From contig NZ_JANXUQ010000098.1 in the NCBI RefSeq assembly GCF_025356155.1, positions 1 to 35,727 of the forward strand: a stretch of 35,727 nt of DNA. Direction: 5' to 3'. A model generated the notes under the pieces. That model was not told the DNA's origin. It was given only the letters and a program-made list of their open reading frames with translations, and did not search any database. The DNA comes from Rhodoferax sp. GTDB taxonomy: Bacteria > Pseudomonadota > Gammaproteobacteria > Burkholderiales > Burkholderiaceae_C. The translations under genes were made by a program, and so were the position numbers. Every line of letters starts with the position of its first letter. The first letter of the stretch is position 1. Shown here piece by piece: positions 1 to 35,727 of this stretch.

Positions 1-1356
1 CGCCGCCATTGGCACCGCCGGGCGCGGCACGCGCTGGGGCATTCGCTGCGCTGGCGGCTGCTGACGCTGTTTTTGCTGCTCGCCATGGCCCTGGCGGCCA
101 CTTTCAGCTATGGCATGCAAAAGGCATTGAGCGTGGGCTGGCGCGTGGCGGCCCGCCCGCTGGTCAGCGACTACGTGGACCGTCTGGTGGCCGAGATCGG
201 CAGCCCGCCCAGCGTGGAGCGCGCGCAAGCCCTGACCCAGCGCCTGCCCGTCAGCGTGCAGATATCCGGCCCGGTGGTCAACTGGCGCAGCAACCCGCAG
301 TGGCAGACTTTGCCCCCGCAGCACCGCGAGACGCGTGAAGATTGGCAAGACGGCCCGCCGCGCCTGCTGGCCCGTACCACGGCCGATGGCCACCGCATCG
401 TGCTGGGTGTCAGCGTGGCCGCGTGGGAAAACCAGCCCCACCGCATTGGCTGGTACACGCTGGGCGGCATCCTGATACTGACTGCCCTAGCTTATGGCTA
501 CATCCGCCGCCTGGTGCGCCCGTTGGATGACATACGCGATGGTGCCCAGCGTTTTGGCAGCGGAGATTTTGCCCGACCCATCCCCATACGACGGCGCGAC
601 GAGCTGGGCCAACTGGCCACCGACGTCAACACCATGGCCGCCAGCCTGCACCAGATGCTGGAGGCCAAGCGCGGCCTGCTGCTGGCCATCAGCCACGAAC
701 TGCGCAGCCCGCTGACCCGCGCGCGGCTGAACACTGAACTGTTGCCGGAGGAGGGCGAAGTCGCCCCGCGCCGCGAAGCCCTGCTACGCGACCTGGGCGA
801 GATGCGCGACCTGGTCACCGACCTGCTGGAAAGCGAACGCCTGGGTCAAGGCCACGCGGCCTTGCAGCTGGAGTCGGTGGACCTGGCGGAGTTGATCCAC
901 GAGGTAGCCCAAGCCGCTGCCCCTGCAACAGCATCGACGCAGCCGGTGGCCTTGGATCTCGCCCGCGATCTGCCGCCGCTGCAGTTGGACCGCACCCGCA
1001 TGCGCCTGTTGTTGCGCAACCTGCTGGACAACGCGCTGCGCCACAGTGTCGATGCTGCACAGCCACCAATGATCTGCCTGCAGTTGGAGCCCGATTCGGA
1101 TGGCAACACCGTCCGCGTCTCTGTGCGCGACTACGGCCCCGGTGTGGATGAGGCCGCCTTGCCCCATTTGGCCGAACCGTTCTACCGGCCCGACTCCGCA
1201 CGGGGTCGCACTGCTGGGGGTGTAGGGCTGGGTCTGTACCTGTGCAAGCTGGTGGCACAGGCCCATGGGGGCAGGCTGCAATTGCGCAATGCGCAGCCGG
1301 GGTTGGAGGTGTGTGTGTATTTGCTCGTCAGGTTTGACGCTACTCTCGCTCGCTAG
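1..1356 (+). CDS. Two-component sensor histidine kinase (5' end outside window)
   Basis: Membrane-bound histidine kinase that would phosphorylate a partner response regulator, probably encoded just upstream. The frame is open from base 1 and the first visible residues are basic, followed by a hydrophobic run (about bases 55-110), so the start codon lies before the window. Domains in order: first transmembrane helix, a periplasmic segment of about 100 residues, second transmembrane helix (about 455-510), HAMP linker, dimerisation/phosphoacceptor helix with H-box ISHELRSPL (phosphorylated His codon 694-696), N-box LLRNLLDNALRHS, and a G-box with DYGPGVDE and GVGLGLYLCK. All kinase boxes look intact. 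The stop is followed at once by an inverted repeat and the convergent polyphosphate kinase gene. The sensed signal cannot be told from sequence. Confidence 0.93.
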   Translation, partial: RRHWHRRARHALGHSLRWRLLTLFLLLAMALAATFSYGMQKALSVGWRVAARPLVSDYVDRLVAEIGSPPSVERAQALTQRLPVSVQISGPVVNWRSNPQWQTLPPQHRETREDWQDGPPRLLARTTADGHRIVLGVSVAAWENQPHRIGWYTLGGILILTALAYGYIRRLVRPLDDIRDGAQRFGSGDFARPIPIRRRDELGQLATDVNTMAASLHQMLEAKRGLLLAISHELRSPLTRARLNTELLPEEGEVAPRREALLRDLGEMRDLVTDLLESERLGQGHAALQLESVDLAELIHEVAQAAAPATASTQPVALDLARDLPPLQLDRTRMRLLLRNLLDNALRHSVDAAQPPMICLQLEPDSDGNTVRVSVRDYGPGVDEAALPHLAEPFYRPDSARGRTAGGVGLGLYLCKLVAQAHGGRLQLRNAQPGLEVCVYLLVRFDATLAR

Positions 1357-1358
1357 GC

Positions 1359-1447
1359 GTCTGGGCAGCAGGGCGTTTTGCTCCGTGTCCCCCGCCCGCT
1401 GCGCGGTCTCCTCCTTTGACCTGCGCAAAACGCCCTGCCGCCCAGAC
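1359..1447. repeat. 89-bp inverted repeat between convergent genes, copy 1
   Basis: Arms at 1359-1381 and 1425-1447 are 23 nt long and complementary except at one position, enclosing 43 nt. The element fills the space between the stops of the histidine kinase and the convergent polyphosphate kinase. A second copy lies at 17031-17119, again between convergent genes. It could act as a two-way transcription terminator or be a REP-like element. There is no long T-tract, so classical intrinsic termination is not certain. Confidence 0.85.
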
Positions 1448-1455
1448 CCCTCGGT

Positions 1456-3060
1456 TTACTTGCGCTTGGCCGACTTGTCGCCTTTGTCGTTGTTGTCGCG
1501 CTTGTTGTTGCTCTCGGATTTTTTGGGCTTCTTGGCCTTTTTGTCTTTCTTGGGCCGGGCCGGTGAGCCATCGGCGGCGCGCCCATCCAACTCCGCCTCA
1601 ACCCGTTCACACAGCGTCTGCAGAATCTTGATGCGGGCGTAGTTCTTGTCATTGGCCTCGACCAGCGTCCACGGCGCCTGGCCGGTGCTGGTGCGTTCCA
1701 CCATGTCGCGCACGGCCAACTGGTAGGCGTCCCACTTCTTGCGGTTGCGCCAGTCTTCCGCGGTGATCTTGAAGCGCTTGAAGGCGATCTGCTCGCGCGC
1801 CTTGAAGCGTTTTAACTGCTCCTGCTGGCTGATCTGCAGCCAGAACTTGACGACGATGGCGCCCGACGCGGCCAGCTCGTGTTCAAAATCATTGATCTCG
1901 GCATAGGCGCGCAGCCAATCGGCCTCGCTGCAAAAACCTTCGACCCGCTCCACCAGCACCCGGCCATACCAAGTGCGGTCAAAAATCGTGACCCGGCCTT
2001 TGCGCGGCACATGACGCCAGAAGCGCCACAGGTAGGGCTGGGCCCGCTCCTCTTCGGTGGGGGCGGCAACGGGTATCACCTGGTACTGGCGCGCATCCAG
2101 CGCACCGGTGATGCGCCTTATGGCCCCACCCTTGCCGGCTGCATCCGCCCCCTCAAACGCGCACACCAGCGAGCGGCCCTGGAAGCGCGGGTCGCGCAGC
2201 AACTCCGCCAGCCGGCCCTGCCAATGCGCCAGCGCGTCCTCATACGCCTTGTCCTCCAGGTGCAGATGCAGGTCCAGTGCCGACAGCACCGTGCGGCCAT
2301 CGGTATCCACGCGCACCAGGGGCGCCACGGGCGCATCCTGCTCGTCGGTGCTGGCCAGTTTCTTCTGCATGGCCTGCAGCAAAATCTGCCCCACCGTCAG
2401 CGAGCGGTAGCGGTCGTCCGTGCCTTCAATCACCATCCACGGCGCCCACGCCGTGTTGGTGATGCGCAGCAGGTGGCCCGCCACGTCCTGCAGCTTGTCG
2501 TAGGTCTTGAGGCGGTCCCAGTTCCACTGTGTCACCCGCCAGGCGGTGCGCGGGTCTTTTTCCAGCGCCTTGAGGCGCTTGACTTGCCCCTCTTTGGTCA
2601 GGTGAAACCACAGCTTCAGAACCAGCGCACCTTCACCCACCAGCATGGCCTCAAAGCGGTTGATCTGGTCGGCCTGGGCGTCCAGCTCTTTGAGCGAAAT
2701 CTCATCTTCAATGCGCTGGCGAATCGGCTCCGAATACCAGGACCCCGCGAAGATGCCCACGCGCCCCTTGGGCGGCAGCGCGCGCCAGTAGCGCCACATG
2801 GGCGGGCGCTCGCGCTCTTCGTCGGTGGGGGCGGAGAAGGCCAGCGTGGACAGAAAACGCGCGTCCATCCATTCATACAGCACATTGATGGTCTCGCCCT
2901 TGCCGGCGCCGTCCTGGCCGCTGATCAGCACGATGACCGGTATCTTTTTGTTCTCGTGCAGGTCCACTTGCGCGGTCAACAGCGCGGCGCGCAGGGCGGG
3001 CACGGCGGCCTTAAATGCGGCTTTGTCTACCTTGTGGCCGATTTCGGCGGATTCAAACAT
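1456..3060 (-). CDS. pap: Polyphosphate:AMP phosphotransferase (two-domain PPK2 family)
   Basis: Cytoplasmic kinase that would use inorganic polyphosphate to phosphorylate AMP to ADP. The 534-residue protein holds two PPK2 domains. The first has Walker A GQDGAGKG (residues 48-55) but FAGSWY (104-109) where a catalytic PPK2 domain has FDR-WY. The second keeps GADAAGKGG (304-312) and FDRTWYGR (360-367). As I recall for this family, the C-terminal half is the active one, which fits. The C-terminal tail (about 500-534) is very rich in Lys, Asp and Asn and may be a disordered, polyphosphate- or nucleic-acid-binding tail (inference). The start at 3060 is chosen because AGGAG sits 9 nt upstream. The frame stays open to 3183, but that extension looks like untranslated leader. 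Confidence 0.9.
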   Translation of the reverse strand: MFESAEIGHKVDKAAFKAAVPALRAALLTAQVDLHENKKIPVIVLISGQDGAGKGETINVLYEWMDARFLSTLAFSAPTDEERERPPMWRYWRALPPKGRVGIFAGSWYSEPIRQRIEDEISLKELDAQADQINRFEAMLVGEGALVLKLWFHLTKEGQVKRLKALEKDPRTAWRVTQWNWDRLKTYDKLQDVAGHLLRITNTAWAPWMVIEGTDDRYRSLTVGQILLQAMQKKLASTDEQDAPVAPLVRVDTDGRTVLSALDLHLHLEDKAYEDALAHWQGRLAELLRDPRFQGRSLVCAFEGADAAGKGGAIRRITGALDARQYQVIPVAAPTEEERAQPYLWRFWRHVPRKGRVTIFDRTWYGRVLVERVEGFCSEADWLRAYAEINDFEHELAASGAIVVKFWLQISQQEQLKRFKAREQIAFKRFKITAEDWRNRKKWDAYQLAVRDMVERTSTGQAPWTLVEANDKNYARIKILQTLCERVEAELDGRAADGSPARPKKDKKAKKPKKSESNNKRDNNDKGDKSAKRK

Positions 3061-3215
3061 GGTGTGTACTCCTGACGGGCCGCCTCCGGGGAGGCATGCT
3101 CTGGCCATTCTAGGACTGTGCGCGCACCTATCCGTGTGGCGGTGCGCGCGCAGGCGCCAGCGTGTTGGGCTGAAGCGGGGCAAGGTATTTTGAGAAAGTG
3201 AACACCCTGAAAAGT

Positions 3216-3263
3216 GCCTCTAGCCCTCGCACAATATGCCTAAGTAGCTACCAAAACAATAGC
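3216..3263 (-). repeat. 48-bp repeat element, copy A (intergenic, upstream of lptA)
   Basis: On the minus strand this reads GCTATT, 31 nt, then GGGCTAGAGGC. It is one of seven ungapped copies in the window and lies in the divergent pap-lptA gap, about 90 nt before the lptA start. An A/T-rich run flanks its left box. It is the only copy that touches no coding sequence. A possible -10 box for lptA (TACAAT, 3313-3318) lies downstream of it. Confidence 0.85.
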
Positions 3264-3353
3264 ATTTTAAAAAGCGGTCTGCCGCAGTGGCTTACGGGCG
3301 CCCTATGCTCAGTACAATCGTTGAAGTTCCACCTCAGCAAGTTCCGTGCCTTT

Positions 3354-4004
3354 ATGAAAAAAACACCTTCATTCCTGCTGCTGTTGACCGTCTGTGTGGT
3401 GTTTACGTTGCCTGCCTGGGCGGAGAAGGCTGATCGGAACAAAACCATGTTCTTCGAGTCAGACAACCTGCGTCTTGACGACGTCAAGCAAATATCGACC
3501 TTCGCTGGCAACGTAGTCATGACCAAGGGAACCATTGTGGTCCGGGCTGCCAAAATTGATGTGCGTGAGGCTGCCGATGGTTACCAATCTGCCCTCATCA
3601 CCGGCACTTCTGAAAAACCAGCGTTCTTCCGGCAAAAGCGCGAGGCGGTGGACGAATACATCGAGGTGGAGAGTGAACAGATCGATTACGACGGCAGTGC
3701 CGATATCGTGAAGTTCACTGGCAAGGCCGTGCTGCGCCGACTGCGTGGCACCGTATTGGCCGATGAAATCACCGGGGCGGTCATCATTTATGAGAATCTG
3801 ACCGACAAATTCAGCGTGGACGGCAGCGCTGCCGCCAAAGTGGGCAGTAGCGCGCCAGCCCCCAGCGGCCGGGTGCGCGCCATGTTGACGCCCAAGCCCG
3901 AGTTTGCGGCTTCGGCGGCGGCCTCGTCCCCTGCTAAACCCGTAGCAAGCCAATCCAGCCCCAGCCTGCGCGCCACCACGACGTTGGGGAGCCCCCCGCA
4001 GTGA
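3354..4004 (+). CDS. lptA: LPS transport periplasmic protein LptA
   Basis: Periplasmic bridge protein that passes lipopolysaccharide from the inner-membrane LptBFGC complex to LptDE in the outer membrane. The 216-residue precursor opens with a clear signal peptide (MKKT, hydrophobic core, cleavage after A-W-A at residue 23). The OstA/LptA beta-jellyroll domain follows, with family-typical stretches such as NVVMTKGT and [16 protein letters not shown]. The last 50 or so residues are Ala/Pro/Ser-rich low complexity. Start 3354 is preferred over an in-frame upstream ATG (3198) because it begins the signal peptide and because the upstream part runs through repeat copy A; its Shine-Dalgarno is weak. 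The stop overlaps lptB by 4 nt. The usual upstream partners lptC and kdsC are not adjacent here. Confidence 0.93.
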
Positions 4005-4810
4005 CCCCAACGGCAGCAGTGAGCAACAGCAACAGCAGCAATAGCAGTAGCAGTGGGACGGATTCGGCCATCGGTCGGCTTGAAGTCAGCCAAATTCAGA
4101 AGTCGTACGGCAAGCGCCAGGTGGTCAAGGATGTGTCGCTGACCGTGCGCACCGGCGAGGTTGTGGGGCTCTTGGGCCCCAACGGTGCGGGCAAGACCAC
4201 GTCGTTTTATATCATCGTCGGCCTGGTACGCGCCAGCGCCGGCGATATCACGATCGACGGCCAGTCTATCGAGCACATGCCCATCCACCGCCGCGCGCGG
4301 CTGGGGCTGGGGTATTTGCCGCAAGAGGCCTCCATATTTCGCAAGCTCAATGTGGAAGACAACGTGCGTGCCGTGCTGGAGCTGCAGCATGACGATGCTG
4401 GCAAACCCCTGAGCCGTGCCGAGATTGAAGTGCGCCTGACCGCTTTGCTGCAAGACCTGCGGGTGGAGCATCTGCGCGAATCACCCGCGTTGGCGCTGTC
4501 GGGTGGCGAGCGCCGCCGCGTCGAGATTGCCCGTGCACTGGCCACGCGGCCGCGCTTCATTTTGCTGGACGAACCCTTCGCCGGTATCGACCCGATTGCG
4601 GTGATCGAAATCCAGCGCATCATCAATTTCCTGAAGGCCCGTGGCATCGGCGTGCTGATCACAGACCATAACGTCCGCGAGACGCTGGGTATTTGTGATC
4701 ACGCCTACATCATCAGCGACGGCCGCGTGCTCGCCCAGGGTACGCCCTCCGAGATCGTGGACAACGCCGACGTGCGCCGCGTATACCTCGGCGAACACTT
4801 CAAGATGTAG
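4001..4810 (+). CDS. lptB: LPS export ABC transporter ATP-binding protein LptB
   Basis: ATPase that powers extraction of lipopolysaccharide from the inner membrane with LptF and LptG (not in this window). The 269-residue protein has Walker [10 protein letters not shown] (59-67), the ABC signature LSGGE (166-170), Walker B FILLDE with catalytic Glu191, and the switch His in ITDHN (223). The GTG start lies inside the lptA stop (GTGA), so translation is probably coupled. A second GTG at 4019 is also in frame. The first 24 or so residues are an unusual Asn/Ser-rich extension encoded by a run of AGC/AAC/AGT triplets (about 4019-4055), before the conserved [11 protein letters not shown]. Confidence 0.95.
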
Positions 4811-4820
4811 CTGGATATGG

Positions 4821-4905
4821 CCCCCACGCTCCACCGCTACGCGGGTCGCTGCCCCCCGAGGGGGCCAATTTGCCTTGGGGCGGCCCGGCGGCAAATTGCC
4901 GCTCC
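4821..4905. repeat. GC-rich intergenic repeat with two hairpins (lptB-rpoN)
   Basis: Two stem-loops fill the lptB-rpoN gap: GCCCCC/GGGGGC (4851-4856 with 4860-4865, loop CGA) and CAATTTGCC/GGCAAATTG (4866-4874 with 4890-4898, 15-nt loop). The leading part (cccccacgctcc, then gcgggtcgctgcc and ccccgagggggc) matches from memory an intergenic repeat common in Comamonadaceae genomes. It may weaken or end lptB transcription. No T-tract follows. There is a single copy in this window. Confidence 0.6.
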
Positions 4906-4929
4906 CGCCGACTACACGTCTGCTTTGAT

Positions 4930-6558
4930 ATGAAACAAGGGCTGTCCCTTCGCGTCTCGCAGCACCTGGCCCTCACGCCCCAGTTGCAGCAGTCCATTCG
5001 CCTCCTGCAACTCTCCACGCTGGAACTCAGTCAGGAAGTGGAGCAGATGCTGGACGAAAACCCCTTCCTGGAAGTAACCCAAGACGAGGCCGTGCGCGAG
5101 GAATTCGGCTTGGCCCAGGCCGACACGCTGGTCAGCGCTGGTGAGCGCGAATCCGAGGCTGCTCCTGCTTCCATAGCAGACTATGCAGATTCTACGGGGG
5201 CTAGCAGCGCAAAAGACGAAGACGCTACGCCGCTGGGCGGTGGCGATGACGAGCCCAACTGGGACGGCGACGGCACGACCGAGATGGTGCCCGACGACGG
5301 CGAATGGGGCACCGACGCCAAGGCCAAAGCCAACAACCTGGGCGACGGCGAAGACACCGACGCCACCGAATTGGCCCGAACGCAGGAGTCGCTGCAATCG
5401 CACCTGCACCGCCAGGCCCTGAGCCTGCGGCTGAGCGAGACCGATGCCAGCGCGCTGCGCTTTTTGATCGAGTCGCTGAACGACGACGGCTACCTGGAAG
5501 ACCCGCTGGACAGCTTGGCCCGCGGCCTGGCGGGTGACGACGAAGAGCAGGTCGAAGACCTGGTGCACCACTTCACAGTCGCCATGGGTTTGCTGCACAG
5601 CCTGGAGCCCGCAGGCGTCGGCGCACGCGATCTGGGCGAATGCCTGCGCCTGCAACTGCGCGCCAAGCTGGACGACGCGCTGAGTCCACACCAATCCGAG
5701 CCCGAACCCGAGTCCGAGTACGCCACGCTGCTCACGCTGGCCCTGCGCATTTGCGGCCAGCCCATGGATCTGCTGGCGCGCCGTGATGTCAAAAACCTAG
5801 TACAACGCTGCGGCGGCACCGATGCGCTGACGCGCGAAGCCATCACGCTGATCGCGCGGCTGGAACCCAAGCCGGGCCGCCGTTTCGTCGACGTGGAACG
5901 CAACATTGTGGTACCTGACGTACTGGTCGTGGCCGTCGGCAAAATTCGCGCGGGCATCAACCCGCAGTTCCGCGTCATGCTGAACCCCGAGGTCATGCCC
6001 AAGTTGCGCGTGCACGACATTTATGCCAACGTGCTGCGCAACCACCGTGGTGGCGGCAAGGACAGCGCCAGTTATGCCGGCCTGCAGCAGCGCCTGCAAG
6101 AGGCCCGCTGGTTCATCAAGAACATCCAGCAGCGCTTTGACACCATATTGCGCGTCAGCACGGCCATCGTAGACCGGCAAAAGAGTTTTTTCACGCACGG
6201 CGAGCTGGCCATGCGTCCCCTTGTCTTGCGCGAGATTGCCGACGAACTGGGCCTGCACGAGTCCACCATCAGCCGCGTCACCACGGCCAAGTACATGGCC
6301 ACGCCGTTTGGTACTTTCGAGCTGAAATACTTCTTCGGCTCCGGCCTGGGCACCGAGTCCGGTGGCAACGCGTCCAGCACCGCGGTGCGGGCGCTGATCA
6401 AGCAATTCATCAGCGCCGAGAGCGACAAGAAACCCTTGAGCGACAACCAGATTTCCGAGATGCTGAAAGAGCAGGGCATCGAATGTGCCCGCCGCACCGT
6501 GGCCAAATACCGCGAGGGGCTGAAGATTGCCCCCGCTTCGCTGAGGAAAGCGTTGTAA
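4930..6558 (+). CDS. rpoN: RNA polymerase sigma-54 factor RpoN
   Basis: Sigma factor that directs RNA polymerase to -24/-12 promoters, where enhancer-binding ATPases trigger initiation. The 542-residue protein has all parts: Gln/Leu-rich region I (LTPQLQQSIRLLQLS), an acidic region II, a core-binding region, a helix-turn-helix (LREIADELGLHESTISRV) and the RpoN box ARRTVAKYRE (520-529). Start 4930 gives the usual MKQGLSLRVSQ N terminus. Codons for residues 78-93, in the acidic linker, are exactly repeat copy F (5161-5208), so this stretch appears to have been acquired from the repeat. The gene follows lptB as in many proteobacteria, but the usual downstream hpf/ptsN genes are replaced by a HEPN/MNT pair. 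Confidence 0.97.
   Translation: MKQGLSLRVSQHLALTPQLQQSIRLLQLSTLELSQEVEQMLDENPFLEVTQDEAVREEFGLAQADTLVSAGERESEAAPASIADYADSTGASSAKDEDATPLGGGDDEPNWDGDGTTEMVPDDGEWGTDAKAKANNLGDGEDTDATELARTQESLQSHLHRQALSLRLSETDASALRFLIESLNDDGYLEDPLDSLARGLAGDDEEQVEDLVHHFTVAMGLLHSLEPAGVGARDLGECLRLQLRAKLDDALSPHQSEPEPESEYATLLTLALRICGQPMDLLARRDVKNLVQRCGGTDALTREAITLIARLEPKPGRRFVDVERNIVVPDVLVVAVGKIRAGINPQFRVMLNPEVMPKLRVHDIYANVLRNHRGGGKDSASYAGLQQRLQEARWFIKNIQQRFDTILRVSTAIVDRQKSFFTHGELAMRPLVLREIADELGLHESTISRVTTAKYMATPFGTFELKYFFGSGLGTESGGNASSTAVRALIKQFISAESDKKPLSDNQISEMLKEQGIECARRTVAKYREGLKIAPASLRKAL
5161..5208 (+). repeat. 48-bp repeat element, copy F (inside rpoN)
   Basis: GCTCCT, 31 nt, then GGGCTAGCAGC: a diverged copy read in frame as APASIADYADSTGASS (RpoN residues 78-93). 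It uses the same reading frame as copies C and G. It lies in the variable acidic linker of sigma-54, where extra residues should be tolerated. The right box is almost perfect, the left box is worn, and the length is unchanged. Confidence 0.7.
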
Positions 6559-6576
6559 TGATGGATAGGCAAAACC

Positions 6577-6990
6577 ATGGCTGACTTTGTTCTGCACTTG
6601 AGCCCACTTTCCAGCGCCATAAACCGCCTGGACGAGGGCATCGTCCGCTACCAGTCTGACACGTCGGACACGCAGATTCGCGATGGACTGATCCAGCGCT
6701 TCGAGTTCACGTACGAGATCAGCCACAAGATGCTCAAACGCTACATGGAAATGGCTTCGGCTACACCCGAGCAATTCGACGGTATGCCGTTCCAGGACAT
6801 GATTCGTTCGGGCAACGAGCAGGGGCTATTGCTGAGTGACTGGCCACGCTGGCGAACATTCCGCGACATGCGCAGTAAAACCAGCCACACGTACGACGAA
6901 GCGAAGGCGCTTGAAGTGGTTGCGGAACTTCCGGCATTTCTGGAAGAAGCAAAATTCCTGCTAGTCCAATTGAAGGACAGGGCGGCGTGA
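6577..6990 (+). CDS. HEPN-domain protein of a HEPN/MNT toxin-antitoxin module (HI0074-like, HepT)
   Basis: Probable toxin of a type VII HEPN/MNT module. HepT-type HEPN proteins are RNases silenced by modification from the partner nucleotidyltransferase. The 137-residue helical protein matches the HI0074 'nucleotidyltransferase substrate-binding' family and carries the HEPN active-site motif R-x4-H-x-Y as R99, H104 and Y106 (RSKTSHTY), so the catalytic residues look intact. ATAGG sits 8 nt before the ATG. The gene begins 18 nt after rpoN and overlaps the next gene by 4 nt (GTGA). Whether it is an active RNase or only a binding partner cannot be read from sequence. Confidence 0.88.
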   Translation: MADFVLHLSPLSSAINRLDEGIVRYQSDTSDTQIRDGLIQRFEFTYEISHKMLKRYMEMASATPEQFDGMPFQDMIRSGNEQGLLLSDWPRWRTFRDMRSKTSHTYDEAKALEVVAELPAFLEEAKFLLVQLKDRAA

Positions 6991-7370
6991 CTGCGCCCGT
7001 TGCCAGTGCAACACCGGCTTTGGACGTCCAGCCCGAGCATCTAGCCGTCGTTCGGAATATCCTGCAAAAGCATGTACCAGGGTACGCGGTATGGGCCTTT
7101 GGCTCGCGTGCCAAACGGACTTCGAAGCCATTTTCTGACCTTGATCTGGTTGTTATCACCGAGCAGCCTTTGTCACTGGCCCTTTTTGCAGCATTGGGTG
7201 AGGAGTTTTCTCAGTCGAATCTGCCTTGGAGAGTGGATGTGGTGGATTGGGCGACGGCCAGCGACGTGTTTCGAACAATCATCGAGGGCAACAAAGTGAT
7301 GATTCAACCAGCAAAGACGCAGCAAAAAGCACCTGAACCCGATCGCGCGCCGAATAGGGAAAACCCATGA
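6987..7370 (+). CDS. MNT-domain nucleotidyltransferase, antitoxin partner (MntA/HI0073-like)
   Basis: Minimal nucleotidyltransferase of the DNA polymerase beta fold, expected to neutralise the adjacent HEPN protein by adding AMP or similar groups to it (known for MntA-HepT; inferred here). The signature GS-x10-D-x-D is complete: G39 S40, D51 and D53 in FGSRAKRTSKPFSDLDL. D84 in WRVDVVDW is the probable third metal ligand. The 127-residue protein starts with GTG inside the HEPN stop and ends inside the rlmL start (ATGA), so three genes in a row are coupled by 4-nt overlaps. By eye the sequence is less GC-rich than its neighbours, which suggests acquisition. Confidence 0.88.
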   Translation: MTAPVASATPALDVQPEHLAVVRNILQKHVPGYAVWAFGSRAKRTSKPFSDLDLVVITEQPLSLALFAALGEEFSQSNLPWRVDVVDWATASDVFRTIIEGNKVMIQPAKTQQKAPEPDRAPNRENP

Positions 7371-8671
7371 ACCAACTCCAAATTTTCCTCCCCTGCGCCG
7401 CCGGCGTAGAAGACCTGCTGGCCCACGAGGTGCACGACCTGACCGGCCTGATGGGTGAAGACCTGCTGACCCGCCGCGGTGGCGTCATGGCCAAAGCCTC
7501 GTGGCGCGACGCCATGCGCCTGAACCTGCACAGCCGCCTCGCGCAGCGCGTGTTGGTACAGCTGTCCTACACCGACTACCGTAGCGAACAGGATCTGTAT
7601 GCTGCCGCCAGCGAGGTGGCTTGGGAGGTCTGGTTCACGCCCAAACAGTCGATCAAGGTCGAGGTAACTGCGCAGCACAGCCCGCTGACGTCGTTGAACT
7701 TTGCCGGGCTCAAGATCAAGGACGCCGTCTGTGACCGCTTCCGCGACAAGGCCCACGGCGTGCGCCCCGATGTCAACACCCAGTGGCCCGATGTGCGCAT
7801 CTACGCCCACCTGACCACCGACACCTGCTCGCTGTACATCGACACGTCCGGTGAGCCGCTGTTCAAGCGCGGCTGGCGTGAAGACAAGGGCGAGGCGCCG
7901 CAGAAAGAAACCCTGGCCGCCGCCATGATCGCCGCCAGCGGCTGGGCCGATGGCGATGACGATCTGCTGCCGCTGTACGACCCCTGCTGCGGCAGCGGCA
8001 CCATCGCCATCGAGGCCGCGCAGATCGCCTGCAACATCGCGCCGGGCAGCCTGCGCCGTTTTGCGTTCGAGAAGTACATCCCGTTCCAGCAACACGTGTG
8101 GGACGGCATCAAGCAGGAAGCCGCCGCCGCCGTGGTCAAACCCGAGCCCGGCCAAAAGCCGTTGATCTACGGCAGCGACGTGGCGCACCGCATGGTCGAC
8201 TTTGCGCAGCGCAATGCCGAGCGCGCAGGTGTGGCCGACGTCATCGAATTCCGCGGTGGTGACGCGCTGCAACGCATGCCGCCCACCGACGGTCCCGGCG
8301 TGCTGCTGCTGAACCCGCCGTACGGGGACCGCATCGCGGTGGCCGGTGTCAGCGGTGCCGGTGCTAGGCGCTCCGGCGCACCCAATCGCGGGGACCGCGT
8401 TGATGCGCCACTGCCCGACTACGAAGCCCAGAGCGGCGCGCGGGAGCAGGCGGTGACCGAAGACGGCGGCGAATTCTTCAGCCAGCTCGCGACGCACTGG
8501 AAGAAAAACTTCAGCGGCTGGACCGGCTGGATTTTGACGCCCGACCTCAAGCTGCCCAGCAAGATGCGCCTCAAAGAATCCCGCCGCGTACCGATGTGGA
8601 ATGGCCCCATCGAATGCCGCATGTTCCGCTTTGACATGGTCAAGGGCACTGCCCGTAAAAATGGGGTCTGA
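7367..8671 (+). CDS. rlmL: 23S rRNA (guanine-N2) methyltransferase, RlmL-type
   Basis: SAM-dependent rRNA methyltransferase related to the N-terminal half of E. coli RlmKL, which makes m2G2445 in 23S rRNA. The 434-residue protein has an N-terminal THUMP/ferredoxin-like region, the SAM-binding motif DPCCGSGTIAIEAA (from residue 205) and the catalytic NPPYG (316-320). It lacks the RlmK domain fused on in enterobacteria. A Gly/Ala/Arg-rich insertion of about 45 residues follows NPPYGDRI. The start ATG overlaps the MNT gene stop, and the end overlaps the PIN gene by 11 nt. The exact target base is inferred from family membership only. Confidence 0.88.
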   Translation: MNQLQIFLPCAAGVEDLLAHEVHDLTGLMGEDLLTRRGGVMAKASWRDAMRLNLHSRLAQRVLVQLSYTDYRSEQDLYAAASEVAWEVWFTPKQSIKVEVTAQHSPLTSLNFAGLKIKDAVCDRFRDKAHGVRPDVNTQWPDVRIYAHLTTDTCSLYIDTSGEPLFKRGWREDKGEAPQKETLAAAMIAASGWADGDDDLLPLYDPCCGSGTIAIEAAQIACNIAPGSLRRFAFEKYIPFQQHVWDGIKQEAAAAVVKPEPGQKPLIYGSDVAHRMVDFAQRNAERAGVADVIEFRGGDALQRMPPTDGPGVLLLNPPYGDRIAVAGVSGAGARRSGAPNRGDRVDAPLPDYEAQSGAREQAVTEDGGEFFSQLATHWKKNFSGWTGWILTPDLKLPSKMRLKESRRVPMWNGPIECRMFRFDMVKGTARKNGV

Positions 8672-9110
8672 TTGCCGTTTGGTCATCCTGGACACCAACA
8701 TCGTCCTGGACACCTTTGTCTTCAACGACCCCGCGGCCAAGCCCTTGCTGCAAGCGCTGCAGTCCCGCTCCGTGCAGTGGATCGCCACCGCCCCCATGCG
8801 TGAGGAGTTGGAGCGCGTGCTGGCCTATCCCAAGATCGCCAAGCGTCTGGCTTTTTACCAATTGCAGGCTGCGGATGTGCTGCAGCACTTCGACACCTTG
8901 GTTCAGACAGTAGCGGTGGCGGCCAAGGCACCCATCGTCTGCAAAGACCCGGACGACCAGAAGTTCATAGACTTGGCGGTCGCGCACAAGGCCCTGGTGC
9001 TGAGCAAGGACAACGCTGTGCTCTGTATGAAGAAAAGGCTGCTAGCCCTCGGCGCACAAGCACAAGCCGCTATGGAATGTGTAGCGACAACCATGCCCGT
9101 CACGCTGTGA
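8661..9110 (+). CDS. PIN-domain protein, putative toxin component (COG1569-like)
   Basis: Likely metal-dependent RNase of the PIN family, the class labelled 'putative toxin-antitoxin system toxin component'. The 149-residue protein shows the acidic PIN residues: D11 in LDTNIVLD, E48/E49 in MREELERVL, D98/D99 and D104 in DPDDQKFIDLA, and D117 in LSKDNAV. No antitoxin gene sits beside it: upstream is rlmL, which it overlaps by 11 nt, and downstream is a convergent gene 4 nt away. The C-terminal residues, about 126-142, are encoded by repeat copy E read antisense, so the native C terminus seems to have been replaced. An upstream in-frame ATG (8601) lies inside rlmL and is less likely. Confidence 0.82.
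   Translation: MGSDCRLVILDTNIVLDTFVFNDPAAKPLLQALQSRSVQWIATAPMREELERVLAYPKIAKRLAFYQLQAADVLQHFDTLVQTVAVAAKAPIVCKDPDDQKFIDLAVAHKALVLSKDNAVLCMKKRLLALGAQAQAAMECVATTMPVTL
9038..9085 (-). repeat. 48-bp repeat element, copy E (3' end of PIN gene)
   Basis: On the minus strand: GCTACA, 31 nt, then GGGCTAGCAGC. It is read by the plus-strand PIN gene, so the protein sees the element backwards, as LLALGAQAQAAMECVA with flanking residues. The centre CATAGC and the right box match the other copies well. Confidence 0.75.
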
Positions 9111-9114
9111 ACCC

Positions 9115-10764
9115 CTAGGCGGGCAGCACCTGCAGCGGCTCGCTCTGCAACAAAAAGGTCTGTGCAACGGCCAGCGGCCAGGTCTGGCGGTAGATGATGG
9201 GCAGGGCTTGCAAGTCGCTTTCCAATAGTGCCCGATCGGGTAGTTGCGTCAGTATCAGTTGGGCCAGTGACTGCACCTTGTGGTCGCCCGAGCGGCGCAC
9301 GATGTGGTGGGCCGTAATTTCACTGGGGTGCTCTACCCCGGCGGCCTGCACCAGCTCTTGCAACGCGTGCAGCGTTTGCTGGTGGAAGTTGTAGACGCGG
9401 GTCGCCTTGTCCGGCACCACCAGGGCCTGCTGGCGTACCGGGTCCTGTGTAGTGACACCAGTCGGGCAGTGCCCGGTGTGGCAGGTTTGAGCTTGCAGGC
9501 AACCCAGCGAAAACATGAAGCCGCGTGCGCTGTTGCACCAGTCAGCGCCCAGCGCCACCATGCGCGCGATGTCAAACGCGGTGACCACCTTGCCCGCACA
9601 ACCGATTTTGATCTGGTCGCGCAGGCCCACGCCGCGCAGCGTGTTGTGCACCAGCAGCAGGCCCTCTTGCAGCGGTGAGCCCACGTGGTCGGTAAATTCC
9701 ACTGGGGCAGCACCCGTGCCGCCCTCGGCACCATCGACCACGATGAAGTCTGGCACGATGCCGGTGGCCAGCATGGCTTTCACCATCGCAAACCATTCCC
9801 AGGGGTGGCCGATGCAGAGCTTGAGTCCGGTGGGCTTGCCGCCGGACAATGCGCGCAGGCGCTCGATAAATTGCATCATTTCTATCGGTGTGGAAAACGC
9901 GCTGTGCGACGCAGGCGATATGCAGTCCACCCCCACCGGCACGCCACGGGCCTCGGCAATTTCGGGGGTGACCTTGGCACCGGGCAACACGCCGCCGTGG
10001 CCAGGTTTGGCGCCCTGGCTCAGCTTGATCTCCACCATCTTGACTTGCGGGTCGCAGGCGTTGGCGGCAAATTTCTCGGCGCTGAATGTGCCGTCGTCAT
10101 TACGACAGCCAAAATAGCCTGAGGCCACTTCCCAGATCAGGTCGCCACCGTGTTTGCGGTGGTGTACGGAGATAGAGCCCTCACCGGTATCGTGTGCAAA
10201 ACCACCACGTTTGGCGCCCGCGTTCAGCGCCTGGATGGCGTTGGCGCTCAGCGCGCCAAAACTCATGGCCGAGATATTGAACACACTGCAGTTGTAGGGC
10301 TGGGCCCGGCCAGCGCCGATGACCACGCGAAAGTCGTGCGAGCGCAGTTGGGTGGGCGCCAGCGAGTGGTTGATCCACTCATACCCTTCTGCATGTACGT
10401 CCAGCTGCGTGCCGAAAGGGCGTTTGTCCGGGTCACCCTTGGCCCGCTGGTAGACCAGCGAACGCTGGGCGCGTGAGAAGGGGTTGGCATCGTTGTCGCT
10501 CTCGATGAAATACTGGCGTATCTCTGGGCGCACAAACTCCAGCATGAAGCGGATGTGGCCAATGATGGGGTAGTTGCGCAGGATGGAGCGCTTGTGTTGG
10601 CGCAGGTCATACACCCCTGTGGCCACCAACAGGGCAAACAGCACAAAGTACGGCAGCCCCACACCCAAAGCCCCCAGGCTGAAGATACTGAGCAGCAGCC
10701 CAAAACAGCACAAGCCCATGGCGGTGTAGCGCACGGGGAAAATCGAATCAAGGTAATTCAGCAT
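9115..10764 (-). CDS. FMN-binding glutamate synthase-family protein, membrane-anchored
   Basis: Member of the family that resembles the FMN/synthase domain of glutamate synthase large subunit but lacks the amidotransferase domain; its reaction is not established. The 549-residue protein starts with two hydrophobic helices (about residues 15-55), so it is probably membrane-bound. It then has the TIM-barrel region (NISAMSFGALS, VVDGAEGGTGAAP) and a cysteine cluster C-x5-C-x4-CPTGV like the 3Fe-4S site of glutamate synthase. Start 10764 begins MLNYLDSIFPVR. The frame is open further upstream to 10971, but that part runs into the divergent yecA-like gene. It ends 4 nt from the convergent PIN gene. 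Confidence 0.87.
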   Translation of the reverse strand: MLNYLDSIFPVRYTAMGLCCFGLLLSIFSLGALGVGLPYFVLFALLVATGVYDLRQHKRSILRNYPIIGHIRFMLEFVRPEIRQYFIESDNDANPFSRAQRSLVYQRAKGDPDKRPFGTQLDVHAEGYEWINHSLAPTQLRSHDFRVVIGAGRAQPYNCSVFNISAMSFGALSANAIQALNAGAKRGGFAHDTGEGSISVHHRKHGGDLIWEVASGYFGCRNDDGTFSAEKFAANACDPQVKMVEIKLSQGAKPGHGGVLPGAKVTPEIAEARGVPVGVDCISPASHSAFSTPIEMMQFIERLRALSGGKPTGLKLCIGHPWEWFAMVKAMLATGIVPDFIVVDGAEGGTGAAPVEFTDHVGSPLQEGLLLVHNTLRGVGLRDQIKIGCAGKVVTAFDIARMVALGADWCNSARGFMFSLGCLQAQTCHTGHCPTGVTTQDPVRQQALVVPDKATRVYNFHQQTLHALQELVQAAGVEHPSEITAHHIVRRSGDHKVQSLAQLILTQLPDRALLESDLQALPIIYRQTWPLAVAQTFLLQSEPLQVLPA

Positions 10765-10849
10765 CACCCGACAATAGCAGGCAAATGCACCAAGGCAAAA
10801 TGGTGTAAACCCGTTCCATGTAGCGCTAATTTCTGTAAAGCAGGCCTCT

Positions 10850-11719
10850 ATGAATTCCACACCCCCCAACCCGCCCACCCCCGAATCGTCAGACGCACCT
10901 GCGGATCTGCCTGGGGCTGTAACCGCCGAGCAGTTCGACACCATTGACGCCATCCTGGACGACCTGCGCACCCGCTACGACGAAACGCCGCAGTGGGAGT
11001 TTTGCGAAGGTTTTATGGCGGCCCTCATTTGCTGCCGCCGTGCCATTCCCCAGGCCGAATACCTGGACGTGTTGCTGGCCGTGGGCGAGGGCGGCGATGA
11101 CCTTCCGGTAGTCATCCAGGAAGGTGAAGCAGAGCCCGAAGCCGGCGGCTCCTTTGCTGACGAAGCCCAACGCGCGCAGTTCCTGCAAATCTGGGACCAG
11201 CGTTGGGCTGAAGTGTTGATGGCGCTGGACACACCCATCGAATCCCTGGAAGACGAGACGGCCTACCACCCGGAGGTCATGGACGTGCGTGGCGCCATGG
11301 CTGAGCTGACCGACGCAGAGCGCGCCGAGTTGCCCGACGAAGCACTGCCGGCCTTTGGCCAGGTCTGGGCACTGGGCTTTATGTATGTAGTCGAAGCGTG
11401 GCCCGATGAATGGGCCGAGCCCAGCGACAAGAAGGCCGCCAAGTGGCACGACGTGGCCTTGCAATCCGTCGTGGCCCTGACCGAGGACGACGAAGGCGAG
11501 CCCGAGCTGTCACCCTTCAGCGAAGACGGCCCGCCGTCGATGAGCACCGACCGGCTGAACGCCTTTGCCGACGCGGTCTGGTCGGTCTATGACCTGCGCG
11601 AAATCTGGCGCGGCATTGGGCCGCGGGTAGAGGCGTTGCGCCGCGCCGACGTGCCCGGCCGCAACGATCCATGCTACTGCGGCAGCGGCAAGAAATACAA
11701 GAAATGCCACGGCGCTTGA
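10850..11719 (+). CDS. YecA/UPF0149-family protein with C-terminal SEC-C zinc motif
   Basis: Acidic 289-residue protein of the UPF0149 (YgfB/YecA) family. The N-terminal two thirds match that helical domain (for example the stretch around FCEGFMAAL), and the C terminus ends in a SEC-C zinc-binding motif, CYCGSGKKYKKCH, also found at the end of SecA. The role is unknown; SEC-C motifs often mediate contact with ribosomes or SecB-like partners. The start is set by the first in-frame ATG after the divergent gene, with a weak AGG 8 nt upstream. It is transcribed away from the glutamate-synthase-like gene with an 85-nt shared promoter region. Confidence 0.85.
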   Translation: MNSTPPNPPTPESSDAPADLPGAVTAEQFDTIDAILDDLRTRYDETPQWEFCEGFMAALICCRRAIPQAEYLDVLLAVGEGGDDLPVVIQEGEAEPEAGGSFADEAQRAQFLQIWDQRWAEVLMALDTPIESLEDETAYHPEVMDVRGAMAELTDAERAELPDEALPAFGQVWALGFMYVVEAWPDEWAEPSDKKAAKWHDVALQSVVALTEDDEGEPELSPFSEDGPPSMSTDRLNAFADAVWSVYDLREIWRGIGPRVEALRRADVPGRNDPCYCGSGKKYKKCHGA

Positions 11720-11885
11720 GTTTCGTCAAGGCCTACAGAAAGTAGCTCGGCAATCATTGTCTGTTCGTCGTTTTAGGCGTTGCCACCTGCGCATAGGCGC
11801 GTTAGGATGTGCCAAGCACGGCGCTAAGCAGGCGCGCGGTCATGCAGTGAAGTACAGCAGATCCCCAATTTTTTGGAGCTAACAA

Positions 11886-13673
11886 ATGAACATTTCTTCC
11901 TGGTCCGTGCGCATGCGGCTCACATTGGGTTTTGGTGTGGTGTGCGCTTTGTTGCTGGTTATTTTGGGCGTGGGGCTGCTGTCCATGGGCAGTGTTGCCG
12001 GCGTAGTTCGGACCATTGTGGATACCAGTGTCCCCAAGATCGACGCGGCTTACACCATAGAGATTCAGGCCATTACCCAGTCCATCGCTGTGCGCGACAT
12101 GCTGCTTGCTGATGCGGCGGACCGCTCCAAACATAACGAAATCATCGCCCAGGCGCGCGGCATTGTTGTCAAAAATCTCGAACTACTGGAGCGCCTTATC
12201 GTCCTGCCCAAGGGTAAGGAGTTGTTGGCAAAAGTCAAAGACCAGCGGGCCAAATATGTTGCGGCGCAAGACGCATTGGTTGCACTGATCACCGCCGACA
12301 AAGTAGATGAGGCCAAAGCCTACCTCAGCAAGGATGTGCGTCCCCTGTTGGGCAGTTATATGGCCGGGCTCGCAGAATTGGCGGCATTCCAAACGGAGGC
12401 CATGGACGCAACTGCCAAGGCCGGCGAAGACACCTATGAGCAGGCCCGCACCGTCATGATGGCCTTGGGCGTGCTGGCGTTGCTGGTCGCGGTGGGCATT
12501 GGCCTGCTGATCACGCGCAGCCTGCTCAAAGAACTGGGCGGCGAACCCAGCGATGCAGCCGAACTGGCGCGCGCCGTTTCGCAAGGCGATTTCACCCGCA
12601 CAGTGGCACTCAAGGCGGACGATACACAGAGCCTGATGGCCAGCCTGGTCGCGATGCAGGGCAACCTGGCCCAGATCGTCACCACGGTGCGTACCGGCTC
12701 CGAAGGGGTGGCCACCGCCAGCGCTGAAATTGCCGAAGGCAATAATGACCTGTCGGCCCGCACCGAACAGCAAGCCAGCGCACTGGAAGAAACCGCAGCC
12801 TCCATGGAGGAGCTGGGCTCCACCGTCAAGCAAAACGCCGACAACGCCCGCCAAGCCAATCAGCTGGCGCAGAGCGCGTCCACCATCGCCATCGAAGGCG
12901 GCAACGTGGTGGGCCAGGTGGTTGAAACCATGAAGGGCATCGTTGGTTCCAGCCGCAAGATATCGGACATCATCAGCGTCATTGATGGCATTGCATTCCA
13001 GACGAATATTTTGGCCCTCAACGCGGCGGTAGAAGCGGCGCGGGCCGGTGAGCAAGGCCGCGGCTTCGCGGTCGTTGCCAGCGAGGTGCGTTCTTTGGCG
13101 GGCCGCTCTGCCGAGGCTGCCAAAGAAATCAAGATGCTGATCAACGCCAGTGTGGAGCGCGTCGAGCACGGCACCACCCTGGTAGACCAGGCTGGCGTCA
13201 CTATGGCTGAGGTGGTTAGCAGTATCAAGCGCGTGACCGATATCATGGGCGAGATCAGCGCCGCCAGCAATGAGCAGGCTTTGGGTGTGGCCCAAGTGGG
13301 CGAAGCGGTCGTCCAAATGGACCAGACCACGCAGCAAAATGCCGCTCTGGTTGAAGAAATGGCGGCAGCGGCCAGCAGCCTTAAAGGCCAAGCCAACGAG
13401 CTGGTGCAAGCCGTGGCATTTTTCAAAGTGGCGGCTCGTTCTGGCTCGGGTTCCGGCTCTAGCAGCATGCCCCGCACAGCGGTGCGCGCACCGGCCTCAC
13501 AGGCCAAACCCTTCAAGGGCGATGAGCGCCGCTCCATCGGTGCCTCGGCCGCCGCACGCAAACCCGCTGGGGCCGCCGCCAGGCCCACACCTGCCACCGC
13601 CGCACCCTTTGCACCCAAGACCCAAACCAAGCCCGCACCCGCGGGTGGGGATGACGACTGGGAGACCTTCTAG
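11886..13673 (+). CDS. Methyl-accepting chemotaxis protein (4HB sensor)
   Basis: Chemoreceptor that would control the CheA kinase in response to a ligand in the periplasm. The 595-residue protein has TM1 (about 11-33), a four-helix-bundle periplasmic domain (about 34-188), TM2 (189-211), HAMP, and a methyl-accepting signalling domain with the conserved hairpin tip [20 protein letters not shown]. The Ala/Pro-rich tail ends in DWETF, a pentapeptide of the kind that tethers CheR and CheB. GGAG lies 9 nt before the ATG. Its signalling half is nearly the same as that of the receptor at 25181-26905, while the sensor halves differ. The ligand is unknown. Confidence 0.96.
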
Positions 13674-13696
13674 CCGACTTGGCGGCTGGACGGCGT

Positions 13697-14590
13697 TTAA
13701 ATCACCTGGGGTAGGGCCTCGGCCAGAAAATCATAGACTGCGCGGATACGCCGGTTGGTGCGGATTTCACGGTGCACGGCCAGCCACATGGGCAGGTCGG
13801 GAATAGGCAACAGCCCCTGCAGTACTTGCACCACATCGGGCTCGGTGCGGGCCATGTAGCCGGCCACAAAACCAATACCCAAACCGGCGCGCACCGCCTG
13901 CCACTGCACGACGAGATCGTCGGTGCGCAGCGCAAAGGCTTGCGGCCCCACTGCGTAGCCCAGGGCCTGAAAACCGCGCAGTATCGAGCTATCCGTGTCG
14001 TTGCCGATCAGATCATGCTGCAGCAAATCCATCGGCTGGCGGATGGCGCTGCGTCGGCTCAGGTAAGACCGGTGCGCATAGGCGCCAACGCCCACATTGC
14101 CAATCTTCTTGGCCACCAACGTGCCTTGATCGGGGCGCACCATGCGGATCGCAATGTCGGCCTCGCGGCGCAGCAGGTTGGACACCTGGTTGCTGGACAC
14201 CAACTCGACCTGGATGTCGGGTAGGGCCAGGCGCATGCGCGCCAGCAGCGGTGGTATCAATTGCATGGCCACCGGCTGGCTGGCGGTGATGCGCACGGTG
14301 CCGGTGGTCTGGGCTTGTGCGCCGGTCAGCGTGCGGGTCAATTGCGCCGCACCGGCCTCCATGCCACGGGCTGCTTCGGCCAACTGCAAGGCGGTCGCGG
14401 TGGGCACCAGGCCGCGGCCCGTGCGCTCGAACAGCACCACGCCCAGTTGGCTTTCCAGTTCGGCAATGTGGCGGCCCAGCGTGGGCTGGCTGGTCTTGAG
14501 CACGCGGGCTGCGCCCAGCAAACTGCCGTGGTCGAGCGCGGCGAGGAAGGAGCGGATCAGGCTCCAGTCAAAAGCATTTGTGTGGGGCAT
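13697..14590 (-). CDS. LysR-family transcriptional regulator
   Basis: DNA-binding regulator of 297 residues with an N-terminal winged helix-turn-helix (about 9-66; SFLAALDHGSLLGAARVLK then SQPTLGRHIAELE) and a LysR substrate-binding domain. It is divergent from an SDR oxidoreductase gene. The 107-nt gap between them holds an inverted repeat, so this regulator very likely controls the oxidoreductase and nitroreductase-like genes as well as itself. The effector is unknown. It converges with the upstream chemoreceptor gene. Confidence 0.93.
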   Translation of the reverse strand: MPHTNAFDWSLIRSFLAALDHGSLLGAARVLKTSQPTLGRHIAELESQLGVVLFERTGRGLVPTATALQLAEAARGMEAGAAQLTRTLTGAQAQTTGTVRITASQPVAMQLIPPLLARMRLALPDIQVELVSSNQVSNLLRREADIAIRMVRPDQGTLVAKKIGNVGVGAYAHRSYLSRRSAIRQPMDLLQHDLIGNDTDSSILRGFQALGYAVGPQAFALRTDDLVVQWQAVRAGLGIGFVAGYMARTEPDVVQVLQGLLPIPDLPMWLAVHREIRTNRRIRAVYDFLAEALPQVI

Positions 14591-14610
14591 GTGGTGTGAC
14601 GGTATTCAAG

Positions 14611-14641
14611 ATTGCATAGCTGGATTGAGCATATATGCAAT
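14611..14641. promoter_or_regulatory. Candidate LysR operator in divergent promoter region
   Basis: Perfect 8-bp inverted repeat ATTGCATA (14611-14618) and TATGCAAT (14634-14641) with 15 nt between, plus an inner GCATATATGC palindrome (14629-14638). It lies between the LysR gene start (14590) and the SDR start (14698), where such regulators usually bind. The local sequence is A/T-rich against a GC-rich background. Confidence 0.6.
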
Positions 14642-14697
14642 TGTGCAAAGTGGCGAATATTTCCACAATGCACCCATCAACCACTGAAGGAAGCACT

Positions 14698-15720
14698 ATG
14701 CAAACTACGACCAATACCGTTCTGATCCTGGGCGCCCGCGGCCGCTTTGGCCTGACTGCCGCCCGCGCCTTTGCCGAAGCCGGATGGCGAGTGCTGGGCC
14801 AGACCCGCGCGGGGGCAGAGGTTCCCCAAGGGGAGGCCTCCATCGAATGGCTGGGCATCGACCTGTACGACACGAAAGCCTTGGCACATGCCGCGCAAGG
14901 CGCAACTGTGGTCGTGCATGCACTCAACCCGGCCTACACCAACAAGGCCTGGATGACCCAGGTGCTGCCCATGACCGACGCCGCCATATCCATCACCCGC
15001 GCACTGGGCGCCACGCTGATGGTGCCGGGCAATGTCTACAACTTTGGCGCTGCCATGCCCGCCGTGCTGCGCGAAGACACACCGCAGGTGGCACAGACGA
15101 TCAAGGGCAAGGTGCGCATCCAGATGGAACAGCGCCTGCAGCAATCCGGCGTGCGCAGCGTCGTCATCCGTGCCGGCGATTTCTTTGGTGGCGGCAAGGG
15201 CACGTGGTTTGACACCACTATGGTCAAGGAGATTCGCAAAGGCGTCTTCACCTACCCTGGCGCCCCCGATGTGTCGCGGGCCTGGGCCTACCTGCCTGAC
15301 CTGGCGCGTAGCTTCGTAGCCGTGGCCCAGCAACGTGCCAAGTTGCCTGCGTTTGAGGTCTTGCACTTTGCCGGCCACCGCATCACGGGCCAGCGCTGGC
15401 TGGACGTGTTGACGCCGCTGGCCCAATCGCAGGGCTGGGTCAAGCCTGGCGCGGTGCTGAAGATGGCCAAGCTGCCCTGGCCCATCATCCGCATCGGTGC
15501 GCTGTTGGTGCCCACATGGGGCGCCTTGCTGGAGATGTACTACCTGTGGCAAACCCCGCACGCGCTGGCCAATGACAAACTCACTGCGCTGATAGGTGCC
15601 GAGCCGTTTACGCCCCTGCCCCAGGCCGCGCAGGCCGCGATGGCAGACCTGGGTTTGGTCAAACCTGCAGCGTCACGCATGGCGCAGACTGAGCCCCAAC
15701 GCGCCGCGTTGGCGCAGTAA
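14698..15720 (+). CDS. NAD(P)-dependent SDR-family oxidoreductase/epimerase
   Basis: 340-residue protein with an N-terminal Rossmann fold (ILGARGRFGLTAARAFAEAGW, whose first part is the nucleotide-binding glycine motif) and the overall layout of the extended SDR/NAD-dependent epimerase family. The substrate is unknown. ATG 14698 is chosen because GAAGGA lies 7 nt upstream and the nucleotide-binding strand follows directly. An in-frame ATG at 14635 overlaps the operator region. It is the first gene of a probable two-gene operon with the nitroreductase-like gene 28 nt downstream, opposite a LysR regulator. Confidence 0.85.
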   Translation: MQTTTNTVLILGARGRFGLTAARAFAEAGWRVLGQTRAGAEVPQGEASIEWLGIDLYDTKALAHAAQGATVVVHALNPAYTNKAWMTQVLPMTDAAISITRALGATLMVPGNVYNFGAAMPAVLREDTPQVAQTIKGKVRIQMEQRLQQSGVRSVVIRAGDFFGGGKGTWFDTTMVKEIRKGVFTYPGAPDVSRAWAYLPDLARSFVAVAQQRAKLPAFEVLHFAGHRITGQRWLDVLTPLAQSQGWVKPGAVLKMAKLPWPIIRIGALLVPTWGALLEMYYLWQTPHALANDKLTALIGAEPFTPLPQAAQAAMADLGLVKPAASRMAQTEPQRAALAQ

Positions 15721-15748
15721 GTAAACCCCTGCCGCAAGGAGCGCCACC

Positions 15749-17008
15749 ATGAATTTCCCCCCCAGCCCCCGTAATCCCACCAACCCCGTGCGGGGTCAAC
15801 CCCTGCAACGCCGCCAGTTCGTGCGCCTGGTGGGCGGCGGCGCGGTGTCTGCCATCGCCGTTGCAAGTACTGCCGGTTTGTCCGGCTGCGCACAGGGCAT
15901 GCCCAAGGAGGCAATTGAAGCCTGGGCCGGCCCGAATGCGGCCCTGGCCCAGGACGCAGATGTGGGGCGCTGGCTGCTCAGCTATGCCATCCTGGCGCCG
16001 CACTCGCACAACCTGCAGTCCTGGGTGGCTGATCTGCGCACGCCGGGAGAGATCACGCTGTACTGCGATTTGAAACGGACGCTGCCGCAGACCGATCCGC
16101 TGTCGCGCCAGATCATGATGAGCCACGGCACATTCCTGGAGCTGCTGGATCTGGCGGCCCGCGAACGCGGATTGCGTGCCGACATTGCGCTGTTCCCCCA
16201 GGGCGCATTTGGCCCCGGCAAGCTGGACACGCGACCGGTCGCCACGGTGCGCCTGACGCCAGATGCCAGCGCGCAAAAAGACCCGCTGTTTGCGCAGATA
16301 CTGCGACGCCATACCAACCGCAGCGCCTATGACATCAGCCGTGCTGTACCGCCCGACGCGTTGGCGGCGATGGCGGCGGCAGTGGCACCGATTCGCCCGA
16401 CTTCTCAGCCGTCCACCGTGCGGGTCGGATTTACAGGCCTGGAGCAGGGTGCTGCGGCATTGGCAGCGCACCGTCGCATCGCGTCTGAAGCCTGGCGCAT
16501 CGAGCTGACCGTGCCGCGCACCATCATGGAGTCGTTTGACGTGTTGCGGGTGGGCCAGTCCGAAATTGCGGCCCACCGCGACGGCCTGTCGCTGACCGCA
16601 CCTATGGTTGTTGCGCTGAACACATTGGGCCTGTTTGACCGCACCCATGCCCCCGCCGCTGACGACTATGCCACCACGAGCCAGATCAAGGACTTCGATG
16701 CTAAGCTGGCCTCAACGCCCGGATTTTTGTGGATGGTAACGCCGGGCAACGACCGGGTCACCCAGGTCAACGCCGGGCGCGCGTATGCGCGTGTGCAGTT
16801 GGCCGCCACCGCGCACGGCGTTGCCATGCAGCCGCTGTCGCAAGCCTTGCAGGAATATGCGGAACAACAGGGGCCCTATGCCGACATCCACGCGCTGGCC
16901 GGAGCCACAGCCCTCGGCGAGACCGTGCAGATGTGGGCGCGCGTGGGGTATGCACAGCCAGTAGAGCCTGCGCCACGGCGGCGGTTGCAGGATTTCATTC
17001 GGGTCTAG
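15749..17008 (+). CDS. Tat-exported nitroreductase-like (Acg-type) FMN protein, probable lipoprotein
   Basis: 419-residue protein with a twin-arginine signal (R21-R22-Q-F-V-R, then a hydrophobic stretch) ending in a lipobox-like LSGC with Cys47, so it is probably folded with cofactor in the cytoplasm, exported by Tat and lipid-anchored. The body resembles the Acg/nitroreductase fold, with APHSHNLQSW matching the FMN-contact segment near the N terminus of that family. Electron donor and substrate are unknown. AAGGAG sits 8 nt before the ATG. It is the second gene of the SDR operon and is followed by an inverted repeat before the convergent pncC. Confidence 0.82.
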   Translation: MNFPPSPRNPTNPVRGQPLQRRQFVRLVGGGAVSAIAVASTAGLSGCAQGMPKEAIEAWAGPNAALAQDADVGRWLLSYAILAPHSHNLQSWVADLRTPGEITLYCDLKRTLPQTDPLSRQIMMSHGTFLELLDLAARERGLRADIALFPQGAFGPGKLDTRPVATVRLTPDASAQKDPLFAQILRRHTNRSAYDISRAVPPDALAAMAAAVAPIRPTSQPSTVRVGFTGLEQGAAALAAHRRIASEAWRIELTVPRTIMESFDVLRVGQSEIAAHRDGLSLTAPMVVALNTLGLFDRTHAPAADDYATTSQIKDFDAKLASTPGFLWMVTPGNDRVTQVNAGRAYARVQLAATAHGVAMQPLSQALQEYAEQQGPYADIHALAGATALGETVQMWARVGYAQPVEPAPRRRLQDFIRV

Positions 17009-17030
17009 GCAGGCCCTTTGGGGGCCAGGA

Positions 17031-17119
17031 GTCTGGGCGGGAGGGCGTTCTGCTCCGGGTCCCCCGCCCGCTGCGCGGGCTCCTCCTTTTACCTGCGCAG
17101 AACGCCCTACCGCCCAGAC
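17031..17119. repeat. 89-bp inverted repeat between convergent genes, copy 2
   Basis: Arms 17031-17053 and 17097-17119 are 23 nt long and complementary except at one position, enclosing 43 nt, the same geometry as copy 1 (1359-1447). One stem pair differs between copies in a compensated way: T-A in copy 1 (GCGTTTTGC/GCAAAACGC) against C-G in copy 2 (GCGTTCTGC/GCAGAACGC). The inner part has its own short stem (GCCCGC/GCGGGC). It lies between the nitroreductase-like gene and the convergent pncC. Confidence 0.85.
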
Positions 17120-17129
17120 TCCTTCGGGG

Positions 17130-17651
17130 TTAGGCTACTTGCAACAGCTCCGCCAAGCGTTGCAATGCGCGCTGCACGGTGGCTGCGCGCACTTTGACGC
17201 GGTCGCCGGCAAAGTGTTGCACCTCGGAGACTAGGCCTGCGGGCGTGGCCCAGCCCAGCCACACGGTGCCCACAGGTTTTGCATCACTGCCACCGCCGGG
17301 GCCAGCCACCCCCGTTACCGCCACCGCGACCTGGGCGGCGGAGTGCGTTAGCGCCCCTCGCACCATCGCGCGCACCACCTGCTCGCTCACAGCGCCGTGG
17401 CTGCTCATCAGCGCGGCGTCCACGCCCAGCATCTCGGACTTGGCGGCGTTGGAATAGGTCACAAAGCCGCGTTCAAACCAGTCGCTGGAACCGGCGATGT
17501 CGGTGCAGCAGGCCGCAATCAGCCCGCCGGTGCAGCTCTCGGCGGTGGCCAGTTTCCAGCCACGTATTTTTAACAAATAGGCCGCTAGCCCTCGTGCTAT
17601 ATCGATATCTCGCTCTGAATTTAATAGCAATCCAGAAGAGGGCGGGTTCAT
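17130..17651 (-). CDS. pncC: Nicotinamide-nucleotide amidohydrolase PncC (CinA C-terminal domain family)
   Basis: Cytoplasmic enzyme that deamidates nicotinamide mononucleotide to nicotinate mononucleotide in pyridine nucleotide salvage. The 173-residue protein has the family signatures LATAESCTGGLIA, FVTYSNAAK, LMSSHGAVSEQV and AVTGVAGPGGG. Start 17651 overlaps the pgpA stop by 4 nt (ATGA), so the two are coupled. Residues 8-24, including SERDIDIARGLAA, are encoded by repeat copy D; the native N-terminal helix has been extended or replaced by repeat sequence while the catalytic part is intact. It ends just before inverted repeat copy 2. Confidence 0.93.
   Translation of the reverse strand: MNPPSSGLLLNSERDIDIARGLAAYLLKIRGWKLATAESCTGGLIAACCTDIAGSSDWFERGFVTYSNAAKSEMLGVDAALMSSHGAVSEQVVRAMVRGALTHSAAQVAVAVTGVAGPGGGSDAKPVGTVWLGWATPAGLVSEVQHFAGDRVKVRAATVQRALQRLAELLQVA
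17581..17628 (-). repeat. 48-bp repeat element, copy D (5' end of pncC)
   Basis: On the minus strand: GCTATT, 31 nt, then GGGCTAGCGGC, one of the clearest copies. It is read as residues 8-24 of PncC, in a frame one base off from that used in copies C, F and G. The flanking A/T-rich bases after the right box (ctatttg) also resemble those of copies B and C. Confidence 0.85.
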
Positions 17652-18247
17652 GTGGCAAACCTCCACAGCGCCACCACCAGCACCGTGCAACCCGCCGCCA
17701 CCAAGTCGTCGAACATGATGCCAAAGCCCGCCTTGCGCCAGGCGCCGGTATCGGTAGCGGGGTCTATGTGGTGGTACAGCGCGTCGGCCCAACCCACCGG
17801 GCCGGGCTTGACCGCGTCAAAGAAGCGGAACAGCCCAAACGCCAGTACCTGGCCTACCAAGCCCGCGGGCATCACCAGCCACAGTACCAGCCAGAAGGCC
17901 ACGATCTCGTCCCACACGATGCTGCCCGGGTCCAGCACCGCCATGTCGCGCGCGGTGACGCTGCAAGCCCACCAGCCGAGCGGCAGCGACAGCAGGATTA
18001 ACAGACCCCAGCGCGCGTCATCCATCCACGGCGACAGCGCCAGAAACGCCACCCATGCCCACAGCGTGCCCGCCGTACCGGGTGCAATACGTGACAGGCC
18101 CGAGCCAAAGCCCAGCGCCATCCAATGCGCGGGGTGCGACAGCAGAAAACGCACACTGGGTCGTGCCATCGGGGCGGGCCGCCCCAAGTCAGCAGGAAAC
18201 ACCGTCACCGGGTCGGCGAACGGATCGGGCTTGGCATCCAGGTTCAT
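17648..18247 (-). CDS. pgpA: Phosphatidylglycerophosphatase A
   Basis: Inner-membrane phosphatase that converts phosphatidylglycerophosphate to phosphatidylglycerol. The 199-residue protein shows the family motifs: GSGLSRIAPGTAGTLWAW, the acidic SIVWDEIVAFWL, FRFFDAVKPGPVGWAD and GFGIMFDDLVAA, with several hydrophobic segments. It overlaps pncC downstream by 4 nt and the decayed AHSA1 gene upstream by 4 nt. In related genomes pgpA commonly follows thiL; here three accessory genes separate them. No clear Shine-Dalgarno is seen, so it may depend on translation coming from the upstream remnant. Confidence 0.94.
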   Translation of the reverse strand: MNLDAKPDPFADPVTVFPADLGRPAPMARPSVRFLLSHPAHWMALGFGSGLSRIAPGTAGTLWAWVAFLALSPWMDDARWGLLILLSLPLGWWACSVTARDMAVLDPGSIVWDEIVAFWLVLWLVMPAGLVGQVLAFGLFRFFDAVKPGPVGWADALYHHIDPATDTGAWRKAGFGIMFDDLVAAGCTVLVVALWRFAT

Positions 18248-18549
18248 GGACGGGGCAGTTGCGCCCGGTGGGCGTCAAGTTGTTCAAAGCTTGCGTTGCA
18301 GCCCTGGGTCTTCAAGGAGTGACCGGCCTTGAACGCCGCAATCTCATCCACGGTCGATTCGTGTGGTTGCCGGGCAAAGGGGGTAGCGGATTTCGTTTGC
18401 AGCGGCCAGGCGGCCGACATGGGGTGGCGCGTCGGCCCGCCGTTGGTATAGGCCTTCCACACCGCGTCCAACGGGCCGTTCACGGTGCGGCTGATGCGGA
18501 AGTTGGCGTCGTCGTTGCCGTGTGGGCTGGTGGTGCTGGCGTCAGGCAT
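18244..18549 (-). pseudogene. Decayed AHSA1/SRPBCC-family gene with internal deletions
   Basis: Open frame of 101 residues that reads like three joined pieces of an activator-of-Hsp90-ATPase (AHSA1-like, SRPBCC fold) protein. The N-terminal FRISRTVNGPLDAVWKAYT matches the family start, GGPTRHPMSAAWPLQ matches a mid-domain stretch, and FKAGHSLKTQG with SFEQLDAHRAQL matches the C-terminal helix. Intact members are about 140-160 residues, so much of the beta-sheet is missing and no working fold is likely. A good Shine-Dalgarno (GGAG, 8 nt) precedes the ATG, and the stop overlaps pgpA by 4 nt, so it may persist as a translated leader for pgpA (inference). Confidence 0.7.
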
Positions 18550-18674
18550 GCATGTGCTCCGGTTGAAGCACGTACTTTATCAGCAGCTAAGCGCACACGG
18601 TCGACAAAAACTGCACTGCTATTCCTCCCACCCGCCGGAGTGTCGAGCTGCGGCGGGCGAAGGCCTGAGGCGCG

Positions 18675-19052
18675 TTACTGGACGTAGGGGTTATTGGGCG
18701 CACGGTCCTGGTTGTTGGGCACGCCGTCATGGTCGCTGTCACCCCGGTTCCACCGGCCGCGCTCCAATTGCCAGCGGTTGTCGTGCTGCGTCCACGTGGA
18801 TTGGCTCCGGTAGTAGCCATGGCGCTCGCGCTCCCAGTGCCCGGCCTGCCAGACGTGGCGGTTACCGCGGGCGTTCCAATAGCCGTGGGACCAGACGTAT
18901 CCGCGACGCGGTACGGGCACCACCTCGTAGCGGGGCTCTGGTGGAGCGACATTGAAGTAAACGCCAGCCTTGGCGTTGGCCGTCAGCGGAGCGGCGATGC
19001 CGGCAAGCGTTCCAACGCAGATCGCTGCCAGCAGGGTTTTACGCAGTTTCAT
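18675..19052 (-). CDS. Secreted YXWGXW-type repeat protein with Asp-rich C terminus
   Basis: 125-residue exported protein of unknown function. The signal peptide MKLRKTLLAAICVGTLAG is followed by a small-residue stretch ending A-N-A. The mature part has repeated aromatic units (YVWSHGYWNARG, HVWQAGHWERE, RWQLERGRW) like the YXWGXW-repeat family of proteobacterial periplasmic or outer-membrane proteins. The end holds DSDHDGVPNNQD, like a thrombospondin type 3 calcium-binding loop. Start 19052 is set by GAAGGA 7 nt upstream. It stands alone, with about 125 nt on either side. Confidence 0.78.
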   Translation of the reverse strand: MKLRKTLLAAICVGTLAGIAAPLTANAKAGVYFNVAPPEPRYEVVPVPRRGYVWSHGYWNARGNRHVWQAGHWERERHGYYRSQSTWTQHDNRWQLERGRWNRGDSDHDGVPNNQDRAPNNPYVQ

Positions 19053-19176
19053 GGTTTTTCCTTCGTGGCAAATGCTTTTGCCGTGGCTTGCTTTTGGCTT
19101 GGAGACTCCATGCCCGCAAGCAAGTACGGTGGAAGGTAGCGTGGGCTGGCGGCAGCGTCTGTGCGTCACTGCACGC

Positions 19177-19392
19177 TCAGGGCGCCTTGCCACGCTGCTG
19201 GTTGCACAGCGCGTGGCTGATGGCCAGGTTTTCCAGGTGGCTGTTGCCGCCTTCGCTCAAGGGCTTGATGTGTTCCAGTGTGGCGTCTGCTGGCAGTACT
19301 GGCTGGCCACAGACCCAGCAAGGCACCACGCCGTGCATTTGGCGGGCGACGGTCTTGTAGATTTTGTCGCGGGTGTGGCCCAATCGGCTCAT
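19177..19392 (-). CDS. Small HNH-type nuclease-like protein
   Basis: 71-residue protein built around an HNH motif: C-x2-C (CWVCGQP), EHIKPLSEGG, N-L, then SHALCNQQRG, giving two zinc-binding Cys pairs and the His/Asn core. The first His is preceded by Glu where many members have Asp. Such proteins are DNA nicking or restriction-like nucleases; the target here is unknown. The start overlaps the thiL stop by 4 nt (ATGA), so it is translated with thiL. No phage or intron context is visible around it. Confidence 0.8.
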   Translation of the reverse strand: MSRLGHTRDKIYKTVARQMHGVVPCWVCGQPVLPADATLEHIKPLSEGGNSHLENLAISHALCNQQRGKAP

Positions 19393-20447
19393 GGGGAAGA
19401 ACGGTTGATGGGGTTGAAGTGGTCGAAGGAAGTGAATTGGTTGGCCAACACAGACGCGCCCTGCGCGTCCACCAGGCGCAGGCCGGGTGCGCTGTCGATC
19501 TGGCCTATGCGCGTGACCGGTGTGGCGCTGGTCTGGCTGGCGGCCTGCACGGCGGCGCGCTGCGCGGGTGGTGCGCAGAACACCAGCTCGTAGTCGTCCC
19601 CCCCGGCCAGCACGCAACGCAGGGCCTCTTGCGCTGAAATCCTGCTTTCTACCGAAGGGCTTGAGTCAAATTGGCCGCTAGCCCTCGTGAAATATGCGTT
19701 AGATGCTAGCAAATGAATAGCAACTGAGGTATCCAAGGTGGCGCCAACCCCCGAGCGCTGCAGGATATGGCCCAGGTCGCCCAGCAGGCCGTCGCTGATG
19801 TCGGCTGCTGCGCTGGCCACGCCGCGCAGGGCCAGGCCTAGTGCCACGCGCGGCGTGGGTTGTTCCAGGCGCTGGCGGGCGGCAGCCAGAACCGCATGTG
19901 GCAACTGGATGTGGCCTAGCAGCGCCTGCAGCGCCAGGCACGCATCGCCCAGCGTGCCGCTAACGTAGATGTCGTCACCCGCTCGGGCGCCCCCACGCAG
20001 CAAGGCCTGTGTGGCGGGTCGCTTTTGCAGCAAGGCCTGGCCCGCAGGCACTTCGCCAAACACGGTGATGCAGATATTCAGTGGCCCCTGCGTAGTGTCC
20101 CCGCCGATCAGCTCGCAGCCATGTTCGTCCGCCAAGGCAAGCAAGCCCTGCGAGAAGGGTTCCAGCCACGCTGCATCGGCCATGGGCAAGGCCAGCGCCA
20201 GCGTAAGAGCCACGGGCCGCGCGCCGCAGGCGGCCAAATCGCTGAGGTTGACGGCCAGGGCCTTGTGGCCGAGGCGGCGCGGGTCGGTGTCGGGAAAGAA
20301 GTGCCGACCGGCGACCAGCATGTCGGTGGAAATGGCCATCTGCATGCCGGGGGCTGGCTGCAGCAGCGCGCAGTCGTCACCCACGCCCAGTACGGCCCGC
20401 GGCGTGGGGCGGGTGAAGAAGCGCTGGATCAGCTCGAACTCGCCCAT
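19389..20447 (-). CDS. thiL: Thiamine-monophosphate kinase
   Basis: Phosphorylates thiamine monophosphate to thiamine pyrophosphate with ATP, the last step of thiamine pyrophosphate synthesis. The 352-residue protein has the family motifs GEFELIQRFF, GVGDDCALL, STDMLVAGRHF, the metal/nucleotide stretch ELIGGDTTQGP, AADISDGLLGDL and LAGGDDYELVF. Between the last two, residues 243-258 are exactly repeat copy C, followed by about 15 further non-conserved residues (QFDSSPSVESRISAQ), making this copy longer than most ThiL proteins. It begins 14 nt after the upstream membrane-protein gene and overlaps the HNH gene at its end. Confidence 0.94.
   Translation of the reverse strand: MGEFELIQRFFTRPTPRAVLGVGDDCALLQPAPGMQMAISTDMLVAGRHFFPDTDPRRLGHKALAVNLSDLAACGARPVALTLALALPMADAAWLEPFSQGLLALADEHGCELIGGDTTQGPLNICITVFGEVPAGQALLQKRPATQALLRGGARAGDDIYVSGTLGDACLALQALLGHIQLPHAVLAAARQRLEQPTPRVALGLALRGVASAAADISDGLLGDLGHILQRSGVGATLDTSVAIHLLASNAYFTRASGQFDSSPSVESRISAQEALRCVLAGGDDYELVFCAPPAQRAAVQAASQTSATPVTRIGQIDSAPGLRLVDAQGASVLANQFTSFDHFNPINRSSP
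19674..19721 (-). repeat. 48-bp repeat element, copy C (inside thiL)
   Basis: On the minus strand: GCTATT, 31 nt, then GGGCTAGCGGC, close to consensus. It is read in frame with thiL as AIHLLASNAYFTRASG, the same frame as copies F and G. It sits in a loop between the conserved SDGLLGDL and GGDDYEL motifs. Two GCTAGC hexamers inside it could pair with each other. Confidence 0.85.
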
Positions 20448-20461
20448 CGGCAGACCTTCGC

Positions 20462-22519
20462 TCAGCCTTCTTCTCGCGCCGGCCGCAGAAAGCTCATCGG
20501 CGCCTGGCGCAGCCGCTCCAGCACGGCCCGGCGAATGCGCACCCGGCCCAGGCCCGTCACGCTGTGCGCTTGCAACGCAACGTTAAAGGCCAGGTAAAAA
20601 CTCACACCCAGGTTCAATACACCGATAAAAGGAATGCTGGCCGCCGCCCACCACAGGTCGGGGTTGCGCACCACATCCCAGCCCAGGCTGGCGCAGGCGG
20701 CGGCCAATTGGCCGGTGGACAGTGTCACGTGGCGCACATCCAGCCCCAGGCCCAGAAAGCCGAAGATGGCCGGCAACAAACCCAGCAAAAAGCCGAGCGA
20801 GATATTCGACGCAAAGCCCGAAACATTGTTGCGCATAAAGTGCGCCCAGCGGTCGGCGCGCGCCACACCCAGGCGGCGCGTCACGTGGGGGTTGTAGCGG
20901 ATGGCCGAGTCCAGCCGGTGCAGCACAAACCAGTTTTCCACCCAGCCGGCGATGATGCTGGCTGCAAACAGCAGCACGCCGGTGAACGCGGCAAACAGCA
21001 GGCAGGGGCCGAGCAGCGTCAGCGAGTGGAAGACGTGCGCCGCCTCGGCCGCAGTGACCATGGGCTTGCCGCTGAGCAACTGCATGGCGCCCGATATCAG
21101 CAGCACCAAAGGGAACACCACCACCACATTGCCCAGCACGGCGGCCACTTGCGAGCGCACCAGGTGGGTGACCTCGTCCACAAATTCCTGCAGCGCGCTG
21201 GCATCGGAAAAGTCGCGCAGCTTGGCCGCCATGGCAGGGGCTGTCATGGCCGGTTGCTTGGTGGCCAGTGTGAAGTGCATCAACTGGATCAATACGAAAC
21301 TGGCCGCGTACATCACGCCGGACCAGAAGCCGAACCAAAATGCCGTGAGCCCCACGGCCATGATCGCAAATTTGAGGAAGGTGGTGACCGCCGTCAGCGC
21401 GCCGCCGCCGGCCGCACTGCGCAGCATGCCGCGGTATTGGCTGCGGGTGCGGGTGATGTAGTGTTCGCCCACCTCTGAACTGCGCTCCGCCACCTTGGCC
21501 GCCAACAGCGAGGTACTGTGCGAGAACAGCGCGCGCAGGCTGCGCTGGTACTGGCCCACGCTGGCCAAGTGTGAAAACAGTAGCGCGGTGTTGACGTGCG
21601 TGGGTTCGCCCAGCAGGCAGTCCAGCAGCGCGCGGATGCGCAGCACGCGCTCGCGCAACTGGCGCAGCCTGAACACCAAATCTACCGAGATGCCATGGGC
21701 GTCCAGGTGGGTGTAGACGGTGGCCGCGGCGTGGCGGCAGGCGTCGAGCTTGGCGCGGAAGTGCCGCACCGTCTGCTCCAGCGCCTCGCCTGAGCCGCCG
21801 CCATCGAGTTGGGCTAGCCAGGCGTCGCGCAGTGCGTCAAAGTCGGCGGACAGCGTGTGGAAGGGGCTGGCCTCCAGCGCCGGGGCGCTCATGCGCAGGC
21901 GAATCTCGGGCGAGAAGCCGGCAGCGCGGATCTGGCTGGTACAGAAGTTGATGGCTTCTAGCAGCGTGTTTTGCCAGTAGGTCAGGTCGGGGTAGGCCTG
22001 TACGTGGTGGCCAATGGCGGGTGCGGTGAGCAGGCGACCCAGGCGCTGCAGGCTGGGTTCTGGCAGGGCGGCCAGCCAATGCGAATCGCGCGCGCTGGGC
22101 ATGACCAGTGTGAACAGTTCGGAGGCATCCGATGTTTCGGGTGACACCGGCAGCAACTTGTAATGCAGGCGCTCCACGAACTCGCTGACAAAGGCGTTGC
22201 GCGACGCAAAGCCGTAGTCGGACAGCAGCGTGGTGCCGTCCACCGATTCGATCAGCGTGCGCCACCAGATCTGCAGGCGCACGGCCATTTCAGGCCGGGC
22301 TTCCACCACATCCAGGAAAACTTCCATGCGCGCGGAGGCATTCTCAGGAGAGGCGTCGTCGCCGCGAATCCAGTCCAGCAGCGCAATCAGCCACAGGTGG
22401 CGGTGCACCTGGTCGGCGTCCGGGTCCATGGCCTGCAGGATGGCCGACAGGTCCAGCCTGCGGCTGTGGTCGGGCAGGGCAATGGGGGCGGTTGCGGGCG
22501 TGTGGGGGTCTTGCGTCAT
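20462..22519 (-). CDS. PF10136-type 'site-specific recombinase' family protein, polytopic membrane
   Basis: 685-residue protein of the betaproteobacterial family named after the gonococcal 'site-specific recombinase' Gcr. The N-terminal half (to about 340) is soluble and helical. The C-terminal half has several long hydrophobic segments (for example the stretch around FKFAIMAVGLTAFWFGFWSG and the one around VVVVFPLVLLISGAMQLL). I see no serine- or tyrosine-recombinase active-site motif, so the family name is doubtful for this protein. Its ATG overlaps the apaG stop by one base (TGATG), and thiL follows 14 nt after it, suggesting an apaG-this-thiL operon. Confidence 0.85.
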   Translation of the reverse strand: MTQDPHTPATAPIALPDHSRRLDLSAILQAMDPDADQVHRHLWLIALLDWIRGDDASPENASARMEVFLDVVEARPEMAVRLQIWWRTLIESVDGTTLLSDYGFASRNAFVSEFVERLHYKLLPVSPETSDASELFTLVMPSARDSHWLAALPEPSLQRLGRLLTAPAIGHHVQAYPDLTYWQNTLLEAINFCTSQIRAAGFSPEIRLRMSAPALEASPFHTLSADFDALRDAWLAQLDGGGSGEALEQTVRHFRAKLDACRHAAATVYTHLDAHGISVDLVFRLRQLRERVLRIRALLDCLLGEPTHVNTALLFSHLASVGQYQRSLRALFSHSTSLLAAKVAERSSEVGEHYITRTRSQYRGMLRSAAGGGALTAVTTFLKFAIMAVGLTAFWFGFWSGVMYAASFVLIQLMHFTLATKQPAMTAPAMAAKLRDFSDASALQEFVDEVTHLVRSQVAAVLGNVVVVFPLVLLISGAMQLLSGKPMVTAAEAAHVFHSLTLLGPCLLFAAFTGVLLFAASIIAGWVENWFVLHRLDSAIRYNPHVTRRLGVARADRWAHFMRNNVSGFASNISLGFLLGLLPAIFGFLGLGLDVRHVTLSTGQLAAACASLGWDVVRNPDLWWAAASIPFIGVLNLGVSFYLAFNVALQAHSVTGLGRVRIRRAVLERLRQAPMSFLRPAREEG

Positions 22520-22920
22520 CAGTGCAGGGTACGCGATCCGCCCACGCCGGTCTCGCCGCTTAAGGCGTCGAGCACAAACATGGGTACATCGGCATCAAAT
22601 TTTTCACCATCTTCGGCCACGCAAAAAAAGCTGCCGTGCATGGTACCGGTGGGAGTACGCAGGCGCGTGCCACTGGTGTATTCAAAGGCCTGGCCCGGCT
22701 TGAGCAGGGGTTGCTGGCCGACCACGCCCAGGCCCTTGACCTTTTCGGTGTGGCCGTTGGCGTCGTTGACATTCCAGGTGCGCGAGATCACTTGTGCGGC
22801 CACTTCGCCAGTGTTGCTGATGGTGATGGTGTAGGCGAACACATACTGGTCTTTGTCCGGTGCGGACTGCTCGGGCAGGAATTGCGGCAAAACTTCTACA
22901 GATATTTGGTACTTGGGCAT
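22519..22920 (-). CDS. apaG: ApaG domain protein
   Basis: 133-residue protein of the ApaG/DUF525 family, a small immunoglobulin-like beta-sandwich, complete with VFAYTITISNTG, SRTWNVNDANG, VVGQQPLLKPGQAFEYTSG and GTMHGSFFC. The biochemical role is uncertain; in enterobacteria it is linked to the diadenosine tetraphosphatase gene apaH. Start 22920 (MPKYQISVEV) is the family start; the frame stays open upstream only through non-conserved sequence. It is the first gene of the minus-strand group. Confidence 0.95.
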   Translation of the reverse strand: MPKYQISVEVLPQFLPEQSAPDKDQYVFAYTITISNTGEVAAQVISRTWNVNDANGHTEKVKGLGVVGQQPLLKPGQAFEYTSGTRLRTPTGTMHGSFFCVAEDGEKFDADVPMFVLDALSGETGVGGSRTLH

Positions 22921-23059
22921 GGCACCAATGCTACCGTTAAACCCTAAGCCCTCTTCGCCGCGACCTAAGCCGGGCGCAGGCGCGCGCAAATGTCTGTAAT
23001 TGCCGACACCATGCAGCCCTGAAACGGCGCAAGAACATTGATTTCATTGGGTATTTTTG

Positions 23060-23075
23060 CTGGCACGCATCTTGA
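23060..23075 (+). promoter_or_regulatory. Candidate sigma-54 (-24/-12) promoter upstream of the M48 protease gene
   Basis: CTGGCACGCATCTTGA has the sigma-54 pattern: TGGCACG, 4 nt, TTG, with the GG and the -12 G at correct spacing. The final -12 C is A here, so the match is good but not perfect. It lies in the 333-nt gap between apaG and the M48 protease gene, pointing at the protease about 180 nt ahead of its probable start. I see nothing else in that gap. Confidence 0.45.
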
Positions 23076-23253
23076 ATGACTGGGTCATGGTCTTCACGCT
23101 TGGCTCAACTGCAGAACCCGTGGCAAGCGCGAACACCTGTATTTGCAGCGCCAGATTGAACCGCTGGGCGTTGCGCTACGACTGAATGCCAGGTTCTCCA
23201 CAACATCCACTGCGGCACAGGACCGCCCTTATGGTCCACAACGGGAAAACCCC

Positions 23254-24030
23254 TTGAAAAATACAAAACTCCTGGCCCTCGCGGCCCTCTTGCTCACATC
23301 ACAAGCCCACCTGGCGTTCGCGCAAGGCACGTTCGGAGGTTTGGGTTCGCTTGGCGCCATTGCCGACGTAGCCAAGGCCGCCACCTTGAGCGAGAGCGAC
23401 GTTATAGACGGATCGCGCCAGATGATGGTGCACCAAGACGCCACGAACAAGGTGGCCCCAGCGGGCGACAAGTACGCAAAACGACTGTCTACCCTGACCT
23501 CAAAATTTGCCAACGAGGACGGCCTCAAGCTCAATTTCAAAGCGTATTTGTCGCCCCAGATCAACGCCTTTGCCACACCGGATGGAAGCATCCGTGTTTA
23601 CTCGGGCTTGATGGACCTTATGACCGACGACGAGCTGCGCGGCGTGATTGGCCACGAAATCGGACACACCAAGCTCGGCCATTCGGTATCGGGTATGAAA
23701 AAGGCACTGCTGTTGTCCGCGGGTCGCAAAGGTGCGGCAGCGTCGGGTAACGGCGCGGTCTCAGCGCTGGCCGGGTCTGAACTGGGCGCTATCGCCGAGA
23801 CCGTACTCAATGCGCAATTTTCCCAGTCGGATGAAACCGCATCGGACGACTATGGCTTCAGCTTCATGAAGAAGCACAACTTCAATGTGGGCGCGATGGA
23901 GTCGGCCTTTCGCAAACTGGCAAAAGGCGAGTCCGGTGGGCACAGCCTGATGTCCACCCATCCCGGGTCGGCAGAGCGTGCGGATCGCATGAAAGCCAAG
24001 GCGACGGGGTCAGGCGCAGCGGGCCAATAG
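23254..24030 (+). CDS. M48-family zinc metalloprotease, exported (LoiP/YcaL-like)
   Basis: 258-residue periplasmic or outer-membrane-associated protease. The catalytic zinc motif is HEIGH (134-138) in GVIGHEIGHTKLGH, and the downstream ETASDDYG supplies the third ligand Glu. The end carries STHPGSAERADRM, typical of this M48 group involved in envelope quality control. I choose a TTG start at 23254 because it begins a clear signal peptide (LKNTKLLALAALLL, cleavage near AFAQG) with GGGAA upstream. An in-frame ATG at 23143 would put 37 unrelated residues before the signal. It stands alone between apaG (divergent) and rpe. Confidence 0.9.
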   Translation: MKNTKLLALAALLLTSQAHLAFAQGTFGGLGSLGAIADVAKAATLSESDVIDGSRQMMVHQDATNKVAPAGDKYAKRLSTLTSKFANEDGLKLNFKAYLSPQINAFATPDGSIRVYSGLMDLMTDDELRGVIGHEIGHTKLGHSVSGMKKALLLSAGRKGAAASGNGAVSALAGSELGAIAETVLNAQFSQSDETASDDYGFSFMKKHNFNVGAMESAFRKLAKGESGGHSLMSTHPGSAERADRMKAKATGSGAAGQ

Positions 24031-24255
24031 CAAATCCATCCCTTCCACACGAACCCAACCAGACCCGCTTTGCGGCGCCGGGTAGTCTGACCATTGCGAC
24101 GGTGGGCACGGGCGACAGACGTGGCAGTGTCCTAAAGTGCCAGCGGGTTCAAGACCACCTTCGAGTGGAGCGATTGGCTTGAATTCAAGGTGGACCAAAA
24201 CTGACGGAGGGCGGGTAGTGGAGGTGCCCACGGGGTAACTGATTAAACTGTGGGC

Positions 24256-24933
24256 ATGACTTTTCGAATCGCCCCCTCCATCCTCTCTGCCGACTTCGCC
24301 CGCCTGGGTGAGGAAGTCAAAAACGTGATTGCCGCCGGCTCCGACTGGATCCACTTCGACGTCATGGACAACCACTACGTGCCCAACCTGACGTTCGGGC
24401 CCATGATCTGCCAGGCGCTTAAGCCACATGCCAAGACCCCCGCTGGCGTGGCCGTGCCCATTGACGTGCATTTGATGGTCTCGCCGGTGGACGCGCTGGC
24501 GGCCGCCTTTGTCGACGCCGGGGCCGACTTCATCAGCTTCCACCCCGATGCTTCCGGCCATGTGCACCGCAGCATCCAGGCCATCAAGTCCAAGGGCGTC
24601 AAGGCCGGGCTGGTGTTCAATCCGGCCGAGTCGCTGGACGTGCTGGATTGGGTGATTGATGATATTGACCTGGTGCTGATCATGAGCGTCAACCCCGGTT
24701 TTGGCGGCCAGAGCTTCATCGACTCCGCATTGCGCAAGATCGAGGATGTGCGCAAACGCATCACCGCCTGCGGCAAGGATATTCGCCTGGAGGTAGACGG
24801 TGGTATCAAGGTTGACAATATCCGCCGTGTGGCCGACGCCGGGGCCGATACCTTTGTCGCCGGCAGCGCGATTTTTGGCAAGCCCGATTACAAGGCTGTG
24901 ATCGACGCCATGCGCGCGGCGCTGGCCGCCTAG
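24256..24933 (+). CDS. rpe: Ribulose-phosphate 3-epimerase
   Basis: Interconverts ribulose 5-phosphate and xylulose 5-phosphate in the pentose phosphate pathway and Calvin cycle. The 225-residue TIM barrel has [16 protein letters not shown], the metal ligands in [12 protein letters not shown] and DVHLM, the [13 protein letters not shown] phosphate loop and EVDGGI. ATG 24256 is the usual start (MTFRIAPS); a GTG 6 nt earlier is also possible. In related genomes rpe is often followed by gph and trpE; here gph is absent and an EAL stump, a chemoreceptor and a chalcone-isomerase-like gene lie between rpe and trpE. Confidence 0.96.
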
Positions 24934-25000
24934 GCCTAAACCCGTCCCGGCATACTAGATATTTTCGTCAGCTGTATGCCGAGCCCGCCGAGCCACAACC

Positions 25001-25171
25001 CACACGCTGGGGCTGGGCACGGTGGCCGAAGGCATCGAGACCGAAGGCCAAGCCCAACTCATGGCTGAGCTGGGTTGTGACAAGGGCCAGGGCTATCTCT
25101 ACAGCAAACCTCTGGAGACGGCTGCGCTGGTGGCATGGGTGCAAGCCCGCATCGCGCCGCCCGCCGGTTAG
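25001..25171 (+). pseudogene. C-terminal stump of an EAL-domain (cyclic-di-GMP phosphodiesterase) gene
   Basis: Reading from 25004 gives TLGLGTVAEGIETEGQAQ, then LMAELGCDKGQGYLYSKPL and a final helix ending at a TAG (25169-25171). This is the end of an EAL domain: the strand with the conserved AEG-ET motif and the QGY-SKPL motif. About 55 residues of a domain of about 240 remain. The frame closes upstream at a TAG (24956-24958), and no start codon or catalytic EAL motif is present, so it cannot be active. The remnant lies between rpe and the convergent chemoreceptor, which suggests this locus was rearranged when the chemoreceptor arrived. Confidence 0.85.
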
Positions 25172-25180
25172 TGCGTCGGC

Positions 25181-26905
25181 CTAAAACGTTTCCCAGTCGT
25201 CATCGCCACCGGCGGGGGCCTTGGCGCGCGCCGTAACAGCGGGTTTGGGCAGGGCGGTGACTGGTACGGGCTTGTTTACGGTCGGTTTGGGCCCCGAGGC
25301 GGCTGTGCGCTGGACAGTGTTGGCTCTGGCCGCTGACGGTGTACGCGTAGCAGTGTGCCTGGAGCGGTCAAAGCCACCGTCGTCGACTTTGAATTCAGCC
25401 ACCACTTGAACAAGATCCTGGGCTTGGCTCTTCAGGCTGCTGGCAGCGGCGGCCATTTGCTCGACCAGCGCGGCGTTTTGTTGTGTGGCTTGGTCCATCT
25501 GCATGACCGCTTCGCCCACCTGCTGCACCCCCGTGCTTTGCTCGCCGCTGGCCGCGCTGATCTCGCCCATGATGTCGGTCACGCGTTTGATGCTGTCCAC
25601 CACTTCCTTCATCGTGCTGCCGGCCTGGTCAACCAAGGCCGTGCCGTGGCCTACGCGCTCCACACTGGCGCCGATCAATGATTTGATTTCCTTGGCAGCT
25701 TCCGCGGAGCGTCCGGCCAGTGAACGCACTTCGCTGGCAACCACGGCAAAGCCGCGACCCTGTTCGCCCGCGCGGGCCGCCTCCACTGCCGCGTTCAAAG
25801 CCAGGATATTGGTCTGGAAGGCAATGCCGTCGATGACGCTGATGATGTCCGATATCTTGCGGCTGGACTCGTTGATGCCTTTCATGGTCTGGACCACCTG
25901 GTCCACCACAATGCCGCCCTGCACCGCCACGCTGGACGCGCTTTGCGCCAATTGGTTGGCCTGACGGGCGCTGTCGGCGTTTTGTTTGACGGTTGTACCC
26001 AGCTCTTCCATGGAGGCTGCGGTTTCCTCCAGCGCGCTGGCCTGCTGTTCGGTGCGCGCCGACAAATCGTTATTCCCCTGGGCAATCTCGGCGCTGGCGG
26101 TGGCCACGCTTTCGGACCCCTGGCGCACATTGGTCACCAGTTTGGCCAAGCTGCCCTGCATGTCCTGCAAGGATTGCAGCAGCGCGGCAATCTCGTCCTT
26201 GCCGCGGACATCGATGGTGTTGTTCAGTTGGCCGTGTGCGACCTTGTCCGCCAGTTCCACGGCGCGCGCCAGGGGCAGCACAATTTGACGGCTGAGCCAG
26301 ACGCCGCCCGCCATGCCCAGCGCAGCGCCCGCCACCATGACGACCATAGCCAGCAGGGTGGCGCTATCCGCATCCTTGCTGGCGGCGGCCGAGATTGTGG
26401 TTTTTGTCTTAGAGAGTTTGTCTTTGAGTTCGGACATCAGTGCCCCTGATGCCCGGTCCTTACCGCGGGCTGCCTTGTCTCCAACTGCGGGGTCGAAAGC
26501 CGCTGCCTTGAATTCTTCAAAGGCTTTTTTATAGGCCTCGCCCACCACGGGCACGGCCTGATCCAGTTTTTTCAGTGTGGCTTTGGACTCGCTGTCCAAG
26601 TCCATCTTGTCCAACTCTTTCAATCCTTCTTGCACCTCTCTCATCTCCTTGAGATGCGAAGCCCAGTATTTATCCAGGTCTGCGGGTTCTTTGCCACGTA
26701 ACAACACGTTTTTCCACTCCTGGATGGCCGTGGAGAACTTGGCGTCGATCAGAGCCACTTTTTCGTTGGCCGCTACGGTGGACAGTACCTTGATTTCATA
26801 CACATCGAGCGCCGCGTTCAGTCTGGAGATGCCAAACATGCCTCCCAAAAAAAGCAGCCCCAGTGCGAGGGCAAAGGCCAAGGGAAGTTTGAGGCGGAGT
26901 TTCAT
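25181..26905 (-). CDS. Methyl-accepting chemotaxis protein
   Basis: Second chemoreceptor, 574 residues. TM1 is at about 9-31, a Lys/Glu-rich helical periplasmic domain at about 32-182, and TM2 at 183-205, followed by HAMP and a signalling domain with the same hairpin tip ([20 protein letters not shown]) as the receptor at 11886-13673. It also ends in GGDDDWETF, the CheR/CheB tether. Start 26905 is preferred for its AGGG 8 nt upstream and MKLRLKLP membrane-entry sequence; an in-frame ATG at 26935 is the alternative. The sensor domain differs from the first receptor, so the ligand should differ. Confidence 0.95.
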
Positions 26906-27010
26906 GGTGACACCCTTGTCAGGTGGATTCAGCATTCAGACGTGTACGACCAGACTCTAGTCTTATTTTGTAAGTTTGTGTTGCGGAATTTTCTGCACCA
27001 AAAGGGCGTT

Positions 27011-27043
27011 AAAAAAGCCCGTGGGCGGTTGGCCGACGGGCTT
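27011..27043 (-). terminator. Rho-independent terminator of the chalcone-isomerase-like gene
   Basis: On the minus strand AAGCCCGT (27043-27036) pairs with ACGGGCTT (27022-27015), and a run of T follows (27016-27011). It lies about 20 nt after the stop at 27065. Stem, loop and T-tract are all present, making this the clearest intrinsic terminator in the window. Confidence 0.88.
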
Positions 27044-27064
27044 GTTGGGGAGCAGTGTGGATTG

Positions 27065-27649
27065 CTACTTGGTACCCAACATCGCGTCTTTGAGCATGTA
27101 ATCCGCAGGCGAACTACCGAGCCATATGGACATCATGGCTTTGTAAAAGTCGGGCGATGTGAAAGGCTCTCCTTGCACCGTGCCTTTCGCGGTCACGACC
27201 ATACCGGTGCCAGGAATCCAGTCGATTGTGATGACATCGCCCGGTATCAAAACCTTGTTGACGGTGAAGATTTCCCCCATGCGTATCAGGCCGGGAACCA
27301 GTTTGGAAACTTCGGACTTCGGAACATTGTCTTCTACGCCCCGGGTTAGCAGTTTTCCAAAGGGACCTGCTTCCACTTCGCGCAGCATGGTCATGGACAG
27401 GCGCTTGGGGCCGGGTGCTGCCACCAACTCCTCCAGCGAGCTGACTTTTTTGCTGGTGTAGAGATCGCCTACATAGACTTTGAACGGGCCTTTGTAACGC
27501 GTGCCAGCACCGTTGAGCTGTAAAGTTGCGCCGCCCACGACGGCAGTTTCCTGCACTTTGACGCCGTGGATGACGAGGGGCGCTGCCCAAGCGCTGACAC
27601 CCACCAGCAGAGCCGCAGCAGTTATGAAAAGTTGTTGAGTCAGGCGCAT
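27065..27649 (-). CDS. Chalcone isomerase-like exported protein (PF16036-type)
   Basis: 194-residue protein with a signal peptide (MRLTQQLFITAAALLVGVSA, cleaved after A-W-A) and the bacterial chalcone_isomerase-like domain (YKGPFKVYVGDLYTSKK, then FTVNKVLIPGDVITIDWIPG and FYKAMMSIWLG). The plant enzyme cyclises chalcones; the bacterial periplasmic relatives have no assigned substrate, so no reaction is claimed. ATG 27649 has GGAG 5 nt upstream; an in-frame ATG at 27664 is less likely. A perfect palindrome sits 21 nt before the start, pointing to control by a dimeric repressor, and a strong terminator follows the stop. Confidence 0.85.
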   Translation of the reverse strand: MRLTQQLFITAAALLVGVSAWAAPLVIHGVKVQETAVVGGATLQLNGAGTRYKGPFKVYVGDLYTSKKVSSLEELVAAPGPKRLSMTMLREVEAGPFGKLLTRGVEDNVPKSEVSKLVPGLIRMGEIFTVNKVLIPGDVITIDWIPGTGMVVTAKGTVQGEPFTSPDFYKAMMSIWLGSSPADYMLKDAMLGTK

Positions 27650-27666
27650 GGAATCTCCATTCAAAA

Positions 27667-27686
27667 AAAGGAACGATCGTTCTTTT
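27667..27686. promoter_or_regulatory. Palindromic operator upstream of the chalcone-isomerase-like gene
   Basis: Perfect 12-bp palindrome GAACGATCGTTC (27671-27682) within a 20-bp near-palindrome (27667-27686, one mismatched pair). Sites of this size and symmetry are typical of TetR-family repressors. No tetR-type gene is in the window, so the regulator would be encoded elsewhere. Confidence 0.65.
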
Positions 27687-27742
27687 AATGCGCCTATTCT
27701 GCGCCGTTTACAACTGGTAACACCCTAGGGTTTTCGCGGAGA

Positions 27743-27770
27743 TTGCTACCAACAACGGGCCAAATATAGA
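27743..27770 (+). promoter_or_regulatory. Candidate sigma-70 promoter of the trp operon
   Basis: TTGCTA (27743-27748) and TATAGA (27765-27770) with a 16-nt spacer, each 4 of 6 to consensus. Transcription would begin near 27777, about 20 nt before the leader peptide start. This is the best-placed candidate ahead of the leader, but the boxes are weak. Confidence 0.4.
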
Positions 27771-27799
27771 CACACCGGCTGGTTTGATACACTGAGGGC

Positions 27800-27904
27800 A
27801 TGTTCGTTCATCATATTTTTTTGACGGGTTGTAGCGACCGGGGAGCCTGGCCCTGGCGTACGCTGACCGTTATGCCTGAACCCGTGACTGCCGCACGCGC
27901 CTGA
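27800..27904 (+). CDS. trpL: trp operon leader peptide with two Trp codons
   Basis: 34-codon open frame starting MFVHHIFLTG and containing W17-P-W19, ending at TGA 27902-27904. GAGGG lies 4 nt before the ATG. Trp is the rarest residue and two codons within three positions, 200 nt ahead of trpE, is what an attenuation leader looks like. The RNA just after the Trp codons (27861-27869) can pair perfectly with 27913-27921. A ribosome stalled at the Trp codons would cover the first arm. The peptide itself probably has no function beyond ribosome positioning. Confidence 0.68.
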   Translation: MFVHHIFLTGCSDRGAWPWRTLTVMPEPVTAARA

Positions 27905-27921
27905 TTGTCAGGCGGTCAGCG
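27861..27921 (+). promoter_or_regulatory. Candidate trp attenuator hairpins
   Basis: CGCTGACCG (27861-27869) pairs with CGGTCAGCG (27913-27921), 9 bp perfect, starting 4 nt after the second leader Trp codon. A short perfect hairpin GCCTGA-TTG-TCAGGC (27899-27913) overlaps the leader stop codon and shares base 27913 with the long stem. No T-tract follows, so the terminating structure, if any, is not a textbook one. Confidence 0.5.
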
Positions 27922-28031
27922 GGCGTTGTCACCCGGTTCTGCGCGAACAAGCGGCACGGACCTCCACTCCGACATCTTGCGCGCACCAGTCTCTCCCCGG
28001 GCCTGCCTTGGGGAATCGGTTTGAATAGAAC

Positions 28032-28057
28032 GCGCGCCCAGCTTTGCACGGGCGCGC
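28032..28057 (+). promoter_or_regulatory. Strong GC hairpin just ahead of trpE
   Basis: GCGCGCCC (28032-28039) and GGGCGCGC (28050-28057) form an 8-bp perfect stem with a 10-nt loop, about 45 nt before the trpE start. There is no following T-tract. It may be the end structure of the leader RNA or affect trpE translation. Confidence 0.5.
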
Positions 28058-28102
28058 AGGTGGCAGCCGGTGCCGCCTTGCAAGATGAGAGGACCGCAAT
28101 CC

Positions 28103-29638
28103 GTGATTTCCGAATCTGAATTCCAAACCCTGGCCGCCCAGGGGTTCAACCGCATCCCGCTGATGGCCCAGGCTTTTGCCGACCTAGAGACGCCGTTATC
28201 CCTGTACCTGAAGCTGGCCCACATGCCAGGTGAGGCCGCGGTGCTGGACCCCAACAGTGGCAAGTACAGTTTTCTGCTGGAGTCAGTGGTCAGTGGTGAT
28301 CGCTTGGGGCGCTACAGCTTCATCGGCCTGCCAGCGCGCACGCTGGTGCGTGCTTGCGGCTTTGGCGCCAACGCCGTGACCGAGGTGGTGACGGATGGCG
28401 TGGTGGTAGAGGCATCCACCGCCAACCCACTGGATTTCATTGCCAGCTACCAAACACGCTTCAAGGTAGCGCTGCGCCCCGGGCTGCCCCGCTTTTGCGG
28501 CGGGCTGGCGGGCTACTTTGGCTACGATGCCGTGCGCTATATCGAGAAGAAGCTGGAAGCCACCTGCCCCCCCGACGAATTGGGTTGCCCCGACATCCTG
28601 CTGTTGCAATGTGAAGAGCTGGCCGTCATCGACAACCTGTCGGGCAAGCTGCACCTGATCGTGTACGCCGATCCTGGCCAGCCCAATGCCTACGCGCTTG
28701 GCGGCCAGCGCCTGCGTGAACTTAAAGAGCGCCTGGCCCAGGCCGTGCGCATTCCGGCCGTCAAACCCACGCAGAGCCACCCGGCCCAGCGCGACTTTGC
28801 CAAGGCCGACTACATCGCCGCAGTGGAGCGGGCCAAGGAGCTGATCGCCGGGGGCGACTTCATGCAGGTCCAGGTAGGACAGCGCATTAAGAAACGCTAC
28901 ACCGAGTCACCGCTGAGTTTGTACCGGGCGCTGCGTTCGCTGAACCCCAGCCCGTACATGTACTACTACCACTTTGGCGACTTCCATGTGGTGGGGGCGT
29001 CGCCAGAGATTCTGGTGCGCCAAGAGTTGGTTACCGCTGGGGATGCAGTTTCAACAAAAGTAACCATTCGACCCCTAGCGGGCACGCGCCCCCGTGGCGC
29101 CACGCCCGAGCTGGACAAGGTCGCCGAAGAAGAACTGGTCAGCGACCCTAAGGAGCGTGCCGAACACGTGATGCTGATCGATCTGGCGCGCAACGACATC
29201 GGCCGCATCGCCCAGATCGGCAGCGTCAAGGTGTCGGACGCGTTCTGTGTGGAACGCTACAGCCACGTCATGCACATCGTCAGCAATGTCGAAGGCACGC
29301 TCTTACCCGGCATGACCAGCATGGACGTGCTCAAGGCCACCTTCCCCGCGGGCACGTTGACCGGCGCGCCCAAGGTGCACGCCATGGAGCTGATCGACCA
29401 GCTGGAACCCACCAAACGCGGCCTGTACGGCGGTGCCTGTGGCTACCTGAGCTACGCCGGTGATATGGACGTGGCCATTGCCATCCGCACCGGCATCATC
29501 AAGAACCAGACCCTGTATGTGCAGGCGGCAGCCGGAGTGGTGGCCGACAGCCTGCCGGAGCTGGAATGGAAAGAAACAGAGGCCAAGGCGCGCGCGTTAC
29601 TGCGGGCAGCAGAACTGGTCGAAGAGGGATTGGAATAG
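28103..29638 (+). CDS. trpE: Anthranilate synthase component I
   Basis: Converts chorismate and ammonia to anthranilate with TrpG, the first step of tryptophan synthesis. The 511-residue protein shows the chorismate-utilising fold: SPEILVR, TIRPLAGTRPRG, LVSDPKERAEHVMLIDLARND, YSHVMHIVS and FPAGTLTGAPKVHAMELIDQLE. The N terminus keeps the feedback-site region (LEX-type sequence near SGKYSFLLESV). A GTG start at 28103 gives ISESEFQTLAAQGFNRIPL, the usual beginning, with GAGAGGA about 8 nt upstream; an ATG at 28085 in frame is the alternative. It is followed after 4 nt by a chorismate mutase gene. Confidence 0.96.
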   Translation: MISESEFQTLAAQGFNRIPLMAQAFADLETPLSLYLKLAHMPGEAAVLDPNSGKYSFLLESVVSGDRLGRYSFIGLPARTLVRACGFGANAVTEVVTDGVVVEASTANPLDFIASYQTRFKVALRPGLPRFCGGLAGYFGYDAVRYIEKKLEATCPPDELGCPDILLLQCEELAVIDNLSGKLHLIVYADPGQPNAYALGGQRLRELKERLAQAVRIPAVKPTQSHPAQRDFAKADYIAAVERAKELIAGGDFMQVQVGQRIKKRYTESPLSLYRALRSLNPSPYMYYYHFGDFHVVGASPEILVRQELVTAGDAVSTKVTIRPLAGTRPRGATPELDKVAEEELVSDPKERAEHVMLIDLARNDIGRIAQIGSVKVSDAFCVERYSHVMHIVSNVEGTLLPGMTSMDVLKATFPAGTLTGAPKVHAMELIDQLEPTKRGLYGGACGYLSYAGDMDVAIAIRTGIIKNQTLYVQAAAGVVADSLPELEWKETEAKARALLRAAELVEEGLE

Positions 29639-29642
29639 AACT

Positions 29643-29969
29643 ATGAGCAAGCAAGCAATTGAGCAGGTGCAGCACTGCACCACCATGACCGATGTGCGCC
29701 GCTGTGTCGACGCTCTGGACGACCTGTTGGTGCCACTGCTGGTGCAGCGCAGCGGCTACATGACCCAGGCCGCCCGCATCAAGCAGGAAGAAAACCAGGT
29801 GCGGGATGAAGCACGCATCCAAACGATAGCCGACCGGGTGCGCGCACAGGCGTTGGCTGAAGGGGGTGAGCCCGCCGTCATCGAGGCCATTTATCGCAGC
29901 ATGATGGAAGTCTGCATTTCTTTTGAGCACCGCGAGTTTGCGCGGCTGCGGCAAGGAGAAACGGCATGA
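29643..29969 (+). CDS. Chorismate mutase (AroQ class)
   Basis: 108-residue all-helical protein of the AroQ type, expected to turn chorismate into prephenate for Phe and Tyr. The ordered features are an N-terminal helix with [20 protein letters not shown], then [18 protein letters not shown] with the Arg/Lys/Asp pattern of the active site, and a last helix ending FEHREFAR. Isochorismate-pyruvate lyase (PchB) has the same fold and cannot be fully excluded. It lies 4 nt after trpE and overlaps trpG by 4 nt (ATGA), so both enzymes competing for chorismate are made from one message. Confidence 0.88.
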
Positions 29970-30544
29970 AGTTGCTGATGATCGACAACTACGACAGTTT
30001 TACCTACAACATCGTCCAGTACTTTGGTGAACTGGGCGCCGAAGTAGAGGTCTTCCGCAACGACGAGATCACGGTGGAAGGCATTGCCGAGCGTCGCCCG
30101 GACCGCCTGGTGGTTTCGCCCGGCCCCTGTTCCCCGGCCGAAGCGGGTATATCGGTGGCGGCTATCCAGCACTTTATGGGCAAGCTGCCCATTTTGGGCG
30201 TGTGTCTGGGCCACCAGAGCATTGGTGCGGCGCTGGGTGGCACCATCATCCGGGCGCAGCAACTCATGCACGGCAAAACCTCGGTGATCACGACGACACA
30301 AGAAGGTGTATTCGCCGGCCTGCCCAGACAGTTCACGGTCAACCGCTACCACTCGCTGGCGATCGATCGCCCCTCTTGCCCAAAGGAACTGGCCGTGACC
30401 GCCTGGACCGACGACGGTGAAATCATGGGCGTGCGCCACGCCGGCCTGGACCGCGCGGTGCGTGTGGAGGGCGTGCAGTTCCACCCCGAGTCCATACTCA
30501 CCGAGCATGGACATGCGATGCTGAAGAATTTTCTTTTACTATGA
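29966..30544 (+). CDS. trpG: Anthranilate synthase component II (glutamine amidotransferase)
   Basis: Supplies ammonia from glutamine to TrpE. The 192-residue class I amidotransferase has [27 protein letters not shown], the nucleophile Cys in [12 protein letters not shown] and the His-Glu pair in [17 protein letters not shown] lies 8 nt before the ATG. The last codon and TGA stop fall inside repeat copy B (30538-30585), which probably trimmed or replaced the original last few residues without touching the active site. Confidence 0.96.
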
Positions 30545-30585
30545 AATTCATAGCTGCTAACGCAATGCTGACAAGGGCTAGAGGC
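30538..30585 (+). repeat. 48-bp repeat element, copy B (trpG stop / ltaE leader)
   Basis: ACTATG, 31 nt, then GGGCTAGAGGC. The copy supplies the trpG stop codon (TGA, 30542-30544) and fills the gap to ltaE, ending 4 nt before its ATG. AGAGG inside the right box (30580-30584) is the only plausible ribosome binding site for ltaE, 5 nt from the start. Confidence 0.85.
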
Positions 30586-30589
30586 CAAT

Positions 30590-31657
30590 ATGACTAATGA
30601 ACACCAGCCGAACGTGGTCGATCTGCGCAGCGACACGGTCACCCAGCCAACACCCGCCATGCGCGCGGCGATGATGGCCGCGCCTCTGGGCGATGACGTG
30701 TTTGCCGACGACCCCAGCGTCAACGCGCTGCAGGAAAAAATCGCCGCGCTGCTGGGTTTTGAGGCAGCGCTGTTCATGCCCACCGGCACACAAAGCAACC
30801 TGTGCGCCATCATGGCCCACTGCCAGCGCGGCGACGAATACATCGTCGGCCAGCTGGCCCACACCTATCGCTGGGAAGGCGGCGGCGCAGCCGTGCTGGG
30901 CAGCGTGCAGCCGCAGCCGATCGCCCATCAGCCAGACGGCACGCTGGCCTTGGCCGACATCGAAGCCGCTATCAAACCCGACGACGCCCACTTCGCCCGC
31001 AGCCGCCTGCTGACGCTGGAGAACACCATTGGCGGCAAGCTGCTGCCGTTTGACTATGTGCAGGCGGCGACCGCGTTGGCGAAAGAGCGCGGTTTGAACC
31101 GCCATCTGGACGGCGCGCGCTTGTTCAATGCAGCGACGGCGCAGGCGGCCAAGACGGGCGGCGACGTGTACCTGGAAGCCAGGCGCATCGCCCAGTGTTT
31201 TGACAGCGTCTCCGTGTGTTTCAGCAAGGGCCTGGGCGCACCGGTTGGCTCGGCGCTATGCGGCAGCCGCGAGCTGATCGCCCGCGCCCACCGCGTGCGC
31301 AAGATGGCTGGCGGTGGCATGCGCCAGGCGGGTGTGCTGGCTGCAGCGGCATCTTATGCGCTGGACCACCATGTGCTGCGGCTGGCGGACGACCACGCGC
31401 TGGCGCAGCGCATGGCCATCGGGCTGGCAGGCATAGACGGCCTGGCCGTGGAGGCACCGCAATCCAACATCGTGTTTGTCGATCTGGTAGGTGCCGCGCG
31501 CAGCCAGTCTGCCGCGTTGTTGGCATCCCTGGCAAAACAGGGCATACGCGCCACCGGCCTCTACCGTCTGCGCTTTGTGGCTCACTTGGATGTGGACGCC
31601 GAGGGTGTGGACCGCGCCGTGGCGGCCATACGCCAGTTTTTTGCGTCGACCCGCTAA
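30590..31657 (+). CDS. ltaE: Low-specificity L-threonine aldolase
   Basis: PLP enzyme that cleaves threonine or allo-threonine to glycine and acetaldehyde. The 355-residue protein has VDLRSDTVTQPTPAMRAAM, GDDVFADDPSVNALQ, the PTGTQSNLCA phosphate-binding region, HLDGARLFNA with the PLP Asp, and the Schiff-base Lys in SVCFSKGLGAPVGS. It interrupts the usual trpG-trpD order and is followed after 15 nt by an amino-acid exporter gene. Ribosome binding seems to come from repeat copy B. It is not needed for tryptophan synthesis; a link to threonine/glycine balance is inference. Confidence 0.94.
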   Translation: MTNEHQPNVVDLRSDTVTQPTPAMRAAMMAAPLGDDVFADDPSVNALQEKIAALLGFEAALFMPTGTQSNLCAIMAHCQRGDEYIVGQLAHTYRWEGGGAAVLGSVQPQPIAHQPDGTLALADIEAAIKPDDAHFARSRLLTLENTIGGKLLPFDYVQAATALAKERGLNRHLDGARLFNAATAQAAKTGGDVYLEARRIAQCFDSVSVCFSKGLGAPVGSALCGSRELIARAHRVRKMAGGGMRQAGVLAAAASYALDHHVLRLADDHALAQRMAIGLAGIDGLAVEAPQSNIVFVDLVGAARSQSAALLASLAKQGIRATGLYRLRFVAHLDVDAEGVDRAVAAIRQFFASTR

Positions 31658-31672
31658 GCAAGGAATCCAGAA

Positions 31673-32332
31673 ATGCCAATCGACCAACTGCTGTTGTTTG
31701 TAGCCGCTGGCTTGTTGCTGAACCTGACACCCGGGCCAGACGTGTTGTACATCGTGTCCAACGCCCTGCGCGGTGGCGCGAGGGTCGGCATGGTGGCGGC
31801 GCTGGGCATTACGGCTGGCTGCTTTGTCCACATCTTTGCCGCAGCCGTGGGGGTGAGTGCGCTGATGGCGGCGTCCGCCACCGCTTTCACCATCCTCAAG
31901 TGGCTGGGCGCGGCCTACCTGGTCTACGTGGGCGTGCAACTGCTGTTCTCCAAGGGCGTAAACGCTATTAAATTGGGAGCGCCTAACGCAGATTCCGCGA
32001 AGGCTACAGGCGGAAACGGCTATGACGCTATTTTCTTGCGCGGCTTCTGGACGAATGCTTTGAACCCCAAGGTGGCGCTGTTCTTTCTGGCCTTCTTGCC
32101 GCAGTTCATCGCGCCTACGGTAGAGCACAAACCCATGGCGTTTTTGCTGCTGGGTTTGCTGTTTAACTTTAATGGGCTGTGGGTAAACATCGGCTGGGCG
32201 CTGGCTGCAGCCTGGTTGGCCAACCGCGCATCGCTAGTGCACAAAAGCATGCATTGGTTGGACCGTTTTGCCGGCGCGATGTTCGTAGGATTCGGAATCA
32301 AACTGGCGCTCACACAGACGCCCAACGCATAA
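31673..32332 (+). CDS. LysE/RhtB-family amino-acid exporter
   Basis: 219-residue inner-membrane exporter with about six hydrophobic segments and the family motif [21 protein letters not shown]. Members export threonine, homoserine, lysine or similar compounds; the substrate here is not determined. AGGA precedes the ATG by 8 nt. Residues 98-113, in the cytoplasmic loop before [13 protein letters not shown], are encoded by repeat copy G and are hydrophilic and Ala/Gly-rich. Its position after ltaE suggests it might deal with threonine or a related amino acid (inference). Confidence 0.92.
31964..32011 (+). repeat. 48-bp repeat element, copy G (inside the exporter gene)
   Basis: GCTATT, 31 nt, then AGGCTACAGGC, with CTAACGCA in the centre as in copies B and C. 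It is read as [16 protein letters not shown] in a loop of the exporter, the same frame as copies C and F. The right box has two substitutions, making it a moderately diverged copy. Confidence 0.75.
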
Positions 32333-32342
32333 GGAAACCAGT

Positions 32343-33392
32343 ATGCCAACCCCCATTGGACACATCACGCCGCAAGAGGCCTTGCTACGCACGGTCGAAC
32401 ACCGCGAAATCTTCCACGACGAAATGCTGCACCTGATGCGCCAGATCATGTCAGGCGAGATGTCGCCCGTCATGATGGCGGCCATCACCACCGGCCTGCG
32501 CGTCAAAAAAGAAACCATTGGCGAGATCACCGCTGCGGCCCAGGTGATGCGCGAATTTTCGACCAAAGTCGATATCGCCGACAAGACCCATTTGTTGGAC
32601 ATTGTGGGCACCGGCGGTGACGGCTCCCACACCTTCAATATTTCCACCTGTTCCATGTTTGTGGCCGCCGCTGCGGGCGCCAAGGTCAGCAAACACGGAG
32701 GCAGGAGCGTCAGCAGCAAGAGCGGCAGTGCCGATGTGTTGGAGTCGCTGGGGCTCAACATCAACTTGTCGCCGGCGCAGATCGCCCAGTGCGTGGCCGA
32801 GACCGGCATTGGCTTCATGTTTGCGCCCAATCATCATCCAGCCATGAAAAACGTGGCGGCGGTGCGGCGTGAGATGGGCAACAAGACCATCTTCAACCTG
32901 CTGGGGCCGCTGACCAATCCGGCCAGTGCGCCGAATATCCTGATGGGTGTTTTTCACGCGGATCTGGTGGGCATTCAGGTGCGCGTGATGCAGCGCCTGG
33001 GCGCCGAACATGCCGTGGTCGTCTACGGCCGCGACGGCATGGATGAGGTGAGCCTGGGCGCTGCCACGCTGGTGGGCGAACTGAAGGACGGCGTCATCAC
33101 CGAATACGAAATCCACCCGGAAGACTTTGGCATGGTCATGGCCAGCAATCGCGCACTCAAGGTCGAGACGCCGGACGATTCCCGGGCCATGTTACTGGGC
33201 GTGCTGAACAACCAGGCTGGCGCACCCAAGGACATCGTTGTGCTCAATGCGGGCGTGGCCCTGTATGCGGCGAATGTGGCGCCCTCGATGGCCGAAGGCA
33301 TTGTGCTGGCACGCCAAGTGATTGAATCGGGCGCTGCCAGGGCCAAGCTGGATGCATTGATCAAACTGTCGGGCGAACTGGTTGCCCAATAA
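32343..33392 (+). CDS. trpD: Anthranilate phosphoribosyltransferase
   Basis: Joins anthranilate and PRPP to give phosphoribosyl-anthranilate. The 349-residue protein has the PRPP-binding [32 protein letters not shown], the anthranilate-side [30 protein letters not shown] and [14 protein letters not shown] lies 8 nt before the ATG. It is a complete, ordinary member of the family. A REP-like hairpin lies between it and trpC. Confidence 0.97.
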
Positions 33393-33398
33393 CCTTGC

Positions 33399-33436
33399 GG
33401 GTCAGACCAGTTTGCGCAGCAAATGTGCTCTGACCC
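33399..33436. repeat. REP-like hairpin between trpD and trpC
   Basis: GGGTCAGA (33399-33406) and TCTGACCC (33429-33436) form an 8-bp perfect stem around a 22-nt loop. The core gctctgacccc and its complement recall REP sequences that, from memory, are widespread in proteobacteria next to REP-associated transposases. There is a single copy here, just before the trpC ribosome binding site. It may adjust trpD/trpC message stability. Confidence 0.6.
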
Positions 33437-33455
33437 CAACCGATTAGGAGAATTT

Positions 33456-34253
33456 ATGAGCGATATTCTGGACACAATTGTTGCGGTCAAACACCTGGAG
33501 ATTGCAACTGCGCTGAAGCGCAAATCGCTCGCTGTGGTTCGGGCTGATGCCGAGTCGCGGGTGTTGACGCGTGACTTTGTCGGCGCGCTAAAAGCCAAGA
33601 TCGCCGCGGGCAAACCGGCGGTGATTGCCGAGATCAAAAAAGCGAGCCCCAGCAAGGGCGTGCTGAGAGAAGATTTCATACCGGCAGACATTGCGCAGTC
33701 CTACGCCGATAGTGGTGCCGCCTGCCTGTCGGTGTTGACCGACGTGCAGTTTTTCCAGGGCGAGGTGGACTACCTTAAACAGGCCCGCGCGAGTTGCCAG
33801 TTGCCGGTGCTGCGCAAGGATTTCATGGTCGATCCGTACCAGATTTACGAGTCTCGCTCTATGGGCGCCGATTGCATTTTGCTGATCGCCGCCTGTCTGG
33901 ATGACGCACAAATGAAGGACCTGGAAGCCATCGCCCGCGGCCTGGACATGGCCGTGCTGGTGGAGGTGCATGACGGTGCCGAGCTGGAACGCGCGCTGAA
34001 GCTCAAGACGCCGTTGATCGGCATCAACAATCGCAACTTGAAGACCTTTGAGGTCACGCTGGACACCACGCTGGCGCTGCGCGAGTCCGTGCCGTCGGAC
34101 CGCATTTTGGTCACGGAGAGCGGCATCCAGACGCGTGATGACGTGTTGCGCATGGGGGCGGCGGGCATTAATGCCTTCCTGGTGGGCGAGGCATTCATGC
34201 GTGCGGTAGACCCAGGCGAGGCTTTGGCCGCGCTGTTTGACGCTGTTGATTGA
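33456..34253 (+). CDS. trpC: Indole-3-glycerol phosphate synthase
   Basis: Closes the indole ring, converting carboxyphenylamino-deoxyribulose phosphate to indole-glycerol phosphate. The 265-residue TIM barrel has [14 protein letters not shown] with the catalytic Lys, [40 protein letters not shown] and [11 protein letters not shown] 33456 follows a strong TTAGGAG with 7-nt spacing; an in-frame ATG at 33423 lies inside the REP-like hairpin. trpF, trpB and trpA are not in the window, so the tryptophan pathway is split. Confidence 0.97.
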
Positions 34254-34265
34254 GGGAGTTTTGCC

Positions 34266-35018
34266 ATGCCGCAACCCACTGAAAACGACGAACCGGCTAC
34301 GGCAGAGGCGTTCACTGCCCACGACCAATTGCAATCTGCCGATGCCGCAAACTGGCCGGTAGCAGCGGGCTGGCAGCCTTTGGTGGATGGTTTTTTCGAG
34401 TCCGCAGCAGGGCAGGGCTTGTTGGCCTTTCTGAAACAGCGCATGCAAGTCGGAGCCAGCATATTCCCGCCCTTGCCGCTGCGGGCGCTGCAACTGACGC
34501 CGCCTGAAGCGGTGCGGGTCGTCATACTCGGCCAGGACCCGTATCACGGGCGTGGCCAAGCCGAAGGGCTGGCATTTTCAGTCGCGCCCGGCGTCCAACT
34601 GCCGCCCTCGTTGCGCAATATTTTCAAGGAACTACAACGCGATCTGGGGACGCCGTTCCCTGCCATGCCCCTACCCGGCGGTAGCCTCGTGAAATGGGCG
34701 CAAAAGGGCGTATTGCTGCTCAACACCTGCCTGACGGTGGAGGAGGGGCTGCCCGCCGGCCATGCGGGCAAGGGCTGGGAATTGCTGACCGACGCCATCA
34801 TCCGCCAGGTCTCAAAAGAAGCACAGCCGACGGTTTTCATGCTCTGGGGCGCGCACGCCCAGAGCAAGCGACCCCTGATCGACGCCAGTCGCCACCTGGT
34901 GCTTACGGCCAACCACCCGTCTCCGCTGTCTGCGTTGCGGCCGCCGGTGCCTTTTATCGGCTGCGGCCATTTTTCACAGGCGCGTGATTGGCGCGCCGTA
35001 CACCAGCCCCCAGCCTGA
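34266..35018 (+). CDS. ung: Uracil-DNA glycosylase
   Basis: Removes uracil from DNA, the first step of base excision repair. The 250-residue family 1 protein has the catalytic GQDPYHGRGQAEGLAFSV (with the activating Asp), LLLNTCLTVEEG for uracil recognition, and the His loop NHPSPLSA. The N-terminal 30 or so residues are acidic and not conserved. GGGAG lies 8 nt before the ATG. It follows trpC by 12 nt and may be read through from the trp operon. The tRNA cluster has its own promoter downstream. Confidence 0.97.
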   Translation: MPQPTENDEPATAEAFTAHDQLQSADAANWPVAAGWQPLVDGFFESAAGQGLLAFLKQRMQVGASIFPPLPLRALQLTPPEAVRVVILGQDPYHGRGQAEGLAFSVAPGVQLPPSLRNIFKELQRDLGTPFPAMPLPGGSLVKWAQKGVLLLNTCLTVEEGLPAGHAGKGWELLTDAIIRQVSKEAQPTVFMLWGAHAQSKRPLIDASRHLVLTANHPSPLSALRPPVPFIGCGHFSQARDWRAVHQPPA

Positions 35019-35076
35019 CTGCTGTGGAAAAAGCGGATTTTTTGGCGTTTGATTAGAAAAATCTTGAAGGCCGGAT

Positions 35077-35105
35077 ATGACAAGGTCAAAAACCCGTGGC
35101 ATAAT
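35077..35105 (+). promoter_or_regulatory. Strong sigma-70 promoter of the tRNA-tuf cluster
   Basis: ATGACA (35077-35082, 5 of 6) and CATAAT (35100-35105, 5 of 6) with an optimal 17-nt spacer. A GC-rich discriminator (ccgggg) follows the -10, as in promoters under stringent control. Transcription would start near 35112, a few bases before tRNA-Tyr. Confidence 0.75.
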
Positions 35106-35120
35106 CCGGGGTTCACCTTA

Positions 35121-35206
35121 GGAGAGGTGGCCGAGTGGTTAATGGCAGCAGACTGTAAATCTGCCCTCTTACGAGTACGCTGGTTCGAATCCAGCCCTCT
35201 CCACCA
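35121..35206 (+). tRNA. tRNA-Tyr (anticodon GTA)
   Basis: Class II tRNA of 86 nt including an encoded CCA. The acceptor stem GGAGAGG pairs with CCTCTCC, the anticodon loop CTGTAAA carries GTA at 35155-35157, a long variable arm follows, and the T-arm is GGTTCGAATCC. First of three tRNAs ahead of tuf. Confidence 0.97.
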
Positions 35207-35239
35207 AGTGATGAGCTTGATTGTTTTGAGTGAACCTCT

Positions 35240-35313
35240 GCGGGGTTCGTATAGTGGTAATACCTTAGCCTTCCAAGCTAAAGCGAGGAGTTCGATTCTC
35301 CTACCCCGCTCCA
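35240..35313 (+). tRNA. tRNA-Gly (anticodon TCC)
   Basis: 74 nt including encoded CCA. The acceptor stem GCGGGGT pairs with ACCCCGC, the anticodon loop CTTCCAA gives TCC, and the T-arm holds GTTCGATTC. It lies 33 nt after tRNA-Tyr. Confidence 0.97.
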
Positions 35314-35348
35314 CAGTTGGTTCGTCATGATGGGTTTGTAGAGAATTT

Positions 35349-35423
<75 letters not shown>

Positions 35424-35502
35424 GTTTTGTGTGCTGCTGATGTCGTATCGGTGGCGCAGCGAATGTTATTGATTTGAACTCATTACTTTTCGGAGTCTGA
35501 CA

Positions 35503-35727
35503 ATGGGAAAAGAAAAATTCACACGTACCAAGCCCCACGTGAACGTGGGCACCATTGGCCACGTTGACCACGGCAAGACTACGCTGACAGCGGCCATCAC
35601 CTCGGTGCTGGCAGCCAAGTACGGCGGCACCGCCCGTGCGTACGACCAGATCGACGCCGCACCCGAAGAAAAAGCGCGCGGTATCACGATCAACACCGCC
35701 CACGTCGAGTATGAGACTGCCAACCGC
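35503..35727 (+). CDS. tuf: Elongation factor Tu (3' end outside window)
   Basis: GTPase that delivers aminoacyl-tRNA to the ribosome. The first 75 residues are present: [19 protein letters not shown], the P-loop GHVDHGKTT, and the switch I region ending [18 protein letters not shown] lies 8 nt before the ATG. It is cotranscribed with the three upstream tRNAs. Confidence 0.99.

What the first reader, a model, noticed from the sequence alone, without database searches (positions are those of the whole stretch)
3216..32011. Seven ungapped copies of one 48-bp element, most of them inside genes
Seven sites share a left box (GCTATT or variant), exactly 31 nt, and a right box (GGGCTAGCGGC or variant): 3216-3263(-), 5161-5208(+), 9038-9085(-), 17581-17628(-), 19674-19721(-), 30538-30585(+), 31964-32011(+). 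The middle shares TAGC-N2-CTAACGC. No copy has an insertion or deletion, though several have diverged in base sequence. Five lie in coding sequence of unrelated genes, giving 16-17 extra residues in linkers, loops or protein ends. Being a multiple of three explains tolerance, but the fixed length in non-coding copies hints at a unit that moves or is copied whole. The behaviour resembles Rickettsia palindromic elements, yet the sequence and host group differ, and I know no name for it.
Basis: partly seen in the sequence, partly recalled or inferred. Interest (0 to 1): 0.88.

Follow-up and report, generated by a model that had tools for sequence, protein, structure and literature searches.

The report
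Family-wide DNA motif with lineage dialects
The seven copies belong to a roughly 50-65 base DNA motif repeated hundreds of times in a Rhodoferax genome; related bacteria keep it at the same places but spell part of it differently, and it can come or go by point changes alone, so it looks more like a recognition signal than a jumping element.

Summary
Confirmed: the seven 48-bp copies are real (leave-one-out 33-55 bits; best other window site 8.2). They belong to a family of about 700 copies per genome (59 strong copies in 436 kb), extending about 15 bp past the right box. It occurs in 41 of 133 sampled genera of its family; elsewhere in the order only single weak matches. "Inserted unit" is not supported as a general account. 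All seven copies lie at orthologous places in Rhodoferax sp. AJA081-3. Lineages use dialects of the right half (CGAGGGCTAG, CGGGGGCTAG, GGCGC, AAGCGCTAG, TTGGGCT) beside a constant left dyad GCTAY-N7-RTAGC. Lineages lacking the motif keep homologous but eroded codons (rpoN third-codon agreement 0.28 versus 0.71). In rlmL, and probably trpD, it came or went without a length change. No clear pairing covariation; spacing is more even than chance in two of four genomes. Best reading: a long double-stranded recognition motif for an unidentified protein, evolving like DNA-uptake sequences (USS/DUS); an uptake role is inferred. Against: ComEC presence does not track it; intergenic gaps holding copies are longer, and one site fits an empty site, so some copies may have begun as insertions.

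The parts
3216..3263 (-). copy 1, intergenic, upstream of an lptA-like gene (LptD_N domain)
   Evidence: 50.2 bits leave-one-out; Pfam; orthologue in G208, L135:18680
5161..5208 (+). copy 2, inside rpoN (sigma-54), between activator-interacting and core-binding domains
   Evidence: 35.2 bits; Pfam; motif segment present in 17 of 17 carriers aligned, eroded in 20 of 20 non-carriers aligned (two carriers, G220 and G204, score low, 15.0 and 25.5 bits)
9038..9085 (-). copy 3, inside a PIN-domain gene, 3' part, antisense
   Evidence: 33.0 bits; Pfam; orthologue L135:13597
17581..17628 (-). copy 4, intergenic between two minus-strand genes by my gene caller
   Evidence: 42.5 bits; orthologue L135:5050
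19674..19721 (-). copy 5, inside thiL (thiamine-monophosphate kinase), sense strand
   Evidence: 54.7 bits; orthologue L135:3354; protein alignment
30538..30585 (+). copy 6, 3' end of a class-I glutamine amidotransferase gene; its bases supply the TGA stop
   Evidence: 35.1 bits; orthologue L134:11170
31964..32011 (+). copy 7, inside a LysE-family translocator gene, sense strand
   Evidence: 44.6 bits; orthologue L134:9750; 16 residues aligned without gap in 40 of 40 homologues sampled from the best 120
8105..8152 (+). not a copy: rlmL-like segment whose homologue is a copy in G012, G215 and G008; shows the motif-free state

Best explanation
A long (48 bp core, about 64 bp with the tail) double-stranded DNA recognition motif, interspersed at about 0.13-0.17 copies per kb in six of seven carrier genomes sampled (0.46 in the seventh), read by an unidentified sequence-specific DNA-binding protein. 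Shown: the left part is a constant dyad GCTAY-N7-RTAGC; the right part changes by lineage (dialects); copies stay at orthologous places while their bases drift with the lineage; at rlmL the motif came or went without length change; it is eroded where the genome lacks the system. Inferred: the pattern is that of DNA-uptake sequences (USS/DUS), so the most likely role is marking self DNA for preferential uptake and recombination. Biased uptake would spread and homogenise the motif; loss or change of the receptor would erode it or shift the dialect. Role probability about 0.4; motif rather than mobile unit (as the general account) about 0.75.
For: Presence in the genus: 26 of 61 genomes have 84 or more R2 matches (scoring cap 92), 32 have 0-3, 3 lie between. 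Flank mappings from carriers (source copies of 28 bits or more): to other carriers present 493, partial 12, absent 18; to non-carriers absent 247 of 247; to G008 present 16, absent 15 (pairs not independent). 28 of 34 distinct non-carrier places are within 21 bp of the expected length. rpoN: third-codon agreement with the motif 0.71 in 17 carriers, 0.28 in 20 non-carriers; GC3 0.42 and 0.81. Some non-carriers nest among carriers in the RpoN tree. Length-neutral change: rlmL, probably trpD. Dialects and lineage-wise change at orthologous sites. Non-coding copies lie a median 20 bp from stop codons and avoid divergent gaps. Even spacing in G000 and G006. The 3 of 60 stretches without copies are a prophage, a low-GC stretch and a low-GC flagellar cluster.
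Against: ComEC (PF03772) was found in 18 of 18 genomes then called non-carriers and 15 of 18 carriers; carrier G186 (99% complete, 92 matches at the cap) shows none. The motif is much longer and sparser than USS/DUS (9-12 bp, about 1 per kb; passages), with a relaxed consensus. Intergenic gaps with a copy are about 65-90 bp longer than gaps without; a copy cannot fit a short gap, so this is ambiguous, but it also fits insertion. One intergenic site fits an empty site in 4 of 5 genomes. ThiL and LysE relatives outside the genus are 11 and about 8 residues shorter. Copies lean slightly towards the orientation of the neighbouring gene (77 of 129 towards 5' ends, p 0.034; 110 of 195 towards 3' ends, p 0.085). 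No protein that reads the motif was identified. Spacing is not significantly even in G208 or G044.
Confidence: 0.6

Rival explanations
1. The same motif is a binding site for a chromosome-organising protein (nucleoid, segregation or domain function), kept by selection at hundreds of places, with specificity drifting between lineages.
For: Dyad architecture; even spacing in two of four genomes; counts per 20 kb with variance/mean 0.46 (G000), 0.88 (G208), 0.62 (G006); persistence in G186 without a detected ComEC; relaxed consensus.
Against: No significant replication polarity (p 0.06-1.0 in six genomes); absence from 32 of 61 congeners is odd for a core function; no candidate protein tested; G044 carries 460 per Mb with close neighbours.
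Confidence: 0.3
2. A small non-autonomous mobile element (Rickettsia-palindromic-element or MITE type) that inserted in ancestors and has since been inherited.
For: Fixed 48 bp length; intergenic gaps longer when a copy is present; one intergenic site with 63-72 bp less in 4 of 5 non-carriers; longer ThiL and LysE than relatives outside the genus.
Against: rlmL copy without a gap against 27 genomes; dialect change at conserved places; erosion confined to non-carriers; at the sites compared between G006, G219 and G001 (flanks 97-98% identical at two sites) the only length change is a 44-bp partial deletion.
Confidence: 0.15
3. REP/REPIN sequences spread by a RAYT (Y1 HUH transposase) that coevolves with its dialect.
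For: A 230-233 aa Y1_Tnp gene lies beside a glutamate-synthase-like gene in four of six neighbourhoods fetched; a copy lies 4-5 bp after its stop in G208 (30.1 bits) and, weakly, in G006 (18.2) and G210 (18.0), not in G003.
Against: Y1_Tnp is found in 17 of 18 genomes then called non-carriers and 16 of 18 carriers (Y1 subfamilies not separated); no clear hairpin covariation; 99 of 272 copies lie inside genes; length-neutral change.
Confidence: 0.1
4. An RNA element or terminator acting in the transcript.
For: GCTAT/ATAGC can pair; copies cluster after stop codons; a slight same-strand lean.
Against: No clear covariation; 85 of 195 copies face the neighbouring 3' end in opposite orientation; copies inside coding sequence on either strand; no Rfam match at gathering score in the window.
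Confidence: 0.05

Closest known systems
Uptake signal sequence (USS) of Pasteurellaceae
   Same: Arises by substitution, not insertion (Redfield 2006, PMC1626085, section 7 read); core plus AT-rich flanks, subclade-specific consensus, long stability, no significant orientation bias (passages). Here: dialects, long persistence, AT-rich tail, length-neutral change at rlmL.
   Different: [quoted passage not shown] here 48-64 bp, about 0.15 per kb, relaxed consensus. Uptake preference shown there, untested here.
DNA uptake sequence (DUS) dialects of Neisseriaceae
   Same: Lineage-specific dialects that follow the core tree, intragenic copies, copies at terminators, no abundant repeat in five genomes of the family (Frye 2013, PMC3630211, passages).
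   Different: 10-12 bp, thousands of copies, ComP receptor known; no receptor known here.
REPIN/RAYT systems
   Same: Many copies per genome; a Y1_Tnp gene at one place in several Rhodoferax genomes (Park 2021, PMC8049555, abstract and passages).
   Different: REPINs are extragenic hairpin doublets duplicated by RAYTs; here no clear covariation, many intragenic copies, no link with Y1 presence.
Rickettsia palindromic elements (recalled, no paper read)
   Same: In-frame copies within unrelated genes.
   Different: Recalled as longer insertions; here the motif varies without length change at the coding sites tested within the genus.
HIP1 of cyanobacteria and small dispersed repeats (recalled, no paper read)
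   Same: Genome-wide iterated motif also inside genes.
   Different: HIP1 is recalled as an 8-bp palindrome, without this architecture or dialect shift.

Membership tests
USS/DUS-type DNA uptake sequence | Highly repeated interspersed motif in coding and non-coding DNA | tested here: met
   272 copies of 25 bits or more in samples of seven genomes: 138 intergenic, 35 at gene ends, 99 inside genes
USS/DUS-type DNA uptake sequence | Arises by point substitution in pre-existing sequence | tested here: inconclusive
   Fits at rlmL, probably trpD; one intergenic site, longer gaps and ThiL/LysE relatives leave insertion possible elsewhere
USS/DUS-type DNA uptake sequence | Clade-specific dialects | tested here: met
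USS/DUS-type DNA uptake sequence | No strand polarity along the chromosome | tested here: met
   leading versus lagging p 0.06-1.0 in six genomes
USS/DUS-type DNA uptake sequence | Carrier has the DNA-uptake channel ComEC | tested here: inconclusive
   15 of 18 carriers; two misses (G011, G180) are 88% complete, the third, G186, is 99% complete
USS/DUS-type DNA uptake sequence | Motif DNA is preferentially taken up | not testable with these tools
   needs a transformation assay
Rickettsia palindromic element / small mobile insertion | Orthologues without the element show a clean empty site | tested here: not met
   not met at rlmL, nor within the genus at rpoN and thiL for most genomes; one intergenic site compatible in 4 of 5 genomes
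Rickettsia palindromic element / small mobile insertion | Copies at new places in close relatives | tested here: not met
   7 of 7 window copies shared with G208, which has no others in the 48 kb fetched there; only a partial deletion seen between G006, G219 and G001. Small sample.
REP/REPIN | Hairpin kept by compensatory change | tested here: not met
   no clear covariation in three genomes with 59-67 copies; a weak 4-14 signal in G143 (z 2.3, 14 copies)
REP/REPIN | Abundance depends on cognate RAYT | tested here: inconclusive
   Y1_Tnp in 33 of 36 genomes irrespective of motif, but Y1 subfamilies were not separated

The most novel reading that the evidence does not exclude
Comamonadaceae-type bacteria carry an unnamed self-DNA recognition system: a long two-part motif (constant dyad plus dialect-specific half) read by an unknown receptor protein, which writes itself into genomes by driving point substitutions, conserved enzyme genes included, and changes dialect at hundreds of fixed places when the receptor changes specificity. 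It would be a third and much longer class beside USS and DUS, lost repeatedly within one genus.
Probability: 0.35. Interest if true: 0.9.

Novelty: new variant of a known kind. Interest (0 to 1): 0.8.

Why it matters
A 50-65 bp motif kept at orthologous places, hundreds per genome, while its spelling shifts by lineage is hard to explain by ordinary transposition or ordinary regulation. With carriers and non-carriers side by side in one genus, it offers natural experiments (loss, erosion, length-neutral change, dialect shift) on how genome-wide motifs arise and how a DNA-binding protein and hundreds of sites change together. If it is an uptake signal, it extends biased uptake to a large environmental family. 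It also affects annotation: the motif sets residues in rpoN, thiL, a LysE-family gene and others for reasons unrelated to protein function.

Tried and rejected
RNA or ssDNA hairpin: rejected as main account. One search shows no clear covariation in G000, G208 or G006; G143 has a weak 4-14 signal, and the pooled set shows 23-39 and 25-39 (z about 5), which I read as dialect difference. Replication polarity: not significant. RAYT and ComEC as controlling factor: presence does not track the motif; only these two families were tested, so the trans factor is unknown. The copy beside the RAYT gene was not scored against chance, and two of its three instances are weak. Of six RAYT neighbourhoods fetched, G000's shows another Y1 gene without a copy and G183's gave no RAYT ORF in my listing. 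Literature: ten searches; no listing described this motif, but listings are capped, were read by title and abstract start only, and the library lacks most subscription papers.

Corrections to my own steps. The third-codon script lost register and is discarded; one search replaces it. In some searches I counted G207 as a non-carrier because Rhodoferax-dialect matrices score its sites low; model R2 gives it 84 matches. Its 17 mappings were dropped from the non-carrier count; the tree and the family tallies still carry the old label (with G207 moved: non-carriers Y1_Tnp 17 of 17, ComEC 17 of 17; carriers 16 of 19 each). G183, called a non-carrier, has 20 R2 matches; contamination (4%) is possible. 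G008 (91 matches) was kept out of both groups in the mapping counts. Some rows of the automatic table are misassigned neighbours (rpoN row of G208; PIN rows of G012 and G215); I do not use them. Viral contigs: 22 stretches carry a left-half pattern, not followed up.
Full report
Observation. Leave-one-out scores are 33.0-54.7 bits; the best other window place scores 8.2 and the best of 20 random Markov sequences 12.6. The exact middle TAGC-N2-CTAACGC is in 2 of 7 copies. Four copies lie inside genes (rpoN, PIN-domain gene, thiL, LysE family), one overlaps a gene end and supplies its stop, two are intergenic by my gene caller.

Size of the family. Model R1 from the seven copies matched at all 150 places scored in the own genome, out of 1472 first-look candidates. 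In 20 stretches of 20 kb plus the window (436 kb) I find 59 copies of 25 bits or more (64 at the final threshold), 135-147 per Mb or about 700 per 5.1 Mb genome; the stretches came from contigs of at least 28 kb, nearly all known from earlier hits, so a slight bias is possible. The conserved part runs past the right box, with ATTT at positions 51-54 and CT..AA near 57-61. The genus is most likely Rhodoferax: 11 of 23 named pattern hits are Rhodoferax, 2 Polaromonas, 1 Giesbergeria, 9 carry no genus name. With R1, 45 of 150 genomes and 41 of 133 genera of the family match, some only once or twice. With the multi-dialect model R2, 8 of 200 genomes of the order match; five of them are family members (six family genomes appear in the listing) and the three others have one weak match each, E 7.5e-5 to 3.7e-4.

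Dialects. Separate matrices for seven genomes share the left dyad GCTAY-N7-RTAGC and the distance to the right box, while the right half differs: CGAGGGCTAg (G000), CGGGGGCTAg (G208), GgGCGCcag (G006), and in other genera AAGCgCTAg (G143), ttGGGCTgg (G124), aaGCgcTaG (G142), aaGCGC (G044). In several dialects the middle carries the reverse complement of the right box (GCGCTT..AAGCGC), as expected if a dimeric protein reads two half-sites; that is inference. Within genomes the pairable columns do not clearly covary, which argues against a folded strand.

Orthology. G208 (contig length 5,173,062, the length listed for Rhodoferax sp. AJA081-3) is largely collinear with the window; it has a copy at each of the seven places and none elsewhere in the 48 kb fetched there. 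At orthologous sites the base at position 39 mostly follows the lineage: in the G006 clade it is C in 6 of 7 genomes at rpoN, 6 of 7 at the PIN gene, 6 of 7 at 17581 and 3 of 5 at thiL, the exceptions being G204 at all four and G001 at thiL. Outside that clade, by my count of the same table without the misassigned rows and with G208 rpoN taken, it is G in 20 of 26; the six C are in G210, G215 and G008.

Loss and erosion. In the RpoN tree of 38 genomes the absence label needs 5 changes (at least 4 forced by starred branches; G207 mislabelled there); G007 groups with carrier G012 (support 87/69) and G183 with carrier G215 (93/81), inside a well supported clade (99/98). In rpoN the 48 bases align without a gap in 17 of 17 carriers and 15 of 20 non-carriers (gaps of 1-9 codons in five); carriers agree with the motif at 0.71 of third codon positions, non-carriers at 0.28, with GC3 0.42 and 0.81. 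In thiL, 11 of 17 non-carriers keep the 67-residue segment usual in carriers without the motif, three have 75 and one 65; G214 and G217 have 56-57, like three distant ThiL structures. Flank mappings from carriers to non-carriers give 247 of 247 absent; they collapse to 34 distinct places, of which 28 are within 21 bp of the expected length, four are 40 bp or more shorter, one is 36 bp shorter and one 28 bp longer.

Change without length change. In rlmL, G012, G215 and G008 carry the motif (29.9-35.4 bits) where 27 other genomes, 14 of them carriers, have homologous codons with no gap in the 48 columns, at -47.7 to 20.0 bits; the G006 clade has intermediate scores of 0.5-20 (G003 gave no match). 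The differences include synonymous ones. Gain is the simpler reading on the tree, but loss in several lineages is not excluded. At the end of a trpD-like gene (Glycos_transf_3 domain; the name trpD is recalled) G215 has a copy of 34.5 bits where G208 has aligned sequence 3 bp longer at -12.1 bits; only G208 and the window could be mapped, the window poorly (+61 bp), so the direction is open. This parallels the gap test by which Redfield and colleagues showed that USSs are not insertions (PMC1626085, section read).

Results against. Intergenic gaps holding a copy are longer than gaps without (convergent medians 103.5, 103 and 82 versus 21, 11 and 13; tandem 130, 95 and 104 versus 51, 28 and 34). 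One intergenic copy of G180 is matched by 63-72 bp less in 4 of 5 non-carriers. Relatives of ThiL and LysE outside the genus are 11 and about 8 residues shorter. So copies may have begun as insertions at some places. At one site of G006, G001 and G219 (flanks 97-98% identical) G219 has a 44-bp deletion that starts inside the copy, and the copy differs far more between G006 and G001 than its flanks.

Placement. Of 272 copies in seven genomes, 138 are intergenic, 35 overlap a gene end and 99 lie inside genes; 83 of the 99 use one of two frames. Of 162 non-coding copies with both neighbours, 99 are in tandem, 48 in convergent and 15 in divergent gaps, against 559, 96 and 191 background gaps; the median distance from a facing stop codon is 20 bp. 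Orientation leans slightly with the neighbouring gene (110 of 195 at 3' ends, p 0.085; 77 of 129 at 5' ends, p 0.034). Pairs closer than 1 kb are fewer than under uniform placement in G000 (0, expected 6.0, P 0.0015) and G006 (3, expected 7.9, P 0.02), weakly so in G208 (5, expected 8.9, P 0.08), not in G044 (10, expected 11.1). Three of 60 Rhodoferax stretches have no copy: a prophage, a 48.9% GC stretch with few Pfam hits, and a flagellar/chemotaxis cluster; the last two have the lowest GC of their sets of 20. Three empty stretches is about what Poisson predicts (3.5), so only their content is suggestive.

Mechanism. The facts fit a double-stranded protein recognition motif under genome-wide maintenance. 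By behaviour the closest analogues are USS and DUS (passages and one section). Membership is not claimed: uptake is untested, ComEC does not track the motif and carrier G186 shows none, and length and density differ. A chromosome-organising protein is the main rival. RAYT presence also fails to track the motif, although a copy, strong in one case and weak in two, sits beside the RAYT gene in three of the four neighbourhoods where that gene was seen.

Noticed in passing
L294:1852-2605, L295:1983-2731, L297:1521-2272: A Y1_Tnp (RAYT-like) gene of 231-233 aa lies beside a glutamate-synthase-like gene; a motif copy starts 4-5 bp after its stop in G208 (30.1 bits), G006 (18.2) and G210 (18.0), not in G003; the protein matches Pfam more weakly in G006.
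   Followed up: partly
L139 (G219), homologue of L137:15435-15482: A 44-bp deletion begins inside the copy and leaves its first 11 bp; between G006 and G001 this copy differs much more than its flanks.
   Followed up: yes
L210:18223-18279 and L210:18388-18444 (G044): Identical 57-bp neighbouring copies 165 bp apart, suggesting local tandem amplification in this dense (460 per Mb) genome.
   Followed up: no
G183:C74:12014-12068: A strong R2 match under 1 kb from an IS200-type Y1 gene, in a genome with only 20 matches; contamination or a mobile carrier.
   Followed up: no
NZ_MG869627.1 5352-5400: A weak similarity (80% over about 50 bp, E 0.04) to copy 5 on a 7-kb Polaromonas plasmid.
   Followed up: no
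L300-L321: 22 stretches of viral contigs carry a left-half pattern of the motif; whether these are prophages with host flanks was not checked.
   Followed up: no
window 35121-35420: Three tRNA genes in a row.
   Followed up: no
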